From Streptomyces sp. NRRL B-24484 (GTDB taxonomy: Bacteria > Actinomycetota > Actinomycetes > Streptomycetales > Streptomycetaceae), in assembly GCF_000717715.1 (NCBI RefSeq), contig NZ_JOAI01000011.1, positions 1-64,000 of the forward strand: DNA of 64,000 bases, written 5' to 3'. A program made the translations under genes and the position numbers. This document shows, in pieces, positions 1 through 64,000 of this stretch. The notes under the pieces are model-generated. The model was given only the letters and a program-made list of their open reading frames with translations. It searched no databases and was not told where the DNA came from. How positions within the stretch are numbered: the first letter of the stretch is position 1; every line of letters starts with the position of its first letter.

Positions 1-159
1 CAGCCCGCGCACCGCACCCTCCGCGCAGAACCAGTCGCCCCGAGCCCGCGCCGCCTCGACCAACGGCTCCGGACCGCCCCGTTCGAGGATCTCGTCCACG
101 ATGCGGGGCGGCACGCCGCCGAAGTTCCTCAACTGCCATTCGAGATCGTCACGGTTCAC
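1..159 (-). CDS. 5' part of an unrecognised protein (cut by window edge)
   Basis: A leftward reading frame opens at a GTG at 159 and runs off the left edge. The visible N-terminus is VNRDDLEWQLRNFGG, with G/C-rich third positions as in the neighbouring genes. It has no signal peptide or recognisable motif in about 53 residues, so I assign no function. The 61 bases between it and the next gene hold only its leader. Confidence 0.5.
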   Translation of the reverse strand, partial: MNRDDLEWQLRNFGGVPPRIVDEILERGGPEPLVEAARARGDWFCAEGAVRGL

Positions 160-220
160 GGAGGCACCCTAGGTGATCAATTCCAAGGGGTGCCTGCGGA
201 GGGTGTGTGGGGGTGGGCGG

Positions 221-610
221 TCAGGCGTCGGGGCCGACTTCGGGGTGCGTGAACCGTACGGGCTTGCCCAGTGACCGGGCGTAGGCGATTTCGGCTCGGG
301 TGCTGTCTCCGATGTAGTCGCCGACGACGAGCGCCTCATCAGCGAGCCGGATCTTCGCTCGGTGCAGATCGTCGAGTCGAGCCTTCAGCGCCTCGGCCTC
401 GACAGGATCGGACCAGAGTTCGTGCGGCGACTTCATGTCGCAACCCGGCTTGACGACGATCCTTCCGGCTTCGGTCTCCCGCAGATCGGCCTCGGCCATC
501 TCGGTCATGAAGCGGGTGGAGCCGCAGATCACGACGATGCGCGGGAGGCTCAGCTGCTTCTTCGCCTCGGCGAGAACCTCCTCGGGGCTGAGCGGTTGCG
601 GGTGTGACAC
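221..610 (-). CDS. nucleoside 2-deoxyribosyltransferase-like protein
   Basis: This 129-residue protein has a Rossmann-like N-terminal strand ending in VVICGSTRF. A later stretch, ALVVGDYIGDSTRAEIAYA, is typical of the nucleoside 2-deoxyribosyltransferase/DUF4406 fold, where the acidic residue in the last helix is the nucleophile in characterised members. The GTG start at 610 follows an AGGAGG six bases upstream. Known family members cleave or transfer the base of (deoxy)nucleosides or act on related nucleotide substrates; which applies here is not visible. It stands alone with no obvious operon partner. Confidence 0.75.
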   Translation of the reverse strand: MSHPQPLSPEEVLAEAKKQLSLPRIVVICGSTRFMTEMAEADLRETEAGRIVVKPGCDMKSPHELWSDPVEAEALKARLDDLHRAKIRLADEALVVGDYIGDSTRAEIAYARSLGKPVRFTHPEVGPDA

Positions 611-850
611 CGGTTCCTCCTGCTGGTGCGGTCCAAGGGCCGAGCCCGATCAGGCGTGCCGCCTCGACCGCGCACGTCAGGAAGGCGAGCCCGTTCCGTG
701 CTTCCGTCCTCTTGCTCGTGACACCATTCTGGGCTGACGCATCACCAGGCCGCGATCGGCGCCGACCGTCGCCTCGTCGTGGCCGTCGACATGCCGGTGC
801 CGGGCCCGGTGAGCCCAACGGCCGGCCACCGAAACGCTGCAGGAGCACGC

Positions 851-1330
851 GTGAAGTATGTCGATCTCGACGCCGGGTCGGCGAACTGACCGGGGTCCTC
901 GACCCCCGCCGCTACCTCGGGCTGCTTCCTGCCATGAGTGCGAGCCTGCCCCCGGGCGCCAGGGCATTCGCCACCGACCCGAGCCACTACGAGTTCGTCG
1001 GACGACGCTGCGTGAAGGACTTGGCGTTCCACCAGGTCGATGTCGGGGGGCGGAGGCCGGGACTTCGAGCTCCACCTCCGCCACAACTGCTGGAAGCACG
1101 ACGAGGACCTGGTCATCCGCTGCACCGGGGTTACCGGAGTCCGGATCGGGACCTCGGACGGGCCCGCGACCTGGGACGACCTCGGCACGCTGATCCTGGA
1201 CGAGATCCTTCCCCACGCCCGGGGCTGCGTCCACGAGATGGCCTTCGGGCCCGTGACCGTCGTCGTCACCTGCGACGACCTGATCGCGACATGGGTCGAA
1301 GCCGACTGCCCCGAAGGGGGACGAGGCTGA
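851..1330 (+). pseudogene. conserved hypothetical gene with two compensating frameshifts
   Basis: Three consecutive segments read like one protein of about 160 residues but lie in alternating frames. A GTG at 851 opens VKYVDLDAGSA and then meets a TGA at 887. The +1-shifted frame continues with ELTGVLDPRRYLGLLP through KDLAFHQVDV to about 1044. From the six-G run at 1045-1050 the first frame resumes with GRDFELHLRHNCWKHD and ends at 1330. One base appears lost near 880-886 and one gained in the G run. All three parts have coding-like third positions. This is either a recently broken gene or two sequencing errors. The family is not recognised, although the HNCWKHDEDLVIR stretch looks conserved in style. 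Confidence 0.6.
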
Positions 1331-1339
1331 CGATCGAGC

Positions 1340-2140
1340 TCAGGGTGTGTGCTCGCGAGGTGCGAGTTCCTTGGTGGCGGGCTCGTCGGGTGTGGCGCGG
1401 TGCTGGGCGGGCACCGAATCCTCCGGCGGAGGGGGCGGGGTGTCGTCGGCCGTCCACGGCCAGGACGTCGGGGGCGGGCCGAAGGCGCGACGGGCGGCCC
1501 GCACGCTGAGGGTGGCGAGGGCGGCGTTGGCACCGCCGCCGATCACGGCTCCGATGCCGAAGGGGGCGACCCGGCCGAGGACGATGATTCCCTGCTTGGT
1601 CCCGTACTTCGTGATGAAGTTCCGCCCGAGGATCCGGTTGATCTGACGCAGCGTCTCGACGGGCACCTTGGTGACGATCTGCCGTCCCCAGTGCTGGCCC
1701 GTCCGTTCGGCGACCTTGCTGATGGTGGCCGAGCCGCTGCCGCCGAGCATGATGCCCATGACGATCGTCCGGCGGCGCTCGAGCTCGTCGATGGGGACGC
1801 CGTGGACCTCGGCGACCGAGAGCGCGAAGAGGGCACTCAGCTCCAGGGACGAGAGGGCCTCGCCCGCCGACATCGCCAGCGCGACGCCGGTGCCGACGCC
1901 CGGTGCGGCCGCGGCTCCGCCGACCGCCGCACCCGTCCCGGTCAGGGCGCTGACGTACATCCGCTCCAGCGTGCGGATCACCTCCGCCGGCGTCGCCTCC
2001 GGGTTCCGCTGGCGGGCCCGGGCGATGTTCTTGCGCACCAGCGGGCTCTGGAAGTCGATCGCCTTGTCCAGGAGGTCGAGGACCCGCTGCCCGGGTACGG
2101 CGGGTGCCGGCTCCGCGTTGTCGGGGGCGCCTGTTGCCAT
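1340..2140 (-). CDS. EcsC-like membrane-associated protein
   Basis: This 266-residue protein starts at ATG 2140 behind a GAGGAG. Residues about 20-60 form a charged helical region. Two glycine/alanine-rich hydrophobic segments follow (around TGTGAAVGGAAAAPGVG and IVMGIMLGGSGSA), then GRVAPFGIGAVIGGGANAAL, which resembles the C-terminal signature of EcsC-type proteins. The last 45 residues are Pro-rich and probably disordered. EcsC relatives sit near membranes, but their biochemical role is poorly known. The assignment rests on the hydrophobic pattern and is moderate. Confidence 0.55.
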   Translation of the reverse strand: MATGAPDNAEPAPAVPGQRVLDLLDKAIDFQSPLVRKNIARARQRNPEATPAEVIRTLERMYVSALTGTGAAVGGAAAAPGVGTGVALAMSAGEALSSLELSALFALSVAEVHGVPIDELERRRTIVMGIMLGGSGSATISKVAERTGQHWGRQIVTKVPVETLRQINRILGRNFITKYGTKQGIIVLGRVAPFGIGAVIGGGANAALATLSVRAARRAFGPPPTSWPWTADDTPPPPPEDSVPAQHRATPDEPATKELAPREHTP

Positions 2141-2265
2141 GCGTGGAACTCCTCAGGTCGTCACGTTCCGGCCGAGTCTCCCACTCGACCGGTCGTGTCG
2201 ACCTTGCTTTGGACGGATCGGGGCACCAAGAGGGATGACTGCAGAGGAAGTTGGCCGGTCGGTGA

Positions 2266-2952
2266 TCAGATCCGCGGAGGCACCGGGCACCGGCGGAGGA
2301 CCATGAGCGAGTCATCCTGGGTCGCCACCATGGCGAAGGGGAAGCGGTCGAGTTCCAGACAGAGGGCGACGTCATCGGGATGGGCACCCTCGCGCACGCC
2401 CTGCGCCAACTCCTCGGCGGCGCGGGAGGCTGCGGCGCGGCCGAGGAAGCCGGCCGGATCCGTGGCCGTCCCGGTGGCCCGTCGGGCGATGTACTCGGCA
2501 CACGCCAGGTCCTCGTCGGCCCGCCCGTCCTCTCCGGTGACCACGAACGTCACGTCCTCGTCGCCCCGCGTGCGCAGGAGCCCAGCCGTCGCCTCCGCCA
2601 CCACGAACCCGGCGCACAGCACCAGCGAGGCGTCCTTCACCGCGAGTGCGCCCACCGTTCCGGCCGTGGTCTTCTGCACGACCGTCCGGCCGCGGAGGTC
2701 GGCGGAGCGCAGCAGACCCGGGGAGTTGACCAGGTCGAACCCGGGCGCCGGCGGGCCGTCCTTGAGCGCCGCCCACTCCGGGTGGCGGGCCTTGAGGGCC
2801 AGGGCGTCGTCCAGCGACCCGGCGAGGACGATCTTCTCCGCCCCCCGGTCGAAGGCCCAGGCGGCCACCGTGTAGGCGCGCATGACGTCGATCACGACCG
2901 CCACGGAGGGGACTTCGACCAGGTCGGTGATGCCGAGGAAGCGTGCGTCCAT
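2266..2952 (-). CDS. 2-phosphosulfolactate phosphatase (ComB-like) family protein
   Basis: The 228-residue protein carries [18 protein letters not shown] near the N-terminus and [17 protein letters not shown] near residue 95, both in the layout of the ComB family. Characterised ComB members are Mg-dependent acid phosphatases that dephosphorylate 2-phosphosulfolactate in archaeal coenzyme M synthesis. Actinobacteria make no coenzyme M, so the true substrate is unknown and the name is only a family label. The start is ATG 2952 with a weak GAGCGG upstream. The gene stands alone, and a 717-base gene-free stretch lies upstream of it. Confidence 0.75.
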
Positions 2953-2990
2953 CCGCTCATGATCGCGCAGGACCGGCCCGCGGAGCCCCG

Positions 2991-3010
2991 GCCGTGACGC
3001 GCGTCACGGC
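2991..3010. promoter_or_regulatory. perfect 20-bp palindrome
   Basis: GCCGTGACGC is followed directly by its reverse complement GCGTCACGGC, giving a perfect 20-bp dyad 39 bases upstream of the phosphosulfolactate phosphatase-like gene. Its core CGTGACG/CGTCACG recurs at 3091-3107. A perfect dyad without a loop is better suited to a dimeric DNA-binding protein than to an RNA hairpin, so I read it as a candidate operator. Confidence 0.4.
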
Positions 3011-3090
3011 AGCGGCCCGGCAGCGGTGCGCGGCCGGTGGGCTCGTCGCCGTGGGCCGATGCACTGAGATGCACTGACGTGCCGGCGAGC

Positions 3091-3107
3091 CGTGACGTAG
3101 CGTCACG
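3091..3107. promoter_or_regulatory. CGTGACG-tag-CGTCACG inverted repeat
   Basis: Seven-base arms CGTGACG and CGTCACG flank a 3-base spacer. The half-sites are the same as in the palindrome 80 bases to the left, suggesting two binding sites for one regulator or a shared structural element. No regulator gene lies next to it. Confidence 0.35.
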
Positions 3108-3669
3108 CTAGGCGAGGTGTGTGATGGTTGTTGGTCACGGGCTGTGAGTGCGGTTGTGCGGTCCGGTGCGCGGAGGAGAATGGAACGGCGGACACATGAG
3201 GCCCGCTCCTCCCTGCGCGCAGCGCCGAGGGCGCCCTGTCGCCGGTCCGGCAGCCCCGGGTCGAGCGCGGCGGACAGCACGCCCCGAAGCCGGTGCGGCG
3301 TCGCGGCCGCCGCTGTCGACCCGTCCGATCTTCCGGGGTGTTCTCCGGGAGACGTGTTCCCCATGGCCCGGTCGTACGACGACCTCCCACATCGGTCGCG
3401 CGAGGCCACCTTCGCCCCTGCGATGGTGACGGCCGGGGAGCCCTGCCGCGGCCTGGACCCCGAGCCCCGGGTGGACCGCGGTCGGCCGGAGAACGCCTGC
3501 GCTGCCCGTACGGCCGGGAGCAGGAGCTCCTCGTCGCGCGGGCGGGGCGGGCGAGGGGCCGACGGGCACCCCGACTTCGAGTCCCTGCAGAAACCCGCCG
3601 ACGCGCACCGATGCCGCGTCGGCACCTGACGGGCTGCGTGCAGCCCGGTGAACGGCGAAGGAGACAGCC

Positions 3670-4638
3670 GTGATCACCATAGGAACCTGGAACGTGGAGA
3701 ACTTCTGCCGACCCCCGTCGGCCGGCAGCCCGCCCGACCCGAACAGGTGCGCCGCGAAGGACGAGGCGACCTACGAGGCCAAGGTCGAAGCCCTTGCCGG
3801 AGTCGTCTCGGAGATCGCGCCGGACCTGCTCGGCGTGCAGGAGGTCGGCAGCCAGGAGGCCGTGGACGACCTCGTGGCGAAGCTGCCGGGCACCTGGCAC
3901 TCCGCCGTCTCGACCCACCCGGACCAGCGCGGCATCCGCGTCGGCGTGATCAGCCGCTGGCCGCTCCTCGACGTGCAGCAGCGGATCGCCTTCCCCGACC
4001 GTCTCGGCGCCGTGCAGGTCGAGGACGACGGTGCCCCCATCCGGGAGATGGGCCGCGGTGGCCTCGCCGTCCGCGTCGAGCCCGCCCCCGGGCAGAGCGT
4101 GCACGTCGCCGTCTGCCACCTCAAGTCGAAGCTGCTGACCTTCCCCGGCAACCAGCACAGCACCCACGACGAAGGCCTGCGCGCCCGGTACGCCGCCTAC
4201 GCGCTGTTCCGCCGCGGCGCCGAGGCCGTCACCATGCGCGGCCTGGCCGACGACCTGCTCCGGGGCGACGGCAAGAACCGGGACGTGATCGTGCTCGGTG
4301 ACTTCAACGACGACTGGAAGGCCGCCACCACGCAGATCCTCTACGGGCCGCCCGGCTCCCAGTTCGGCACCGGAGGCTTCGACCACCCGGACCAGGGCGA
4401 CGCGATGCGGCTCTGGAACCTCGCCCCGCGGATCCTCGAACAGGGCGGCTACTCCCGGATCTTCGAGGGCCAGCACGAGCTGATCGACCACATCATGATC
4501 AGCCACTCGCTGCTCGCCAAGTTCCGGACGGTGTCGACCGGCAACGAGAAGCTCCCGAGCGTCACCGAGGCCCGGCCGGCCGCGTCGCACGACCAGCCCT
4601 CCGACCACTCGCCCGTCGCCGCGACCTTCGACCTCTGA
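3670..4638 (+). CDS. endonuclease/exonuclease/phosphatase (EEP) family protein
   Basis: This 322-residue protein has the EEP-fold landmarks in order: TWNVENF at residues 6-12, LLGVQEVG near 53-60, VIVLGDFNDDW in the middle, and the final QPSDHSPVAATF motif with the catalytic His. DNase I-like family members use these Asn, Glu, Asp and His residues to bind a divalent metal and cleave phosphodiesters. No signal peptide is present, so it is probably cytoplasmic. Translation starts at GTG 3670 behind GAAGGAGA. The fourth codon is ATA, rare at this GC content. Substrate (DNA, lipid or small phosphoester) cannot be told. Confidence 0.85.
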   Translation: MITIGTWNVENFCRPPSAGSPPDPNRCAAKDEATYEAKVEALAGVVSEIAPDLLGVQEVGSQEAVDDLVAKLPGTWHSAVSTHPDQRGIRVGVISRWPLLDVQQRIAFPDRLGAVQVEDDGAPIREMGRGGLAVRVEPAPGQSVHVAVCHLKSKLLTFPGNQHSTHDEGLRARYAAYALFRRGAEAVTMRGLADDLLRGDGKNRDVIVLGDFNDDWKAATTQILYGPPGSQFGTGGFDHPDQGDAMRLWNLAPRILEQGGYSRIFEGQHELIDHIMISHSLLAKFRTVSTGNEKLPSVTEARPAASHDQPSDHSPVAATFDL

Positions 4639-4805
4639 CGCCCCACCGGCAACCCCACCCCCGGTCCCCGTCGACGCCACTCCGGCGCGGCGGGGCCGCG
4701 CGGCCACCCGCCGTGACCGTGGAAGGCCGTACCGCGCCGGAGGTCGAGTCGGAGGCGCGCGTCCGCCGTCCTTCGGCCGAGGCGTTGGACCGCGAGTCCG
4801 GTCGT

Positions 4806-5351
4806 TCAGGCTTCTTCGCGGGTGCCCTGGATCCTGGTCGGGGTTCCGTCCGGGGTGAACGGGTGGTGGAAGGTGAAGGCGTGCGCTGCGGTGCCGTGGC
4901 GGTGGAGGTGTTCCAGCCGGGAGACGCCGTCCTGCCAGGTGGGTATCGCGTCGTCGGAGACCCACCAGGCCACGTGGCCCGGGTGGCCGAACCTCTCGAA
5001 CCAGTCGTGACGCCGGTTCAGGGCCGTGCGGTGCAGGCCGGTGTAGACGGCGTCGAAGGCGGGGCGCAGGTCGGTCCAGAGCGAGAGGGTCACGGCCAGG
5101 GCCGTCGTTTCTGCGGTACGGCCCTTGCCGTACCAGGTCGGTACCGTGAACTCGCCCCAGGCGCCCCAGTCCGCATCGAAGAGCACGCCCCGTTCAGTGT
5201 CCGCCGGTTCGGCGCGTGCGAGGTATCCGGGGTGCTGACTGATCGTCCGGTAGACGGCCTCGCCGGCGTCGTAGAACTCGCGGGTGAGAGGCCCGGGGTC
5301 GGCGAGAGGCGACTTCAGGACGCCGAAGGTGTAGAGCGCAAGTCGGGGCAT
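4806..5351 (-). CDS. DUF3291 domain-containing protein
   Basis: The 181-residue protein begins MPRLALYTFGVLKSP and contains the aromatic core of DUF3291: GEFTVPTWY, SLWTDLRPAFDAVYTGLH and HVAWWVSDDAIPTWQDGVSRLEHLH. DUF3291 proteins are predicted to adopt a dimeric alpha/beta barrel like antibiotic-biosynthesis monooxygenases, but have no established reaction. ATG 5351 follows a GGGAG. The gene is single and points away from the luciferase-like gene to its right. Confidence 0.8.
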   Translation of the reverse strand: MPRLALYTFGVLKSPLADPGPLTREFYDAGEAVYRTISQHPGYLARAEPADTERGVLFDADWGAWGEFTVPTWYGKGRTAETTALAVTLSLWTDLRPAFDAVYTGLHRTALNRRHDWFERFGHPGHVAWWVSDDAIPTWQDGVSRLEHLHRHGTAAHAFTFHHPFTPDGTPTRIQGTREEA

Positions 5352-5638
5352 GGGTTTCTCCCTTGGTTCGGGGGCGTCTGCTGTGGACGCGGTTCGGTGG
5401 CGGGCGCCCGGGGCGTGACCGAGTCGGCGCGGCGCGGGCGGGCCAGGCTGGAGGAACTCCCGTGCGGCCGTGGGCGATTGCTGGGGACCAGGTGAAGGTA
5501 GCTGCTTCCGCGGGCCCTGTCGACGTTGCGTTTTGCCTGGCTGTGTGGCCTCTTGTGGCGCTCAGCGGGGGTGCGGCGTTCGCGCGGTGGCCGGAAGAGG
5601 GCCGGTTGGGGGCGGCCGTCCGTGTGAATGATGGGTCC

Positions 5639-6022
5639 ATGTCATTGGACTCGGTCGTGGAGTGGTTCGACGAGTGGACGCATCTGGTGTGTGGGACCGC
5701 GAGTTGTGGTGGCGGGGTGGCGTTGTCGGCCGGACGGTGCGAGATCGTCCACGTGCACGAGGGCGCCGGGGTGGACGTGCACCTGACCCGGTGGGCGATC
5801 GGGAGGTTCGCGCAGGAGCTGCGGCAGGTGGCCGGGGTCCGGGTGCCGGAGAACTGCGCGTGGGTCACGGTGGGCGTCGAGTGCCAGGCCGACTCGGACG
5901 TGCTGATGACACTGGTGAGTCTGGCGCTGCACGCCCACGCCGCGGACGGGGCGTCCCGGGCCCCGGCGCCGTGCACGGTGCGGCGGGTGTACGGCGGGGC
6001 CGTGCGCCGACGGTGGAGGTGA
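5639..6022 (+). CDS. luciferase-like domain (DUF5519-type) protein
   Basis: From ATG 5639 the frame gives 127 residues, MSLDSVVEWFDEW onward, with CEIVHVHEGAGVDVHLTRWAIGRF and CAWVTVGVECQADSDVLMTLVSLALHAHA. This pattern is that of the small 'luciferase' domain proteins of actinobacteria, which despite the name have no shown light reaction. An in-frame GTG at 5624 is an alternative start; neither has a clear ribosome-binding site. The following gene begins about 86 bases downstream on the same strand. Confidence 0.6.
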   Translation: MSLDSVVEWFDEWTHLVCGTASCGGGVALSAGRCEIVHVHEGAGVDVHLTRWAIGRFAQELRQVAGVRVPENCAWVTVGVECQADSDVLMTLVSLALHAHAADGASRAPAPCTVRRVYGGAVRRRWR

Positions 6023-6107
6023 CCGCCCGCCGGGTAGGGCGGTGACGCGGCCGTATGCTGCTCGGTTCGCCGCTCGGCGGGGTGGCGTGGGGACCGGAGG
6101 GGTCGCG

Positions 6108-7088
6108 GTGGTCGAGGGACTGTGGGAACGGGTGCTGCACCAGCGCGGAACCCACTCGGCGGTGGTCGTCGCGGGCGGTCGGGTCGTCGTGCACGAGCGG
6201 CGCACGCGCCTGGTCTGCCTGGATGCGGTGGACGGCGCGGTGGCGTGGGACCTGCCGGTGGGGACGTGGCCGCGTGCGGTGGTCGTCACGGGGGACCGGG
6301 TGCTGGTGCTGCCGCAGGACAGGCCGGTGCTGTCGTGCATCGGCCTGACGACGTGCGAGGTGTTCTGGCGTGCGGAGGTGCCGGCCTGGACCGGGAACGT
6401 GGCCGTCGCGGGCGGTGTGGTGCTGGCCGGCGGGTGGCGCGGGTACACGCCGCTGACGGCCATCGACCTGACGGACGGTCGGCTGCGCCGACGGATCGCG
6501 ACGACCGTGGAGACGGAACGGCCGGCCGCCTGGTCCGGGGGTCTGGTGCTGGGCAGCGGGACGAGGGCGTGGCTGATCGACCCGCAGGACGGGCGGGAGC
6601 TGGAGGCCTGGCAGCTCTCCCGGCCGCTGGCGGGTGCGGACGGCCGGGCGGTGTTCACCGTGCTCGATGCGGACCGCTGCGCAGTCCGCTGCGGGGAGGA
6701 CGCGGTCGTCGTGCTCCGTCGCGGGCGGGGACGGGACGAACCGTTGGCGACCCACGAGGGGCCGCTGCTCGGTGGGGCGCCGTTGGCCGTCGGCGGCCTG
6801 CTGTGGCTGCGCGAAACGCGGTCCGGCGGCGAGTACGTCGCGGTCGATCCGCTGGACGGGGCGCGCCGGTGGCGGACCGCGGTGGGGCGGCCGACGGCCG
6901 AGGGGGTGGTCCGGGCGGGAGGGGGCGTCGTGGTCGCGTCCGAGGACGGCACCCTGTTCCGCCTGCGGGCCGGGGGTGAGGTGTCCGAGCGGCACCGGCT
7001 CGGCGGCCGGATCGCGGCCCTGCACGACCTGGGGGACGGCCGACTGTTGACCGTCGCCCGCAACGGGCTTCGGGTGTGGAAACTATGA
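6108..7088 (+). CDS. PQQ-like beta-propeller repeat protein
   Basis: The protein (326 residues from GTG 6108) consists of repeated blades of the type GGRVVVHERRTRLVCLDAVDGAVAWDLPVG, in which a value is stored, compared and shown 'per blade'. This is the WD/PQQ-like propeller pattern (PQQ_2). No signal peptide, lipobox or Trp-docking signature of true quinoprotein dehydrogenases is seen, so an enzymatic role is not supported and a protein-binding scaffold is more likely. GTG 6108 is preferred because GGAGG lies 7 bases before it; an upstream start at 6042 lacks a site. It converges on the oxygenase-EF-hand gene. Confidence 0.7.
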   Translation: MVEGLWERVLHQRGTHSAVVVAGGRVVVHERRTRLVCLDAVDGAVAWDLPVGTWPRAVVVTGDRVLVLPQDRPVLSCIGLTTCEVFWRAEVPAWTGNVAVAGGVVLAGGWRGYTPLTAIDLTDGRLRRRIATTVETERPAAWSGGLVLGSGTRAWLIDPQDGRELEAWQLSRPLAGADGRAVFTVLDADRCAVRCGEDAVVVLRRGRGRDEPLATHEGPLLGGAPLAVGGLLWLRETRSGGEYVAVDPLDGARRWRTAVGRPTAEGVVRAGGGVVVASEDGTLFRLRAGGEVSERHRLGGRIAALHDLGDGRLLTVARNGLRVWKL

Positions 7089-7124
7089 CGATCCGTCACA
7101 TGATGTGCCGATGCCGCCCGGAGG

Positions 7125-8564
7125 TCAGGGGCGGCCGAGGAGGGCCGCGCCCGCGACGGTGTCCGTCCGGGCGGTGAAGAAGTCGGTGAAGGCGGTGACG
7201 AACTCCTTCTCGCTGATCCGGCCGTCGCCGTCGGTATCCAGCCGGCGGAAGCCGTCGTTGAGTTCGGCCGGGTGGACGCGCGATCCGCCGAACAGGACGC
7301 GGTACTCGTCCGCGCAGAGGTGGCCGGTGCCGTCGGTGTCGGCGGCGCGGAACAGGGCGCGCATCGCGGGCACCAGACCGGCGTCCAGGTAGGCCGGGTC
7401 CCGGTCGACGCCGTCGAGCATCGCGGAGACGAACTCGGCGCGGTCCACGGCGCCGTCGCCGTCGGCGTCCATGGCCGAGCGGAGGTGGCTCCACCAGGTC
7501 TCGAACGCGGCGTAGAGCACGTCCTCCTGCTCGGTGGGGAGTTCGAGCTGCCAGCAGACGGCGTGGACCATGGCCTGGAGGTCGGCGGAGTCGACCCGTC
7601 CGTCGCCGGTCTGGTCGAGCACCTGGTGGAAGAAGGTCTCCAGACGGGCTCGTCGGGAGTCGGCGAGGCGGGGCCGGGACGGCGGACGGGTCGCGGCACG
7701 CCGGGGGTCCGGTCGCCCGCCGGCAGTGGAGCGATGCCGGTGGCGCAGGTGGTCGGGGAGCCGGGTCATGACGTGTCGCATGCCGTGGTGCAGCACCCAG
7801 GAGAGTGTGGCGGCGGAGTGCGTCCTGCGGGTGCCGAAGGTCTCGTGCCAGGCCGGTGGCAGATCGGCCATGGTGAGGCTGTACAGCAGGCGCGCCGCCA
7901 CGACCCGGAGCAGCGGCCAGGCGGGCCGCAGCCGTCCGAGCCTGCGCGGGGCCGGTGCCTCGCGGAGGATCTCGAACAGCAGGTACCGCACCTGGTCGCC
8001 GTACTCGAGGACCTCGCGGATGCCCCGCTCCACGTAGGCGGGCACGTCCGCGGCGGTCGGCGGGAGGACCTCGGCGGGGATGCCCAGCGCTGCGCAGATG
8101 TCCCTGAACTCGGCGTAGAGATCGTCGAGTTCGATGGGAGTGAGCCGCGTGCCGGACAGCTCGTGCATGGCCGTGACGGTCTCGTAGAGCGTCACCATCA
8201 CCCATGCGCGGACCTCCGGGTCCTCAGCCGTGTACGGGCGCCCGGCGTCGTCGCTGCCGTGGATCCTGCGATGGGTGCGGGCCAGCCGGTCCACTTCGAG
8301 CCGGCGCTCCTCCGGCCCGGCGGAGAACAGCCGCGCACCGCTGTCCACGGTGTGCTCGATGCGCCGCCACGGGTGCGAGCGGTAGGTCGAGTACCGTGCC
8401 ATGCCCGCCGCGACGGCGGGATGGGCGGTCTGCAGGACGAGCAACCGCCAGGTCACCAGCCCGATCCGCCACTCGCCGAGGCTGCGGCGCAGCGGACTGC
8501 GGATGCCGGTGGGGGAGGAGGAGGGGGAGGGCGACGGGGAGGGCGACGGGGGCGCGGACGTCAT
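7125..8564 (-). CDS. MpaB-type (DUF2236) oxygenase fused to four EF-hands
   Basis: The 479-residue protein has two parts. Residues about 20-270 match the oxygenase MpaB/DUF2236 family (LLVLQTAHPAVAAGMARYS, then RAWVMVTLYETVTAMHEL), a helical haem-binding fold related to rubber oxygenase Lcp. Residues 305-479 hold four calcium loops with canonical spacing: 317-328, 366-377, 409-420 and 443-454 (for example DADGDGAVDRAE and DTDGDGRISEKE), in the calerythrin/sarcoplasmic style. The first 20 residues are a Ser-Pro repeat. Calcium control of the oxygenase is inferred from the fusion only. A free-standing calerythrin-like gene lies about 4 kb to the right. Confidence 0.85.
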   Translation of the reverse strand: MTSAPPSPSPSPSPSSSPTGIRSPLRRSLGEWRIGLVTWRLLVLQTAHPAVAAGMARYSTYRSHPWRRIEHTVDSGARLFSAGPEERRLEVDRLARTHRRIHGSDDAGRPYTAEDPEVRAWVMVTLYETVTAMHELSGTRLTPIELDDLYAEFRDICAALGIPAEVLPPTAADVPAYVERGIREVLEYGDQVRYLLFEILREAPAPRRLGRLRPAWPLLRVVAARLLYSLTMADLPPAWHETFGTRRTHSAATLSWVLHHGMRHVMTRLPDHLRHRHRSTAGGRPDPRRAATRPPSRPRLADSRRARLETFFHQVLDQTGDGRVDSADLQAMVHAVCWQLELPTEQEDVLYAAFETWWSHLRSAMDADGDGAVDRAEFVSAMLDGVDRDPAYLDAGLVPAMRALFRAADTDGTGHLCADEYRVLFGGSRVHPAELNDGFRRLDTDGDGRISEKEFVTAFTDFFTARTDTVAGAALLGRP

Positions 8565-8798
8565 GGGGGCTCCAAGGGGCGGGGCGGGCCGACACCACGT
8601 TCAACGGGGCGCGGGGCAGGGCGGCACTGTGGATCACTCCTCCGGCCGCCGTCGAGCCCCCGCACGGGCCCGACCGCCGATGGCGGGGGGCACCCCGATC
8701 GTTGCCCCGGGTTCTCCGTGCCGTCGTAGCTGCGACGGCGCCCGTTGGCCGGCCGCTGCCACGCTCGCGGACGGATCCGCCCCGACGCGAGGAGTGCC

Positions 8799-9863
8799 AT
8801 GAGAGTCAGACCCCCGTCCCGCCGTACCGCGGCGCTCGGCGCAGCCGTCGTCGCGGTCGTCGTGGCCGCGCCGGCCGCGCAGGCGGCCCCCGGCGCGCCG
8901 GGTACCCGGCCCTCGTTCTGCCACCACGACAACCGCTCCGCGCCGTTCGCGCAGTACCTGTGCGCCGAGCCCGGCGAGCTGCTCGACGTCCGCATCGGCG
9001 ACGTGCACCCGACCCAGCCCTCGCTGGGCTACGACGAGGTGTACTACAAGCTGGGCCGCTACACGCTCGGCAAGGACGCGATCAACAAGAAGTTCAGTGA
9101 TTGGTGCGAGGCCGACGGCCGCATCGACGCCGCGACCGTGCAGCCCGGCGCGCGCCTGGACGACCCGTCCTCCTTCACCTGCCAGCTCCCCGTCGGCGCC
9201 GAGACGGCGGACAGCATCGCGCCGATGAAGACGGTCGTGATCGGGCCGCACGGCGAGCCGTTCCTCACCGACGGGCACCACACGCTCACGTCGTTCTACG
9301 AGACCCCCGACGGCGGTGCCGACCTGCACGTCCGGCTGCGGGTGCTGGCCAACTACAGCAACCTCACCCGCCAGGCGTTCTGGGACGAGATGCAGGCGCA
9401 CAAGTGGGTGTACCTGCGCGACCCGGCGGGCGCCCCGGTCGCGGTCAACAAGCTGCCGACCGGCGTCGGGCTGGCCAACTTCAGCGACGACGCGTACCGC
9501 GGGCTGCTCTACTTCGGCCGCGACATCGGCTACACCCAGAACGACCTGCCGTTCCAGGAGTTCTACTGGGGCAGCTGGGTCCGCGACACCGCGCCGGTCG
9601 ACCTGTCCGACTGGAACCCGAACGACCTCGCCGGCTACCTCGCCACGGTGAAGGGCCTGACCCTGGCGATGACGGCGCTGCCGAAGGACGCGGTCGTCGA
9701 CAGCGGCTTCGACGCCGCCGACCTCGGCGCGCTGGACCAGTGGAACGCGGGCAAGGCCGCCACCAAGGGCGAGTTCGACAAGCTGAGCAAGCCGTACTCC
9801 GACGCGAAGCCCGGCAAGCTCGCCTACGCCCTGGAGTACAAGCGGGTCCACGGCCTGGGCTGA
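8799..9863 (+). CDS. secreted ParB/Srx-fold domain protein
   Basis: ATG 8799 sits behind GAGGAG and opens a classic signal peptide (RRTAALGAAVVAVVVAAPAAQAA, cleavage predicted near residue 30). The 354-residue protein then has a motif GEPFLTDGHHTLTSF at residues 152-166, which matches the ParB/Srx nucleotide-binding motif found in ParB, sulfiredoxin and several ParB-like nucleases. It is therefore an exported relative of that fold, not a partitioning protein. The remaining 200 residues, rich in Trp and Tyr, are specific to this group. Four cysteines (41, 55, 103, 128) may form disulfides. A strong hairpin follows the gene. Confidence 0.75.
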   Translation: MRVRPPSRRTAALGAAVVAVVVAAPAAQAAPGAPGTRPSFCHHDNRSAPFAQYLCAEPGELLDVRIGDVHPTQPSLGYDEVYYKLGRYTLGKDAINKKFSDWCEADGRIDAATVQPGARLDDPSSFTCQLPVGAETADSIAPMKTVVIGPHGEPFLTDGHHTLTSFYETPDGGADLHVRLRVLANYSNLTRQAFWDEMQAHKWVYLRDPAGAPVAVNKLPTGVGLANFSDDAYRGLLYFGRDIGYTQNDLPFQEFYWGSWVRDTAPVDLSDWNPNDLAGYLATVKGLTLAMTALPKDAVVDSGFDAADLGALDQWNAGKAATKGEFDKLSKPYSDAKPGKLAYALEYKRVHGLG

Positions 9864-9909
9864 TCCCGTCCACGGCCCGGTCCGCGCACGGGCGTTGAGC
9901 ACTCCGGAG

Positions 9910-9937
9910 GAGGACCGGCCGGCAACGGCCGGTCCTC
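9910..9937 (+). terminator. hairpin terminator after the ParB/Srx-fold gene
   Basis: GAGGACCGGCC at 9910-9920 pairs perfectly with GGCCGGTCCTC at 9927-9937; one more G-C pair leaves a GCAA tetraloop. The stem starts 47 bases after the stop codon. No U-tract follows, as is usual for actinobacterial terminators. Confidence 0.6.
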
Positions 9938-10005
9938 ACAGTGCCATCAGGGTGACTTGAGCGGGCGCCGGATCCGCTGCCCCGCGGTTGTGGTTGGCTC
10001 CGGCC

Positions 10006-10452
10006 ATGGGACGTTCGTGGATCGAGTACGGCGGGTGCGGGTTCTGGGCGGCCGACGGGCCGGCCGAGGTGTGGCTGCACCTGCTGGCGCAGGAGGCGGG
10101 CCGGGTGGTGGACCGCCCCGGCTGGCTGGAGTCGGCCCGCGCCGAGTGGGAGGAGGGCGCGGCGGTGGGGTTCGTGGGCTGCGTGCCCTGGGGTCTGGAC
10201 GGGCATCTGGGCGCCGACCCGGGGCGGGCCGCCGTGGTGCTCCGTCTCGTGGCGGGGGTGAACCGGCGCCTGGAGGGATGGGCGCCGGCGATTCCGCGGG
10301 CGGCGGCGAACGCCTTCGGGGTGGGCGGCCCGGGGGCCGTGTTCACCGAGGACGTTCCCGTCGGGCCGCTGCTCGGCCTCGGCGCGGCGCTCGCCGGTCT
10401 GCTGGGCGACGCGGCGGCGCCGGACCCTTGCGACGGGCCGTGTGCGGAGTAA
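10006..10452 (+). CDS. conserved hypothetical protein
   Basis: From ATG 10006 the frame gives 148 residues beginning MGRSWIEYGGCGFWAADG, with a Trp-rich N-terminal half (EVWLHLLAQEA, GWLESARAEWEE) and an Ala/Gly-rich C-terminal end. There is no signal peptide or membrane segment, and no catalytic motif is recognised. The gene ends 10 bases before the start of the next gene, so the two are probably cotranscribed. The N-terminus resembles that of hypothetical proteins common in Streptomyces, but the function is unknown. Confidence 0.6.
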   Translation: MGRSWIEYGGCGFWAADGPAEVWLHLLAQEAGRVVDRPGWLESARAEWEEGAAVGFVGCVPWGLDGHLGADPGRAAVVLRLVAGVNRRLEGWAPAIPRAAANAFGVGGPGAVFTEDVPVGPLLGLGAALAGLLGDAAAPDPCDGPCAE

Positions 10453-10462
10453 TGATGATTAC

Positions 10463-10981
10463 ATGATTACGTCGGAGCAGGAGGCCCTGCGCGGCTGGTT
10501 CACCGGCCGGCTGCCGGACGGGCTGTACAGCGAGTTGGTCGAGATCACCGTGGACCGGGAGGAGATCACGGTGATCGGGCGGATTCCGCCGCCGGAGCTG
10601 GCGGACGGGGTGTCGGACGCCGAGCGGGAGGCGGCGGTCGAGGGGCGGATCACGGAGTTCCGCGAGCGGACCCGGGAGGCGCGGATGGCCGTCGCGCGGG
10701 AGGCCGAGCGGCGGTACGGCCGCAAGGTGTCCTGGGGCGCCGAGTGCGAGGGCGTCCGCGGGCTGTTCACCACGGTCTCGGCGCCGGTGATGACCCGGCT
10801 GCGGCAGCCCGAGCGGCAGGTGCTGGACACCCTCGTCGAGGCCGGCGTGGCGCGCAGCCGGAGCGAGGCGCTCGCCTGGTGCGTCCGCCTCGTCCAGAAG
10901 CACTCCGAGTCGTGGCTGGACGAGTTGCGCGACTCGCTGGAGAACGTCCGGCGCCTGCGGGCGCAGGGGCCGGACGCCTGA
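10463..10981 (+). CDS. hypothetical protein with ribbon-helix-helix-like C-terminal segment
   Basis: The 172-residue protein starts at ATG 10463 in an ATGATTACATGATTACG repeat just after the previous stop; a GTG at 10442 is the alternative. The N-terminal half contains VEITVDREEITVIGRIPPP, a small beta unit, then a long charged helix. The C-terminal half has RQVLDTLVEAGVARSRSEALAWCVRLV, which resembles the two helices of a ribbon-helix-helix domain. DNA binding is only an inference from that pattern. It converges on the DUF4239 gene with 15 bases between stops. Confidence 0.6.
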   Translation: MITSEQEALRGWFTGRLPDGLYSELVEITVDREEITVIGRIPPPELADGVSDAEREAAVEGRITEFRERTREARMAVAREAERRYGRKVSWGAECEGVRGLFTTVSAPVMTRLRQPERQVLDTLVEAGVARSRSEALAWCVRLVQKHSESWLDELRDSLENVRRLRAQGPDA

Positions 10982-10996
10982 GCGGTCGCGCAGCGG

Positions 10997-11833
10997 TCAC
11001 TTCGGCGCCGGTGCCTCCGCCACGCCGGGGCCGGAGGTGGCCGGGCCCTCCCAGAACCTGGAGAGCGCGCCCTCCTTGAACGGGCTCGGGCTGACGCTCA
11101 ACTCCCCGGCGAACGGCCGGTCGAGGACGAGCACCAGCAGCAGGCTGAAGCCGATCAGCGCCGCCACCGAGCCGACGAACAGCAGTTGGATGCGGCGGCT
11201 GCGGATGCCGTAGAGGAAGGTGAGCGGCAGGATCACCACCGCGCCGCCGTACACCAGGATCTGCAGCAGCATCGGCAGTTGCTGTCCGCTCTGGGTGATC
11301 CTGGCCCGGCGCTGGCCGGCGACCTGGCCGGCGCTGTCCACCGCCTGGTCGTAGAAGGTCTGCTCGGAGTGCGAGACCGGCTGGTAGGCCTGCAGCGACT
11401 GGTAGACCGCCTCCAGCTTGACGGCGGTGCGGTTGTAGTCGCCCTGGCCCGTCCGCATCAGCGGCCACTGCTGCTCCACCACGGCGTGCACGTAGCCGTC
11501 GACGGCGCGGTTCACCCGGTCGCGGTCGTCGGCGGGGAAGGCCTGCGCGTCCCGGACGATCTGGGCGGCGGCGGTGGCCTCCGAGGCGACCACGTTCTCC
11601 GCGTTCTCCAACTGCGTCCACAGGGTCACGATGACGAAGGCCAGGATCACGCCGTAGATGGCGCCGAACATGCTGAGCACCACGCCCACCATGTCGTTGT
11701 GGTCGCCGCTCGCCGTCTGCGGGTAGCGGCGCCGGGTCAGGACGCTGCCCAGTACGGCGAGCACGACGATGCCGCCGACCACGACGGCGCCGAGGGCGAA
11801 GGTGGAGAGGTTGTTGAGCAGCCAGACCTCCAC
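10997..11833 (-). CDS. DUF4239 (bestrophin-like) membrane protein
   Basis: The 278-residue protein starts at GTG 11833 (VEVWLLNNLSTFALGAVVV) with GGGAG upstream. It has two N-terminal membrane segments, the second being MVGVVLSMFGAIYGVILAFVIVTLW, then a helical loop facing one side (LENAENVVASEA onward), then two C-terminal membrane segments (MLLQILVYGGAVVILPLTF and LLFVGSVAALIGFSLLLVLVL). This is the DUF4239 layout; such proteins are annotated bestrophin-like and channel activity is not proven. Its start lies two bases after the stop of the AhpD-like gene, so the pair is one transcription unit. Confidence 0.8.
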   Translation of the reverse strand: MEVWLLNNLSTFALGAVVVGGIVVLAVLGSVLTRRRYPQTASGDHNDMVGVVLSMFGAIYGVILAFVIVTLWTQLENAENVVASEATAAAQIVRDAQAFPADDRDRVNRAVDGYVHAVVEQQWPLMRTGQGDYNRTAVKLEAVYQSLQAYQPVSHSEQTFYDQAVDSAGQVAGQRRARITQSGQQLPMLLQILVYGGAVVILPLTFLYGIRSRRIQLLFVGSVAALIGFSLLLVLVLDRPFAGELSVSPSPFKEGALSRFWEGPATSGPGVAEAPAPK

Positions 11834-11835
11834 CG

Positions 11836-12303
11836 TCAGACTCCCGCGGCGGCGACCGGCCGGGAGGTGATCGCGATCCGGTTGTAGGCGTTCACCACCG
11901 TCGCCGCCCAGGCGACCAAGGCCGCCTCCGACTCGGTGAGCACGGCCCGTGCGGCGCGGTGGAGGTCGCGGCCGGCTGTGCGGTCGTGCACCAGCGTCAC
12001 CGCCTCGGCCAGCGCCAGCGCCGCCCGCTCGCGCTCCGTGAACAGCTCGGACTCCCGCCAGACCACCAACTGGGCCAGCCGGTCGTCCTTCTCGCCCGCC
12101 CGGCGGGCGGCGGTGGTGTGCAGGTCCACGCAGTACACGCAGCCGTTGATCTGCGAGCAGCGGAGGCGGACGAGTTCCAGCAGGATCGGCTCCAGGCCGG
12201 CGGCCGCGGCCGCCTCCTCGACGGCGCCGTGCAGCGCGTTCACGGCGGCGAAGGCCTGCGGCGCGAGCCCGATCAGGGGCAGTGGGGCGAGTGTGTCGGT
12301 CAC
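11836..12303 (-). CDS. carboxymuconolactone decarboxylase/AhpD-like protein
   Basis: This 155-residue all-helical protein contains LVRLRCSQINGCVYCVDLHTTAARRAGE, the CxxC-x3-H signature of the AhpD/carboxymuconolactone decarboxylase family. In AhpD the two cysteines shuttle electrons to peroxiredoxin. That motif is intact here, so a thiol-based peroxide or redox role is more likely than lactone decarboxylation. ATG 12303 begins the gene. It is followed immediately by the DUF4239 membrane protein, suggesting a joint role at the membrane. Confidence 0.85.
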   Translation of the reverse strand: MTDTLAPLPLIGLAPQAFAAVNALHGAVEEAAAAAGLEPILLELVRLRCSQINGCVYCVDLHTTAARRAGEKDDRLAQLVVWRESELFTERERAALALAEAVTLVHDRTAGRDLHRAARAVLTESEAALVAWAATVVNAYNRIAITSRPVAAAGV

Positions 12304-12636
12304 GCACCGAGCGTAAGCGCCGGACGGTGCCGCCGTGCTGTCGGAGCGTCAGTGATCACCCGGTCGGGCAGGGCTCCGCGGACGGGTTGACCGTGTCGCC
12401 GATTCGGGTCCGCCATCAGTGGTTCGGGCCCGCGCGGGGGAGATGGGCCGTCAACGAAGTTTCGTGCTCACCCGGTTGGCGGTACGTGTGCGATCCGTCA
12501 CCCGCCGTGCCGGTAGTGTGACGTTCCGTGGCCGCACCGATCGCGTGCCGTCACTCCACAGATCAGCCGGGCGCCACCGCCGGCCCTGTCCCTGGGCCCG
12601 GCAGCCCGTGCGAGACACCCCTTGGAGACTTCCGAG
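12304..12636. other. divergent intergenic region
   Basis: This 333-base gap separates the leftward AhpD-like gene from the rightward calerythrin-like gene. No coding frame is convincing. It must hold both promoters. The right end carries GGAGA seven bases before the ATG at 12637. TTGACC at about 12388 could serve as a -35 box but has no clear partner. Confidence 0.4.
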
Positions 12637-13176
12637 ATGACCACTTCCGTGCAGCTCGACCGTGCCCAGAAGCGCTTCGACCTCTGGGACGTGAACGGCG
12701 ACGGCCGGATCGACCGCGCCGACTGGGACGCCGAGGCCCAGCGCATCCTCCAGGCCTTCGGCGAGGCCCCCGGCACCCCGGCCGCCCGTGCCCTGACGGA
12801 TGCCTACCTCGGCATGTGGGCCTTCTTCGCCGACAAGGCCGGCATCGACGAGCAGACCGGCGCGCTCACCCCGGAGCAGTTCAACCACATCGCCGAGGAG
12901 CACGTCCTCGAGAACGGCGGCGCGGGCTTCGGCCGGGTCGTCACGCCGACCATCCAGGCGATCGTCGAGCTGGTCGACGTGGACGGCGACGGCCAGGTCA
13001 ACCCGGCCGAGTTCAAGAGCTGGCTGGACGCGATCGGCGTCCAGGACGTGAACCCGCTCGAGGCCTTCGCCCAGATCGACGCCAACGGCGACGGCCAGCT
13101 CTCCGTCGAGGAGCTCGTCCAGGCCGTCCGCGCCTACCACCTGGGCGACATCGACGTGCCGCTGCTCGGCCGCTGA
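12637..13176 (+). CDS. calerythrin-like EF-hand calcium-binding protein
   Basis: The 179-residue protein has three canonical EF-hand loops at residues 18-29 (DVNGDGRIDRAD), 114-125 (DVDGDGQVNPAE) and 148-159 (DANGDGQLSVEE), plus a degenerate second hand near 66-80. This 1-3-4 pattern is the hallmark of calerythrin and sarcoplasmic calcium-binding proteins; calerythrin was described from an actinomycete. It is cytoplasmic and likely buffers or senses calcium. ATG 12637 follows GGAGA. The same domain type is fused to an oxygenase at 7125-8564, so the neighbourhood is rich in EF-hands. Confidence 0.9.
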   Translation: MTTSVQLDRAQKRFDLWDVNGDGRIDRADWDAEAQRILQAFGEAPGTPAARALTDAYLGMWAFFADKAGIDEQTGALTPEQFNHIAEEHVLENGGAGFGRVVTPTIQAIVELVDVDGDGQVNPAEFKSWLDAIGVQDVNPLEAFAQIDANGDGQLSVEELVQAVRAYHLGDIDVPLLGR

Positions 13177-13187
13177 CCCGCACCGCT

Positions 13188-13219
13188 GCCCGGGCCGGGA
13201 CGGCGCCCCCGGCCCGGGC
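13188..13219. terminator. bidirectional hairpin terminator
   Basis: A 12-base arm GCCCGGGCCGGG (13188-13199) pairs perfectly with CCCGGCCCGGGC (13208-13219) across an 8-base loop. It starts 11 bases after the calerythrin stop and lies 38 bases past the stop of the converging DUF6917 gene, so it can insulate the biosynthetic cluster from its left neighbour. Confidence 0.65.
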
Positions 13220-13257
13220 CGCGGCATGCCGTCCGGGGCTCCCGGGCTCGCGGTGCG

Positions 13258-13665
13258 TCAGGAGCCGGCCGGGACGAACCGGACGGGGAGTTCCGGCCGG
13301 AGGTCCAGCTTCGCGCCGGTCAGCAGGTGGTCCGCGGCGATCAGCACGTTGTAGTGGTTGGGGAAGTGGCAGGCGTCGAAGCCGAGCACCGTGCCCACCC
13401 GGTGCTCCCCGACGAACACCTCGTCACCGCGGTCCAGCACCCCGGCCGCCCCGATCTCCGCGAAGCCGAGGAAGCCGACCCGGTCGATCCGGGCGCCCGC
13501 GGCGGTCTCCCGCTGATCGGTGGTCACCAACTCGTGCACCTCGCCCCGCCGGACGCACCGGCTGGCGAACGGCTCCAGGCTCATCCCGCGGTCCTCACGG
13601 CTGTGCAGCAGCACCTTCACCAGCGTGCCGGTGACCGTACGCTTCGGCCCGTTCTCGTGCGTCAC
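13258..13665 (-). CDS. DUF6917-type protein
   Basis: This 135-residue protein starts at GTG 13665, which overlaps the stop of the upstream dehydrogenase (GTGA). It reads VTHENGPKRTVTGTLVKVLL and contains GVLDRGDEVFVGEHRVGTVLGFDACHFPNHYN, a small beta-rich fold without membrane segments. I match it to DUF6917 by these features; no reaction is known. As the last gene of a tightly coupled operon it most likely serves the same pathway, perhaps as a small-molecule binding or cyclase-like protein. Confidence 0.55.
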   Translation of the reverse strand: MTHENGPKRTVTGTLVKVLLHSREDRGMSLEPFASRCVRRGEVHELVTTDQRETAAGARIDRVGFLGFAEIGAAGVLDRGDEVFVGEHRVGTVLGFDACHFPNHYNVLIAADHLLTGAKLDLRPELPVRFVPAGS

Positions 13666-14594
13666 CGCGCCTCCACCCGCTCGGCCCGGTAGGCGGCCTC
13701 GACCACCCGCAGGGCGTCCAGTCCGTCGGGCCCGCGCCCCGGGCCGGCGGCGCACGGCCCGCCGAGGACCACCGCCGCGAACTCCGCCAGCACCCCCTCG
13801 TACTCGTGCCAGAGCGACTGCTTGAACCCGGGGTGCCCGGCCAGCATGTCCGCCCCCAGCACCGTGCCGTCCGCCAACTCCACCGCCACGTCCTTGCACT
13901 CGCCGAGGAAGGACCAGTCCAGCTCGATCCGGGCGGTCACCCCGTCGGCGCCGGCCAGAGCGAGCACCGCCTGCCGGTCGACGCCCTGCGCGTCCCGGAC
14001 GACGTCGGCGGACTCCAGCCGCATCGGACCGGCCAGCAGCCGCACCAGGTCGTAGGCGTTCGGGCCGTTGTCGGCCACGCAGCCGCCGCCGCAGCGCTCC
14101 GGGTCCAGGTACCAGCGGTCCCGGCCGACGTGCTCCTCGATCCGCTCCAGGTAGCGGACGGTCACCGAACGGAGCGGCACCACGTCCGGGATCCGGGCCC
14201 GCAGGCCGGCGACCGCGGCGTTGTACCGGCGGTGGAAGGCGGTGAACAGCGGCACCTGCCGCTGCGCCGCGATCGCGGCCAACTCCTCGCCCTCCGGGGC
14301 CCGCAGGGCGAGCGGCTTCTCGACGCAGACCGGCAGCCCGGCGCGCAGCACGTCCCGGCAGATCGCGGTGTGCAGGTCGTTCGGCACGGTGACGACCACC
14401 GCGTCCAGGCCGCCCGCGGCGAGCATCGCCCGGTGGTCGGTGTGGCAGCCGACCCGTCCGGCGAAGGGGCGCAGCAGCTCGCGGTCGAGGTCGCAGACGG
14501 CGGCGAGCCGGACGTCCGGCACCCGGTCGAGCGCCGCCAGGTAGAACCGGGAGATCACCCCGAGGCCGACCAGGCCGATCCGCAGCCCGCTCAC
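13662..14594 (-). CDS. Gfo/Idh/MocA-family oxidoreductase
   Basis: The 310-residue protein has an N-terminal NAD(P)-binding fold (IGLVGLGVISRFYLAAL), the family motif CVEKPLAL near residue 92, and the substrate-side stretch WYLDPERCGGGCVADNGPNAYDLVRLL with the usual catalytic His replaced in context by Asn-Ala-Tyr-Asp. Family members oxidise or reduce a hydroxyl/keto carbon of sugars, inositols and related cyclitols. Stops overlap by four bases on both sides (14591-14594 and 13662-13665), so it is translationally coupled to the Ldh-like and DUF6917 genes. Confidence 0.8.
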   Translation of the reverse strand: MSGLRIGLVGLGVISRFYLAALDRVPDVRLAAVCDLDRELLRPFAGRVGCHTDHRAMLAAGGLDAVVVTVPNDLHTAICRDVLRAGLPVCVEKPLALRAPEGEELAAIAAQRQVPLFTAFHRRYNAAVAGLRARIPDVVPLRSVTVRYLERIEEHVGRDRWYLDPERCGGGCVADNGPNAYDLVRLLAGPMRLESADVVRDAQGVDRQAVLALAGADGVTARIELDWSFLGECKDVAVELADGTVLGADMLAGHPGFKQSLWHEYEGVLAEFAAVVLGGPCAAGPGRGPDGLDALRVVEAAYRAERVEAR

Positions 14595-15769
14595 CGCGCG
14601 ACCTCCGCACCGAGGCCGGCGTCCCGGCCGGTCCCGTCCTCCGCGCCGGCCCCGGTGGCCACCGGGCGGACGCCGAACCGGTCGGCGATGTCCGCGAGTT
14701 CGCCGAGCAGAGCGGGCGGCAGCGGCACCCCGTCGCGGTGCGCCTCGGCCGTGCGCCGGGCCTCGTGCCAGCCCGGGTAGGCGACCGGGCCGGCGCCGTC
14801 GGCGGGCGGGCAGGCGAGCACGGTGGAGAAGAGGGTGTGCGCGTCCAGCCCGGCCTGCGCGCCGTCGCGCAGGGCGGCGGGCGCGATCGCCAGCGCGAAC
14901 AGGCCGATGTCGTCGTCCCGCCCGGTCGGGCCGCCGTCGCCGTCCAGGGCCTCCGGCTCGGGGCCGAGGCCGGCACCGGGCAGCAGGGCGGCGAGCACCT
15001 CGACCATCAGGCCGAGTCCGAAGCCCTTGAACTCGCCGCCCGAGCCGGCGCCCAGCCAGAGCAGATGGGCGTCACCGCGGTCGAAGGCGCCGGGATCGGT
15101 CACCGGGCGGCCCGCCTCGTCCGCCAGCCATCCCGGGGGGACCGCCTCACCCGCGCGGGCGGCCGCCCGGATCCGCCCGGTCGGCACCGCGGTGGTGCTC
15201 ATGTCGAGGACGTAGGGCGGGAGTCCACCGGCCGGCGCGGCGACGCTCCACGGGTTGGTGCCGAGCAGCGCCACCGCGCCGCCCGGCGGCCGGGCGATCC
15301 GCTGGCGGCCGCAGTTGGTCGCGAGCAGCCCGATCATGCCCCGCCCGCAGACCCGGGCCGCGTGGTGCCCGGCGCAGCCGACGTGGGTGGCGCGACGGAC
15401 GGACACCAGGCCGATGCCGTACTGCTCGGCCCGGTCGGCGGCCAGGTCCATCGCGGCGCCGGCCTGCCACAGGCCGAGGGCGCGGCCCGCGTCGACCAGT
15501 ACGGCGGCGCCGCGGTCCGCCAGCACCCGCGGTTCGGCGGCGGGGTCGGCCCGCCCCTCGGCGAGCAGCGGCAGGTAGAGCCGGGAGAGGTTGGTCAGGC
15601 CGTGCGAGGTCAGGCCGGCGGCGTCGCCGTGGCAGAGCGCCTCGGCGGAGGCCAGCGCCCGGTCGGCCGGCAGGCCGTGGGCGGCGAACACCTCGGTGGT
15701 GAACCGGATCAGGTCGGGGTACGGGACGCGGACGGCGGTCGGGGCGGGCGCGGACGCCGCAGGGGTCAC
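14591..15769 (-). CDS. Ldh-family (malate/L-lactate-type) NAD(P)-dependent dehydrogenase
   Basis: The 392-residue protein follows the Ldh_2 family from start to end: ADRALASAEALCHGDAAGLTSHGL near residue 40, RRATHVGCAGHHAARV, then LLGTNPWSVAAP and LDMSTTAVPTGRI, and GSGGEFKGFGLGLMVEVLAALLPG. This fold is unrelated to classical LDH and reduces 2-keto acids or imines (YlbC, ureidoglycolate and 2,3-diketogulonate dehydrogenases). In this cluster it may reduce a keto or imino acid. ATG/GTG start at 15769; coupled by ATGA to the downstream dehydrogenase. Confidence 0.85.
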   Translation of the reverse strand: MTPAASAPAPTAVRVPYPDLIRFTTEVFAAHGLPADRALASAEALCHGDAAGLTSHGLTNLSRLYLPLLAEGRADPAAEPRVLADRGAAVLVDAGRALGLWQAGAAMDLAADRAEQYGIGLVSVRRATHVGCAGHHAARVCGRGMIGLLATNCGRQRIARPPGGAVALLGTNPWSVAAPAGGLPPYVLDMSTTAVPTGRIRAAARAGEAVPPGWLADEAGRPVTDPGAFDRGDAHLLWLGAGSGGEFKGFGLGLMVEVLAALLPGAGLGPEPEALDGDGGPTGRDDDIGLFALAIAPAALRDGAQAGLDAHTLFSTVLACPPADGAGPVAYPGWHEARRTAEAHRDGVPLPPALLGELADIADRFGVRPVATGAGAEDGTGRDAGLGAEVAR

Positions 15770-15821
15770 GGACTTGCTCCTGGTGTCGGTGGTGGACGGG
15801 CGGGCACCGCCGGGGCGCGGC

Positions 15822-17096
15822 TCAGCGGCGGGCGAAGGCGACGAGCAGCCGGGCGACGGCCGCGGCGAAGCCGTCCAACTGGTCGAGGTCGGCGAACTCG
15901 CCCTCGGCGTGCGCCCGGTTGCTGCCGAGGCCGCCCGGGCCGAGGACGACGGTGAAGGCGTCCGGCAGGCCGGCCGCCCAGATGGCGTCGCAGGTGAAGG
16001 CCGGCTCGTGGGCCGGCCAGCGGTCGATCCCGGCGCCCTGCAGCAGCGACTCCAGCTCCGGGTGGGCGCCGTCCAGGGTCGGCAGGCCGCGCTTCAGCCA
16101 GTCCAGCCCGGTGACCTCGGCGCAGTCGGCCGCCGTCCGGACGAACTCCGGCACGTCGGCGAACTCGCGGCGGAAGGCGTCCAGCCCCGAGCGGACGGCG
16201 GTCTCCACCGCGGCCTCCGCCCGCCGGCCCGAACCGGCGTCCTGGTAGGGGATGTTGAGCAGCAGCTCGCCGCGGCCGTAGACCCGGTTGTGCAGCGGCC
16301 CGGTGCCGATCCCGGCGATGCAGACCCGCTCCCGGGGCGCGGTGGCGGTGCCGAGCTCACGGGCCAGGTGCTGGGCGAGGTAGCCGAGCAGCACGGTGGC
16401 GTTGTGGCCGTCGCCGGGACGGTCGTCGACGGCGTCCTCGCCGCGGACCCGCAGCCGGGCGGTGGCGGCGGCGGTGGCCCGGGGCAGGTAGCGCAGGCCG
16501 GTGGGCTCGCAGAAGACGTTGAGCGCGCCGACGTGGCCCGCCTCGACCAGGACCCGGGTGCCGAAGGTGCCCATCGCGCCGCCCTCCTCGCCGGAGACGG
16601 CCTGCACCAGCACGCCCGTCGCGGTGCCGACCAGCGGTTCGGCGGCCCGGGCGGCGCGGATGCCGGCGAGCAGCGCGACCGCCGGGCCCTTGGCGTCGAT
16701 CGCGCCGCGGCCGAGGAAGCGCCGGCCGTCGAAGGAGACCGGCCCGTGGCCGGCGACGGTGTCCAGGTGGACGTTGAACATCACGGTGCGGGCGAGCGGC
16801 AGCGGCGGGCCGAGCCGCAGCACCAGGTTGGGCTGGCAGGCGAGGAAGCCGTCCTGTGCGGCGGCCCGCCGGACGGTGAGCGGGATGTCGGGCCGGTCCA
16901 GGTCGGCGGCCCGGGCGGGACCGTGCTGCACGGTCTCCAGGCCGATCCGGGCGGCGGCGCAGGCGTAGTGCAGCTGGGCCTCGGCCAGCCGGGGCGGCGG
17001 GGCGCCCGGCCCGGTCTCCAGCGGACCGGCGGTGGGCAGCTCCAGCAGGTCCAGCAGCAGGGCGTGGTCGGCGGGCAGCAGGCGGTCCTCGCTCAT
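15822..17096 (-). CDS. M20-family amidohydrolase/deacylase (ArgE/DapE type)
   Basis: The 424-residue protein has the dinuclear-metal residues in order: TVMFNVHLDTVAGHG (metal His and Asp), GRGAIDAKGPAVALLAGI (bridging Asp) and QAVSGEEGGAMG (catalytic Glu and metal Glu), with a dimerisation-domain insert around GDGHNATVLLGYLAQ. M20 enzymes such as DapE and ArgE remove N-acyl groups from amino acids. Here it may deprotect an acylated amine formed by the aminotransferases. The start at 17096 overlaps the upstream stop (ATGA); the downstream Ldh gene begins 52 bases later. Confidence 0.85.
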   Translation of the reverse strand: MSEDRLLPADHALLLDLLELPTAGPLETGPGAPPPRLAEAQLHYACAAARIGLETVQHGPARAADLDRPDIPLTVRRAAAQDGFLACQPNLVLRLGPPLPLARTVMFNVHLDTVAGHGPVSFDGRRFLGRGAIDAKGPAVALLAGIRAARAAEPLVGTATGVLVQAVSGEEGGAMGTFGTRVLVEAGHVGALNVFCEPTGLRYLPRATAAATARLRVRGEDAVDDRPGDGHNATVLLGYLAQHLARELGTATAPRERVCIAGIGTGPLHNRVYGRGELLLNIPYQDAGSGRRAEAAVETAVRSGLDAFRREFADVPEFVRTAADCAEVTGLDWLKRGLPTLDGAHPELESLLQGAGIDRWPAHEPAFTCDAIWAAGLPDAFTVVLGPGGLGSNRAHAEGEFADLDQLDGFAAAVARLLVAFARR

Positions 17097-18103
17097 CGGC
17101 CGACCGCCCCGTGGGGCAGGGGCGCGGAGGTGTCCGGCGAGCCGCCCGGCAGGGTGGCGGGGGCGCCCCGGCGGCCGGCCGGGAGCGCCGCCGCGGGGAT
17201 GCACCGCAGGCCGCCCGGCACCGCGCGCCAGCCCGGGGCGGACGGCAGCACCTGCTGCTCGACCAGCCGGGCCAGGGCGCGCCCCGCGCGGACGAAGCCG
17301 CTGTCCGCGCCGCCGTCCGCGGCGGTGCGGCCCTCGTGCGGCCGGACCTGCAGATGCGGCTCCAGCGACCAGGTGCCGCTCCAGCCGCGCTCCAGCAGCA
17401 GCCGCAGGCTGTCCGCGACCCGGGCGCCGCCCTCGCCGGGCGGCACGTACCGCGTCCGCTCCGAGCCGCCGACGGCGTCCTTGACGTGCACGTGGGCCAC
17501 GTGGTCGGCGACCTCCAGCAACATCAGGTGGCTGTCGTAGCCGTACGGGACGCCGTTGCCGGTGTCGAGGAGCAGCCGCAGCGCCGGGCTGTCCACGGTG
17601 GTGACCAGGTCGAGCATCCGCTCGGCCGAACTGCCCGCCCAGCCGCTGCAGTTCTCGTGCAGCAGGACGAGGCCGAGGGCGCCGGCGAGCTCGGCGAGGG
17701 CACGGAGCCGCTCCAGCACCCGGCGGCGCCACTCGGCCTCCGGCAGGCCCGCGTTGGGGTACGACATCACCCGGACGAACCGGGTGCCGAGCGCCGCGCA
17801 GCGCGGCCCGAGGGCGGTGAGCTCGTCGAGGTCCTCGTCGAAGGGATCGGCGACGGTGCCCGCCCAGTTGCCGATCCGGGAGGCCGCGCCGACGACCCGG
17901 ACCCCGTGGTCGGTGATCCGGTCGGCGATCCGCCGGACGGCGTCCTCGGGGAGGTCGGCGAGCCACTGGCCGTCGACCGTGCGCAGCTCCAGCTGGGACC
18001 AGCCGAGCCGGTCCAGGGCGGCGAGTTGGCCGGTCAGGTCGGTGGCGGCCTCGTCGCCGATGCCGGCGAAGCGGATCCGCGGTGCCGCGGCGGGGGCGCT
18101 CAT
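17093..18103 (-). CDS. sugar phosphate isomerase/epimerase family protein
   Basis: This 336-residue TIM-barrel protein (AP endonuclease 2 fold) shows GWSQLELRTVDGQWL at the first strands, LVLLHENCSGWAG, LLLDTGNGVPYGYDS and HVAHVHVKDAVGG, each presenting the His, Asp and Glu metal ligands of the IolE/Hyi/xylose-isomerase-like group. It probably isomerises or dehydrates a sugar, inosose or keto acid. The last 45 residues are Pro/Ala-rich and lie outside the barrel. Both ends overlap neighbours by four bases, which places it firmly in the operon. Confidence 0.85.
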   Translation of the reverse strand: MSAPAAAPRIRFAGIGDEAATDLTGQLAALDRLGWSQLELRTVDGQWLADLPEDAVRRIADRITDHGVRVVGAASRIGNWAGTVADPFDEDLDELTALGPRCAALGTRFVRVMSYPNAGLPEAEWRRRVLERLRALAELAGALGLVLLHENCSGWAGSSAERMLDLVTTVDSPALRLLLDTGNGVPYGYDSHLMLLEVADHVAHVHVKDAVGGSERTRYVPPGEGGARVADSLRLLLERGWSGTWSLEPHLQVRPHEGRTAADGGADSGFVRAGRALARLVEQQVLPSAPGWRAVPGGLRCIPAAALPAGRRGAPATLPGGSPDTSAPLPHGAVGR

Positions 18104-19122
18104 CGGGCGGCCGCCCGGGCCGGGGCGGCGGCGGGCTGCGCGACGGCCTTGGCCCGGTCGAGCAGCCGGACCACCTCGGTGTTGACCGCGAGGTCGGGGT
18201 GCGGTCCGCCGCCCCCGGCGGCGAAGTACCGGTAGGCGCGGCGGACGAAGGCGGTCAGCGAGTCGTCGTGCAGCAGCTCGGTGGTCTCGCCGTCCCGGTC
18301 GATGGTGATCAGCTGGGCGTAGGCGTCGGCCTCGCTGCCGGGGTAGTGCCCGATCAGGGTGCCGCCGGCGAGTTCGAGGGTGACCCGGCGCTCGCGCACG
18401 GGGGAGGTCATGTCGGAGCGGATCCGCGTCCAGACCCCGGAGCGGTGCTCGACCGTGAGCCAGGCGGTGCCGAGCCGGGGCAGCACCCGGCCGTCGACCA
18501 CCATGTCCGTCCCGCCGGCGCCGGTCACCTCGCCGGGCCCGGCCAGGGCGAGGCAGAGGCCGAGCGAGTGCGGCAGTTCGATGTCGAAGGCGGTCGGGTG
18601 GCCGTCGGCGGCCAGCGTCCGGGAGAAGCGCGGCTTGCGCTGGACGACGTGGACGGTGCGCAGCGGCCCGTACGCGCCGGTGGCGAGCACGGTGCGCAGC
18701 CGGTCGGTGAGCCGGCTGCCGAGCCACTGGGCGACCACCACCAGGTCCAGCCCGTGGCGGTCGCGGACGGCGAGCAGCTCGTCCAGCCCGCGGCCGTCGG
18801 CGGCCAGCGGCTTCTCGACCAGGATCCTGCGGAAGCCGAGCCTGCCGAGCCCGTCCAGCACCGCGACCCGGCCGGTGGGCGGTGTGCACAGGTGCACCAC
18901 GCAGTCGGCCGGGTCGAGCAGCCGGGCGGCGTCCGCGAGGGTCACCGGCCGAAGGTCGGCGGCGGCCGGATGGCTGCGGTGGGGGTCGGCGGCGAGCACC
19001 GGTGCCGCGGCGAACAGTCGGGCGGTGTCCGCGCCCGCGCGGAGTCTGCGGAGCACCGGCAGGTGCAGGCCGAGGCCGGCGCGCCCCATGCCGACGAGCA
19101 GTGTGCGGAATCCGTCCGCCAT
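18100..19122 (-). CDS. Gfo/Idh/MocA-family oxidoreductase (operon leader)
   Basis: The 340-residue protein begins MADGFRTLLVGMGRAGLGLHL, a glycine-rich NAD(P) site, followed by RRILVEKPLAADG, the family's EKP motif, and a C-terminal sugar-binding half. ATG 19122 is preferred to upstream in-frame starts because those lie in AT-rich promoter-like DNA; the nearest AAGGA is 12 bases away, a long spacing. It is the first gene of the six-gene leftward operon and diverges from the aminotransferase pair across a 221-base promoter region. Confidence 0.75.
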   Translation of the reverse strand: MADGFRTLLVGMGRAGLGLHLPVLRRLRAGADTARLFAAAPVLAADPHRSHPAAADLRPVTLADAARLLDPADCVVHLCTPPTGRVAVLDGLGRLGFRRILVEKPLAADGRGLDELLAVRDRHGLDLVVVAQWLGSRLTDRLRTVLATGAYGPLRTVHVVQRKPRFSRTLAADGHPTAFDIELPHSLGLCLALAGPGEVTGAGGTDMVVDGRVLPRLGTAWLTVEHRSGVWTRIRSDMTSPVRERRVTLELAGGTLIGHYPGSEADAYAQLITIDRDGETTELLHDDSLTAFVRRAYRYFAAGGGGPHPDLAVNTEVVRLLDRAKAVAQPAAAPARAAAR

Positions 19123-19343
19123 GGTGAGCCGCCATTCCTTCCGGTCCGGTGCAGTGCGTCGCGGACATTCAATCAGCACACGGACAGTGCATTTGACCGA
19201 GCGTCAAATAATCTTCACAGAAGGCCATTCGAAGGAGTGAAGTGCGCTGCCAGGTCAGGAGGTCGTCACAGGCAGTGGCGTAGATTTCCTGCCGTGCGCC
19301 CCGGTGTTCCGGGTTCATGTCCGTACGATCTGATGAGAGTTTC
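19123..19343. promoter_or_regulatory. divergent promoter region with TTGAC inverted repeat
   Basis: This 221-base gap between the leftward operon and the rightward aminotransferases is clearly less GC-rich than its surroundings. It contains ATTTGAC-cgagc-GTCAAAT at 19191-19209, a perfect 7-base inverted repeat with a 5-base spacer. Each arm ends in TTGAC, which could also act as a -35 element in either direction. A single dimeric regulator bound here could control both halves of the cluster. No cluster-linked regulator gene is visible. Confidence 0.5.
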
Positions 19344-20510
19344 ATGGGTGAACACTCCGGGGTCTCCTTCTTCACGCAGGCGGAGAGTTTCGAGTCCCTC
19401 TGGCCGACCACCCGGCGCCATCTCGGCGAACTCATGGACCGGGGCAAGTACTCCCACGGCCCGAAGGTCGCCGAACTCGAGGCGGCCCTCGCCGCCTGGA
19501 CGGGCGCCCGGCACGTGATCGGGGTCAACAGCGGCACCGACGCCCTCGTGCTGCTGCTGCGGGCCGCCGGACTGCGGGCCGGGGACGAGGTCGTGGTGCC
19601 CGCCTACACCTTCGTGGCCTCCGCCTCCTCGGTGGTGCTGGCCGGCGGCCGCCCGGTCTTCGCCGACATCGACCCGGTCACCTACGGGCTCGACCCGGCG
19701 AGCGCCGAGGCCGTCGCCACCGACCGCACCACGGCGGTCATGCCCGTCCACCTCTTCCACCAACTCGCCGACCTGCGCGGCATCCTGGACGTCGCCGCCC
19801 GCCGCGGGCTGACCGTCGTCGAGGACAGTGCCGAGGCCTTCGGGATGCGCTGGGACGGCGTCCACGCCGGACTGCACGGCGCCGGCGGCGTGCTCTCGTT
19901 CTTCCCGACCAAGACCCTCGGCGCGATCGGCGACGCCGGCGCCGTCCTCACCGACGACCCCGGCATCGCCGAGGCGGTCTCCGCGATGCGCCACCACGGC
20001 CGCTCCGGGCCCAGCACGGACGACTTCCCGGCGATCAACCGGCCCACGGACCTGCTCGGCGTCAACAGCAAGATGGACGACGTCCAGGCCGCCGTCCTGC
20101 TCGCCAAACTCACCCGTGCCGAACGGGACATCGCCCGCCGCGCCGCCCTCGCGGCCGGCTACACCGAACGCCTCGCCGGCACCCCCGGCCTCCACCGGCT
20201 GCCGACCACCGTCGACCGCGGCGTGCCCACCGACCCGGTCTGGTACGTCTACCTGATCGAGACCGAGCGCCGCGACGCCCTCGCCGCCCACCTCGCCCGC
20301 CACGGCGTGCAGACCGAGACGTACTACCCGACCCCGCTGCACCTGCAGCCCTGCTTCGCCGCACTCGGCCACCGGCCCGGCGACTTCCCGCACGCCGAGG
20401 CCGCCTGCGAACGCGCCCTCGCCCTGCCGCTCCACCCGGACCTCACCGACGACGACCTGGACCGGGTCTGCGACCTCGTCCGCGACTTCCACCACGGAAG
20501 GCAGCCATGA
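19344..20510 (+). CDS. DegT/DnrJ/EryC1/StrS-family PLP aminotransferase
   Basis: The 388-residue protein has GVNSGTDALVLLLRA (phosphate-binding loop near residue 62), VVEDSAEAFG with the PLP-contacting Asp at 161, and LSFFPTKTLGAIGDAG with the Schiff-base Lys at 190. These are the full catalytic set of sugar aminotransferases of the WecE/DesV type, which aminate keto sugars or cyclitols using Glu or Gln. ATG 19344 follows GAGAG; an upstream ATG at 19317 is less likely. Its stop overlaps the next aminotransferase by ATGA. Confidence 0.9.
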   Translation: MGEHSGVSFFTQAESFESLWPTTRRHLGELMDRGKYSHGPKVAELEAALAAWTGARHVIGVNSGTDALVLLLRAAGLRAGDEVVVPAYTFVASASSVVLAGGRPVFADIDPVTYGLDPASAEAVATDRTTAVMPVHLFHQLADLRGILDVAARRGLTVVEDSAEAFGMRWDGVHAGLHGAGGVLSFFPTKTLGAIGDAGAVLTDDPGIAEAVSAMRHHGRSGPSTDDFPAINRPTDLLGVNSKMDDVQAAVLLAKLTRAERDIARRAALAAGYTERLAGTPGLHRLPTTVDRGVPTDPVWYVYLIETERRDALAAHLARHGVQTETYYPTPLHLQPCFAALGHRPGDFPHAEAACERALALPLHPDLTDDDLDRVCDLVRDFHHGRQP

Positions 20511-21637
20511 TCCCGTTCTTCCCGCCCGACCTCTTCGAGGCGGACCGCGAGCTGCTCCTCGACGTCGTCCACGAGGTCGCCACCGACCCCGCCCAGAAGT
20601 TCATCCTCGGCGAGCGCACCGCCCGCTTCGAGGGCCTGCTGAAGGCCGGGCTGGGCGCCGCCGACGTGGTCGCCTGCGGCAGCGGCACCACCGCCCTCAC
20701 CCTCGTCCTGATGGCGATGGACATCGGGCCCGGCGACGACGTGGTCGTCCCGGCGTACGGCTGCGCCCCGCTCGCCAACACCGTCCTCGGCCTCGGCGCC
20801 GTCCCGGTGTTCGCCGACATCGACCCCGTCACCCTGGTCATGGACCCGGACGGCGCCGAGGCGCTCCTCACCGGGCGGACGAGGGTGCTGATGCCCGCCC
20901 ACATGTTCTCGGTGATGGCCGACATGCCGCGGCTGCGCGTCCTCGCCGACCGGTACGGGCTGCGGCTGCTGGAGGACTCGGCCGTCGCCCAGGGCGCCGT
21001 CCTCGACGGCCGGCCGGCCGGCACCTGGGGCGACGCGGGGGTGTACTCCTTCGTCCAGGTGAAGTCCTTCGGCGGCCCCGGCGAGGGCGGTGCGATCGTC
21101 ACGCGCAATCCCGAACTCGGCCGCACCGTAAGGATGCTGCGCAACCACGGCCAGGACGGCGTGCACCGCTTCCGGCACCACCGGATCGGCCTGAACAGCC
21201 GCTTCGACGAGGTGCTCGCGGCCTTCCAGATCCGCCGGCTGCCCGGCCTCGCCCGCCGGATCGCCCGCCGCGCGGAGATCGCCGCCTACTACACCGAGCG
21301 CTTCACCCCGCTCGCCGAGCACGGCGTCACCCCGCCGCCGCCCGGCACCGACGGCCGCTGCTACTACGTCTACTCGCTGCTCGCCGAGCGCCGGGACGAG
21401 CTCAAGCAGCACCTCGCCGCACACGGGGTGGACAGCCACGTGTACTACCCGCTGGCGCTGCCGCACCAGCCGGCCTTCGCGCACTGCGCACCCGCGGGGC
21501 GGCGCTGGCCGAACGCGGAGCGGGCGGCCCGGCAGAGCCTGGCGATCCCGGTCTACCCGCATCTGACGGATGTTCAGGTCGAGGCGGTGGCCGACGCGGT
21601 CTGCGCCTTCGCCGCCCTGGCGGCGCCCGTCCGCTGA
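20507..21637 (+). CDS. second DegT/DnrJ/EryC1/StrS-family aminotransferase
   Basis: The 376-residue protein has ACGSGTTALTLVLMA, LLEDSAVAQGA and YSFVQVKSFGGPGEGGAI, with the PLP Lys at residue 186. The GEGGAI form after the lysine is nearer to scyllo-inosose and AHBA-synthase-like members than to its neighbour's GDAGAV, so the two are not a simple recent duplication. It is coupled to the first by a four-base overlap. Its 3' end overlaps the converging acyl-adenylate gene by 64 bases. Confidence 0.9.
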   Translation: MIPFFPPDLFEADRELLLDVVHEVATDPAQKFILGERTARFEGLLKAGLGAADVVACGSGTTALTLVLMAMDIGPGDDVVVPAYGCAPLANTVLGLGAVPVFADIDPVTLVMDPDGAEALLTGRTRVLMPAHMFSVMADMPRLRVLADRYGLRLLEDSAVAQGAVLDGRPAGTWGDAGVYSFVQVKSFGGPGEGGAIVTRNPELGRTVRMLRNHGQDGVHRFRHHRIGLNSRFDEVLAAFQIRRLPGLARRIARRAEIAAYYTERFTPLAEHGVTPPPPGTDGRCYYVYSLLAERRDELKQHLAAHGVDSHVYYPLALPHQPAFAHCAPAGRRWPNAERAARQSLAIPVYPHLTDVQVEAVADAVCAFAALAAPVR

Positions 21638-23280
21638 GCGGCGACGGGGAGCCGGGCCGCGGCCGCCAGCACGGCGAGCGCCCGCCGGTCCGGCTTCCCG
21701 GTGCTGCCGACCGGGAGCCGTTCCAGCAGCAGCAGGTGCTCCGGCAGCTTGTACCGCTCCAACCCGCAGTCCTCCGCCAGGAATCCGGTCAGGTCGGCCA
21801 GGGCGAGGCCGACCGCCGTCGCCCGCGGCACGACGCAGGCGCACATCCGCTCGCCCAGGTCCGGATCGGACACCGGCACGCACACCGCCTCGGCCACCGA
21901 CGGATGGCCGTCCAGCAGCCCTTCGACCTCGGCGGTGCCGATCGACACCCCGCCGCGGTTCACCGTCTGCTTGATCCGCGACACCACCCGCAGCCGCCCG
22001 TCCGCCTCCAGCACCCCGAGGTCGCCGGCCCGCACCCAGCCGCCGTCCACCCGCTGCCGGGCGTCGAGTTCGGGCGCGCCGACGTGGCAGAGCGGGCTCA
22101 TCGGGCCGCGGGCCTGGATCTCGCCCGGCCGCCCGGCCGGGAGCGGACGTCCGTCCGGACCGCACACCCGGATCGCCGTCACCGCCGGGTCGGGGCGGCC
22201 CACCCGCTGCACGTCGCCGTCCGGATCCGTCCAGCGGGTGTGGCAGTTCATGCCGTCGCTCGACCCGTACACGTTGACCAGCGGCCGCCCGAACCGGGCC
22301 AGCGCCCCGCGCAGCACCGCCGGGGTGAGCATCGCCGAACTCGACACCACCGCCTGCAGCGAGGAGAGGTCCTCCGCCGGCTCCGCCGGCTGCTCGGCCA
22401 TCCGGCGCAGCATGGTGGGGACGGCCGCCAGGTGTGTCGGCCGCAGCCGGGAGACCGCCCGCAAGGCCCCGGCCGGGTCGAAGCCGTCGTGCAGCAGCAC
22501 CGTCGCCCCGCAGCGCACCAGCGCCACCACCGCCAGCGAGCCGTACGCCGTCGCCGGGGAGACCAGCAGCAGCACCCGGGGCGGCGCGCCGTCCGCCGTC
22601 CGCAGCGCCTCCTCGACGTACCGGCCGCGGCCGCCCGCCAGCGCGTTGTGCGAGTAGGCGATCATCTTCGGCGCCGCCTCGGAGCCGGAGGAGACCAGGA
22701 TCCTGGCCGGCGCCTCCGGGTCCACCGCGACCGGCGGCACCTCGCGGCGGAGCGGCAGCGGCAGCGCCTCGACGTCCAGGACCCGCTGCAGGTGGGGCAG
22801 TTCACCGCGCAGGTCGGTGAGCAGCTCCAGCGGGCGCCCGCCCGAGGGCAGTTCGGCCACGGTCAGCACGGTGTCCGCCCGGGAGGTGCCGAGCAGGGCG
22901 GTCAAGTCCCGGCGCCCGTGGCCCGGCAGGCAGGGCAGCACCACCGCGCCGAGCGCCGCGACCGCGAGATCCGCCGCCAGGGCGCGCCGGTCGGCGGGCA
23001 GCCGGGTGGCCACCACGGAGCCCGCGCCCACCCCGCGAGCCGCCAGCGCCGCCGCGAGTCCGCGCACCAGGTCGTCCAACTCCCGGTAGGAGAGCGCCCC
23101 CCGGCCGTCCACCACCGCGGTCCGCTCCGGGTGCGCCGCGACCCGCGCCGCGAACAGCGCGTGCAGCCCCCGGTCGGGGCAGAGGCCGGCCGCCACCCAG
23201 GCCCGCCGCAGCTCCGCCGGGACCTGGTCGGGGAAGGCGATGCCGTTGGCCGAGATCCACGGCGTCCGGTCGGTGGTCAT
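21574..23280 (-). CDS. AMP-binding acyl-adenylating enzyme (acyl-CoA synthetase-like)
   Basis: The 568-residue protein is an ANL-superfamily ligase: phosphate loop ILVSSGSEAAPKMIAYSHN (degenerate against the usual SGTTGxPK but keeping the Lys), VNVYGSSDGMN (adenine motif), GGWVRAGDLG and the C-terminal hinge RLRVVSRIKQTVNRGGVSIG with a catalytic Lys in PVGSTGKPDRR. It activates a carboxylic acid as acyl-AMP, then usually as CoA thioester. ATG 23280 follows GAGGAG. It is 38 bases downstream of the CoA-transferase gene and probably in the same transcript. Confidence 0.85.
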   Translation of the reverse strand: MTTDRTPWISANGIAFPDQVPAELRRAWVAAGLCPDRGLHALFAARVAAHPERTAVVDGRGALSYRELDDLVRGLAAALAARGVGAGSVVATRLPADRRALAADLAVAALGAVVLPCLPGHGRRDLTALLGTSRADTVLTVAELPSGGRPLELLTDLRGELPHLQRVLDVEALPLPLRREVPPVAVDPEAPARILVSSGSEAAPKMIAYSHNALAGGRGRYVEEALRTADGAPPRVLLLVSPATAYGSLAVVALVRCGATVLLHDGFDPAGALRAVSRLRPTHLAAVPTMLRRMAEQPAEPAEDLSSLQAVVSSSAMLTPAVLRGALARFGRPLVNVYGSSDGMNCHTRWTDPDGDVQRVGRPDPAVTAIRVCGPDGRPLPAGRPGEIQARGPMSPLCHVGAPELDARQRVDGGWVRAGDLGVLEADGRLRVVSRIKQTVNRGGVSIGTAEVEGLLDGHPSVAEAVCVPVSDPDLGERMCACVVPRATAVGLALADLTGFLAEDCGLERYKLPEHLLLLERLPVGSTGKPDRRALAVLAAAARLPVAAQRTGAARAAKAQTASATAST

Positions 23281-23318
23281 ACGGGGCACTCCTCGGAGAG
23301 AGCGGGGACGGGCGGCGG

Positions 23319-24890
23319 TCACGGGCGGAAGGCCCACGGCGGGCGGACGAGCGTGCACCCGGCCCCGTCCAGGGCGGGAGCCAGGCGCGGATCGGCGGCC
23401 AGTACGGCGAGATCGGTGCAGACCGGCACCGACGGCGCCGGGCCGTCGCTGCGGCCGGTGCGGCACAGCAGCCCGGCCGCGGACAGCAGCGAGGACTCCA
23501 CCCGCTGCGCCCGGCCGGTCCGTTCGCGGGCCTCCAGCGCGGCCGCCGCACCCTCGGCGCAGAGCAGCCCGCCCAGCACGTCGCACAGCGTCAGCAGGGA
23601 CGGCCGCACCGGCTCCCCCGGCGGGGTGACCAGGGCGGCGAGGCCGGAGTACGCCTGGACGGGGTAGTCGGTGCCGAGCGGCAGGCCCGGGCCGCGTTCC
23701 GTTCCGCTGCCGGAGGCCTGCACATGGACGAGCCCGGGGCGGACGGCGGCCAGCGACTCCGCGTCCAGGCCGAGGGCGGGCACCTTGGCGGGGGCGAGGC
23801 TGTGCAGCAGCACGTCCGCCGCGGCCACCGCGCCGCGGACGGCGGCCCGGCCCGCCGGGCTGCGCAGGTCGGCCTCCAGCACCTCCTTCCGCCGGTTGAG
23901 CGCCGCGAACCTGGCCGAGACCGGGCCCGCCATCGGCGGCACGCCGCGCAGCGGGTCGCCGCCCGGCGGCTCCACCCGCACCACCCGGGCGCCCAGCAGC
24001 CGCAGGACGTGCCCGGCGAGCGGACCCTGCACCCGGCGGGCCACCTCCACCACCGTCACGCCGTCCAGCGGGCCGCGGCCCGGCTCCGGCGGCCGCCCGG
24101 CTCCGGCGGTCGCCCCGCCCGGGGTGATCCGCCACGGCACCGCCGAACCGGTACCGGGTGCGGGCCCTGCGGCGACCGCGGTGACGGTGACCCCGCACTC
24201 GGTGGCCAGCGCGGCGAGCCGCCGGTACGGCAGGGTGGCGGCGGCCGCGCCCAGGTCCGCCGGCAGCGGGCAGACGGCGGTGGCGTAGCGCAGCTGGAAC
24301 GGCCGCCAGGCCCGGGCGACCGCCCGGCGGTCCGCGCCCAGGGCGGCCCAGAACCGCTGCCAGCCGTCGGGCTCCAACGCCTCCAGCTCGAACCGCACCC
24401 CGTCCAGCGAGGTGAACGGCGGCCCGCCCGGCCCGGCCCGCTCCTCGTCCTCGGGGCCCTCGTCGGCGGTTGCCGCCGCCAGGTACTGGCCGACCGCGAG
24501 CAGCGCCGCCTGTGCGACCGACACCTCCACCATGGAGTGCGGCGCGCCCAGTCGGGCGGCCCGCAGTGCGGCCAGGGCGCCCGTGGCGGCGAGCACCCCG
24601 GCGGCCGCGGAGGCGAAGTCCACGCCCAGCGGCAGGGGCCGGCCGTACCGGCGGCCGTGCACGTGCATCAGGCCGCAGGCGGCCTGGACGTCCGCCTCGC
24701 CGTGCAGCGGCAGCGCGACGGGCCCGGCCCAGGAGATCCGGCAGCCGATCCGGTGCGGGCCGGCCGCCAGACCGAGGGTGCCGTCGGGGTGCCGCCCGGG
24801 GCGGTGGCCGAGCGCCCGCAGGTGCGCGGCGGCCAGGCCGAGGGCGACCCGGGGCGGTGCGGCGGCGAGTGTGCCGGCGGCCGTGCTCAC
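23319..24890 (-). CDS. two-lobed CaiB/BaiF-type CoA transferase
   Basis: This 523-residue protein holds two incomplete CaiB/BaiF units. Residues about 60-245 resemble the middle and C-terminal lobe (DVQAACGLMHVHGR, then LGVDFASAAAGVLAATGALAAL). Residues 275-523 start over with the N-terminal lobe (LDGVTVVEVARRVQGPLAG) and reach GTDYPVQAYSGL, where Asp408 aligns with the family's catalytic Asp, and then stop early. Standard members are about 400 residues with one unit. Class III CoA transferases move CoA between acids. GTG 24890 overlaps the methyltransferase stop. Whether both active sites work is unclear. Confidence 0.75.
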   Translation of the reverse strand: MSTAAGTLAAAPPRVALGLAAAHLRALGHRPGRHPDGTLGLAAGPHRIGCRISWAGPVALPLHGEADVQAACGLMHVHGRRYGRPLPLGVDFASAAAGVLAATGALAALRAARLGAPHSMVEVSVAQAALLAVGQYLAAATADEGPEDEERAGPGGPPFTSLDGVRFELEALEPDGWQRFWAALGADRRAVARAWRPFQLRYATAVCPLPADLGAAAATLPYRRLAALATECGVTVTAVAAGPAPGTGSAVPWRITPGGATAGAGRPPEPGRGPLDGVTVVEVARRVQGPLAGHVLRLLGARVVRVEPPGGDPLRGVPPMAGPVSARFAALNRRKEVLEADLRSPAGRAAVRGAVAAADVLLHSLAPAKVPALGLDAESLAAVRPGLVHVQASGSGTERGPGLPLGTDYPVQAYSGLAALVTPPGEPVRPSLLTLCDVLGGLLCAEGAAAALEARERTGRAQRVESSLLSAAGLLCRTGRSDGPAPSVPVCTDLAVLAADPRLAPALDGAGCTLVRPPWAFRP

Positions 24891-25675
24891 GGGCGGCGGC
24901 CGTGGACGGTGTGCACCAGGTTGGAGCAGGCCCGGAAGTCCGGGTGCACCAGGATCTCCCGCAGCTCGGCGAGTTCGTCCTCGGTCAGCCCGGCGCGCAG
25001 CAGCGGCTCGCGCAGGTGGCGGGTGTTGTGGATCTGCAGCTGCAGACCGGGCGAGCCCGGGGTCAGCGCGGTGACGTACGGGACGGCCTCCACACCGGCG
25101 AAGCCGGCCCGCCGCAGGGCGGCGGCGCACTCGCGGCCCCAGCCCTGGTGCGAGCCGCGCTCGCGGAACGCCTGCAGCTTGGCGCGCTGGAACCGTTCGA
25201 ACAGCTCCTTGGCGCGGGCGTTCGGTGCGAGCAGCACGGGCGCGTACTCGGCGTCGAACTCCAGCAGGTGCAGCACTCCGCCGGGCCGCAGTGCGGCGAG
25301 CAGCCGGCGGAGCACGGCCTCCCGCTCGGGCAGGTGGGAGAGGACCAGCCGGGCGTGGATCAGGTCGAACGCGCCGTCGGGCAGCGCGTCGTGGACGATG
25401 TCGTGGCGATGGACCTCCAGGTTGGGACGGGCCGGCACGGGCAGCGGCGCCAGGTCGGTGGCGAGCACCCGCCCGGCGGGGCCGACCCGGTCGGCCAGCC
25501 AGAGGGCGATGCTGCCGGCGCCGGCACCGACGTCCAGACAGTCCATGCCGGGGCGGACGCCGACGGCGACCAGCCGCTCGATGCTGATCGGGTCGAGCCA
25601 GGCCGCCAGGCAGCGGTGCTGTTCGGCGGCGTGGCTGCCGGTGTTGTCGAAGAGGTAGGCGGGGGCGAGGGTCAT
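24887..25675 (-). CDS. class I SAM-dependent methyltransferase
   Basis: The 262-residue protein has the SAM motif I MDCLDVGAGAGSIALWLADRVG (near residue 44), an acidic residue at the end of the second strand (VLATDLAP), and FDLIHARLVLSHLPER followed by LRPGGVLHLLEF, the usual post-motifs of a class I methyltransferase. N-, O- or C-methylation cannot be distinguished. ATG 25675 has GGAGAG upstream. It leads the CoA-transferase and ligase genes, and a 245-base gap precedes it, so it may have its own promoter. Confidence 0.85.
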   Translation of the reverse strand: MTLAPAYLFDNTGSHAAEQHRCLAAWLDPISIERLVAVGVRPGMDCLDVGAGAGSIALWLADRVGPAGRVLATDLAPLPVPARPNLEVHRHDIVHDALPDGAFDLIHARLVLSHLPEREAVLRRLLAALRPGGVLHLLEFDAEYAPVLLAPNARAKELFERFQRAKLQAFRERGSHQGWGRECAAALRRAGFAGVEAVPYVTALTPGSPGLQLQIHNTRHLREPLLRAGLTEDELAELREILVHPDFRACSNLVHTVHGRRP

Positions 25676-25920
25676 CGGTCTCTCTCCGGTCCGTCGGTGA
25701 CCGGCGGACACTGGTCGGCCGGGGCGTGCGGGCTGTGCGGGCATCGCGGGCTGTGCGGGCGTGCGGGCGTGCGGTACTGCGGCGTTCGGGCGATGCCCGG
25801 GCGTTTGTCCAGAGGCGCGCGGGTTACGCGTACGGGCGCGCGCGGGGGCCTCCGGTGACGGCCGGGCGGTGCCCCCACGTGCCCCCCTGTGCGGCATCCG
25901 TGTGCCGCTGAGCACCCGCC
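25676..25920. other. intra-cluster gap with short direct repeats
   Basis: This 245-base GC-rich gap separates two same-strand gene groups of the cluster. It contains two copies of GCGGGCTGTGCGGGC (25728-25742 and 25746-25760) followed by degenerate GTGCGG units. No gene fits. It may contain a secondary promoter for the methyltransferase gene. Confidence 0.45.
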
Positions 25921-27282
25921 CTAGGACACGGGGACGGGTCGGTCGGCCGCGTGGGCGAGCACCCGCCGGGCGGCGAGCCGGCCGGAGCGGACGGCGCCCT
26001 CGCTGCTCGGCCGGAGCATCACCCAGTCCCCGGCGTACTCGATCGCACGCGTGGGCCTGGCCAGGAAGGCGGCCCGCTCCCGGACGGCGGCGGGCGGCGC
26101 CTGCGGCAGGCCGTGGCGGTACCGGTGCACCAGGGTGCGGACGGTGGCCGCCCGCAGGCCCGGGAGGAAGCGCTCGGCCTCCGCGCAGGCGATCTCCACC
26201 ACCCGCTCGTCCGGCTCCTCCAGCAGCTCCGGGCTCGTCCACGGCGAGACGAAGACGTTCGCCAGGCCGCGGCCCTCGGGCGCCCGGCCGCGGGCCTTGA
26301 GGTGGTCGAGGACGATCCCGGTGCAGACCAGGCTCTCGCCGGCCGGGACGGAGATCGCATAGCTGGGGCTGCGGGTCGGGCCGGGCAGCGGCCGGTCCAG
26401 CAGGCAGGCCACCTTGAGCATCGGCGCGTAGCTGCTCGCTGCCACGAACCCGCGCTCCTCGGGCGGGAGTCCGGGGTGCAGGGCGAGTGCGACGGGGGCC
26501 GGCACGGCCAGTACCGCCTGCCGGGCGGTGCACCGCGAGCCGTCGGCGAACTCCAGCAGCACCCCGCCGCCCTCCGGCCGGACGGCGGTCACCCGGGCCC
26601 CGAGGGCCACGTCCAGCCGGTCGGCGAGCGAGCGGGCCAGGGTGTCCATGCCGTCCCGGTAGGTCATCCAGCGCGCACCGGCGCCGCCGACCGAGAGCAG
26701 GGTGGCCACCATCGGCCCGATCGCCGAGGAGTCGGGCCGCCAGCCGAAGCAGTGGCTCGCCAGCGGCTGGAGCATCCCGTCGAGCAGTTCCTCGCGGCCG
26801 CCCGCACAGTACTGACCGAGCGTCAGCTCGCCGCTGGGTGCGGTCTCCGGGTGGTCCGGGTCGAAGCCGCGCCAGCGCAGGGCCAGTTCGGCGGTGAACC
26901 GGAGCCAGGCGAGCCGGCCGCGCCAGGACAGCCCGGCGCCGGTCACCAGCCCCCTGGGGTGGCCGAGATGAGCATGGGCGCGGCCGTGCCGCCAGAGGGC
27001 GAAGCCGCTCTCGACGACCGGGACGTCGGACTCGGGGATGCCGACCGCCCGGATCAGCTCCCAGGTGGCCTCGTACCCGGCCCCGGCGATGGTCTCGGCG
27101 CCCTCGTCGACCAGGTAGCCGTCCACGCGGGTGGAGGCCATCCGTCCGCCGACCCGCCCGGTGCCCTCGAAGACCCGCACCGCGCGCCCGGCGGCGGCCA
27201 GGTGGTGGGCGGCGGCGAGCCCGGCGATCCCGGCGCCGACCACGGCGACGTCCAGCTCGGGCGTGCCCTCGGCGGCGCTCAT
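25921..27282 (-). CDS. FAD-dependent oxidoreductase (amine oxidase/protoporphyrinogen oxidase-like)
   Basis: The 453-residue protein starts with the dinucleotide-binding motif VAVVGAGIAGLAAAHHLAAAG at residues 12-32, continues with RVGGRMAS (the GG motif), and ends with RAIEYAGDWVMLRPSSEGAVRSGRLAARRVL, the ATG-type FAD-binding C-terminus. This is the flavin amine oxidase/phytoene desaturase/HemY superfamily, which dehydrogenates C-N or C-C bonds. It is coupled by ATGA to the second ligase gene upstream. A role in desaturating the prenylated intermediate is inferred from context only. Confidence 0.85.
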   Translation of the reverse strand: MSAAEGTPELDVAVVGAGIAGLAAAHHLAAAGRAVRVFEGTGRVGGRMASTRVDGYLVDEGAETIAGAGYEATWELIRAVGIPESDVPVVESGFALWRHGRAHAHLGHPRGLVTGAGLSWRGRLAWLRFTAELALRWRGFDPDHPETAPSGELTLGQYCAGGREELLDGMLQPLASHCFGWRPDSSAIGPMVATLLSVGGAGARWMTYRDGMDTLARSLADRLDVALGARVTAVRPEGGGVLLEFADGSRCTARQAVLAVPAPVALALHPGLPPEERGFVAASSYAPMLKVACLLDRPLPGPTRSPSYAISVPAGESLVCTGIVLDHLKARGRAPEGRGLANVFVSPWTSPELLEEPDERVVEIACAEAERFLPGLRAATVRTLVHRYRHGLPQAPPAAVRERAAFLARPTRAIEYAGDWVMLRPSSEGAVRSGRLAARRVLAHAADRPVPVS

Positions 27283-28892
27283 GTCCACCGCCCGCTGCCG
27301 AAGGCCGCCGCACCGGCGAGGAGCCGCTCGCGCAGCTCGTGCCGCCGGACCTTCCCGGTGCCGGTGCGCGGCACGGCGTCCCAGCCGAGCACCACCGGCT
27401 CGGCGAGCGGCGGCAGGTCGTGGACGGCCCGCCGCCAGCGTTCGCCGTCGAGTCCGCCGCTGCCGGTGACCAGCACCGGCAGCGGGCGGCCCCCGGCGAC
27501 GGCGAGCAGCACCGCCTCCTCGACCTCCGGCAGCCGGTCGTGCAGCACGTCCTCGACCTCGACGCAGCTCAGCCCGGGGACCATGTCCACCTCGCGGTCG
27601 AGCAGCAGCAGCCGCCCGTCCCGGGTGCGGACGCCGAGGTCGCCGGTGTTGAACCACGGCCCGGACGCCTTCGCCTCCCACCGCTCCGGCTCGCCCAGGT
27701 AGCCGAGGCAGCGGGCGCCCGTCCGGGTCAGCACCAGGCCGGGTTCGCCGCGCCGCACGGGCGCCATGGTGGCGGGGTCGACCACCTTGAGCCGCACCCA
27801 GCCGGGCAGCGGCCGGCCGAGGTCCCGGGTGGTCGGGTGGCGCTGCTCGCTGTCCGCCAGCGCCCCGCGGGTGAGGAAGCGGAAGGTGAGCGGCCCGGTC
27901 TCGGTCTGCCCCCAGCCCTGCATCCACAGCGGGCGGCGCCGTTCGGAGGCGGCCAGGAAGGTACGGACGGTCGGCGGGTGCACCGCGTCGAAGGTCGAGA
28001 TGTACAACCGCACGTCGCGGAACGGGTTCTGCGGCCCGGCCGCCAGCTGCTGCCAGCGGACGTAGGTGGACGGCAGCGCCTCCAGGATCGTCGGCGGGTG
28101 GCTGCGCAGCAGCGCGGCGGCGGTCGACGGGTCGGAGTCCGGCAGGATCGCGAAGGTGCCGGGCGCCCGCCAGAAGGCGCTGGCCGTCCAGGTGACCGCG
28201 CGGCCGTGGGCGAAGGAGATGGCGCTGGCGACGGTGTCCGGGCGGCGGGCGGAGAGCACCGGCCAGCGGCGCGCTTCGAAGGCGGCCAGCCGGCGGATCA
28301 GGGTACGGGTGGAGTGCACCACCAGCTTGGGCACGCCGGTGGTGCCCGAGGTGTGGTGGACGGTCAGCGGCGCGTCGTCGGGGCGGCGGTGGACGGCGGG
28401 CACGGGGTGGCCGCGCAGGTCGTCCGGGATCAGGGCGCCCTCGGCCGGCCCGTCCAGGCAGACGGTGCGGCGGGCCAGCCGGGTGAGGTCGTGGCCGGCC
28501 GACCCGACGGTGCCCAGTACGTCCCGCTGGGTCACCAGGACGGCGGGCTCCAGCCGTTGCAGCAGGACGGCCAGGCCGTCCGGCGGCACCCGGTCGGAGA
28601 GCAGTGCGGGCACCGCGCCGATCCGGGCGGCGGCGCAGGCGAGCAGCACGTAGTCCCAGTGGTTGCGCTTCACCACGGCGACCCGGTCGCCGGGCCGCGC
28701 GCCGGCGGCGGCCAGGCCGGCGGCGGTCTCCCGGACGAGGTCGGCGAGCCGCTCCGTCGTCCAGCTGGTGCCGCCCTCGGGGGCGAGGTCGAGCGGGCGG
28801 CCGAGTTCGACCCGGACCGGCGACCGTCGCTCGGCCAGCACCTCGAACAGCGGGCCGAGGTCCAGCGGCAGGGGCCTCACCAGGGCGGTCAC
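27279..28892 (-). CDS. second AMP-binding acyl-adenylating enzyme
   Basis: The 537-residue ANL-family protein has a canonical phosphate loop TVHHTSGTTGVPKLVVHS, the adenine motif LWMQGWGQTETGPL, WFNTGDLGVRTRDGRL and the hinge LLLDREVDMVPGLSCVEVEDVL, plus the C-terminal Lys in PRTGTGKVRRHEL. It therefore looks fully active, unlike the degenerate loop of its paralogue at 21574-23280. GTG 28892 overlaps the UbiA stop and its own stop overlaps the oxidoreductase start, so three genes are translationally chained. Confidence 0.88.
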   Translation of the reverse strand: MTALVRPLPLDLGPLFEVLAERRSPVRVELGRPLDLAPEGGTSWTTERLADLVRETAAGLAAAGARPGDRVAVVKRNHWDYVLLACAAARIGAVPALLSDRVPPDGLAVLLQRLEPAVLVTQRDVLGTVGSAGHDLTRLARRTVCLDGPAEGALIPDDLRGHPVPAVHRRPDDAPLTVHHTSGTTGVPKLVVHSTRTLIRRLAAFEARRWPVLSARRPDTVASAISFAHGRAVTWTASAFWRAPGTFAILPDSDPSTAAALLRSHPPTILEALPSTYVRWQQLAAGPQNPFRDVRLYISTFDAVHPPTVRTFLAASERRRPLWMQGWGQTETGPLTFRFLTRGALADSEQRHPTTRDLGRPLPGWVRLKVVDPATMAPVRRGEPGLVLTRTGARCLGYLGEPERWEAKASGPWFNTGDLGVRTRDGRLLLLDREVDMVPGLSCVEVEDVLHDRLPEVEEAVLLAVAGGRPLPVLVTGSGGLDGERWRRAVHDLPPLAEPVVLGWDAVPRTGTGKVRRHELRERLLAGAAAFGSGRWT

Positions 28893-29866
28893 GACAGACC
28901 CCCGGTGAGCGGGCCGGCGGCGGCCAGGTCCACGGCGACCAGCAGGGCGCAGCTCAGCCGGTGGAGGCGGATGCCGAGCCGCCGGGCGAGCAGGATCTCG
29001 CCCGCGACGAAGCCCTGGTACCACTGGCGGACCCGCAGCACGAGCACCGGCGCCATCACCGCCGGGAACCACCAGGGCGCCACGCCCGCCACGGCCGAGC
29101 CGACCACCAGCACCGCCTCCAGGGCCGAACAGCCCGCCACGAAGAGGGCGTTGCCGCGCGGCGGCAGGAGCACGGCGGCGGTCCGGCGGCCGACCGCGCG
29201 GTCGCCCGGGATGTCGTTGGTGTTGGAGTAGACGCCGAACAGCGCGGGGCCGAGGCCGAACACCAGCGCCTGCACGGCGACGAACCCGTCGAAGCGGCCG
29301 GTCAGCAGCCCGTACAGCGGCAGGACGAACAGCCAGCCCAGCGCGGCGAGGAAGAACTCCTGGAAGCCGTTGTAGCTGATCCGCAGCCACCACGAGTACT
29401 GGAAGCCGAAGACCGTCAGGGCGAGCACCCCGGCCACGGCCCAGGGCGGGCGTGCCGGGGCCAGGGCCGGCGCGGCCAGCCAGCAGAGGGCGCAGGCGGC
29501 GGTGGAGAGCCAGCCGAAGCGGATCGCCTGCGGCTCGGTGAGGGTGCCCGCGATCAGCGGCTTGCGGGCCAGCCGGCGGGCGGGCGCGTCCGGGCCGTAG
29601 TTGACCGCGTCGCTGCCGTCCCGGTAGCCGGTGACGTCGTCGAAGGTGCACATCGCGGCACTCATCGCGATCTCGCCGCCGAGGAAGAGCAGCAGGACGG
29701 CGAGGGTCGTCGCGGCGGTCGCGGCGGAGCCCCCCGGCAGCACCATGGCGGCGACCAGCGGGACGCTCAAGTAGTAGTCGTAGATGTCGAGTTTGGCCAG
29801 CCGGGCGTAGGCCCGCCAGGCGATCGGCGGTGATTCGGGGACGGCCGGTGCGGCGGCGTGCTCCAC
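28889..29866 (-). CDS. UbiA-family prenyltransferase
   Basis: The 325-residue protein is strongly hydrophobic with about eight membrane segments. It has the two Asp-rich motifs of the UbiA superfamily: FDDVTGYRDGSD at residues 75-86, and NTNDIPGDRAVGRRT in the second half. These bind Mg and the prenyl diphosphate. UbiA enzymes attach an isoprenoid chain to an aromatic or other acceptor in the membrane. It is the first gene of the second leftward block. No prenyl diphosphate synthase lies in the cluster, so the donor would come from primary metabolism. Confidence 0.85.
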   Translation of the reverse strand: MEHAAAPAVPESPPIAWRAYARLAKLDIYDYYLSVPLVAAMVLPGGSAATAATTLAVLLLFLGGEIAMSAAMCTFDDVTGYRDGSDAVNYGPDAPARRLARKPLIAGTLTEPQAIRFGWLSTAACALCWLAAPALAPARPPWAVAGVLALTVFGFQYSWWLRISYNGFQEFFLAALGWLFVLPLYGLLTGRFDGFVAVQALVFGLGPALFGVYSNTNDIPGDRAVGRRTAAVLLPPRGNALFVAGCSALEAVLVVGSAVAGVAPWWFPAVMAPVLVLRVRQWYQGFVAGEILLARRLGIRLHRLSCALLVAVDLAAAGPLTGGLS

Positions 29867-30087
29867 GGGATCGCTGTCCTCTCAACGGCGGCCTGGACCC
29901 GGGACGCAAGTGCCGCGGGGGCCGGAGATACGGGCCGACCGCGCTGACGGCGCGCCAATCCGCCGTGGCGGACGGTGAGTCGGCGGACTCATGATGGCAT
30001 ATGGATTCCGTTCGGATGCATTCCTGTGATGAGCGCAGGAACGGGTGGTCCGCGGTGTGTTCGTCCGCGGACCACCCGTGGCGGGAA
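29867..30087. promoter_or_regulatory. promoter region of the UbiA-led block
   Basis: This gap lies upstream of the UbiA gene and downstream of the small secreted-protein gene, both leftward. It has an AT-richer core near 29990-30040 and a perfect inverted repeat TGAGTC-ggcg-GACTCA at 29976-29991, 110 bases before the UbiA start. This is a candidate operator. No -10/-35 pair is certain. Confidence 0.45.
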
Positions 30088-30390
30088 TCAGGCCGAGAAA
30101 CTCCCCGCGCCACCCGGGACGTGGGTGCCGTAGCCGGGCCGGACGGTCACGCTCGGCCCGAGGCAGAAGGGGTTGCCGTAGACCTTCACCGGCCCGTCCG
30201 TCTGGTTCGCCAGCACATGTGCCAGGGCGGGCAGTTGGTTGCAGCCGGACGGATCGGTGTACACGTCCAGCGGCTGGAGCTCGGTGGAGAACACCGTCAC
30301 CGTGCCGGTCGCCGCCCGTGGTGCCGGGGCGGCGCCGGTGAGCGCCAGAACGGTGCCGGCGGCGGCGAGGGAGGCCAGGAGGGTTCGCAT
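30088..30390 (-). CDS. small secreted protein, possibly beta/gamma-crystallin-like
   Basis: The 100-residue precursor starts at ATG 30390 behind AAGGAC and has a signal peptide (MRTLLASLAAAGTVLALTGA, cleavage predicted near residue 27). The mature part of about 73 residues is beta-rich, with two cysteines (SGCNQLP and NPFCLGP) that could form one disulfide, and Greek-key-like stretches LDVYTDPSGC and VKVYGNPFC. Similar small exported proteins are common in streptomycetes but their role is unknown. It lies next to the biosynthetic cluster but is not coupled to it. Confidence 0.6.
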   Translation of the reverse strand: MRTLLASLAAAGTVLALTGAAPAPRAATGTVTVFSTELQPLDVYTDPSGCNQLPALAHVLANQTDGPVKVYGNPFCLGPSVTVRPGYGTHVPGGAGSFSA

Positions 30391-30776
30391 GAATCGTCCT
30401 TCTGTCGAATCCGGTCCCGCATTTGTCCGCGGGATCGCCCCATCGATATCGTGCGCGTACGTTTCAGTTCCATTCGCGGCGTCGGACAATCACCCGCCCG
30501 GCGGAGGGAATCGAATATCCGTCCCGCGCCGCGGCCGGGGCACCCGGGCGGCCCCCGGCGGCGCGGTCCGGTCGGGTGACACGCCGGCACCACCGGTCGG
30601 CGGTCGGCGGCAATGCGCCCCCGGCCGCGTACGGTCGTTCCGGACGGACCCGCCCGGCGGCCCGGCGCACCCGGCACGGGCCGCGGCTCGGCCGCAGCCC
30701 CGGCCTCGGCCGGAGCGGGACCGTCCCGGAGGCGCCGGCCCGGACGGCGACGGCGGGACGAGCGCAGGAGGCACCC
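30391..30776. other. divergent intergenic region
   Basis: This 386-base stretch separates the small secreted-protein gene (leftward) from the YhgE/Pip-type gene (rightward). The left third is AT-richer (around 30400-30500) and probably holds both promoters; the right part is Arg/Pro/Gly-coding-like in all frames and shows no gene. AGGAGG sits just before the ATG at 30777. Confidence 0.4.
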
Positions 30777-32138
30777 ATGACACCGCCCACCCCGCCCGGC
30801 GCGGCCGAGCCGCCCGCGGAACCCTCCCCGCCGCCCCCGCCACGCCCGTCCGGCACCGGTGCGACCGCGCTCCAGGTGCTGCGCAACCCCCGGATCTGGA
30901 TCCTCCCGACCGCGCTGACCGGCGTCGTCGCGCTGCTGCTCTCCCTGCTCTACATGGGCGGCATCCTCAACCCCCGGATCGACCTGCACCGGGTGCCGGT
31001 CGGCCTGGTCAGCGCCGACAAGGGCGCCACCGTCGACGGCAAGCAGCAGAACCTCGGTGCGAGCATCACGGCCGCCGTCGCCGCCGCACCCGACCCCGAC
31101 GAGCGGGTCAACTGGCAGGTGCTCAGCCCCGCCGAGGCGCAGCAGAAGCTCGCCTCCAACCAGCTGTACGGCGCGCTGACGATCCCCGAGGACTTCACCG
31201 CGGCCGTCGCCGGGCTCGGCCAGCCGCCGACCGGCTCGCCCGCGCGCCCCACCGCCGTCGTCCTCACCAACCCGGGCTCGGGCAGCCTCGCCTCCTCCTT
31301 CGCCGCGTCGATCGCCACCGACGCTGCGCACCGCGCCTCGCTCGACCTCGGCAAACAGCTCACCGCCACCGCCGCGCAGCGCGCCGCCCAGCAGGGCACC
31401 CAGGTCTCCAACCCGTCCGCGCTGCTGCTGGCCGACCCGATCACCGTCGAGACCCGGGTCGGCCACCCGATCGGCCCGCACAGCGGCCTCGGCCTCAGCG
31501 CCTTCTACTACACCCTGCTGCTGGTGCTCGCCGGCTTCCTCGGCGGCAACGTCATCGGCAACGGCGTCGACGTCGGACTCGGCTACACCGACAACGAACT
31601 CGGCCCGTGGCACACCCGCCGGCGCACCGTCCCGATCACCCGCCGCCGCACCTGGGTGGTCAAGTCGGTGATGAGCGTCGGGATCTCGCTGCTCACCTCG
31701 GCCGTCATCATGCTGGCCACCGTCTCGATCCTCGGCATGGACGCCTCGCACCTGCCGCTGCTCTTCGTCTTCTCCTTCTGCGCCAGCGCCGCCGTCGGCC
31801 TCGGAGTGCAGGCGATCAACGCCACCTTCGGCGGCATCGGGCAGCTGGTCAGCATGTTCGTGTTCATCGTGCTGGCCCTGCCGTCCTCCGGGGCGACGAT
31901 CCCGCTGCAGGCGCTGCCGGACTTCTACCGCTTCCTGGCCAGGTTCGAACCGATGCGGCAGCTGAGCGACGGCGTACGGGCGATCCTCTACTTCGACGCC
32001 CGGGCGGACGCCGGCCTGGCCCGCGCCTGGATCATGATCGGGGTCGGCACGGTGCTCGCCCTGCTGCTCGGCTGGGCGATGACCAGCTACTACGACCGCA
32101 AGGGCCTGCACCGGCTCGCGGCCGAGTCCTCCGCCTGA
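30777..32138 (+). CDS. YhgE/Pip or DUF3533-type membrane transporter
   Basis: The 453-residue protein starts at ATG 30777 with GGAGG. After a Pro-rich cytoplasmic head it has one membrane segment (WILPTALTGVVALLLSLLY), a large extracellular loop of about 190 residues, and a C-terminal bundle of five membrane segments (for example FYYTLLLVLAGFLGGNVIG and LVSMFVFIVLALPSSG). This matches DUF3533 and YhgE/Pip membrane proteins, which resemble ABC-2 permeases; some relatives take part in type VII secretion or drug export. No ATPase gene is adjacent. Confidence 0.8.
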   Translation: MTPPTPPGAAEPPAEPSPPPPPRPSGTGATALQVLRNPRIWILPTALTGVVALLLSLLYMGGILNPRIDLHRVPVGLVSADKGATVDGKQQNLGASITAAVAAAPDPDERVNWQVLSPAEAQQKLASNQLYGALTIPEDFTAAVAGLGQPPTGSPARPTAVVLTNPGSGSLASSFAASIATDAAHRASLDLGKQLTATAAQRAAQQGTQVSNPSALLLADPITVETRVGHPIGPHSGLGLSAFYYTLLLVLAGFLGGNVIGNGVDVGLGYTDNELGPWHTRRRTVPITRRRTWVVKSVMSVGISLLTSAVIMLATVSILGMDASHLPLLFVFSFCASAAVGLGVQAINATFGGIGQLVSMFVFIVLALPSSGATIPLQALPDFYRFLARFEPMRQLSDGVRAILYFDARADAGLARAWIMIGVGTVLALLLGWAMTSYYDRKGLHRLAAESSA

Positions 32139-32160
32139 GGTGAACGGGCCGCTCGGCGCC

Positions 32161-32394
32161 TCAGCCCCGTTCGGTCCGGGGCCGGGAGCGGCGGGCGGGC
32201 CGCCACGGGCCGAAGACGTAGGCGATCGCCACCCCGAGCAGGGTCGCGCCGACCCGCTCCGCCGTGCGGCCCTCCGCCTGCGCCGGACCGGACTGCAGGA
32301 GCAGCAGCAGCCCCACGGCGGCGGCCGGGAGGACGCCCGGGGCGAGCGCCGCCGCCTGCCCGGGGTCGTCGTGGCCGAATACCGGCGCGGGCAC
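32161..32394 (-). pseudogene. C-terminal remnant of a FUSC-like membrane protein
   Basis: Up to 77 residues (GTG at 32394) give VPAPVFGHDDPGQAAALAPG, a membrane segment AAAVGLLLLLQSG and ERVGATLLGVAIAYVFGPW. The last piece is the kind of RxxGTLLGxxIAY segment found in FUSC/aromatic acid exporter proteins, whose intact form is over 300 residues. The open frame extends upstream (GFLRGALYAVPAPV) without any good start codon. I read it as the tail of a deleted gene. It could instead be a short real membrane peptide. Confidence 0.35.
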
Positions 32395-32612
32395 CGCGTA
32401 CAGCGCCCCGCGCAGGAACCCGGCCCGGGCCGGCGTTCCCGGGCCGCCGCCGGGGCGGTCGTCGTCCGGGAGGCTTCGTCGGGCATCGGCAGCTCCGTCC
32501 TGTGCGCACTGCCCCCACCGTGCACGCCGGACGGCCCACGCACCCCGCCCGCCACGCCGGGACCGCCCGAACGCGCTTCCCGCGAGACCCGGCGCAGCCG
32601 GCAGGGCTGTGC

Positions 32613-34064
32613 TCAGGAGCCGGTGAGGGGCCGGGTGGCGGCGAGCAGGTCGGGGTCCCGGGTGCGGGGCGGCAGGGTGTCCAGGCGGTCGCGCAGGCCG
32701 CGGAGTTCGTGGCGGACGAGGGCCGGGAGGGCGGGGGTGTCGGCCAGGGCGGGGGAGAGCAGGGCGAGGGCCGCGTCCGGGTCGCCGGCACAGAGGTGGC
32801 AGTCGGCCAGCCGGACGGTGAAGAGGAGGCGTGAGGAGGGGAGTTGGTCCGGCCCGAGCATGGCCAGGGCGGCGGTGGCCGCAGCGGCGGCGTGCCGGGC
32901 GGGCCGGGGATCCCCGACGGCGGCGGCGACGTCCCGCAGGGCGGCCGCCGCCCCGGCCTCCACCCGCAGCCGCATGGACGCGATGGAGAGCCAGGCGGCG
33001 TCCGCCTCGTCGGGTTCGCCGACGTGGTCGAGGTGCAGCCGGGCCCGGGCGATGTGCCGGACCGTCCCGCGGACGTCCCCGGTCAGCGCGTGCGCCCTGG
33101 CCCGGCCGATCCGGCCCATCGCACCGGCCCAGTGGCGGTCCGGTGCGGCCCGGCCGATCGCGCGGGCGTACCCGAGCGCCGCGTCGGCGTCGCCGTCGAG
33201 GCGGGCCAGGGTGCTCATGTCGCTCAGGGCGGCCACCTGGGTCGCCGGGTCGCCGGCCAGTTCGGACCAGGTGAGCGCCCGGTCGAAGCAGGCCATGGCG
33301 GTGGCCCGGCGGCCCTGCTGCATGCGCAGCACCCCGGCGGCGTGCGCGTACTCGGCGGCGAGCCGGGCCAGCGGTCTGCCCCGGGCGGCCGGGCCGGCCG
33401 CCAGCCGGGCGAGGACGGCCCGCAGCACGTGCTCCACCGTCTCCGCCGCGCCCGCCCGGACGGCCTGTTCACCGGCCCGCAGGTGTGCGGCGAGCAGGCC
33501 GGTGAGCGCGTGCACGGTGTCGGTGTCCGGTGGCGGTGAGCCGGGGCCCGCCGCACAGAACGCCGCCTGCAGCACCGCCATGTCGCCCGCGGGCGGCAGG
33601 ACGCAGCCGGCGGCGCCGTGCAGCGGGCAGAGCAGGCCGTAGTCGGGTAGGCGCTCCGGCGGCGGCCCGGTGAGGAGGAGGGGTGTGCCGTCCGACGGCC
33701 ATGTGTGCGGCGGCGGCCCGTGCGGCAGCGGCGGTCGGACGAGCGCCCGCGGCAGCGGCGGGCCGGCCGGCTCGCGCTCGTGGGTGCGACGGCAGGCCGC
33801 GCCCAGTTCGCCGCCCGCGCCGAGGAGTTCGTCGAGCCGGTCGGCGAGCCGTGGCGCGGTGCGGCGGCTGCCGCGCTCCAGCCGGCTGACCGCGGTGTGG
33901 TCGTAGCCCACGGCGGCGCCGAGTTGGGCCTGGGTGAGTCCCGCGGCGCGCCGCAGCCGCCGCAGGCGGGCGCCGAACTCCCGCCAGGACTCGACGGTCG
34001 GGTCCTGGGCCGAGGGGTACCGGCCGGACGGGTTCTCGTCGCCGGAGGTGCGGCCGTCGTCCAC
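32613..34064 (-). CDS. XRE-family transcriptional regulator with long helical C-terminal region
   Basis: The 483-residue protein begins at GTG 34064 behind GGGGGAGGA. Residues 29-70 form the helix-turn-helix (FGARLRRLRRAAGLTQAQLG, then VSRLERGSRRTAPRLADRL). The rest, residues about 150-480, is a chain of Ala/Leu-rich helical hairpins (YAHAAGVLRMQQGRRATAMACFDRAL and similar), a TPR-like layout seen in many streptomycete regulators. Such proteins often sense a small signal through the helical repeats. It diverges from the large secreted protease gene and may control it. Confidence 0.8.
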   Translation of the reverse strand: MDDGRTSGDENPSGRYPSAQDPTVESWREFGARLRRLRRAAGLTQAQLGAAVGYDHTAVSRLERGSRRTAPRLADRLDELLGAGGELGAACRRTHEREPAGPPLPRALVRPPLPHGPPPHTWPSDGTPLLLTGPPPERLPDYGLLCPLHGAAGCVLPPAGDMAVLQAAFCAAGPGSPPPDTDTVHALTGLLAAHLRAGEQAVRAGAAETVEHVLRAVLARLAAGPAARGRPLARLAAEYAHAAGVLRMQQGRRATAMACFDRALTWSELAGDPATQVAALSDMSTLARLDGDADAALGYARAIGRAAPDRHWAGAMGRIGRARAHALTGDVRGTVRHIARARLHLDHVGEPDEADAAWLSIASMRLRVEAGAAAALRDVAAAVGDPRPARHAAAAATAALAMLGPDQLPSSRLLFTVRLADCHLCAGDPDAALALLSPALADTPALPALVRHELRGLRDRLDTLPPRTRDPDLLAATRPLTGS

Positions 34065-34415
34065 GGGCTGTCCTCCCCCTGCGGGATCCCTCGCGGGGCG
34101 CGTCGAGCTCCCCGGCCCCTCCGGACACCAGGACGGTACTGGAGGTTCAGGCCTCCGTCCATGACGTGGTCTCAACCAATTCCGGCCCAACCGCCGTGGA
34201 GGGGAGGCCGCTTGACGGAGTTTGCCAACTCCCGTGCGGCACGGCCGGATCCGTTGACCGGGGCATGACGGCGTGTGAGGGTTCCGGCACCCGAGCGCGG
34301 ACCACCGCAGGCCGTCCCCCCGACAACGGCCCGCGGCGCGGACCGCCGGCCACCGCCGGCGGCACCGCACGCACCTGTGTCCGCGGTCGAGGACCCCCAC
34401 CTTCGAGGAGCCTCG
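34065..34415. promoter_or_regulatory. divergent promoter region of regulator and protease
   Basis: This 351-base region holds the leaders of the XRE regulator (leftward) and the fusion protease (rightward). Two TTGAC boxes (near 34212 and 34255) face the protease; a matching -10 is not obvious. The protease leader ends in GAGGAG at 34405-34410. No coding frame is convincing. Confidence 0.4.
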
Positions 34416-37400
34416 ATGAACCGCAGATTGCTGACGGCCGGGACGACCCTGGCCGTCCTGGCCGGCCTGCTCACCGCCACCGCGGTGGGCCCGGCCGCCG
34501 CACGTCCCGGCCCGGCGGCCGACCCCGCCCCGCCGAACGCCCTGGCCGCCGCCGTCTCCGCCGCCGACCGCGCGGCCGCGGCCGGCCTGGACACCCTCGC
34601 CAAGGGGCCCGGCGAGAGCTACGAGCGGCACGCCGTCACCCCCTGGCTCGGCGGCCTCTACTCCGTGGCGTACGAACGCGGTTACCGCGGGCTGCCGGTG
34701 GTCGGCGGCGACGCCGTGGTGCTCGCCGACGGCCAGGGCCGGATCCGCGGCCAGCAGAACGCCGCACCCGGCGCGATCGGCGTGCCCACCACCACCCCCG
34801 CGGTGAGCGCCACCGAGGCCGAGCGGACGGCCCGCACCCGGCTCCCCGCCGTCGACGGCGCCGAACCGGCCCGCCTGGTCGTCAAGGTCACCGACGGCCG
34901 GGCCCGGCTGGCCTGGGAGTCCGTGCTCACCGGCCGGACGGCGACCGCCCCCAGCCGGCTGCACGTCTTCGTCGACGCCCGCACCGGCACCGTCCTCGAC
35001 AGCCGGGACGACGTCCGCGCCGGCACCGCCAACAGCCGCTGGAACGGCCCCGCCCCCGTCACCATCAGCACCACCAACTCCGGTGGCTCGTACGCACTGC
35101 GCGACCCGAACCGGCCAGGTCTGAGCTGCGCCGACTACAGCACCGGCCAGGTGTTCACCAAATCCACCGACTCCTGGGGCACCGGCAGCCCGACCAGCAA
35201 GGAGACCGGCTGCGCCGACGTGATGTTCGCGGCGCAGAAGGAGTGGGACATGCTGCGGGACTGGCTGGGCCGCAACGGCCACAACGGCAACGGCGGCAGC
35301 TGGCCGGTCAAGGTCGGCCTGAACGACGTCAACGCCTACTGGGACGGCTCGTCGATCTCGATCGGCCACAACCAGGCCAACGAGTGGATCGCCTCGATGG
35401 ACGTGGTCGGCCACGAGTTCGGCCACGGCATCGACCAGTACACGCCCGGCGGCGCCAACAACGAGGCCGGCCTCGGCGAGGGCACCGGCGACATCATGGG
35501 CGCGCTCACCGAGGCGTACGCCAACGAACCCGCTCCGTACGACTCCCCGGACTACACCGTCGGCGAGACGATCAACCTGGTCGGCAGCGGGCCCATCCGG
35601 GTGATGTACAACCCCTCGCAGGTGGGCGGCAACCCCAACTGCTACTCGGCGTCGATCCCGAACACCGAGGAGCACGCGGCGGCCGGCCCGCTGAACCACT
35701 GGTTCTACCTGCTCGCCGAGGGGTCCAACCCCGGTGGCGGCAAGCCGTCCAGCCCGACCTGCAACAGCTCGTCCGTCACCGGCATCGGCATCCGCGACGC
35801 CGGCCGGATCTTCTACGGCGGCATGCTGCTCAAGACCAGCGGCATGACCTACAAGCGGTACCGGACGGCCACCCTGACCGCGGCCAAGAACCTCGACCCG
35901 GGCTGTACCTTCTTCACCCGCACCAAGGCCGCCTGGGACGCCGTCAGCGTGCCCGCGCAGAGCGGCGACCCGACCTGCACGCCCTCCGGCACCAACGACT
36001 TCTCGCTCTCCGTCGGCCCGGCCTCCGGCAGTGTCCAGCCCGGCGGCTCCACCACGGCCACGGTCGCCACCGCGGTGACCTCGGGCAGCGCGCAGACGGT
36101 GGGCCTCAGTGCCTCCGGCGCGCCGAGCGGCGTCACGGTCGGCTTCAACCCGGGCTCCGTGCAGGCGGGTTCCTCCGCCACCATGACCGTCTCCGCCACG
36201 GCCTCCGCGCCGGCCGGAACGTACACCCTGACCGTCACCGGCACCGGCACCGCCGTGCACACCGCGCAGTACACGCTCACCGTGGGCGGCGGCGGCAACC
36301 CCGGCGGCGGCGCACCCGACATCGACGTCGCCAAGGTGCAGGCCCACCTGGCCCAGCTGAACACCGTCGCCAGCCAGAACGGCGGCAACCGCCGGGCCGG
36401 CAGCGCCGGACACAGCCAGTCCGTCGCCTACCTCAAGGGCAAGCTGCAGGCGGCGGGCTACACCGTCACCGAGCAGACCTGCACCGGCTGCACCTACACC
36501 TCCACCAACCTGATCGCCGACTGGCCGGGCGGCCCCGCCGACCAGGTCACCATGTTCGGCGCCCACCTGGACAGCGTCGCCGCCGGGCCCGGCATCAACG
36601 ACAACGGCTCCGGCTCCGCCGTCCTGCTGGAGAACGCCCTGGTGCTCGCCCAGCAGAACCCGACCCTCACCCGACACGTACGGTTCGCCTGGTGGACGGG
36701 CGAGGAGCAGGGCCTGCAGGGCTCCAGCCACTACGTCTCCCAGCTGAGTCCGACCCAGCGTGCGGCGATCAGGGCGTACTACAACTTCGACATGGTCGGC
36801 TCGCCCAACGCCGGCTACTTCGTCAACAACCTCACCTCGGTCGCCGCCGCCCCGCTGAAGGCGTACTGGGACTCGCTGGGGCTGCAGCCCGAGGAGAACA
36901 CCGAGGGCCAGGGCCGCTCCGACGACTACTCCTTCCAGCAGGCCGGCATCCCGACCTCCGGCTACGCGGCCGGCGCCAGCGCGGTCAAGACGGCCGCCCA
37001 GGCCGCCAAGTGGGGCGGCACCGCGAACCGGGCGTACGACTCCTGCTACCACCAGTCCTGCGACACCACCGGCAACATCAGCGCCACCGCGCTCGACCGC
37101 AGCGCCGACGGCGTCGCCTCCGCGCTGTGGAAGACCTCGGTCGGCGGAACGGTCCCCGGTGACGACTTCTCGCTCGCGGTGGACCCGGGAAGCGGCAACG
37201 TGGAGGCCGGCGGCACCACCACCGCCACCGTCGCCACCGCCGTCACCGCCGGCAGCGCCCGCACGGTCGCGCTGACCGCCACCGGCCTGCCGAGCGGCGT
37301 CACGGTGAGCTTCAGCCCGTCGTCCGTGCAGTCCGGCGCCTCGGCGGTGATGACCGTCTCGGCGGCCGCCGGCACCGCGGCCGGCACGTACTCGATCACC

Positions 37401-37610
37401 GTCACCGGCAGCGGCCCGGCCACCCACAGCACCACCTACTCCCTGGTGGTCGGCAGCGGGCCCGGCACCGGCACCTGGGCGGCCGGCACGGTCTACCGGG
37501 CCGGCGACACCGTCACCTACGCCGGACTGGGCTACGTCTGCCTGCAGGGCCACCAGGCCCAGACCGGCTGGGAGCCGCCGATCGTCCCGGCGCTCTGGCA
37601 GCGCATCTGA
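34416..37610 (+). CDS. secreted fusion protease: M4 thermolysin-like + M28 aminopeptidase + chitin-binding domain
   Basis: The 1064-residue precursor has, in order: a signal peptide (about 1-30); an FTP/PepSY propeptide (to about 200); an M4 catalytic domain with HEFGH at residues 333-337 and a GEGTGD acidic motif (Glu355, Asp359); an Ig-like domain (about 530-625); an M28 peptidase with GAHLDSV (His717, Asp719), metal Asp729 and TGEEQG (Glu763, Glu764); a second Ig-like domain (about 915-1010); and a C-terminal CBM5/12-type chitin-binding module ([20 protein letters not shown]). M4 and M28 enzymes are normally separate genes. Together they would act as endopeptidase plus aminopeptidase on chitin-associated protein. 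Confidence 0.9.
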
Positions 37611-37619
37611 GAACCGGGA

Positions 37620-37657
37620 CCGTGCCGCGGGACGCCGCCCGGCGCCCCGCGGCACGG
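37620..37657 (+). terminator. hairpin terminator after the fusion protease
   Basis: CCGTGCCGCGGG (37620-37631) pairs perfectly with CCCGCGGCACGG (37646-37657); the 14-base loop can form a further GCC/GGC mini-stem. It begins nine bases after the protease stop codon. Confidence 0.7.
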
Positions 37658-37741
37658 CCGCCCACCGGGCGCCGCCCGGAAACCGGACTCCGGCGGGACA
37701 CCGGAGCCGGGCGGCACCGCCCGGCGGACGGCCAGGGGGGA

Positions 37742-37782
37742 GGGCGGCAGGGGACCCGGGGGTGCCGGGGCCCCTGCCGCCC
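37742..37782. terminator. second strong hairpin before the phosphatase gene
   Basis: GGGCGGCAGGGG (37742-37753) pairs perfectly with CCCCTGCCGCCC (37771-37782) across a 17-base GC-rich loop. It lies 132 bases after the protease stop and may back up the first terminator or act in the leader of the phosphatase gene. Confidence 0.45.
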
Positions 37783-37859
37783 GCACCCGTCACCGGCACC
37801 GTCACCCCTCGGGAACGCGCCGCGGGCGACGGCCGTTGGACCGCCGGAGAGGGGTACGG

Positions 37860-38372
37860 GTGAGGACACGTCAGAAGGACCGCGAGGTCCCGGGGCCGCA
37901 GTCGCCGTGGGACGAGATCGTTCCCGGCCTGTGGATGGGCGGGCACTACTGGACGGACGCCGCGGGGGAGTTGCAGCTCGCCGCGGTCGGCGCCGAGTTC
38001 GACCTGGTGGTGAGCCTGTACGCCGCCCCGGGCCACGGGCCGGCGCCCGGCGTCGAGCACCTGGTCGCCGAGCTCCCCGACGCCCCGCTGACCGCCGGAC
38101 AGCTCGCGGACGTCCAGCACCTCGCCCGGGCCGGCGCGCAGGCCGTCCGCCACGGCCGCACCGTCCTCGTCCGGTGCCACTCCGGCTACAACCGCTCCGG
38201 CCTCGTCGTCGCCCAGGCCCTGGTCGAGCTCGGGACGGAGCCCGCGGCGGCCGTCCGGCTCGTCCGGCGGCAGCGCTCCCCGTGGGCCCTGCACAACCGC
38301 GTCTTCGAGGACTACCTCGCCGTGGGCCTGGACGTGGCCGCCCTGCTCACCGGCCTGGACACGCCGGCCTGA
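37860..38372 (+). CDS. dual-specificity-type protein tyrosine phosphatase
   Basis: The 170-residue protein carries LVRCHSGYNRSGLVVAQ, the CX5R phosphate loop with Cys106 and Arg112, preceded by a DxxV strand (FDLVVSLYAAPG) and the general-acid-type loop ELPDAPL. This is the compact DSP-like fold. It should remove phosphate from Tyr, Ser or Thr of proteins, or from small phosphoesters. GTG 37860 is chosen for GGAGAGG ten bases upstream. It stands alone. Confidence 0.85.
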   Translation: MRTRQKDREVPGPQSPWDEIVPGLWMGGHYWTDAAGELQLAAVGAEFDLVVSLYAAPGHGPAPGVEHLVAELPDAPLTAGQLADVQHLARAGAQAVRHGRTVLVRCHSGYNRSGLVVAQALVELGTEPAAAVRLVRRQRSPWALHNRVFEDYLAVGLDVAALLTGLDTPA

Positions 38373-38406
38373 CGGGCCCGGCCGGCCCGGCCGACGCGCT
38401 CCCGGC

Positions 38407-39276
38407 TCAGGCCGGGGCGTGCAGGGCCAGCGTCCAGGTGTGCACGGTGTGCCGCCGGTGGTCGACGGGGTCGCGCTCGGCGACGATCGCGGTGAGGCGC
38501 TCGCCCTCGCGGCGCAGGGCGCTGATGTACCGGTGCCGGTCGTCCGCGGGGACGGTCGTCAACTCGGCCAGCACCGTGTGCTCCAGCCCGCGGCCGACGG
38601 CCCGCACCACCCCGTCGTCGATCACCAGCACGGTGCCGTCCTCCAGCACCACCGGCCGCGGCACCGTCGGATCGGTGAGCGCCGGGCCCGCCTCCACGAC
38701 CCCGCCGGGGAGGAGCCGGACGACCCGGCTGCGGGTCGGGACACGGCGGTCCTGCTCCACCACCCGGATCCCGCTGCCGGTGACGAAGTGCCCGTAGCTG
38801 CGCCACGCGTCGACCTCGGTGCCGTCCCGGTCGTACTCCCGGGTGTCGAAGTGGTCGTAGCCCTCCAGACCCAGGAAGAACCGGCCGCCGCGCAGCACCG
38901 CGCCGCGCTCGCCGCGGAGTTCGGCGATCGGCCGGCCGTCCGCCAGGTCGAGCAGCAGGGCCGGGCCGAGGAAGCCCCACGGGGTGTAGGCGAGCGAGTC
39001 CGTGGTGACGAGCACCCGGCCCTGCGAGACGTACGCCGCGTTGGGGCGGGCCTCGCAGCGGTGCACCCAGCGGGTCCGGCCGGTGTCGTCGGTGCAGCGC
39101 ACCTCGCCCCGCGCGCCGTGGACGCTCAGCCCGTCCCGCCGGACCAGCGGCCCGTCCGCACGCGGCCCCGTGTCGTACGGCGGCCGGCCGACCGCCGCGA
39201 CGTGGTCGAGGACGGTGGCGCGCCAACCGGGCGACGTCCGCGGCCCGTCGGGCCCGTCCCGCTCAGGTGTCGACAT
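38407..39276 (-). CDS. hypothetical beta-propeller-like protein
   Basis: The 289-residue protein starts at ATG 39276 and lacks a signal peptide or membrane segment. It is made of short repeated beta units (RVLVTTDSLAYTPWGFLGPALLLDLADGRPI, AVLRGGRFFLGLEGYDHFD, PVVLEDGTVLVIDDGVVRAV), which looks like an incomplete beta-propeller. No catalytic residues are recognised. It lies between the phosphatase and the sirtuin gene, in the same direction as the sirtuin. Function unknown. Confidence 0.6.
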   Translation of the reverse strand: MSTPERDGPDGPRTSPGWRATVLDHVAAVGRPPYDTGPRADGPLVRRDGLSVHGARGEVRCTDDTGRTRWVHRCEARPNAAYVSQGRVLVTTDSLAYTPWGFLGPALLLDLADGRPIAELRGERGAVLRGGRFFLGLEGYDHFDTREYDRDGTEVDAWRSYGHFVTGSGIRVVEQDRRVPTRSRVVRLLPGGVVEAGPALTDPTVPRPVVLEDGTVLVIDDGVVRAVGRGLEHTVLAELTTVPADDRHRYISALRREGERLTAIVAERDPVDHRRHTVHTWTLALHAPA

Positions 39277-39333
39277 GGCGGTGATGATAGGGCCTGTCCG
39301 GCCGCGGGGACGGACCGTCGTCCGCCGCCGCGC

Positions 39334-40260
39334 TCAGGGTGCGGTGGGCGGGTCGCCGTGGTGTGCCGCGAGGCCGGACAGGGTCTCGCCGAGCGGTGCC
39401 GCCACCCGGACGGCCGCGAACTCGTCGCCCCGGGTGGGGCCCTGGTTGACGATCGCGACCGGCTTGCCGGTGCGGGCAGCGTGGCGGACGAACCGCAGCC
39501 CGGACAGGACGGTCAGCGAGGAGCCGAGGACGAGCAGCGCCCGCGCCGCGTCGACCAGGTCGTAGCACTGCTGGACGCGTGGCTTGGGGACGCCCTCGCC
39601 GAAGAACACCACGTCCGGCTTGAGCACGCCGCCGCAGGCCGCGCACGGGGCGACGCGGAAGGCGTGCACCAGCTCGTCGGGCAGCTCGACGTCGCCGTCC
39701 GGGTTGATCCGCGAGCCGGTGTCCCGGAAGCCGGTGTTCAGCTCGGTCAGGCGGCGGTCCAGCTCGCGGCGGGTGCTCGTCCGGCGGCAGTCCAGGCAGA
39801 CCACGCGGTCGAGGGCGCCGTGCAGCTCGACGGCGTCGACCGTGCCGGCCGCCCGGTGCAGCCCGTCCACGTTCTGCGTGATCACGCCCGTGACGCGGCC
39901 GGAGCGGCGCAGCTCCTCGACCGCGCGGTGGCCCGCATTGGGCAGTGCACCGGCGATGGACCGCCAGCCGACGTGGCTGCGCGCCCAGTACCGCCGCCGG
40001 CCGTCCTCGCTCGCGGTGAACTCCTGGTACGTCATCGGCGTGCGCGGCCGGGCCCGCCCGGTCTCCCCGCGGTAGTCGGGGATGCCCGACTCGGTGGACA
40101 GCCCGGCGCCGCTGAGCACGGCCACCCCGCCGTCGGCGAGCAGCCGCCCGACCTCCCGCAGGCCGTCGGCCGTCGCCGGCCCGCCGGGCGGCCGCAGCCC
40201 GTCCGCGGGGGGCTCGGCCCCGCCGGCCGCCGTGTCCCCGGTCATCGGTCGGATGCGCAT
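39334..40260 (-). CDS. SIR2-family NAD-dependent protein deacylase
   Basis: The 308-residue protein has AVLSGAGLSTESGIPDYRG (NAD-binding GAG and the GIPDFR-like motif), ITQNVDGLHRAAG, a catalytic His in VELHGAL, a zinc site formed by CLDC and CAAC, and VVFFGEGVPK followed by LLVLGSSLTVLSG. This is a complete class II/III-like bacterial sirtuin. It removes acyl groups from lysines of proteins such as acyl-CoA synthetases, which occur in this window. ATG 40260 is chosen; ATG 40245 is an alternative. Confidence 0.9.
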   Translation of the reverse strand: MRIRPMTGDTAAGGAEPPADGLRPPGGPATADGLREVGRLLADGGVAVLSGAGLSTESGIPDYRGETGRARPRTPMTYQEFTASEDGRRRYWARSHVGWRSIAGALPNAGHRAVEELRRSGRVTGVITQNVDGLHRAAGTVDAVELHGALDRVVCLDCRRTSTRRELDRRLTELNTGFRDTGSRINPDGDVELPDELVHAFRVAPCAACGGVLKPDVVFFGEGVPKPRVQQCYDLVDAARALLVLGSSLTVLSGLRFVRHAARTGKPVAIVNQGPTRGDEFAAVRVAAPLGETLSGLAAHHGDPPTAP

Positions 40261-40398
40261 GCCCCCGAGGATAGATCGCCCGCCCGCGGACCGCGGCGGA
40301 CCGGCCCGGAACCGCCGCGGCCGGCACGCCGCCCCTGCGCTCGCCCCGCCGGTCGGCCCGCCGGTGCGACGGTGAACCAGGTGTGGTCGCTGCGCTGA

Positions 40399-40508
40399 CC
40401 GGCGCACCGCCGCCCGCTGCCCGGCGCACCGCCGCCCGCTGCCCGGCGCACCGCCGCCCGCTGCCCGGCGCACCGCCGCCCGCTGACCGGCGCACCGCCG
40501 CCCGCCGC
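40399..40508. repeat. 22-bp tandem repeat, five copies
   Basis: The unit CCGGCGCACCGCCGCCCGCT plus two bases repeats at 40399, 40421, 40443, 40465 and 40487, with one base change in the last joint. A 22-base period cannot keep a reading frame, so the repeat is non-coding. Degenerate GCTGCCCTCC-type units continue to about 40545. It lies between the sirtuin and the GlxA-type regulator gene. Confidence 0.85.
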
Positions 40509-40638
40509 TGCCCGCTGCCCTCCGCCCTCCGCTGCCCTCCGCCCGCCGTCGCCCGGTGGCCCGAGCCGGACGTGGATGGCCGGATCCGCCAGAGACCCGT
40601 CATTGCAGCCACCGCCCCCACCCGGCGAGGATCGGGGC

Positions 40639-41616
40639 ATGTCCCAACCGCACCGCGTGGTGGTCACCGTGTTCCCCGGCATCGAGATCCTCGACGCCGC
40701 AGGGCCGGCCGAGGTGTTCTCCGTCGCCACCCGCCTCCTCGCCGGCACCCGGCCCGGCTACCGGGTGGAGATCGCCGCGGCCGAACCCGGACCGGTCAGC
40801 ACCTCCAGCGGCGTCCGGCTGCACGCCGACCTGACGCTCGACCAACTCGGCGGCGGCATCGACACCCTGCTGGTCGCGGGCGCCGTCGACACCGCCGACG
40901 GCCCGCCGGTCGCCCGGGTCGACCCCGTCGTCACCGACTGGCTGCGCGCCACCGCCGGCCGGGCGGCCCGGATCGGCGGCATCTGCGCCGGCGCCCACCT
41001 GCTCGCCGCGGCCGGTCTGCTGGCCGGCCGGCCCGCGACCACGCACTGGCTCACCGCCGCCCAACTCGCCGCCGAACACCCGGAGACCGAGGTCGACGCC
41101 GACCCGATCTTCGTCCGCTCCGGCCACCTCTGGACCTGCGCCGGCATCACCGCCGGCATGGACCTCGCCCTCGCCATGGTCGCCGAGGACCACGGCCAGG
41201 CGCTCGCCCTGGCCACCGCCCGCACCATGGTGATGTACGTCAAACGGCCCGGCGGGCAGAGCCAGTTCAGCGTTCCGCTGTCCGCCCCGCCACCGCCCGA
41301 CGACCGGTTCGGCCCGCTGCTGCGGGTGATCGCCGAACAGCCCGCCGCGGACCTCTCCACCGAGGCGCTGGCCGCGCGGGCCGGGCTCAGCGTGCGGCAC
41401 TTCTCCCGGCTGTTCGCCCGGCACACCGGCCGCACCCCCGCCGCCTACGTCGAGGGCACCCGGCTGGAGCGGGCCCGCCGGCTGCTGGAGGAGAGCGACC
41501 GCGCCCTCGCCGACGTCGCCCGCACCAGCGGCCTGGGCTCCGTCGAGACCCTGCACCGCGCGTTCCGCCGCGGCCTCAACACCACCCCCGCGGACTACCG
41601 CCGCCGCTTCCGCTGA
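40639..41616 (+). CDS. GlxA-family AraC-type regulator (DJ-1/PfpI + HTH)
   Basis: The 325-residue protein has an N-terminal DJ-1/PfpI-like domain (VVVTVFPGIEILDAAGPAEVF, then [19 protein letters not shown] with the nucleophile-elbow Cys) and a C-terminal AraC helix-turn-helix pair (LAARAGLSVRHFSRLFARHTG and LERARRLLEES). GlxA-type proteins are transcriptional regulators whose first domain probably binds a ligand. ATG 40639 follows GGCGAGG. It is flanked on both sides by unrelated 22-bp tandem repeats, and followed by the MBL-fold gene in the same direction. Confidence 0.85.
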   Translation: MSQPHRVVVTVFPGIEILDAAGPAEVFSVATRLLAGTRPGYRVEIAAAEPGPVSTSSGVRLHADLTLDQLGGGIDTLLVAGAVDTADGPPVARVDPVVTDWLRATAGRAARIGGICAGAHLLAAAGLLAGRPATTHWLTAAQLAAEHPETEVDADPIFVRSGHLWTCAGITAGMDLALAMVAEDHGQALALATARTMVMYVKRPGGQSQFSVPLSAPPPPDDRFGPLLRVIAEQPAADLSTEALAARAGLSVRHFSRLFARHTGRTPAAYVEGTRLERARRLLEESDRALADVARTSGLGSVETLHRAFRRGLNTTPADYRRRFR

Positions 41617-41626
41617 CCGGCTCCCC

Positions 41627-41692
41627 CTCCTGCCCCCGCGACCTCGCCCTCCTGCCCCCGCGACCTCGCCCTCCTGCCCCCGCGACCTCGCG
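41627..41692. repeat. second 22-bp tandem repeat, three copies
   Basis: The unit CTCCTGCCCCCGCGACCTCG plus two bases starts at 41627, 41649 and 41671. The sequence differs from the repeat at 40399-40508 but has the same 22-base period. It lies in the 139-base gap between the GlxA-type regulator and the MBL-fold gene, and may sit in the transcript leader of the latter. Confidence 0.8.
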
Positions 41693-41755
41693 CAGGGCCT
41701 CCTCGGCCTGCCCGCACACGGCGCCGGCCGCCGCACCCTCCCCTGGAGAACACCC

Positions 41756-42586
41756 GTGTCCCGTACCACCGTCACCCCCATCCCCGTGCTCGGCCGGCAC
41801 GCCGTCAACGCCTACCTGCTCACCGGGCGGCGCCCGGTGCTCGTCGACGCCGGGATCCCCGGCAGCGGCGAGCAGATCCGCCGGCACCTGGAGCGGCTCG
41901 GCGTCGACCCGGGCGACCTCGCGCTGATCGTCATCACCCACGGCCACATCGACCACTTCGGCTCCGCGGCCGAACTGCACCGCCTCACCGGCGCGCCGAT
42001 CGCCGCCCACGCGGCCGACCTGGGCCCGTACCGCAGCGGGCGGGTCCGCGAGCCGTACCTGCCCACCGGGCCGATGGGCCGCCTGATGAGCCGCGGCCGC
42101 CCGCTCCACGTCCGTGCCGAACCCTTCGAACCGCAGGTCCTGCTGCGCGGCGAGACGGCGCTGGACGAGTTCGGCATCGCCGCCCGGGCGGTGCCCACGC
42201 CCGGCCACACCGCAGGCTCGGTCTCCGTGCTCACCGACCACGGCGACCTGGTGGCGGGCGACCTGGTCGCCAACTCCTTCATGGGCCTGATCCCCGGCCG
42301 GCCGGCCAACCCGCCGTTCCACGACGACCCGCTCGGCAACCTCGACAGCCTGGACGCGATGCTCGCCCGCGACCCGGCCCGGCTGCACGTCGGCCACGGC
42401 ACCCCGCTGGACCCGGACCGCGTCCGCCGCTGGGCCGCCCGCGAGCGCACCCGGCTGCTCCGCAGGGCCGCCGCCGGACGGCTCACCACCCGCGCCGACC
42501 TGCCGGACGGCGCCGACGCGGTGACCGTCGACGAGGCGCCCGCCGACTACTCGGGCCTCTCCCTTCCCGGGGCCTCCGACGGGTGA
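41756..42586 (+). CDS. MBL-fold metallo-hydrolase
   Basis: The 276-residue protein has the metallo-beta-lactamase signature THGHIDHFG at residues 61-69 (His62, His64, Asp66, His67), RAVPTPGHTAGSVSVL with the next His, VAGDLVANSF with the bridging Asp, and RLHVGHGTPLDPD with the last His. This complete dinuclear site fits a hydrolase of lactones, thioesters or similar compounds. GTG 41756 follows CTGGAGA. Its 3' end overlaps the converging regulator gene by 40 bases. Confidence 0.88.
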   Translation: MSRTTVTPIPVLGRHAVNAYLLTGRRPVLVDAGIPGSGEQIRRHLERLGVDPGDLALIVITHGHIDHFGSAAELHRLTGAPIAAHAADLGPYRSGRVREPYLPTGPMGRLMSRGRPLHVRAEPFEPQVLLRGETALDEFGIAARAVPTPGHTAGSVSVLTDHGDLVAGDLVANSFMGLIPGRPANPPFHDDPLGNLDSLDAMLARDPARLHVGHGTPLDPDRVRRWAARERTRLLRRAAAGRLTTRADLPDGADAVTVDEAPADYSGLSLPGASDG

Positions 42587-43533
42587 GGGAGCCGCGGGCG
42601 GACGGTGCTCCGGTAGGTCCGCGGACTCATCCCGGTGCTCCGCTTGAACCGGTCGCGGAAGGCGGTGGCCGAGCCGAAGCCGACCTGGGCGCCGATCCGC
42701 TCGACCGGGTGCGGGGTGGTCTCCAGCAGGTGCTGCGCCCGGCGGATCCGGGCCACGTGCAGCCACTGCAGCGGGGTGGTGCCGGTCTGCTCCCGGAACC
42801 GGCGGATCAGCGTTCGGGTGCTGACGCCCGCACGGGCGGCGATCCCGTCGAGGGTGAGCTCCCGGTCGAGGTTCTGCCGCAGCCAGTCGAGCAGCGGCTC
42901 CAGCGCGGCCCCGCCCGGCGCCGGATCGTGGTCGAGCGGGATGAACTGCGCCTGCCCGCCCTCGCGTTCGAGCGGGACGACGGAGAGCCGCGCGGCCTCC
43001 GCCGCCACCGCGGAACCGTGGTCGCGCCGGACCATGTGCAGACAGAGGTCCAGCCCGGCGGCCGCGCCCGCGCTGGTCAGGACCTGCCCGTTGTCCACGT
43101 AGAGCACGTCCGGGTCGACCGTGACCGCCGGATGGTCGGCCGCCAGCCGGGCCGCCGCGGCCCAGTGGGTGGTGGCGCGCAGCCCGTCCAGCAGCCCGGC
43201 GGCCGCCAGGACGAAGGTGCCCGAGCAGATCGACGCGATCCGGGCGCCGCGCGCCGCCGCCTCCCGCAGCGCGGCCAGGACGGCGGGCGTCAGGGCCGGA
43301 TGCGGGTCGTCGGTGCCCGGCACCACCACGGTGTCGGCCGAGGCGAGCTCCGCCAGACCCCAGGGCGCCCGCAGCGCGAACGACCCGGCGTCGGTCTCCG
43401 CCTCCTCCGCGCAGACCAGCACCCGGTAGCCGGGACCGCCGCCGGGCAGCCGGGCCCGGCCGAAGACCTCCACCGGGATCGCCAGGTCGAAGGGGACCAC
43501 CCGGGGGAGCGCGAGGACGGCGACGGTGTGCAC
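42547..43533 (-). CDS. second GlxA/FtrA-type AraC regulator
   Basis: From GTG 43533 the frame gives 328 residues: a DJ-1/PfpI-like domain (TVAVLALPRVVPFDLAIPVEVFG, then IASICSGTFVLAAAGLLDG) and an AraC HTH (IAARAGVSTRTLIRRFREQ and RIRRAQHLLETT). An upstream GTG at 43572 adds 13 residues; I prefer 43533 because a TAGATT box ends seven bases before it, suggesting a leaderless transcript. It diverges from a stand-alone DJ-1/PfpI gene, its likely target. Confidence 0.8.
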   Translation of the reverse strand: MHTVAVLALPRVVPFDLAIPVEVFGRARLPGGGPGYRVLVCAEEAETDAGSFALRAPWGLAELASADTVVVPGTDDPHPALTPAVLAALREAAARGARIASICSGTFVLAAAGLLDGLRATTHWAAAARLAADHPAVTVDPDVLYVDNGQVLTSAGAAAGLDLCLHMVRRDHGSAVAAEAARLSVVPLEREGGQAQFIPLDHDPAPGGAALEPLLDWLRQNLDRELTLDGIAARAGVSTRTLIRRFREQTGTTPLQWLHVARIRRAQHLLETTPHPVERIGAQVGFGSATAFRDRFKRSTGMSPRTYRSTVRPRLPHPSEAPGRERPE

Positions 43534-43722
43534 GGTCGGCAATCTACCCGCCCGCCGCAGGCCGTCCGCCACCCCGTTCCCGCTGGTCCGCGCGGTGGCA
43601 CGGCGGTGTCGCTATCCCGTTGAAAGCTGTCGCCCGGGCTCCTGTGGCGCGCCGCCGCCCGTGGATAGCGTCGAGTCGTCGCCGGCCGCGCCACCACCCC
43701 TCCCACCTGCTGAAGGACGCCC

Positions 43723-44397
43723 ATGCATGCCCAGATCGTGCTCTTCGACGGTTTCGACCCGCTCGACGTCGTCGCCCCCTACGAAGTGCTGCACGCCGGC
43801 GGGACGGCGTCGGCCGGGGCGGTGACGGTCGAACTCGTCTCCGCCGAGGGCCCCCGCGAGGTGGTCGGCGGGACGGGTGGGCTGGCGCTGCGCGCCACCG
43901 CCGCGCTCGACCCGGACCGGCCCGGTCTCGTCCTCGTCCCCGGAGCCTCCGGCCGGATCGCCGAGACCGAGGAGACCGCCGATGCGCCTGGCGGAGGCGA
44001 CGAGCCGATCCCGGTGCTGCTCGGGCGGACCCTGAGCACCGCCCTGCCCGGCCTGCTGGCCCGGGCCGTCGACAACCCGCGGACGACGGTCGCGACGGTG
44101 TGCGGCGGTTCGCTCGTCCTCGCCATGGCCGGACTGCTGGAGGGCCGCTGCGCCACCACCCATCACCTGGGCCTCGACCTGCTGGACGCCACCGGCGTGC
44201 ACGCCGTCCGCGCCCGGGTCGTCGACGACGGCGACCTGGTGAGCGGCGCCGGTGTCACCTCCGGCCTCGACCTCGCGCTGTACCTGCTGGAGCGCGAGGT
44301 CGGACCGCAGATCGCCCGCGCCGTCGAGGAGTTGTTCGCCCACGAGCGCCGGGGCACGGTCTGGCGGAGCGAGGGCCCAGCCCCGGCCGCCTTCTGA
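43723..44397 (+). CDS. DJ-1/PfpI family protein
   Basis: The 224-residue protein is a single DJ-1/PfpI-like domain: IVLFDGFDPLDVVAPYEVLHAGG at the N-terminus and TVATVCGGSLVLAMAGLLEGR with the elbow Cys, ending without a DNA-binding domain. Relatives include isocyanide hydratase-like and stress proteins. It faces away from the second GlxA-type regulator, which carries the same domain, and is followed 40 bases later by a small conserved gene. Confidence 0.8.
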   Translation: MHAQIVLFDGFDPLDVVAPYEVLHAGGTASAGAVTVELVSAEGPREVVGGTGGLALRATAALDPDRPGLVLVPGASGRIAETEETADAPGGGDEPIPVLLGRTLSTALPGLLARAVDNPRTTVATVCGGSLVLAMAGLLEGRCATTHHLGLDLLDATGVHAVRARVVDDGDLVSGAGVTSGLDLALYLLEREVGPQIARAVEELFAHERRGTVWRSEGPAPAAF

Positions 44398-44437
44398 CCG
44401 AACCCGCCACGACACGCTGAACGAGGAGCACACCACC

Positions 44438-44767
44438 ATGACCGTCACGCCCGTCGAAGGCACCTGGGACCTCGCCATCGCCACGCCCGTCGGCAGGATC
44501 GCCGCAGTGATCGAACTCCACCGGCGGGACGGCCGCCTGGCCGGCACCGCCCGCGGCGCGGAGGAGGAGGTCCCGCTCGACGCCGTCACCCTGGACGGCG
44601 ATCGGCTCAGCTGGCGGCAGTCCGTCACCCGGCCGTTCCGCCTCAACCTGACGTTCGACGTCACGGTGGACGGGGACGCCCTGGCCGGCACCTCCCGCGC
44701 GGGCCGCCTCCCCGCCTCCAAGGTCACCGGCCACCGGCGGACCGGCCCCGGCACCGCCGCGGACTGA
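44438..44767 (+). CDS. small conserved hypothetical protein
   Basis: The 109-residue protein starts at ATG 44438 with GAGGAG upstream. It consists of alternating beta strands (GTWDLAIATPVGRIAAVIEL, LDGDRLSWRQSV, LNLTFDVTVDGDALAGTSRAG), a pattern typical of small lipocalin-like barrels that bind a ligand. There is no signal peptide. It probably shares a transcript with the DJ-1/PfpI gene. Function is unknown. Confidence 0.6.
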   Translation: MTVTPVEGTWDLAIATPVGRIAAVIELHRRDGRLAGTARGAEEEVPLDAVTLDGDRLSWRQSVTRPFRLNLTFDVTVDGDALAGTSRAGRLPASKVTGHRRTGPGTAAD

Positions 44768-44827
44768 CCCGCACCGCGGCCGGAACGACGGCCACACGGG
44801 TGCACCACCAAGGGCGCGTGGGGGCAC

Positions 44828-44848
44828 CTCCCGGCCGAAGGCCGGGAG
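44828..44848. repeat. REP-like extragenic hairpin
   Basis: CTCCCGGCC-gaa-GGCCGGGAG forms a 9-bp stem, preceded by GTGGGGGCAC. The layout resembles the short palindromes scattered in many Streptomyces genomes (GGGGGCAC plus a xCCGAAGGx hairpin). It may also terminate transcription after the small gene at 44438-44767. Confidence 0.5.
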
Positions 44849-44853
44849 AGCTT

Positions 44854-44927
44854 CGCAATTCGGATGCGGGCCGCCGTGCGGACCGGGGGTGAGCCGGATT
44901 CGTCAGGAGCACCGCTCCCGAATTGCG
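44854..44927. repeat. 10-bp inverted repeat at the truncated mce junction
   Basis: CGCAATTCGG at 44854-44863 and its reverse complement CCGAATTGCG at 44918-44927 lie 54 bases apart. The right copy falls where the sequence turns into an Mce-like C-terminal coding frame. The copies are notably AT-richer than the surroundings. They may be the footprint of the recombination or insertion event that removed the upstream mce genes. Confidence 0.4.
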
Positions 44928-45113
44928 CAGTTCCCCGACTACCTCAACGTCTACCTCCGCCTCACCGCACCGCCCGGCACCCGCATCGTCCCCGAACTCA
45001 CCTCCGCCGACAGCAGCTTCCCCGCCGACCCGCCGCCCGGCGACCCCACGGACCCCGCCGACGGTGCCGCCGCGCCGCCCCTCCCGCTGCCGACCACCAC
45101 CCGAGGCCAGTGA
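44889..45113 (+). pseudogene. C-terminal remnant of an Mce-family protein
   Basis: The frame (nominal GTG at 44889) encodes 74 residues. After a junction near residue 12 it reads FPDYLNVYLRLTAPPGTRIVPE followed by a Pro/Asp-rich tail, in the style of the C-termini of Mce proteins. Its stop overlaps the next ATG (TGATG, 45111-45115), the coupling expected inside an mce operon. The MCE core domain and all upstream yrbE/mceA-D genes are missing. I read it as the left edge of a truncated operon. Confidence 0.5.
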
Positions 45114-46963
45114 TGCCGACCACCGCCACCCGGCTGAAGAACCTCGCCTTCCTGGCCGTCTCCGTCCTCGGCCGGATCGCCGTCCAGCACGCCGACCTCG
45201 GCCACTACGTCGGCCTCCGCGACCACTACACCGTCACCGTCCGGCTCGACCGCACCGGCGGACTCTTCGAACACGCCGAAGTCACCTACCGCGGCGTGCC
45301 CGTGGGACGCGTCGGTGCCCTGCGCCTCACCGCCGACGGCGTCGAGGCCGACCTGCGGATCGACGACTCCGCCCCCCGCATCCCGGCCCGGCTGACCGCC
45401 GTCGTCGCCGACCTGTCCGCCGTCGGCGAGCAGTACCTCGACCTGCGCCCCACCACCGACACCGGCCCCTGGCTCAGCGACGGCTCGGTCGTCGCCCGGG
45501 CCGACACCAGCACCCCCGCGCCCGTCACCGACGTGCTCGGCCGCGTCGACGGCCTGGTCTCCTCCGTACCGCTCCAGTCGCTGCGCACCGTGGTCGACGA
45601 ACTCGGCGCCGCCCTCGACGGCCAGGGCGGCAACCTGCAGGCCCTGTTGGACAGCGGCAGCCGCTTCGTCAGCGCCGCCCGCACGGCGCTCCCCGCCACC
45701 GAGCGGCTGGTCGTCGACGCGCAGACCGTCCTCGGCACCCAGGCCGACGAGACCGCCGCCATCCGCGACTTCGCCACCGGCGCCGACCGGCTCGCCCGGC
45801 AGCTCCGGGACTCCGACGCCGACCTGCGGACCGTCCTCGCCACCGCCCCGCAGACCGCCGTCCAGGTCACCCGGCTCACCGACGACCTCGACCCCGGCCT
45901 CAGCGTCGTCCTCGCCAACCTGCTCACCACCGCCGAACTGGGCGTCACCCGGCAGCACGGCATCGAGGAACTCCTCGTCCGGCTCCCGGCGGTGGCCGCC
46001 GCCGGCTCCACCGCCGTCGACGCCGACGGAGCCCACCTCGGCGTCGCCGTCACCTTCTTCTCCCCGCTGCCGTGCACCGACGGCTACCGCGCAACCCCCC
46101 GCCGCAACGGCCTCGACACCGGCCCCGCACCGCAGTTCAACACCGCGGCCCACTGCGCCGCCCCGGCTGGCTCCGGCACCGCCGTCCGCACCGACGGCAT
46201 CACCGAGCCGCTGACCGGCCACGAGGTCCCGCCAAGTCCCCCCTGCTCCAGCCCCGCGAGAGGACGACCGACCGTGTCGACCACCCGTCACCTGATCAAC
46301 CGCCGACGCAGGCTCGCCACCGCCCGGCCGGCCACCGCCCGGCCCGCCCCCGTACCGGCCGGGCCGCAGCGCGGCGGCACCACCGCCACCCTGCCCGAGC
46401 CGGCCGGGCCCGCGACCGCCCCCGAACGGCGGGCGCGCCGCCTGCGGGGGATCCGCCCGTGGGCGGTGCTGCTGGCGGCGGCCGCGGTCTGTGCCGGTCT
46501 GGCCGGTGCCGCCGGGCTCCGTGCCGCCGACCTGCGTGCCGACGGCCGGGCGCACAACACCGCGCTCACCGACGCCGCCCGCACCAGCGAGGTCCGCGGC
46601 GCCGTCACCGACGCGGTCAACCGGCTGTTCTCGTACAGCTTCGCCGACCCGGCCCGCACCGACGCGGCGGCGAAGACCCTGCTCACCGGCAAGGCGGTCG
46701 AGCAGTACGGCACGCTGCTCGGCCAGGTCCGGGCACAGGCGGCCCGGCGCAAGCTGGTGCTCACCACCACCGTCACCGACAGCGGCGTGGAACGGCTGGA
46801 CGGCGACCGGGCCCGGCTGCTGCTCCACGCAGACCAGAGCAACACCTCCACCGCCGAGGGGAGTCCGACCGGGGCGAGCTACGCGGCGGCGATGTTCGCG
46901 GTGGAGGCCGTCCGGCGGGACGGCCGCTGGCAGATCGAGTCCATCGACACCTTCGGCCGGTGA
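45113..46963 (+). CDS. MceF-like protein fused to a Mas-type (Mce-associated) membrane protein
   Basis: The 616-residue frame has two parts. Residues 1-387 form an Mce protein: an N-terminal membrane anchor (LKNLAFLAVSVLGRIAV), the MCE domain (VTVRLDRTGGLFEHAEVTYRGVPVG, GEQYLDLRP) and a long helical region. Residues 388-616 form a Mas-like protein: a basic head, one membrane segment (PWAVLLAAAAVCAGLAGAAGL) and an NTF2-like domain. At the joint lies an internal GTG at 46274 with a GAGAGGA site, so the second part was probably once a separate gene. Intact mce systems import lipids or sterols; here the permeases are absent, so transport is doubtful. Confidence 0.7.
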   Translation: MPTTATRLKNLAFLAVSVLGRIAVQHADLGHYVGLRDHYTVTVRLDRTGGLFEHAEVTYRGVPVGRVGALRLTADGVEADLRIDDSAPRIPARLTAVVADLSAVGEQYLDLRPTTDTGPWLSDGSVVARADTSTPAPVTDVLGRVDGLVSSVPLQSLRTVVDELGAALDGQGGNLQALLDSGSRFVSAARTALPATERLVVDAQTVLGTQADETAAIRDFATGADRLARQLRDSDADLRTVLATAPQTAVQVTRLTDDLDPGLSVVLANLLTTAELGVTRQHGIEELLVRLPAVAAAGSTAVDADGAHLGVAVTFFSPLPCTDGYRATPRRNGLDTGPAPQFNTAAHCAAPAGSGTAVRTDGITEPLTGHEVPPSPPCSSPARGRPTVSTTRHLINRRRRLATARPATARPAPVPAGPQRGGTTATLPEPAGPATAPERRARRLRGIRPWAVLLAAAAVCAGLAGAAGLRAADLRADGRAHNTALTDAARTSEVRGAVTDAVNRLFSYSFADPARTDAAAKTLLTGKAVEQYGTLLGQVRAQAARRKLVLTTTVTDSGVERLDGDRARLLLHADQSNTSTAEGSPTGASYAAAMFAVEAVRRDGRWQIESIDTFGR

Positions 46964-47148
46964 CTCCGGGGCCGCGGGCCGTCGGCCAGGTGGGCCGCGT
47001 GCACGGTCGGCGGCACCCTCCGGGCTGTGCTGCGGAGCGGACTGGCCTTTACTGGAAGGGAAGGCACCCGAGCCGTGGGGCGGCGGGAACCGTCACCGCC
47101 GCCGGCGGTTCACCGGTTCGCCGGACGGACCCGGCAGGAGGTCGTGCA

Positions 47149-48036
47149 ATGAACCCGCCTTCACGGGACCAGACCTTACCCCGTCTCGTCGTCGACAGCC
47201 CGGACCGGATCCGCGGCCAGGTGCACGTGCTCGACCTGGAACCGCTGCTGGTCGGCCGGGACACCGCCTGCCGGCTCCAGCTGATCCATCCGAAGATCAG
47301 CCGACGCCACGCGCTGGTGTCGTGGGCCGACGGGCACACCACCGTGGAGGACCTCGCGTCCACCAGCGGCACCCGGGTGAACGGTCACCTGGTCCGGGGG
47401 CAGCAGGAACTGCACAGCGGTGACGTCCTCGACTTCGGCCCGCTGGAAGTGCACTACGAGGAACCGGGCGTGGAGGCCGCCACTGCGGTCGCCGGGCCGC
47501 CCCCGGACGGCACGCCCGCACCCCAGCCCGACGACCCCCCGGCGGCCGCACCTCCTCGGGTCACATCTCCTCCGGCGGGATCCCCGCCGGGGTCGCCCGC
47601 GCCGGAGACGCCGTACCCCGGGACGGAGCCGCGCTTCGACGTGGCCGAGCAGTGGGCGACGGGGAACCTCAGCAACGTCGGCGGGAACCAGTACAACTAC
47701 CTGATGCAGGACGACCGCATCCTGGCCGCCCGGCGCAAGGCCTACTTCCGCAGGCTCCGGGCGACCCGGAGGACGGCCCGGCGTGCGGCCCTGGTGGGGC
47801 TGCTGCTCGCCGTCCTCGGCTTCGCCTTCCGGTCGTGGCTGAACTCGGAGCAGAACGTGCTCGACCCGAGGGCCGGGGGCGTGGCGATCGACGGGATCAG
47901 CCTCGCGGTCGGGATCGTCGGCACGGTGCTGTTCGTCCTCGGCGCCGCCGTGGTGGCCGCGACCGTGTTCCGGCAGCGTCGCTACGAGCGGGAGGAGGAC
48001 CGCCGGCTGAACCCGGACCGGCCGTCGCCGAGATGA
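47149..48036 (+). CDS. FHA-domain membrane protein with a TTA codon
   Basis: The 295-residue protein follows a perfect CAGGAGGT. Residues about 20-105 are an FHA domain (LLVGRDTACRLQLIHPKISRRHALVSW, TSGTRVNGHLV), which binds phosphothreonine. A Pro-rich linker, the segment GNLSNVGGNQYNY, and two C-terminal membrane helices (AALVGLLLAVLGFAF and LAVGIVGTVLFVLGAAVVAA) follow. Codon 10 is TTA (47176-47178), the only one I found in a gene here, which in streptomycetes makes translation depend on the bldA tRNA and so on development. The small gene 31 bases downstream is a likely partner. Confidence 0.85.
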   Translation: MNPPSRDQTLPRLVVDSPDRIRGQVHVLDLEPLLVGRDTACRLQLIHPKISRRHALVSWADGHTTVEDLASTSGTRVNGHLVRGQQELHSGDVLDFGPLEVHYEEPGVEAATAVAGPPPDGTPAPQPDDPPAAAPPRVTSPPAGSPPGSPAPETPYPGTEPRFDVAEQWATGNLSNVGGNQYNYLMQDDRILAARRKAYFRRLRATRRTARRAALVGLLLAVLGFAFRSWLNSEQNVLDPRAGGVAIDGISLAVGIVGTVLFVLGAAVVAATVFRQRRYEREEDRRLNPDRPSPR

Positions 48037-48067
48037 GGCGGGGCGGGTCCACGGCGAAGGGACCGTG

Positions 48068-48460
48068 ATGGTCTTCAACATCGGCAACCAGCAGGGCGGC
48101 GTCGTCAACAACGTCGCCGGTGATCAGACCGTCCACGGCGGGCAGTCCGGCCACCTCACGGCGGACGGGCAGGACGTGCGCGCCCTGGTCGGCGAGCTCC
48201 GCGCGGCCGTCGACCGGGCGCAGCTGCCACCGGCGGTCGCGCCCGAGGTCCGGTCCGAACTGGACTCCCTGGACGCGGAGGTGGCCCGGCCGGAGCCGGA
48301 CCGTGCGGCGGTGGCGGGGCGGCTGACCCGGACGACCCGCGTGCTCGCCTCGGCCGGCGCCTTCGTCGGTGCCGGCGCCGCCCTGATCAGACCGATCTCG
48401 GCACTGGCCGGCTGGCTCGGCCCGCTGGGGCTGCCGGCCCTGCACGCCCTCGGCGCCTGA
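48068..48460 (+). CDS. small protein with Asn/Gly/Gln-rich N-terminal motif
   Basis: The 130-residue protein begins MVFNIGNQQGGVVNNVAGDQ, a polar Asn/Gln/Gly segment, then a charged helix (DVRALVGELRAAVDRAQ) and a hydrophobic C-terminal region (VLASAGAFVGAGAALIRPISALAGWLGPLG). The N-terminal motif is related to NVGGNQYNY in the upstream FHA protein. Such segments recall the beta-arch/amyloid-type signalling motifs of some bacterial and fungal immune proteins, but this is only a resemblance. It starts 31 bases after the FHA gene and is likely cotranscribed. Confidence 0.65.
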   Translation: MVFNIGNQQGGVVNNVAGDQTVHGGQSGHLTADGQDVRALVGELRAAVDRAQLPPAVAPEVRSELDSLDAEVARPEPDRAAVAGRLTRTTRVLASAGAFVGAGAALIRPISALAGWLGPLGLPALHALGA

Positions 48461-48562
48461 ACCGCCCCCGCACTGCTCCCGCACCGCCCCCACGCACCAC
48501 CCCCACCCACGGCCCCCACGCACCGCTCCCGCGGAGCGGTCCGGCGGCGGACCCGCGACACG

Positions 48563-49183
48563 TCAGCGTGCGGGCCCACCCGTGCCGGCCTCCGCGCCGG
48601 GCACGCCGGCGGCCTCGCGTGCGGCCCGTTCCACGCGGTCGTGGTGGTCCTGCCACCAGGACTCGTCGCCCTCCGGCAGGTTGCCGTCGGCCGCCCGCAG
48701 GCCGCGGCCGCCGTCGACGAGTTCGCGGACGATGTCGGCGTGCCCGGCGTGGCGGTCGGTCTCGGCGATCGCGTGGACGAGGATGCGGTGCAGGGTCACC
48801 TCGGCGCGCTGCCCCCAGCCGACCCGGCCGACCGCGTCGAGGGGCAGGGTGCGGACGGTCTCGTCCGAGTGCGCCCACACCCGCCGGTACAGCCCGACGA
48901 TCTCCTCGCGGGTCTCCTCCGCGGTCGCCCACAGGTCGGCGTTGGGCTCGGCCCGCCCGGCGATCCACAGCGGCGCCGCCTCGAAGGGCCGCCCGAAGGT
49001 CTCGCCGAAGTACACCGCCTCCGCGGCGGTCACGTGCTTCACCAGCCCGAGCAGATTGGTGCCGGACGGTGTCAACGGGCGCCGGACGTCGTACTCCGAC
49101 AGCCCGTCGAGCTTCCAGAGCAGGGCGTCGCGCGCGTCCTGCAGGTACAGGTGCAGATCGGCCTTGGCATCGAATGCGGTCAT
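48563..49183 (-). CDS. DinB/DUF664-family protein
   Basis: The 206-residue helical protein has GLVKHVTAAEAVYFGETFG in the first half and LHRILVHAIAETDRHAGHADIVRE in the second, together giving the three His metal ligands of the DinB-like four-helix bundle (DUF664). Characterised relatives are mycothiol- or bacillithiol-dependent enzymes, and actinobacteria make mycothiol, so such a role is possible. ATG 49183 is preferred over an upstream start at 49222. It diverges from the FUSC-MarR pair. Confidence 0.85.
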   Translation of the reverse strand: MTAFDAKADLHLYLQDARDALLWKLDGLSEYDVRRPLTPSGTNLLGLVKHVTAAEAVYFGETFGRPFEAAPLWIAGRAEPNADLWATAEETREEIVGLYRRVWAHSDETVRTLPLDAVGRVGWGQRAEVTLHRILVHAIAETDRHAGHADIVRELVDGGRGLRAADGNLPEGDESWWQDHHDRVERAAREAAGVPGAEAGTGGPAR

Positions 49184-49280
49184 GGCGACCAGTCTGCGCA
49201 CCGCCTCCGCCGCCGCGTCCACGGAATTTCCGGAGACCGGGCCGCCCGCGGCAGTGCCGTGAGCCGCACATCATTTTACT

Positions 49281-49299
49281 GGTGTAATACCTGTTACCC
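49281..49299. promoter_or_regulatory. imperfect palindrome, candidate MarR operator
   Basis: GGtGTAAtacctgTTACcC is a 19-bp imperfect dyad seven bases before the FUSC start codon, and overlaps a possible -10 box TAATAC. The region is unusually AT-rich. The MarR regulator encoded in the same operon (50953-51474) is the obvious candidate to bind it. Confidence 0.5.
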
Positions 49300-49306
49300 T
49301 TAATGG

Positions 49307-50956
49307 GTGGGTTCTGCAACCGTTACTCCCGGACTCCGCCTCCGCAGCCTCCCGGTGCGCGAGGCGCTGCGCCTCGGCCGCCCGTCCGACCGGTGGTTCA
49401 AGCCGGCGCTGAGCGTCGCCGCTGCCTCCGTCCTGCCCAACCTCGTCCTCTGCGCCCTCGGCCGCCTCGACCTCGCCGCCTACACCATGGCCGGCTCACT
49501 GTGCGCGCTCTACGGCCACGACCTGCCGTACGCGCGCCGCGCCGCCACCCTCGCCCGGGTGGTGCTCGGCATGCTCGCCGGCGTCGCCGTCGCCCTGACG
49601 GCCGCCTCGCTCACCGACTCCCCGCTCGTGCTGGTCGCCGTCGGTGCCGCGCTCGCCGCCGTGCAGAAGGCGCTGGCCGACGCCGCCGAGATCGGGCCGC
49701 CCGGCCACGTGATCTTCACCTTCGTCGCCGCCGGCGCGCTGTTCGCCCCGCAGCAGCCGGGGCAGATCCCCGGCCACCTCGCCCTCGCGCTCGCCGCCGG
49801 CGCCTTCGCCTGGCTGGTGGCCATGGCACCCGCCCTGCGCCGCACCGACGGGCCCGAACGCCGCGCCACCGCCCGGGCCCTGACCGCCGTCGCGGCCCAC
49901 GCGGACGCCCCCGGCGCACGGACCCGGCACACCGCCGACGCCGCCCTCCGGGCCGCCCGCCACAGCCTCCACCTCACCGGCACCACCACCCCCGACCGCC
50001 GGGCACTGGCCGGCCTGCTCCACCGGGCCGAAGCCGCCCTCGCCGGCCACGGCCCCACCGGCGAACAACTGCACACCTGGGCGGCCGCGGTACGCGCCCA
50101 CGGCCCCGTCCCCGGCAGTCCCACCGCCCTCGACCTGCCCGAGGCGGACACCCACGACACCGCGCCGGCACCGCCCCGACCCTCGCTGCTGCGCAGCCTG
50201 GCGCCCGGAGCGGCGCACGCCCCGGCCGCCCTGCGCACACTGCTCGGCTGCGCCCTCGCCGGGTACGCCACCCTGTGGCTCGGCGTCGACCGGCCGTACT
50301 GGGCGATCGTCACCGCCGCGTCCATCACCCAGGCCAACATCGCGCTGACCTGGAACCGCACCCTGCAGCGCACCCTCGGCAACCTGCTCGGCGTCGCGGT
50401 CTTCGCCGCGGCCGTCCCGCTGATCCGCACCGGGCCGATCGCCCTGGTGCTCTGCCTGCTCGTCCTCAACTTCGCCGCGGAGGCACTCGTCACCCGCAAC
50501 TACTGGCTCGGCACCGTCGCGGTCACCCCGATGGCACTGCTGCTGGTCGAGTTCACCGGCGACCACCCGGCCGGACGGCTCATCGGCGACCGTGTCCTCG
50601 ACACCCTGATCGGCGCCGCCGTGGGCTTCGCCGCCGCACTCGCCGTCACCAACCACCGCACCGCCGACCGCGTCCGGCACGCCCTCCACGCCGCCGGCCG
50701 CGCCCGCGCCGACGCCGAACGCGCCCTCGCCGACCCGGCCGCCGGACCCGCCGCCGTGCACGCCGCCTCCCGACGGCTCGCCCACAGCCTCGCCGACCTG
50801 CGCGAGGCCCGGGACACCGCGGCCGGCGAATGGCGCCGTCGCACCCTGCCCGAACGGGCACTGCGCGCCGCCGAGGAGGACGGACACCGTACGCTCGCGG
50901 GGACGGCCCAGCGGCGGGGCGGCCTCCACCCCGCCCCGGAGAGCGGAGCGGCGTGA
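49307..50956 (+). CDS. FUSC-family membrane transporter
   Basis: The 549-residue protein has two sets of membrane segments (for example LVLVAVGAALAAVQ and LALALAAGAFAWLVAM; later TLLGCALAGYATLWLG and LRTLLG...QRTLGNLLGVAVFAA) separated by a hydrophilic helical domain. This is the fusaric-acid-resistance/aromatic-acid exporter layout, including the RTLGNLLG motif. It probably exports toxic organic acids or drugs. GTG 49307 opens the frame without a normal ribosome-binding site, and its last bases overlap the MarR gene (GTGA), a common transporter-regulator pairing. Confidence 0.85.
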   Translation: MGSATVTPGLRLRSLPVREALRLGRPSDRWFKPALSVAAASVLPNLVLCALGRLDLAAYTMAGSLCALYGHDLPYARRAATLARVVLGMLAGVAVALTAASLTDSPLVLVAVGAALAAVQKALADAAEIGPPGHVIFTFVAAGALFAPQQPGQIPGHLALALAAGAFAWLVAMAPALRRTDGPERRATARALTAVAAHADAPGARTRHTADAALRAARHSLHLTGTTTPDRRALAGLLHRAEAALAGHGPTGEQLHTWAAAVRAHGPVPGSPTALDLPEADTHDTAPAPPRPSLLRSLAPGAAHAPAALRTLLGCALAGYATLWLGVDRPYWAIVTAASITQANIALTWNRTLQRTLGNLLGVAVFAAAVPLIRTGPIALVLCLLVLNFAAEALVTRNYWLGTVAVTPMALLLVEFTGDHPAGRLIGDRVLDTLIGAAVGFAAALAVTNHRTADRVRHALHAAGRARADAERALADPAAGPAAVHAASRRLAHSLADLREARDTAAGEWRRRTLPERALRAAEEDGHRTLAGTAQRRGGLHPAPESGAA

Positions 50957-51474
50957 ACCAGGACAGCGGTGCGAACGACGTGGTCGCGGCGGTCCGGCGG
51001 CAGTGGCGGGCCGTCCACCCCGACCTCGACACCGAGCCGATGGAACTCGTCGGCCGGATCAACCGCTGCGCCGCCCTGCTGCAGCAGGCCGAGGACGCCC
51101 CGCTGCGCTCCGCCGGCCTCACCCGCGGCGAGTTCGACCTGCTCGGCGCCGTCCGCCGCACCGGCCGCGACCTCACCGCCGGCGAACTCGCCCGGGAGAC
51201 CTTCGCCTCCGGTGCCGCCGTCACCAAGCGCCTGCGCGCCCTGCAGGACCGCGGCCTGGTCGAGCGCCGCACCGACACCCGCGACCGGCGGATCGGCCAC
51301 GTCCGGCTCACCGACGAGGGCCGCGAGCTCGTCGACCGCCTGATGCCCCAGCAACTCGCCCACGAGCGCGCCGTCCTCGCCGGTCTGGACGAGCCGACCC
51401 GCCGTCTCCTCGGCGCGGGCCTCGCCGAACTCCTCCTCCAACTGGAGGGCCGCCTCGGCACCCCGCGGGGCTGA
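50953..51474 (+). CDS. MarR-family transcriptional regulator
   Basis: The 173-residue protein has the winged-helix core SAGLTRGEFDLLGAVRRTG, LARETFASGAAVTKRLRALQDRGLVERRTDTRDRR (recognition helix and wing) and a C-terminal dimer helix. MarR proteins usually repress the neighbouring exporter until a phenolic ligand binds. It overlaps the FUSC gene by four bases, so the two are made together, and the palindrome at 49281-49299 is its likely site. Confidence 0.9.
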   Translation: MNQDSGANDVVAAVRRQWRAVHPDLDTEPMELVGRINRCAALLQQAEDAPLRSAGLTRGEFDLLGAVRRTGRDLTAGELARETFASGAAVTKRLRALQDRGLVERRTDTRDRRIGHVRLTDEGRELVDRLMPQQLAHERAVLAGLDEPTRRLLGAGLAELLLQLEGRLGTPRG

Positions 51475-51699
51475 TCCGGCTCCCCGGGGTGTGTCAGGTC
51501 CCCTCCCGGGCGGAAGGCCGGTGCCACCCACCCCGCCCCCGGGACGACCTCGGCGAGCGGGGCGCCGACGCCGCACGGGGTACGCCGTCCGGCTCGGCCG
51601 GTTCCGGTTCGGCTTCGTGTGACCGGCGCCGCCCGGCGGCCGACGGGCGCCCTCCACAGCGCGGCCGCCACACCCCCTGGGACGTCGGGGACGGGACGG

Positions 51700-52209
51700 T
51701 CAGCCCGACTCCCACCTGATCTCGCCGTCCTGGAGCCGGTCGGTGGGCGTGAGCCCCGCCGCGGCGGCGACGGCCGCGGAGGCCCGGTGTTCGGGGTGGA
51801 CGTGGGCGACGAACCGGTCCACCCCGGCGGCGGCGAGTGCGGAGACCAGGCCCTGCGCCGCCTCGGTCGCGATGCCGCGGCGCTGCCATCCGGTGCCGAC
51901 CACCCAGGCGATCTCCGCGGTGAGCCGGCCGTCGCCGTCGGCGGTCACCGTCGCCTGGACCGTCCCGGTCAGCCGGCCGGCCACGTCCAGCCGGACCACC
52001 CAGTTCGCCCAGACCTCGCCGGGATCGGGCGAGCCGGCGACCAGCCGCTCGTACCGGCTGCGGAGTTCGTCGGGGCCGAGCGGCCGGCCGCCGATGAAGG
52101 CGTGCAGCGCAGGATCGCCGAGGACGTCCGCCATCTCCTCGGCGTGGGCGGCCCGCAGTGGCAGCAGCGTCAGCCGGGGCGTCCGGACGGTCCCGGGAAC
52201 GGTGAACAC
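51700..52209 (-). CDS. GNAT-family N-acetyltransferase
   Basis: The 169-residue protein begins at GTG 52209 after an excellent AGGAGGTAG. It reads RTPRLTLLPLRAAHAEEM, typical of RimJ/RimL-like GNATs, and has the acetyl-CoA loop GTGWQRRGIATEAAQGLV. It transfers an acetyl group to an amine of a protein, antibiotic or metabolite; the substrate is unknown. It lies 22 bases downstream of a second GNAT gene on the same strand, and the pair is probably cotranscribed. Confidence 0.85.
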   Translation of the reverse strand: MFTVPGTVRTPRLTLLPLRAAHAEEMADVLGDPALHAFIGGRPLGPDELRSRYERLVAGSPDPGEVWANWVVRLDVAGRLTGTVQATVTADGDGRLTAEIAWVVGTGWQRRGIATEAAQGLVSALAAAGVDRFVAHVHPEHRASAAVAAAAGLTPTDRLQDGEIRWESG

Positions 52210-52231
52210 CGCACTACCTCCTGATCGTCCG

Positions 52232-52819
52232 TCAGAGATCGCCCGCGACCAGCGCGTGCAGGTGCTGGTCGTGCCGGCCGTCGGCGTGGCGGAGCGCACT
52301 GCGCATGGTGCCCTCGAAGGTGTAACCGGCCTTCTCGGCGACGCGGCAGGAGGCCGGATTGGCGGTCGAGTGGCACAGGGTCAGCCGGTGCAGGCCGAGT
52401 TCGTCCAGTGCCCAGCGCCCGGCCCGGCGCACCGCATCGACGACCAGGCCGCCGCCGCGGGCGTGCGGCAGCACCCAGTAGACGATCTCGGCGCTGCCCG
52501 CCGCCAGGTCGACGTCCTTCCAGCCGAGCAGTCCGAGGACCTCGCCGCCGGGGCGGGCCATCGCCCAGATCGCGGCCTCCTCGGCCCGCCAGCGCTCGTG
52601 CATGCGGGCGATCCGGCGCCGGGCGTCCTGAGCCGTGGGCACCGTGAGCAGGTTCCACTGCCGGATCGCGGCGTCCCGGCCGGCGGCGACCAGCGCATCG
52701 GCGTCCTCGGGGCGCCACGGCCGCAGTTCGAGCCCGACGGAGACGTCCAGCACCGGCTGGACCCCGGCGGCCATCCGGCCGGCGGGCACGGTGTCGGGCA
52801 CGGGCGGGTCGGTGATCAC
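52232..52819 (-). CDS. RimJ/RimL-type GNAT N-acetyltransferase
   Basis: From GTG 52819 (AGGA eight bases upstream) the frame gives 195 residues with LELRPWRPEDADAL, YWVLPHARGGGLVVDAVRRAGRWALDELGLHRLTL and NPASCRVAEKAGYTFEG, the full RimJ/RimL pattern. Such enzymes acetylate protein N-termini or small amines. An upstream GTG at 52834 or ATG/GTG at 52849 is possible but has no better site. Upstream partner of the GNAT at 51700-52209. Confidence 0.85.
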   Translation of the reverse strand: MITDPPVPDTVPAGRMAAGVQPVLDVSVGLELRPWRPEDADALVAAGRDAAIRQWNLLTVPTAQDARRRIARMHERWRAEEAAIWAMARPGGEVLGLLGWKDVDLAAGSAEIVYWVLPHARGGGLVVDAVRRAGRWALDELGLHRLTLCHSTANPASCRVAEKAGYTFEGTMRSALRHADGRHDQHLHALVAGDL

Positions 52820-52859
52820 CGACGCATCCTGCCACACCCGTTGCGGCACCGCGGCCGGC

Positions 52860-53072
52860 TCAGGCCGGCTCCAGGTCCGCGGGCGCGGCCTCCCACTCGA
52901 TCCCGCCGCCGAGCGGGCGGACGAAGATCCGGCGGCGCAGCAGACGCCCGGTCTCGGTGTCCCGTTCGACCAACTGGCCGGAGATGGTGCCGCAGCGGCC
53001 GTCCCGCCGGTCGCGGACCGCCCGGCCGAGATGAGGGTGGGGCGGACTGCTCACCGAGACACCCATCGCCAC
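52860..53072 (-). CDS. small conserved hypothetical protein
   Basis: The 70-residue frame from GTG 53072 (GGAGG seven bases upstream; ATG 53066 also possible) reads VAMGVSVSSPPHPHLGRAVRD and ends in GGGIEWEAAPADLEPA. It is basic, hydrophilic and without motifs. The layout resembles short proteins common in Streptomyces that may help regulators or sigma factors, but this is not certain. It sits between the GNAT pair and the divergent YrdB-like gene. Confidence 0.5.
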   Translation of the reverse strand: MAMGVSVSSPPHPHLGRAVRDRRDGRCGTISGQLVERDTETGRLLRRRIFVRPLGGGIEWEAAPADLEPA

Positions 53073-53311
53073 GCGCACACCTCCGTCCGCCGCCGGCGCG
53101 ACGCTGCGCCGAGGTCCGCGGCCGATCCTCCCCGCCACCCCGCGGGGCGGCGCCGGCCTTCACGCGATGTCCGCAAGCCCTGCCGATCATCCGCCCGCAC
53201 CCGTGCATGACGGTGTGTCACCACGTCGGCCGTACCGGGAAGGTGTGCCCGCGTGCCATGCTGGGGCTTTCGTCCGGCGGACGGCACGGACACGGGGCGG
53301 GGGAGTCGGGC

Positions 53312-53740
53312 ATGGTGCGGGAACCGCAGGGGAGACCGGCCGACGTGACGGCCGGCCTGGCCGGCCGGCCCTGGTTCGCTGCGAACGAAGTGCTCGCGTT
53401 CCTGCTGGAGTTGGCGGCCCTGGTGCTGCTCGGCCGGTGGGGCTTCGCGGAGGGCGGCGGCGCCGTCGGCCGGGTGCTGCTCGGCCTCGGGCTGCCCACG
53501 GCGGCCGCCGTCCTGTGGGGTCTGTTCGCCGCGCCCAAGGCCCGCCACCCGCTGCTCTTGCCAGGGGTGCTGGTGGTGAAGGCGCTGGTCCTCGGCGGCA
53601 GCGCAGCCGCCCTGTACGGCCTCGGCCACCCCGCCGCGGCCGGTGTCCTGGCCGCCGTGATCGTGCTGAACACCGCTCTCGCCGAGACCTTCCGCCGCCG
53701 CCCCGCCCCGGCCTCCGACGCCGACTCCACGGCCCGCTGA
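53312..53740 (+). CDS. YrdB-like DUF2568 membrane protein
   Basis: The 142-residue protein has four membrane segments: NEVLAFLLELAALVLLGRWG, VGRVLLGLGLPTAAAVLWGLF, GVLVVKALVLGGSAAALYGLG and GVLAAVIVLNTAL, in the DUF2568 (YrdB) layout, with APKARHPL between the second and third. Its function is unknown. ATG 53312 follows GGGGGAG. It is a single gene. Confidence 0.8.
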   Translation: MVREPQGRPADVTAGLAGRPWFAANEVLAFLLELAALVLLGRWGFAEGGGAVGRVLLGLGLPTAAAVLWGLFAAPKARHPLLLPGVLVVKALVLGGSAAALYGLGHPAAAGVLAAVIVLNTALAETFRRRPAPASDADSTAR

Positions 53741-53969
53741 TCACGGGGATGTGATCCGCCGGACGGCCGCCGCGCACGCCCGGGGTGACCGCACGGGTCC
53801 CCCCGCGCCGCGCCGATGCCGCGCCTCCTGGGGCTGGCCCCACCCCGCATCCGGGGGAGTACGGGGTGCCATGGAGTCGCCGCACGGGGCAGCCTGAGGG
53901 GGCGGCAGGTGTACGACCTTTCCGTGCCGCCAGGTACTGGACCGTTCCGAACCGACGGGAGCCCTCGCC

Positions 53970-55319
53970 ATGACCCTGAGTACTTCGCCCGCCCGCCCGT
54001 CCGCCGCGCCGGCGGCCACCACGGCCCGCCGGCCCCTGCTGCGGGCCGCCGCGCTCGTCGTGCTGACCGCCACCGCCGGCGCGGCCGCCCTCGGTCCGGC
54101 CGCCGCGGCCGACGCACCCGGCCCACCGGCCCGCGCACGACTGGTGCTGCCCGCGCCGAGCGGCCCGTACCCGGTCGGCACCGTGTCGCTGCACCTGGTC
54201 GACCCGGCCAGGACGGATCCGTGGACCGGGTCCGGCCCGCGCGAGGTGATGGCGACCGTCCGCTACCCGGCCCGGGACACCGGGCCGTACCCGACCGCCC
54301 CGCAGCTGCCCGCCGCGGCCGCCGCCGTCTTCGAGACGATGTACCGCAACGGCGTCGGCCTGCCGATGGACCGGGTGGCCTGGGCGCGGACCCGCACCCA
54401 CGCGCACGAGGGCGCCCCCGTGGAGCTCCGCGGCGGGCGGCGTCCGGTGGTGCTGTACTCGCCCGGCGGCGGCGACCCCGCCGCCTTCGGCACCACCCTG
54501 GTCGACGACCTCGCCTCGCGCGGGTACGTCGTGGTGACGGTCGACCACACCTACGAGGCGCCGGCCGTCGAGTTCCCCGGCGGACGGGTGGCGGCGAGCC
54601 GGATGGACGCCGAGATCGCCGCCGTCCAGGACCCGGACCCGGCGAAGGCGGAGGCGAAGCTCACCGCGCTGCTGCGCAAGCTCGTCGACGTCCGGGTCGC
54701 CGACACCCGCCTCGTGCTGGACGGGGTCGGCGAACTCGCCGCCGGCCGCAACCCCGACGCCGAGCACCGGCCGCTGCCGCAGGGCCTCGGCGCGGTGCTC
54801 GACCCGGGCCGCACCGGCATGTTCGGCCAGTCGGCCGGCGGCTTCACCGCCCTGCAGGCGATGCACGACGACCCCCGGATCCGGGCCGGCGAGAACCTGG
54901 ACGGCGTCCTCGGCTACGTCGGGGACGACCACGACCCGGCGAACCCCTCCACCGTCGCCACCGACGGACTCGACCGGCCCTTCCTGCTGATGGGCAGCGA
55001 GGGCGACGACCACCGCAGCAACCCGTCCTGGGGTGCGCTCTGGCAGCACAGCACCGGCTGGCACCGCGACCTCACCCTGACCGGCGCGGCGCACGGCAGC
55101 TACACCGACCTGGAGGCGATGGTGCCGCAGCTCGCCCGGCAGCTGGACCTGCCGCCCGGCACCGCCGCCGACCTGATCGGCACGGTCGACCCCGAACGGG
55201 CCGTCGCCGCCGCGCGGGCCTGCACCGCCGCCTTCTTCGACCGGACCCTGCGCCACCGGGACGGCGGGCTGCTCGACCGGCCCACCGAGCGCTTCCCCGA
55301 GCTGCGCCGGGTGGACTGA
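53970..55319 (+). CDS. secreted alpha/beta-hydrolase (platelet-activating-factor acetylhydrolase-like)
   Basis: The 449-residue precursor has a long signal peptide (RRPLLRAAALVVLTATAGAAAL, cleavage predicted near residue 47). The mature enzyme contains VVLYSPGGG (oxyanion strand), VVTVDHTYEA, and the nucleophile elbow TGMFGQSAGGF with Ser288 in GxSxG. A late AAHGSYTD supplies the His. This matches PAF-acetylhydrolase-like and streptomycete lipase/esterase families. It would hydrolyse short-chain lipid esters outside the cell. Confidence 0.85.
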   Translation: MTLSTSPARPSAAPAATTARRPLLRAAALVVLTATAGAAALGPAAAADAPGPPARARLVLPAPSGPYPVGTVSLHLVDPARTDPWTGSGPREVMATVRYPARDTGPYPTAPQLPAAAAAVFETMYRNGVGLPMDRVAWARTRTHAHEGAPVELRGGRRPVVLYSPGGGDPAAFGTTLVDDLASRGYVVVTVDHTYEAPAVEFPGGRVAASRMDAEIAAVQDPDPAKAEAKLTALLRKLVDVRVADTRLVLDGVGELAAGRNPDAEHRPLPQGLGAVLDPGRTGMFGQSAGGFTALQAMHDDPRIRAGENLDGVLGYVGDDHDPANPSTVATDGLDRPFLLMGSEGDDHRSNPSWGALWQHSTGWHRDLTLTGAAHGSYTDLEAMVPQLARQLDLPPGTAADLIGTVDPERAVAAARACTAAFFDRTLRHRDGGLLDRPTERFPELRRVD

Positions 55320-55373
55320 TCCGCGCCCGGAGAAAATGCCCGCCGCCCGCTTCCTCGGGATGCTAGCTTGAAA

Positions 55374-55388
55374 CCTAGAGATCCTAGG
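55374..55388. promoter_or_regulatory. CCTAG-n5-CTAGG operator candidate
   Basis: CCTAG-agatc-CTAGG is an inverted repeat just upstream of the TetR-type gene and overlaps its GGAGGG leader. CTAG is rare in this GC-rich sequence. The site is well placed for autoregulation of the TetR-hydrolase operon. Confidence 0.5.
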
Positions 55389-55403
55389 GAGGGTGGCCGG
55401 GCC

Positions 55404-55991
55404 ATGGCACGTGCGGGAATCACCGCGGCGAAGCTCACCGAGGCGGCCGCGGAGATGGCCGACGAGGTCGGACTCGACCGCGTCACCGTCTCCGCGCTCG
55501 CCCGGCACTTCGGCGTCAAGGACGCCAGCCTCTACTCCCACGTCACGAACCTGCGGGAGCTGCGCGTCCGGATCGCGATGCTCGGCGGCGCGGAGATGAC
55601 CGAACGCATCGCCGCCGCCGTGGCCGGCCGGGCCGGCAGGGACGCCCTGGTCGCCTTCGCCGACGCCTACCGGCAGTTCGCCCTCGCCCACCCGGGCCGC
55701 TACGCCGCCACCCAACTGCAGTTCACCCCCGAGGAGATCACCGACTCGGCCGTCGTCCGCCGCAGCGCCGAGCTCACCTACGGCATGCTCCGCGCCTACG
55801 GCCTCGCCGAGCCCGACCTCACCGACGCCGCCCGGCTGCTGCGCGCCGCCTTCCACGGCTACGTCCACCTCGAACTCGGCGGCGGCTTCGGCCACCCCCG
55901 CACCGTCCAGGAATCCTGGGACCGCTCGCTCGACGCCCTCCACGTCCTGCTCGAGAACTGGCCCGCCCGACCCGACCGGAGCCCCCGATGA
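55404..55991 (+). CDS. TetR-family transcriptional regulator
   Basis: The 195-residue protein has the TetR HTH AKLTEAAAEMADEVGLDRVTVSALARHFGVKDASLYSHV, with the WHG-type C-terminal ligand domain (LRAAFHGYVHLELGGGFGH). Such proteins repress genes for hydrolases or exporters until a ligand binds. It is coupled by ATGA to the hydrolase gene downstream. ATG 55404 is used; an upstream in-frame start at 55368 lies inside the operator. Confidence 0.9.
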   Translation: MARAGITAAKLTEAAAEMADEVGLDRVTVSALARHFGVKDASLYSHVTNLRELRVRIAMLGGAEMTERIAAAVAGRAGRDALVAFADAYRQFALAHPGRYAATQLQFTPEEITDSAVVRRSAELTYGMLRAYGLAEPDLTDAARLLRAAFHGYVHLELGGGFGHPRTVQESWDRSLDALHVLLENWPARPDRSPR

Positions 55992-56866
55992 CCACCGCCA
56001 CCACCGTCCGCACGGGCACCCTCGCCGTCCCCGGCGCCACCCTCCACCACGAGGTCCGCGGCAGCGGCCCGTTCCTGCTGCTCGTCCCCGGCGGCGCCGG
56101 CGACGCCGGGATGTACGCGGGCATGCACGCCGCCCTCACCGCCCGCTACACCGTCGTCTCCTACGACCCGCGCGGCCTCTCCCGCAGCCCCCTCGACGGA
56201 CCGCTCACCGACCAGCGGGTGGACGTCTGGAGCGACGACGCCCGCCGCCTCATCGAACACCTCTCGCCCGACGGCACGGCCGACGTGCTCGGCTGCAGCT
56301 CGGGCGCGATCGTCGCCGTCGACCTGCTCGCCCGGCACCCCGACCGGGTGCGCCGCGTCGTCGCCCACGAGCCGCCCCTGCTGGAACTCCTCGACGACCC
56401 GGCCCCGCACAGGGCGTTCTTCGCCGACGTCCGCGACACCCACCGGACGGAGGGCATCGCCGCCGCCATGGCCCGCTTCAGCGAGGGCCTCGGGGGCGCA
56501 CGGCCCGCGGACGACCCCGGGCGGACGGCGGAGGCCGTCGCCGAGGAGGCCACCGAACTGCCGCCGGAGATCCAGGAGATGGCGCCGCGCATGCACGCCA
56601 ACCTGCCCGTCTTCCTCGACCGGATGCTCCACCCCTTCGCCACCACCCCGCCCGACCTGGCCGCGCTGCGCCCGGTCGCCGACCGGCTCGTGCCCGCCGC
56701 GGGACGCGACTCGCGCCACCAACTCCCGCTGTACGGGCCCGCCTCCCGCCTCGCCGCCCTCCTCCACCGCGAGCTCGCCGAGTTCCCCGGCGGCCACCTC
56801 GGCGCCGTCGAACAGCCCACCGCCTTCGCCCGCCGACTCCTCGCCCTCCTCGCCCCGGCGGACTGA
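55988..56866 (+). CDS. alpha/beta-hydrolase
   Basis: The 292-residue protein has LLLVPGGAGDAGMY (oxyanion hole), the nucleophile motif VLGCSSGAIVAV with Ser104 in GxSxG, and a C-terminal FPGGHLGAVEQP supplying the catalytic His. No signal peptide is present, so it acts in the cytoplasm. It overlaps the TetR gene by four bases; the substrate is probably the regulator's inducer. Confidence 0.85.
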   Translation: MTTATTVRTGTLAVPGATLHHEVRGSGPFLLLVPGGAGDAGMYAGMHAALTARYTVVSYDPRGLSRSPLDGPLTDQRVDVWSDDARRLIEHLSPDGTADVLGCSSGAIVAVDLLARHPDRVRRVVAHEPPLLELLDDPAPHRAFFADVRDTHRTEGIAAAMARFSEGLGGARPADDPGRTAEAVAEEATELPPEIQEMAPRMHANLPVFLDRMLHPFATTPPDLAALRPVADRLVPAAGRDSRHQLPLYGPASRLAALLHRELAEFPGGHLGAVEQPTAFARRLLALLAPAD

Positions 56867-56899
56867 ACCCGGCGCCCGTGCCGGCCCGGCGGGCCGAAC

Positions 56900-58246
56900 T
56901 CAACGCCCGCGCCGGGCCGACCGGACCGGCGGACCCGGGACCGGCCCCGCCGGTGCCGGGTCCCGATCCCGGACCGGGAGCTCCCGCCCCAGCCGGGCTA
57001 GCGGCGACAGCACCATCACCACCGGCGACAGCAGCATGCCCGCGGCCGCCAGCAGGAGACCGCCGCGCAGCCCGCACTCCTCCGCGAGGACACCGCCGAG
57101 CAGCGAACCGAGCGGGGCCGACCCCATGCCGACGAAGGTGATCATCGCGGCCGCGCGGCCCTGCATCCCGTCCGGAGTGACGGACTGCCGGACGGCCATG
57201 ACCGTGACCGACACCAACTGGCCCCCGCACCCGAACACGAAGCCGGCCGCGAGGAGCACCGGCACGGTCACCGCGGCGGAGCCGTGCAGCGCGGGCACGC
57301 ACAGGAACGCGCCGTCGCCGAGGACCGCCGCGCACAGGAGCACCCTGCCGTGGCCGAACCGGCGCGGCAGCCGGGAGGCCAGCAGCGAGCCCAGCAGCGC
57401 GCCCGGCCCGGCGGCCGCGAGCGCACAGCCGACGGCCAGTCCCGGCAGGTGCAACACCCTTGGCAGGAACAGCAGGTAGACGGTCATCGTGGCCGCGAAG
57501 GAGAACTGGAAGGCGGCCGAGGCCAGGCACACCGCCCGCAGCACGGCGTCACGGGCGACGAAACGCACGCCCTCGACGATCCGCCGCCGGACCCGCGGCG
57601 GGCCCGCGGCGCGCTCCGGGACGGACTCGGCGCGGCGGATCCGCCGGATCGACAGGAACGACAGCGTGAAGAACAGTGCGCCGAAGGCGGCGGCGAACGA
57701 CGCCGACAGCAGCGACACCAGCGCACCACCGAGCGCCGGGCCGCCGATCTGCGCCGCGGACCGGCTGCCCTCCAGCGCGCTGTTGCCCTGCACCAGCCGG
57801 TCGCGTGCCACCAGCCGTACCAGGGACGCCTGGTACGCCACGTCGAAGAACACGGACAGCGCCCCGACGGCGAAGGCGAGCACCAGCAGCGCGGGCAGCC
57901 CGAGCCGGCCGACCGGGCCCGCCACGGCCACGGCGCCCATGGCCACGGCCCGACCGGCGTCCGCGAGCACCATCGTCGTACGGGTCCGCCACCCGTCCAC
58001 CCACGCGCCCGCGAAGAGCGAGAGCAGCAGCGCCGGCGCCTGTCCCACGGCGCGCAGCACGCCCACCTCGCCGGCTCCCGCGTCGAGCATCAGCACGGCC
58101 ACCAGCGGCAGCACCACCAGGCCCGTGTGCTCGCCGAGTTGGGAGACGGTCTGGCCGATCCACAGCCTGCGGAAGTCGGCGTCCCGCCACAGGCCCGACG
58201 GAACCCGCCGACCGGCGTCGGACATGGAGGAGAACACGAACGGCAC
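56900..58246 (-). CDS. MFS exporter
   Basis: The 448-residue protein begins near LWRDADFRRLWIGQTVSQLGEHTGL, the N-terminus of drug/enterobactin-type MFS exporters, and has about twelve membrane segments, with the A-like motif FAGAWVDGWRTRTTM and a cytoplasmic loop SIRRIRRAESVPERA in the middle. GTG 58246 is preferred because GGGGGAT lies upstream; ATG 58225 is an alternative without a ribosome-binding site. It probably exports a siderophore or drug. Confidence 0.8.
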   Translation of the reverse strand: MPFVFSSMSDAGRRVPSGLWRDADFRRLWIGQTVSQLGEHTGLVVLPLVAVLMLDAGAGEVGVLRAVGQAPALLLSLFAGAWVDGWRTRTTMVLADAGRAVAMGAVAVAGPVGRLGLPALLVLAFAVGALSVFFDVAYQASLVRLVARDRLVQGNSALEGSRSAAQIGGPALGGALVSLLSASFAAAFGALFFTLSFLSIRRIRRAESVPERAAGPPRVRRRIVEGVRFVARDAVLRAVCLASAAFQFSFAATMTVYLLFLPRVLHLPGLAVGCALAAAGPGALLGSLLASRLPRRFGHGRVLLCAAVLGDGAFLCVPALHGSAAVTVPVLLAAGFVFGCGGQLVSVTVMAVRQSVTPDGMQGRAAAMITFVGMGSAPLGSLLGGVLAEECGLRGGLLLAAAGMLLSPVVMVLSPLARLGRELPVRDRDPAPAGPVPGPPVRSARRGR

Positions 58247-58731
58247 GGAGATCCCCCGGCTTGCCGACGACAGGGCCAGGCACCGGACGCACACCAGCAC
58301 GCCGACGGCTCGGGCAGGGAAGGAATCGCTGCGCCGCACCATCGAGGGCGGCACGCGACGACGGGCCGCGCACGGCCCCCGACGTCAACGTGAGCCGGGC
58401 ACACCGGGCATGTCCCACCGCCACGCGGACGACGCGTCGTGTCCGAACCCTAGCCGCCGCCGGGCCGCCACGGAAGGCGGCCGCACAGCACCCGCCCCCA
58501 CATCCGCGCGCCCGATCCCTGGTGGACGGACGGGACGCCCCTCCCCGTGCCTGGAGACCTTCCCGGTCTTCCGGACCGACCCGAGGAGGGGGAGTTCGAC
58601 CACCGGCTCCTCCGGCCGGGCACCGGAGAGGTGCTGGTGGCCGGCGCCGAGCCGACGGTGGAGCCGTCCGGGGACGGGCCGCACTGCGACGGGCAGCGCA
58701 CCGGGACCGTCCCGCAGTAGCGTTGCTCCGC
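58247..58731. other. intergenic region with a possible gene remnant
   Basis: This 485-base region lies between the leftward MFS gene and the rightward kinase gene. Its left part must hold the MFS promoter. The right part (58454-58720) has one open frame with coding-like third positions but no good start; it is listed separately. Nothing else is seen. Confidence 0.4.
58454..58720 (+). pseudogene. possible C-terminal gene remnant
   Basis: An open frame bounded by TAG codons at 58451 and 58718 reads RPHIRAPDPWWTDG and later EEGEFDHRLLRPGTGEVLVA. The composition is protein-like and third positions are GC-rich. The only start codon is a GTG at 58547, which would give 57 residues and has no ribosome-binding site. 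It may be the tail of a deleted gene. The family is not recognised. Confidence 0.3.
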
Positions 58732-59649
58732 ATGACGCACACCGAGACCGAGATCACCGCCGAGCTGGTCGGGCACCTGATCCGTGATCAGCACCCCGAC
58801 CTCGCCGACCGACCGGTCAGGCTCGGTGCGCGCGGCTGGGACAACCAGCTCTGGCGGCTCGGCGAGGACCTCGCCGTCCGACTGCCGTGGGCGACCGAGT
58901 CCGCCGACGAGCTGCTCCGCAAGGAGTACGCCTGGCTGCCCGCGCTCGCCCCGCACCTGCCGCTCCCGACACCCGTCCCGCAGCGCCTCGGTGCGCCGTC
59001 CGAGCGGTTCCCGCGGCCCTGGCTCGTCACCACCTGGGTGCCCGGGACACCGGCGGACCGTGCGCCCGTCACGCGCGGTGCGGAGGCGGCGGACGCACTG
59101 GCCGCCTTCCTGACCGCCCTCCACCGGCCGGCGCCCGCGGACGCCCCGGCCGGCCGCGACCGGGGCGGGCCGCTCACCGACCGCCTCGGCCACTTCGAGG
59201 GCGGCCTCGCCGAGACCGTCCGGCTCGGACTGGTCGACGACCCGGACGCCGTCCGGGCGGTCTGGGCGGACGCCGTCGCCGCACCCGCGTGGACGGGCCC
59301 CGCCCGGTGGATCCACGGCGACCTGCACGCGGCCAACGTCCTCACCGACGACGGCACCCTCTGCGGCGTCATCGACTTCGGCGACCTCTGCGCGGGCGAC
59401 CCGGCCTGTGACCTCGCCGCCGCCTGGACCCTGCTGCCCGACGGCACCCTCGACCGCTTCCACCGCGCCTACCGGCCCGCCGCGGACCCGGCGACCCGGC
59501 GCCGCGCCCGCGGCTGGGCGCTGCTGCGTGCCTTCGGCGGCCTCCTCATCGGCGAGGCCGGCCTCCGGGGCGGCCCCGGAGGCAAGCCCACCTGGGGCCC
59601 GCCCGCGCACGCCGCCCTGCGCCGCCTCCTCGCAACGGCCCGTCCGTGA
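58732..59649 (+). CDS. aminoglycoside phosphotransferase (APH)-fold kinase
   Basis: The 305-residue protein has the APH/choline-kinase catalytic motifs: WIHGDLHAANVLTDDG (catalytic Asp and Asn) and GVIDFGDLCAGDPACDLA (metal Asp), with an N-lobe KEYAWLPALAP for ATP. Such kinases modify antibiotics, sugars or lipids. ATG 58732 starts it. It overlaps the next kinase gene by GTGA, so the pair is cotranslated. Confidence 0.88.
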   Translation: MTHTETEITAELVGHLIRDQHPDLADRPVRLGARGWDNQLWRLGEDLAVRLPWATESADELLRKEYAWLPALAPHLPLPTPVPQRLGAPSERFPRPWLVTTWVPGTPADRAPVTRGAEAADALAAFLTALHRPAPADAPAGRDRGGPLTDRLGHFEGGLAETVRLGLVDDPDAVRAVWADAVAAPAWTGPARWIHGDLHAANVLTDDGTLCGVIDFGDLCAGDPACDLAAAWTLLPDGTLDRFHRAYRPAADPATRRRARGWALLRAFGGLLIGEAGLRGGPGGKPTWGPPAHAALRRLLATARP

Positions 59650-60560
59650 TCCCGCCGACGGCACGCTCCGCCACCCCGATGGCCGGACGGTGGAACACTC
59701 ACGGGATCGACCTCGCCGCCGACACCGTCACCAAGACCTTCCCGCCCGGTGACGGCCACCGGCACGTCCGGGAGTGGCGGGCGCTCGAACTCCTCGCCGT
59801 CCACGCACCCGGACTCGCCCCCACCCCGCTGCACGTGGACTCCGGGCCGGGCGGCCCACGCATCGTGATGTCCCGACTCCCCGGCCGACCGCTGCGCGGT
59901 ACGGTGCTCGACGCCCGCCGGACAGCGGCCCTCGCCGAGGCCGTGGCCGAGCTCCACCACTGCGTCCCCGCCGAGCAGTTGGCGCAGGTACCGGTGCGCC
60001 CCGGACGCCCGGCCGAACTCCTGACCCGCATCCGCACCTGGCAGGCGGCCGGGCTGCCGGCGCACGCGTCCCCCGCCGTGGCGGCGGCCCTGCGCGCCGG
60101 CTCGGCCTGGCTCGACACCTCGGACCTGAGCGACACCCCGGACCCGCTGGGCACCCCGGACCCGCTGGACACCCCGGACCCGGAGGGGGAGCAGCAGCCC
60201 GACCGGCCGCCCGCGGTGTTCGGCCCCGGTGACGGCAACCTCGCGAACTACCTCTGGGACGGCACCCGGGTACGGGCCGTCGACTTCGAGGAGTCCGGAC
60301 GCAGCGACCGCGCCCACGAACTCGCCGAGATCACCGAGCACGTCTCGGCCTGGCTGGACGGCGGCCTGGACGTGCCCGTCTTCCTCAGCCACTTCGACCT
60401 GGCACCGGCCGAGGCCGCCCGACTGGCCGACTGCCGCCGACTGCTCGCCCTGGTGTGGCTCCTGATGCTGGCCATGGACGACCCGGACCACCCCCGCAAC
60501 CCGCCCGGCACCGCGGAACGCCAGTCCCACCGCCTCCGCACCCTCCTCGACCGGCCCTGA
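59646..60560 (+). CDS. second APH-fold kinase-like protein
   Basis: The 304-residue protein follows the first kinase directly. It has a divergent catalytic loop, FGPGDGNLANYLWDG, in which the usual His-Gly-Asp is replaced by Pro-Gly-Asp while the Asp and Asn are kept, then VRAVDFEESGRSDRAHEL. An insert in the middle repeats the unit DTPDPL/GTPDPL three times (18-base direct repeats). It may still be active, but the substrate likely differs from its partner's. GTG 59646 overlaps the upstream stop. Confidence 0.75.
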   Translation: MIPPTARSATPMAGRWNTHGIDLAADTVTKTFPPGDGHRHVREWRALELLAVHAPGLAPTPLHVDSGPGGPRIVMSRLPGRPLRGTVLDARRTAALAEAVAELHHCVPAEQLAQVPVRPGRPAELLTRIRTWQAAGLPAHASPAVAAALRAGSAWLDTSDLSDTPDPLGTPDPLDTPDPEGEQQPDRPPAVFGPGDGNLANYLWDGTRVRAVDFEESGRSDRAHELAEITEHVSAWLDGGLDVPVFLSHFDLAPAEAARLADCRRLLALVWLLMLAMDDPDHPRNPPGTAERQSHRLRTLLDRP

Positions 60561-60581
60561 CGACGGCTGCTCCCACGGCGA

Positions 60582-60921
60582 CTACGCGGGTGGTGCGCCC
60601 TGCAGGAGCCGAAAGGAGGCCCAGTCGTCGTCGCCGAGCACGCGCGCGCCGAGGGCTTCCGCGAGCACTTCGGCGGCCTCCGTGCTCCGGTCACCGAAGT
60701 AGCCCCTGATGTCGACCAGTCCGTGCCGCCAGGAGAAGACCGCCGTCTCCCCGGGCACCGAGTAGGTCTTCTGGAAGCCGATGTCCTTCCACCTCCAGGG
60801 GCCCGCGCTCCTCGATCAGCGGGCACCGGGCGGCCACCTCCTCCCACTCCCCGACATCGATCTGGTCCTCGTGGCTCAGGGTCCGGTCCTGTGCGCGGCT
60901 GATGTGGAAGTCGTGGCCCAT
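60582..60921 (-). pseudogene. small conserved gene with a frameshift
   Basis: From ATG 60921 the frame reads MGHDFHISRAQDRTLSHEDQ and then VAARCPLIEERGP. Near the GGGG run at 60798-60801 the reading must shift by one base to continue as WRWKDIGFQKTYSVPGE, AVFSWRHGLVDIRGYFGDRS, and LLQGAPPA, ending with TAG at 60584-60582. Total length is 340 bases, one too many for one frame. Without the shift, the frame ends early at 60691. This is a recent disruption or a sequencing error in a gene of about 112 residues. Function unknown. Confidence 0.65.
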
Positions 60922-61027
60922 GTCGTCCCTCGCGGTCGGGCCGCGGAACCGTCGAGCGGCGGTGCGACCCAGTGTGGCGCGGGCGGTCCGCCGCACGGCG
61001 GCCGGCTCGACAGCCCTGCCGGTCGGC

Positions 61028-62023
61028 TCAGGCGGGGGACAGCTCGTCCAGGGCCAGCGCGGCGGCGCCGACGAGTCCGGCGTCTGTGCCGAGACGGGCG
61101 GGCAGCACCGTCAGCCCGGCGGCGAAGGGGAGGGCGGCGTAGGTGTGCAGGTGGCGGCGGAGCGGGTCGAAGAGGACGTCCCCGGCCCTGGCGACGCCGC
61201 CGCCGATCACCGCCGCCTCGATCTCCACCAGGGTGGCGGTCGCGGCGATGCCCGCGGCCAGCGCCCGCGCGGCGCGGTCGAACGCCGCGAGCGCGACCGG
61301 ATCGCCCAGCCGCGCGGACTCCGCGACGGCGGACGCGGAGGCGTCGGACCCGGCCGGACGCCAGCCGTCCCGGGCGGCCCGGGCGGCGATGGCGGTGCCG
61401 CTGGCCAGGATTTCGAGGCAGCCGCGGGAGCCGCACGGGCAGGGGTCGCCGTCCAGGTCGACGGAGATGTGGCCGAGGTGGCCGGCGTTGCCGGTCCGGC
61501 CGTGGTGGACGCTGCCGCCCAGGACCAGGCCCGCGCCGACGCCGGTGGAGACGACCAGGCAGAGCGCGTCGGTGTACGGGCGGGCGGCGCCGTAGCGGTG
61601 TTCGGCCGCCGTCATCGCCACCGCGTCGCCGCCGAGCACCACGGGCAGCCCGCGGACGGCCGGGTGCGCACCCACCTCGGCGACGATCGGGAACCCGCGC
61701 CAGGCGGCGATGTTGACCGGGCTGACGGTGCCCGCGGAGGTGTCCACGGGCCCCGCACTGCCGATGCCGAGGGACCGTGCCGCACCCCAGAGCGGGTGGG
61801 CGGAGAGCTCGTCGAGGACGCGGTGGACGGCGCCGAGGACGGTGCCCGCGTCCTCGCGCGCCGGCGTGGGCCGCTGGACCTGGTGCAGCAGCCGGCCGGA
61901 GGGGTCGACGAGGCCTCCGGCGATCTTCGTCCCGCCGATGTCGAGGGCGGCGACGAGGTCAGTGCCGAGGGCGGGGACGTCGGTCCCGGGTGCGGCCCGG
62001 TCGGCCGTCCTGGTGCTGCTCAT
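61028..62023 (-). CDS. ROK-family sugar kinase
   Basis: The 331-residue protein has the ATP-binding motif ALDIGGTKIAGGLVD at residues 27-40, GIGSAGPVD, the catalytic-loop GGDAVAMTAAE, and the ROK zinc motif GHLGHISVDLDGDPCPCGSRGC with cysteines 195, 197 and 202. Zinc-bearing ROK proteins of this length without an HTH are glucokinases or N-acetylhexosamine/mannose kinases. ATG 62023 opens it. It diverges from a LacI-type regulator with a palindromic operator between. Confidence 0.9.
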   Translation of the reverse strand: MSSTRTADRAAPGTDVPALGTDLVAALDIGGTKIAGGLVDPSGRLLHQVQRPTPAREDAGTVLGAVHRVLDELSAHPLWGAARSLGIGSAGPVDTSAGTVSPVNIAAWRGFPIVAEVGAHPAVRGLPVVLGGDAVAMTAAEHRYGAARPYTDALCLVVSTGVGAGLVLGGSVHHGRTGNAGHLGHISVDLDGDPCPCGSRGCLEILASGTAIAARAARDGWRPAGSDASASAVAESARLGDPVALAAFDRAARALAAGIAATATLVEIEAAVIGGGVARAGDVLFDPLRRHLHTYAALPFAAGLTVLPARLGTDAGLVGAAALALDELSPA

Positions 62024-62073
62024 GGGGTGCTCCGGGGCAGGTGCGACGGTACGAGGGTCGATTCTGGCCGACC

Positions 62074-62089
62074 TTGACAACGTTGTCCA
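62074..62089. promoter_or_regulatory. LacI-type operator palindrome
   Basis: TTGACAACGTTGTCCA contains the perfect 12-bp palindrome GACAACGTTGTC (62076-62087), centred 61 bases from the LacI-type gene and 59 from the ROK gene. A central C-G step flanked by such half-sites is typical of LacI-family operators, so one dimer could repress both divergent genes. Confidence 0.7.
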
Positions 62090-62147
62090 GCGCCGAGGTG
62101 CGGGTCGTCCCGCCCGGGGACCGTACGGGTCCGTATGCTGCGTGGTC

Positions 62148-63197
62148 ATGAGCAGCCGACCTGCCACCAGGCCCACCATGAAGGACGTCGCGGCCGCGGC
62201 GGGCGTCGGACTGAAGACCGTCTCCCGGGTGGTCAACGACGAGTCCGGGGTCAGCCCCGCGATGGCCGCCCGGGTGCAGGCCGTGATCGACGAACTCGGC
62301 TTCCGGCGCAACGACAGCGCCCGGCTGCTGCGCACCGGCACCACCGCCAGCGTCGGCCTGGTGCTGGAGGACATCGGCGACCCGTTCTCCTCGGCGCTCT
62401 CCCGTGCGGTGGAGGCCGTCGCCCGCGAGCACGGCTGCCTGCTGTTCACCGGCTCCAGCGCCGAGGACGCCGACCGCGAACGGGAGTTGGCACTGGCGCT
62501 GTGCGCCCGCCGGGTCGACGGGCTGGTCGTGGTCCCCGCCGGCGGCGACCACGGCTACCTGCTGCCGGAGGCCGCCTCCGGCCTGGCGGTGGTCTTCCTC
62601 GACCGCCCGGGCATCGGGATCGAGGCCGACGCCGTGCTCAGCGACAACACCGGCGGCGCCCGCGCGGGCACCGCCCACCTGATCGCGCACGGGCACCGCC
62701 GGATCGGGTTCGTCGGCGACCTGCCGCACATCCACACCAGCGCGGAGCGGCTGCGCGGCTACCGGGAGGCGATGCGGGCGGCCGGGCTGCCGGTCGACGA
62801 GCGCTGGATCGCGACCGGCCCGACCGACCCCGCGACGGTCGGCCGGGCGGTCCGCCGTCTGCTCGCCTGCGAGCCGGAGGGGAGCGGTGGTCCGGGCCCG
62901 TCCGGGGCCGAGCCGGTCACCGCCCTGTTCACCGCCAACAACCGGGTCACCCTCGCCGCCCTGCAGGCGCTGGCCGGGCTCCCCGTCCGTCCGGCCGTGG
63001 TCGGCTTCGACGACCTGGAGCTCGCCGCACTGCTCAGCCCCGGGCTGACCGTCGTCGCGCAGGACCCGGAGGCCCTCGGCCGGACGGCGGCCCGGCTCCT
63101 CTTCGACCGGCTCGGGCACGACACCTCCCCACCGCGGCGCATCGAACTGCCCACCCGGCTGATCGTCCGCGGCTCGGGCGAGGTCCCGCCCGCCTGA
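62148..63197 (+). CDS. LacI-family transcriptional regulator
   Basis: The 349-residue protein has an N-terminal LacI HTH (TMKDVAAAAGVGLKTVSRVVND and hinge FRRNDSARLLRTG) and a periplasmic-binding-like ligand domain (VGLVLEDIGDPFSSALSRAVE, VVFLDRPG, PAVVGFDDLEL). ATG 62148 starts it. It most likely regulates itself and the divergent sugar kinase through the palindrome at 62074-62089. The inducing sugar is unknown. Confidence 0.9.
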   Translation: MSSRPATRPTMKDVAAAAGVGLKTVSRVVNDESGVSPAMAARVQAVIDELGFRRNDSARLLRTGTTASVGLVLEDIGDPFSSALSRAVEAVAREHGCLLFTGSSAEDADRERELALALCARRVDGLVVVPAGGDHGYLLPEAASGLAVVFLDRPGIGIEADAVLSDNTGGARAGTAHLIAHGHRRIGFVGDLPHIHTSAERLRGYREAMRAAGLPVDERWIATGPTDPATVGRAVRRLLACEPEGSGGPGPSGAEPVTALFTANNRVTLAALQALAGLPVRPAVVGFDDLELAALLSPGLTVVAQDPEALGRTAARLLFDRLGHDTSPPRRIELPTRLIVRGSGEVPPA

Positions 63198-63301
63198 CCG
63201 GGGGACCACTGGCCGAAGGACCACGACCCCGACCGGACCGGCCGGGTATCCGCGGAGAATCCGGTGGCCCGCGGGCGGCCCGGGCTGCTTGGATGCGGGC
63301 C

Positions 63302-63733
63302 ATGAGCACCGATCTGCCCACCGGTTACGAACTGTCCACCGACCCCGAGCGCCTGGACCGGGCGCTGGTCCACCGATGGCTGTCGGAGGACGCCTACTGG
63401 GCGCGCGGCCGAGCCCGGGAGAAGCAGGAGCGGGCGATCGACGGCTCGCTCAACTTCGGTGTGTACGAGAGTGCTTCGGGTGCCCAGGTGGGCTACGCCC
63501 GGGTGGTGACGGACGGCGCCACCTTCGGCTGGCTCTGCGACGTCTACGTCGCCCCGGACGCGCGCGGCCGGGGCCTCGGCACCGCCCTGACCGCCGCCGT
63601 CCGCGACCACTTGGCCCCGTTCGGGCTGCGCCGCATCATGCTGGCCACCGCCGACGCCCACGAGGTGTACGCCAAGGTGGGTTTCGTGCCCCTGGAGAAC
63701 CCCGGCAAGTGGATGGCCCTCGGCACGCAGTGA
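63302..63733 (+). CDS. GNAT-family N-acetyltransferase
   Basis: The 143-residue protein has VHRWLSEDAYWARGR (a WLS motif of the GNAT subgroup), GWLCDVYVAPDARGRGLGTALTAAV (acetyl-CoA loop, RGRGLG) and HEVYAKVGFVPLENP. This compact form is a typical single-domain acetyltransferase of unknown substrate. ATG 63302 is used, with a further ATG/GTG upstream less likely. It stands alone after the LacI-type gene. Confidence 0.85.
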   Translation: MSTDLPTGYELSTDPERLDRALVHRWLSEDAYWARGRAREKQERAIDGSLNFGVYESASGAQVGYARVVTDGATFGWLCDVYVAPDARGRGLGTALTAAVRDHLAPFGLRRIMLATADAHEVYAKVGFVPLENPGKWMALGTQ

Positions 63734-63773
63734 GCCCGTCGGCCCACCGCCAGAGGTCCGGGAGCTCAGCAGC

Positions 63774-64000
63774 TCAGCAGCCGTCGGCGTCCTCGGCGGC
63801 CAGCCGGTCCAGTTCGCCGGCGATGGCGGCGCGGAGCGGGTCGTGCCGCGGGCCGAGGGCGCTGTCCGCACCCGTCCAGCTCTCCTCGGGGTGGAGCCAG
63901 ACCGGCATCCGGACGAGGTCGGCCGGCTCCCACTCGTACCGCGGCCAGACGTGGGCGTGCAGGTAGCCGTCGGTGTTGCCGAGGATCTCCAGGTTCACCC
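63774..64000 (-). CDS. HIT-family hydrolase (partial, cut by window edge)
   Basis: The visible C-terminal 74 residues contain LEILGNTDGYLHAHVWPRYEW, where the HAHVWPR stretch is the histidine-triad motif of the diadenosine tetraphosphate hydrolase group. The remainder is LRAAIAGELDRLAA. The first Met at 63998 lies well inside the fold, so the true start is beyond the window. HIT enzymes cleave nucleotide phosphoesters. Confidence 0.7.
   Translation of the reverse strand, partial: VNLEILGNTDGYLHAHVWPRYEWEPADLVRMPVWLHPEESWTGADSALGPRHDPLRAAIAGELDRLAAEDADGC

Follow-up and report, generated by a model that had tools for sequence, protein, structure and literature searches.

A widespread actinobacterial gene cluster combines sugar-type enzymes with a UbiA-family prenyltransferase and may specify an aminated sugar-acid isoprenoid

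The window, a stretch of 64,000 nucleotides from Streptomyces sp. NRRL B-24484, carries 14 ORFs (g01 to g14) that are open across 13258-29866 and whose codon-position G+C fits high-GC coding DNA. The first-pass annotation of this segment was confirmed in its overall observation, including the existence of all 14 genes and their assigned types: the frames are open and Pfam backs two Gfo/Idh dehydrogenases, an Ldh_2 enzyme, an AP_endonuc_2 TIM barrel, an M20 enzyme, two DegT enzymes, two AMP-binding enzymes, a CoA_transf_3 enzyme, a SAM methyltransferase, an Amino_oxidase enzyme, and a UbiA protein. The bounds set there were too narrow, since two flanking genes recur with the cluster, which is wider (about 12649-30390) and comprises about sixteen adjoining genes:

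12649..13176, + strand: 175-aa EF-hand protein homologous to calerythrin (with three PROSITE-like EF loops; PDB 1nya, E 2.4e-45)
13258..13665, - strand: g01, DUF6917 protein (PF21891, E 2.8e-56)
13662..14594, - strand: g02, Gfo/Idh dehydrogenase (PF01408, E 1.3e-20)
14591..15769, - strand: g03, Ldh_2 family dehydrogenase (PF02615, E 4.4e-95)
15822..17096, - strand: g04, M20 family deacylase (PF01546, E 2.7e-12)
17093..18103, - strand: g05, xylose-isomerase-like TIM barrel, an epimerase, isomerase or lyase (PF01261, E 2.9e-31)
18100..19122, - strand: g06, divergent Gfo/Idh-like dehydrogenase (PF01408, E 8e-4, under the Pfam cut-off)
19344..20510, + strand: g07, DegT aminotransferase, 3-aminotransferase-like (PF01041, E 2.2e-105)
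20507..21637, + strand: g08, second DegT aminotransferase (PF01041, E 7.1e-88)
21574..23280, - strand: g09, acyl-adenylating enzyme, AMP-binding plus C-terminal domain (PF00501, E 1.4e-58; PF13193)
23319..24890, - strand: g10, family III CoA transferase with a long N-terminal extension (PF02515, E 4.8e-59, matched in two segments)
24887..25675, - strand: g11, SAM-dependent methyltransferase (PF13489, E 5.7e-16)
25921..27288, - strand: g12, flavin amine-oxidase-family enzyme, start possibly at 27282 (PF01593, E 6.9e-50)
27279..28892, - strand: g13, acyl-adenylating enzyme (PF00501, E 1.2e-50)
28889..29866, - strand: g14, UbiA-family membrane prenyltransferase (PF01040, E 1.3e-14, above the cut-off)
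30088..30390, - strand: 100-aa protein whose N-terminus resembles a signal peptide (recurs with the cluster)

The three same-direction blocks of 6, 2, and 6 genes contain 11 junctions rather than the 12 first counted. Of the eight 4-base overlaps reported with them, seven are present with the starts used here, and all eight if g12 begins at an alternative in-frame ATG at 27282. The reported absence of PKS/NRPS genes was borne out: none of the 14 proteins showed a ketosynthase, condensation, or carrier domain at E 0.001 (Pfam), so this is not a PKS/NRPS cluster, and neither the gene list nor a reading of the gap between g11 and g12 disclosed a concealed carrier protein. Acetyltransferase and glycosyltransferase families were likewise not found by Pfam among the 14 proteins. 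The first-pass annotation did not include the genes for the EF-hand and secreted proteins, nor did it recognize g01 as DUF6917 or note how widely the cluster is distributed.

The EF-hand protein is homologous over its full length (residues 3-174) to calerythrin of Saccharopolyspora erythraea (PDB 1nya), to which the window's copy is 44.7% and cluster-linked copies are up to 70.8% identical; among 22 Saccharopolyspora genomes, the top P0010 match shows 81% identity. The putative link between calerythrin and the cluster is drawn from close homologues of the S. erythraea protein. Calerythrin is described as an intracellular Ca2+ buffer in the relevant part of a review (PMC10574481). The EF-hand gene occurs in 37 of 54 full-length named loci and, among 70 Kitasatospora genomes, in exactly the 14 of type A. 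The small secreted protein has no match in Pfam or NCBIfam; the window's copy matches 45 of 45 members, from 45 of 113 loci, some of which belong to the same genome.

The cluster family is spread over many actinobacterial genera and occurs in many kinds of soil actinobacteria. From the scan of named genomes with g01 (147 relatives found), 80 loci were kept, and nearly all contain the same block; gene calls at relatives' loci were made by a simple in-house script, and the homologue sample comprised 54 of 120 listed homologues. The gene g01 is present in 24 of 70 Kitasatospora genomes and 11 of 394 genomes of the class. Each of g01 to g08 occurs in 50-54 of the 54 full-length loci, a set restricted to named non-Kitasatospora loci longer than 19 kb. 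Of 19 extended loci outside Kitasatospora, 8 hold all 14 genes plus the EF-hand gene, these eight with second-half and EF-hand identities of 42-63%; the 19 loci were paired with 19 of the 20 fetched stretches (L233 left out) and labeled at a 60-bit cut, so that g09 and g13 labels in divergent loci may denote paralogues.

That both halves form one cluster is well supported, because the UbiA gene tracks g01 within a genus and the protein distances of the halves correlate. UbiA was found in 21 of 24 Kitasatospora genomes bearing g01 and in none of the 46 lacking it (Fisher 5e-15, a value that overstates independence since the genomes sampled are related). For 46 of the 54 full-length loci it also lies within the stretch fetched, and it is matched at E 1e-55 or better in all 48 named genomes of a test drawing on 50 of the 80 named loci, a genome-level result with adjacency checked for part of them. 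First-half and UbiA protein distances correlate with r = 0.85 over 72 loci and 0.87 over 33 from Streptomycetaceae, ten loci having been removed by hand (L068-L075, repeats of Kitasatospora genomes; L125; L061) together with those lacking UbiA or having fewer than 6 of 7 first-half genes. Independence of the halves in relatives, which the first-pass annotation had named as evidence against its proposal, was thus rejected by co-occurrence and correlation, with three exceptions. These are rare variants: L046 and L047, from two Kitasatospora genomes, have the sugar module alongside trp genes but no neighboring UbiA gene, and L067 has a reduced version (g05-g04-g02/g01), also lacking UbiA close by. 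In principle, then, the first-half module can be separated. In these three loci g01 is fused to the end of g02, and the trp-gene variant carries an ATP-grasp enzyme. Second-half gene content and order vary among loci, and those of one lineage contain dxs, ispG, ispH, and a polyprenyl synthase gene. This shows a modular design in which one sugar module is combined with UbiA, an acyl branch, a dedicated isoprenoid supply, or trp genes.

Among the enzymes of the sugar module, g01 has no match among PDB sequences up to E 10, and of 55 DUF6917 members two matched DUF7259 (best E 0.07), one TOBE (0.14), and one DEC-1_N (6.8), likenesses that were rejected; a resemblance to the small subunit of C-glycoside-cleaving enzymes is a tentative idea. 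The PDB matches of g02 include sugar dehydrogenases, with WbpB matched only weakly (E 7.4e-6), those of g05 (UlaE, D-tagatose 3-epimerase) are weak, and g06 gave nothing better than E 0.1. In g04 the M20-like motifs, whose residues presumably act as metal ligands, are intact and conserved across 111 aligned sequences. The best PDB match of both DegT enzymes is 2oga, followed for g07 by scyllo-inositol transaminase, 4qgr, and WbpE (E 5e-64) and for g08 by WbpE (E 8e-57), with scyllo-inositol transaminase among its best; QdtB stands with WbpE near the top of these matches. A nucleotide-sugar dehydrogenase gene lies inside 34 of the 54 named loci. The window's cluster lacks one, and a 48% identical gene is present elsewhere in this genome. 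One representative passed the general model and scored higher with UDP-ManNAc and UDP-GlcNAc models than with UDP-glucose models, all specific NCBIfam models remaining under their cut-offs. Similar genes occur in 23 of 24 g01-bearing and 25 of 46 g01-lacking Kitasatospora genomes (Fisher 3e-4), an association too weak for a within-genus marker of the cluster.

In the prenyl/acyl half, g14 belongs to the UbiA superfamily (PF01040, 54.6 bits against a cut-off of 34.2); the model is matched by all 37 aligned members, and both Asp-rich motifs are conserved. UbiA-type terpene cyclases exist, as part of one source describes (PMC10301674), and the predicted activity of g14 is attachment of a prenyl chain to an acceptor. 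The adenylation motifs of g13 are conserved across 49 sequences, and the best NCBIfam match of g12 is HpnE, under cut-off.

In agreement with the earlier statement that no described cluster has this gene set, none was named in the searched open-access literature. The WbpA-WbpB-WbpE route leads to UDP-2,3-diaminouronates. At the level of enzyme families it resembles the present cluster in its Gfo/Idh dehydrogenase, its WbpE-like DegT enzyme and, for many relatives, its nucleotide-sugar dehydrogenase. However, the cluster adds M20, Ldh_2, TIM-barrel, and DUF6917 proteins and a second Gfo/Idh and DegT enzyme, and its sugar part is joined to UbiA and adenylating enzymes. Because no acetyltransferase family that could stand for the N-acetyltransferase WbpD is found among the 14 proteins, the cluster is not assigned to a WbpABE-type UDP-diaminouronate pathway. 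Membrane UbiA-like prenyltransferases within actinobacterial biosynthetic clusters are exemplified by Mpz10, acting on a phenazine (PMC4044012), and the zigralone enzyme, acting on an indole (PMC13307353), both compared with g14 by their descriptions in the sections consulted; the zig gene list there includes no sugar module. Gromomycin (PMC12105684) is likewise a prenylated nitrogen compound whose cluster was missed by antiSMASH. In contrast to the present cluster, the accessible part of that paper reports Rieske proteins, a PAP2 phosphatase, a P450, and an arginine-derived guanidine, and its gene table names no DegT, Gfo/Idh, or UbiA protein. Going by these partial sources, identity with the gromomycin or zigralone clusters was rejected, as the gene sets differ.

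The best explanation, held at somewhat below even confidence, is that one cluster (about 12649-30390) directs synthesis of a small molecule in which an isoprenoid chain is attached to an aminated sugar-acid unit. It is preferred because the DegT enzymes are closest to 2oga, near WbpE and QdtB, and the nucleotide-sugar dehydrogenase accompanies most named loci; the prenyl route is proposed because UbiA retains both Asp motifs and isoprenoid genes lie inside one lineage's loci. From the gene families, conserved motifs, cross-genus synteny, and co-inheritance of the halves observed above, we infer the following chemistry. A nucleotide-sugar 6-dehydrogenase, part of many relatives' clusters and here presumably encoded elsewhere, would oxidize a UDP-HexNAc to the uronate; g02 with its partner g01 would oxidize C3, and g07 or g08 would aminate this position, by analogy with WbpA-WbpB-WbpE. 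Introduction of a further amine, loss of the N-acyl group, and closure or reduction of the unit might then be the work of the other Gfo/Idh and DegT enzymes together with g05, g04, and g03. Activation of a carboxylate by g13, prenylation by g14, oxidation by g12, and methylation by g11 could follow, with g09 and g10 adding an acyl group in the window's cluster type; the calerythrin-like and secreted proteins are probably accessory. The first-pass proposal of an aminated sugar, cyclitol, or amino-acid unit joined to a prenylated acceptor is supported in part, namely in its linkage of an aminated-sugar-type part to prenylation; for the unit itself, a UDP-aminouronate origin is tentatively favored over a cyclitol or amino acid. 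It is a bolder and rather doubtful idea that the sugar unit is itself the UbiA acceptor, which would make the products widespread nucleotide-sugar meroterpenoids without a shikimate or polyketide aromatic part and calerythrin a Ca2+ protein devoted to the pathway or to self-protection.

Several observations count against the sugar-acid reading: the second rank of scyllo-inositol transaminase for g07, IolG (inositol 2-dehydrogenase) as the best NCBIfam match of g02, the sub-threshold dehydrogenase models, the absence of that dehydrogenase gene from the cluster in the window and its occurrence in many Kitasatospora genomes lacking g01, the lack of acetyltransferase and glycosyltransferase families, and the three loci (L046, L047, L067) whose sugar module has no UbiA gene close by. 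Some of these suit an aminocyclitol, in which inositol would be oxidized by an IolG-like g02, dehydrated by an IolE-like g05, aminated by the DegT enzymes, and prenylated, possibly after ring aromatization; g05 weakly matches myo-inosose-2 dehydratase, and the transaminase is among the best matches of both DegT proteins. Yet the scores are far under cut-off (69.7 against 355 bits for g02, 24.8 against 290 for g05), so that neither protein qualifies as an IolG or IolE equivalog and the inositol route, which leaves the linked nucleotide-sugar dehydrogenase unexplained, was dropped as first choice and is judged distinctly unlikely. A short product of peptide-like character or a modified amino acid (e.g., an imino acid like substituted proline or pipecolate), for which an N-acyl amino acid would be processed by the M20, Ldh_2, and adenylating enzymes and later prenylated, has perhaps one chance in five: the NCBIfam matches of g04 are amino-acid deacylases, all under cut-off, Ldh_2 enzymes can reduce cyclic imino acids, and the ATP-grasp enzyme of the trp-gene variant resembles peptide-type ligases, also under cut-off, whereas two Gfo/Idh-type and two sugar-type DegT enzymes suit a sugar better. 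A sugar-derived amino acid would unite this possibility with the sugar-acid reading.

That the pathway makes a polymer of the cell surface or a lipid-linked sugar instead of a secreted small molecule seems improbable. Surface polysaccharide pathways typically use nucleotide-sugar dehydrogenases and WbpE-like enzymes, and a small secreted protein recurs with the cluster, but no glycosyltransferase, flippase, or polymerase family was found among the 14 scanned proteins (extra genes of other loci being partly scanned), and the distribution across Kitasatospora and the class is patchy. That two unrelated clusters are neighbors by chance is very improbable; the three loci without UbiA nearby and the variable second half would fit such an arrangement, whereas the absence of UbiA from every Kitasatospora genome without g01, the correlated distances, and the presence of every gene in eight extended loci speak against it.

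An enzyme set for which no description was found, common to many actinobacterial genera, points to a class of natural products that may escape rule-based genome mining. To calerythrin-type EF-hand proteins and to DUF6917, neither of which was tied to a pathway in the sources examined, the cluster also gives a genetic context.

Gene calling on codon-position G+C, supplemented for g08 by the ORF list, resolves 14 genes (g01–g14) between 13258 and 29866 of the window, arranged in blocks of six on the minus, two on the plus and six on the minus strand. Their Pfam families agree with the gene typing of the first-pass annotation and run, in order, DUF6917, Gfo/Idh, Ldh_2, M20, AP_endonuc_2, a weak second Gfo/Idh and DegT (g01–g07), followed by DegT, AMP-binding, CoA_transf_3, methyltransferase, Amino_oxidase, AMP-binding and UbiA (g08–g14). 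Four-base overlaps had been claimed at eight of twelve same-direction junctions; the total is in fact eleven, of which seven overlap by exactly four bases, and the figure of eight stands only if g12 begins at its second in-frame start. The tails of g08 and g09 overlap by 64 bases. Next to the cluster lies a further gene:

12649–13176, full-length calerythrin homologue with EF-hands (PDB 1nya, E 2.4e-45)

The most specific marker of the cluster is the DUF6917 gene, g01. Within the window's genus, 24 of 70 genomes carry it; a sample of 394 genomes from the class contained 11 carriers, counting the genome of the window, and none of the 14 control genomes has it. A protein search returned 792 homologues, and a scan of named genomes gave 147 relatives, from which 80 loci were kept; the top named matches are from Kitasatospora, which makes this the most likely genus of the window. 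Their hosts include Kitasatospora, Streptomyces, Saccharopolyspora, Amycolatopsis, Lentzea, Crossiella, Kutzneria, Nocardiopsis, Streptomonospora, Streptosporangium, Actinomadura, Catenuloplanes, Actinocatenispora, and others. Each gene of the first half (g01–g08) occurs in 50 to 54 of the 54 full-length named loci outside Kitasatospora, and eight of 19 loci with extended flanks hold the complete set of 14 together with the EF-hand gene:

Streptomonospora, L114
Kutzneria, L131
Saccharopolyspora, L086
Saccharopolyspora, L076
Crossiella, L083
Streptomyces lomondensis, L091
Lentzea, L080
Amycolatopsis, L095

The full gene set is also present in type A of the locus, comprising the window and 13 further genomes of its genus. 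In 20-kb stretches of these 13 Kitasatospora genomes g01 is present in all and UbiA in ten, and a genome-wide search placed UbiA on the same contig as the cluster in the remaining three. A DUF3533/ABC2-type membrane protein adjoins the cluster in the window (30876–32138) and recurs in one of the 13 stretches, several of which end nearby. UbiA matches at E 1e-15 or better occur in 21 of the 70 genus genomes, all 21 of which carry g01; the three g01 carriers lacking such a match are G005, G022, and G039, the latter two harboring the trp variant described below. Protein distances of seven first-half genes correlate with those of UbiA (r = 0.85 over 72 loci and 0.87 over 33 Streptomycetaceae loci; shuffle p 0.0005), a correlation that in part reflects shared species history.

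Several loci depart from this arrangement. G005 holds a remnant (L038, 1772–16773) with intact-looking g01–g04 and a scrap of g12, separated from the usual neighbours by genes that by eye resemble a defence island, one being a DNA cytosine methyltransferase. S. canus appears to have a split module (L123 and L234), a g06–g01 block lying about 30 kb from a g08–methyltransferase–UbiA–g13–dehydrogenase block, provided that both loci share one contig, as the coordinates suggest. Genome G509 (L109, L232, L233) has, at a distance of about 50 kb from its first set, a second one made up of g04, g07, g08, two g13-like genes and UbiA. At G012:C1:1492167–1493116 the UbiA gene is matched as two overlapping pieces and may be frame-shifted or misassembled. 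In L025 (G036, 10807–12773) two extra genes stand between g08 and g09; on visual inspection one looks like a hydrolase and the other like a 2-hydroxyacid dehydrogenase.

Type B, represented by seven Kitasatospora loci, has g01–g08 followed by g11, g12, g13, and g14 in variable order; it lacks g09, g10, and the EF-hand gene, and encodes a secreted protein with weak, below-cut-off likeness to allene-oxide-cyclase-like barrels. A quick first-half tree places types A and B in distinct, non-sister clades, which suggests separate acquisition. In one lineage, the occurrence near the module of dxs (10 of 113 loci), ispG (nine), ispH (eight), and a polyprenyl synthase (nine) argues for a dedicated prenyl supply; in L116, the first three exceed an NCBIfam cut-off and the synthase is named from below-cut-off matches. 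The trp variant (L046, L047) combines the sugar module with a dedicated trp set, in which trpA, trpB, and trpD score above cut-off and, in L047, genes resembling trpC and trpF are also found. It further encodes a nucleotide-sugar dehydrogenase, an ATP-grasp enzyme of ligase-like type, and a protein with a B3/4 domain; it has no g06 match and no UbiA, and it perhaps makes a tryptophan-containing relative of the product. Here g01 is fused to the end of g02, and a fused g02–g01 recurs with g05 and g04 in the minimal set of L067 (G318, 6820–10285), where aminotransferases were not found within the 12.4-kb stretch. These fusions suggest that DUF6917 works together with the Gfo/Idh enzyme.

The EF-hand gene accompanies the cluster widely, a homologue being present in 37 of the 54 full named loci and in some lying between cluster genes. 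Across the genus, the genomes with copies of 83–99% identity are precisely the 14 of type A, among them that of the window; the other matches found reach 35% identity or less. In ten of 15 named genomes the best genome-wide match lies, by coordinates, in the cluster locus or its extension; four have weak matches alone (E 4e-16 to 2e-10) and one has none. Cluster-linked copies are up to 70.8% identical to calerythrin, an intracellular Ca2+ buffer according to a review (PMC10574481). S. erythraea encodes a DUF6917 protein, P0010; as no near-identical protein was found in the 22 Saccharopolyspora genomes searched, linkage of calerythrin to the cluster in that species is one that we infer rather than observe.

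Regarding the chemistry, the top PDB match of both DegT enzymes is 2oga, a desosamine-pathway transaminase. For g07 the second match is a scyllo-inositol transaminase and the fourth WbpE; for g08 WbpE comes second. QdtB is likewise among the high-scoring matches. DesV, WbpE, and QdtB aminate at C3. A nucleotide-sugar dehydrogenase is encoded in 34 of the 54 named loci, usually just past the EF-hand gene; one representative passed the general model, and every specific model stayed below cut-off, with those for UDP-ManNAc (216 and 204 bits) and UDP-GlcNAc (165) outscoring those for UDP-glucose (149 and 92). The window's genome carries a 48% identical gene on a different contig. The M20 motifs of g04, conserved across 111 aligned sequences, fit a predicted removal of an N-acyl group. 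UbiA retains two conserved Asp motifs and has no close solved relative, UBIAD1 being matched by profile (E 3e-4). These findings point to a putative route that would start from a UDP-HexNAc uronate and involve, in whichever order, oxidation, amination, deacylation, prenylation, and methylation, with acylation as a putative extra step in type A.

No paper naming this cluster was found in full-text searches of an open-access library, in line with the earlier statement that no described cluster with this gene set is known; a description elsewhere is possible. Among the papers covered, the nearest actinobacterial UbiA-type systems are Mpz10, with a phenazine acceptor (PMC4044012), and the zigralone PT, with an indole acceptor (PMC13307353). 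Gromomycin, a prenylated antibiotic whose cluster was missed by antiSMASH (PMC12105684), provides a precedent. We rate the locus as representing a family of biosynthetic clusters whose enzyme set is unusual and whose association with an EF-hand protein was not expected.
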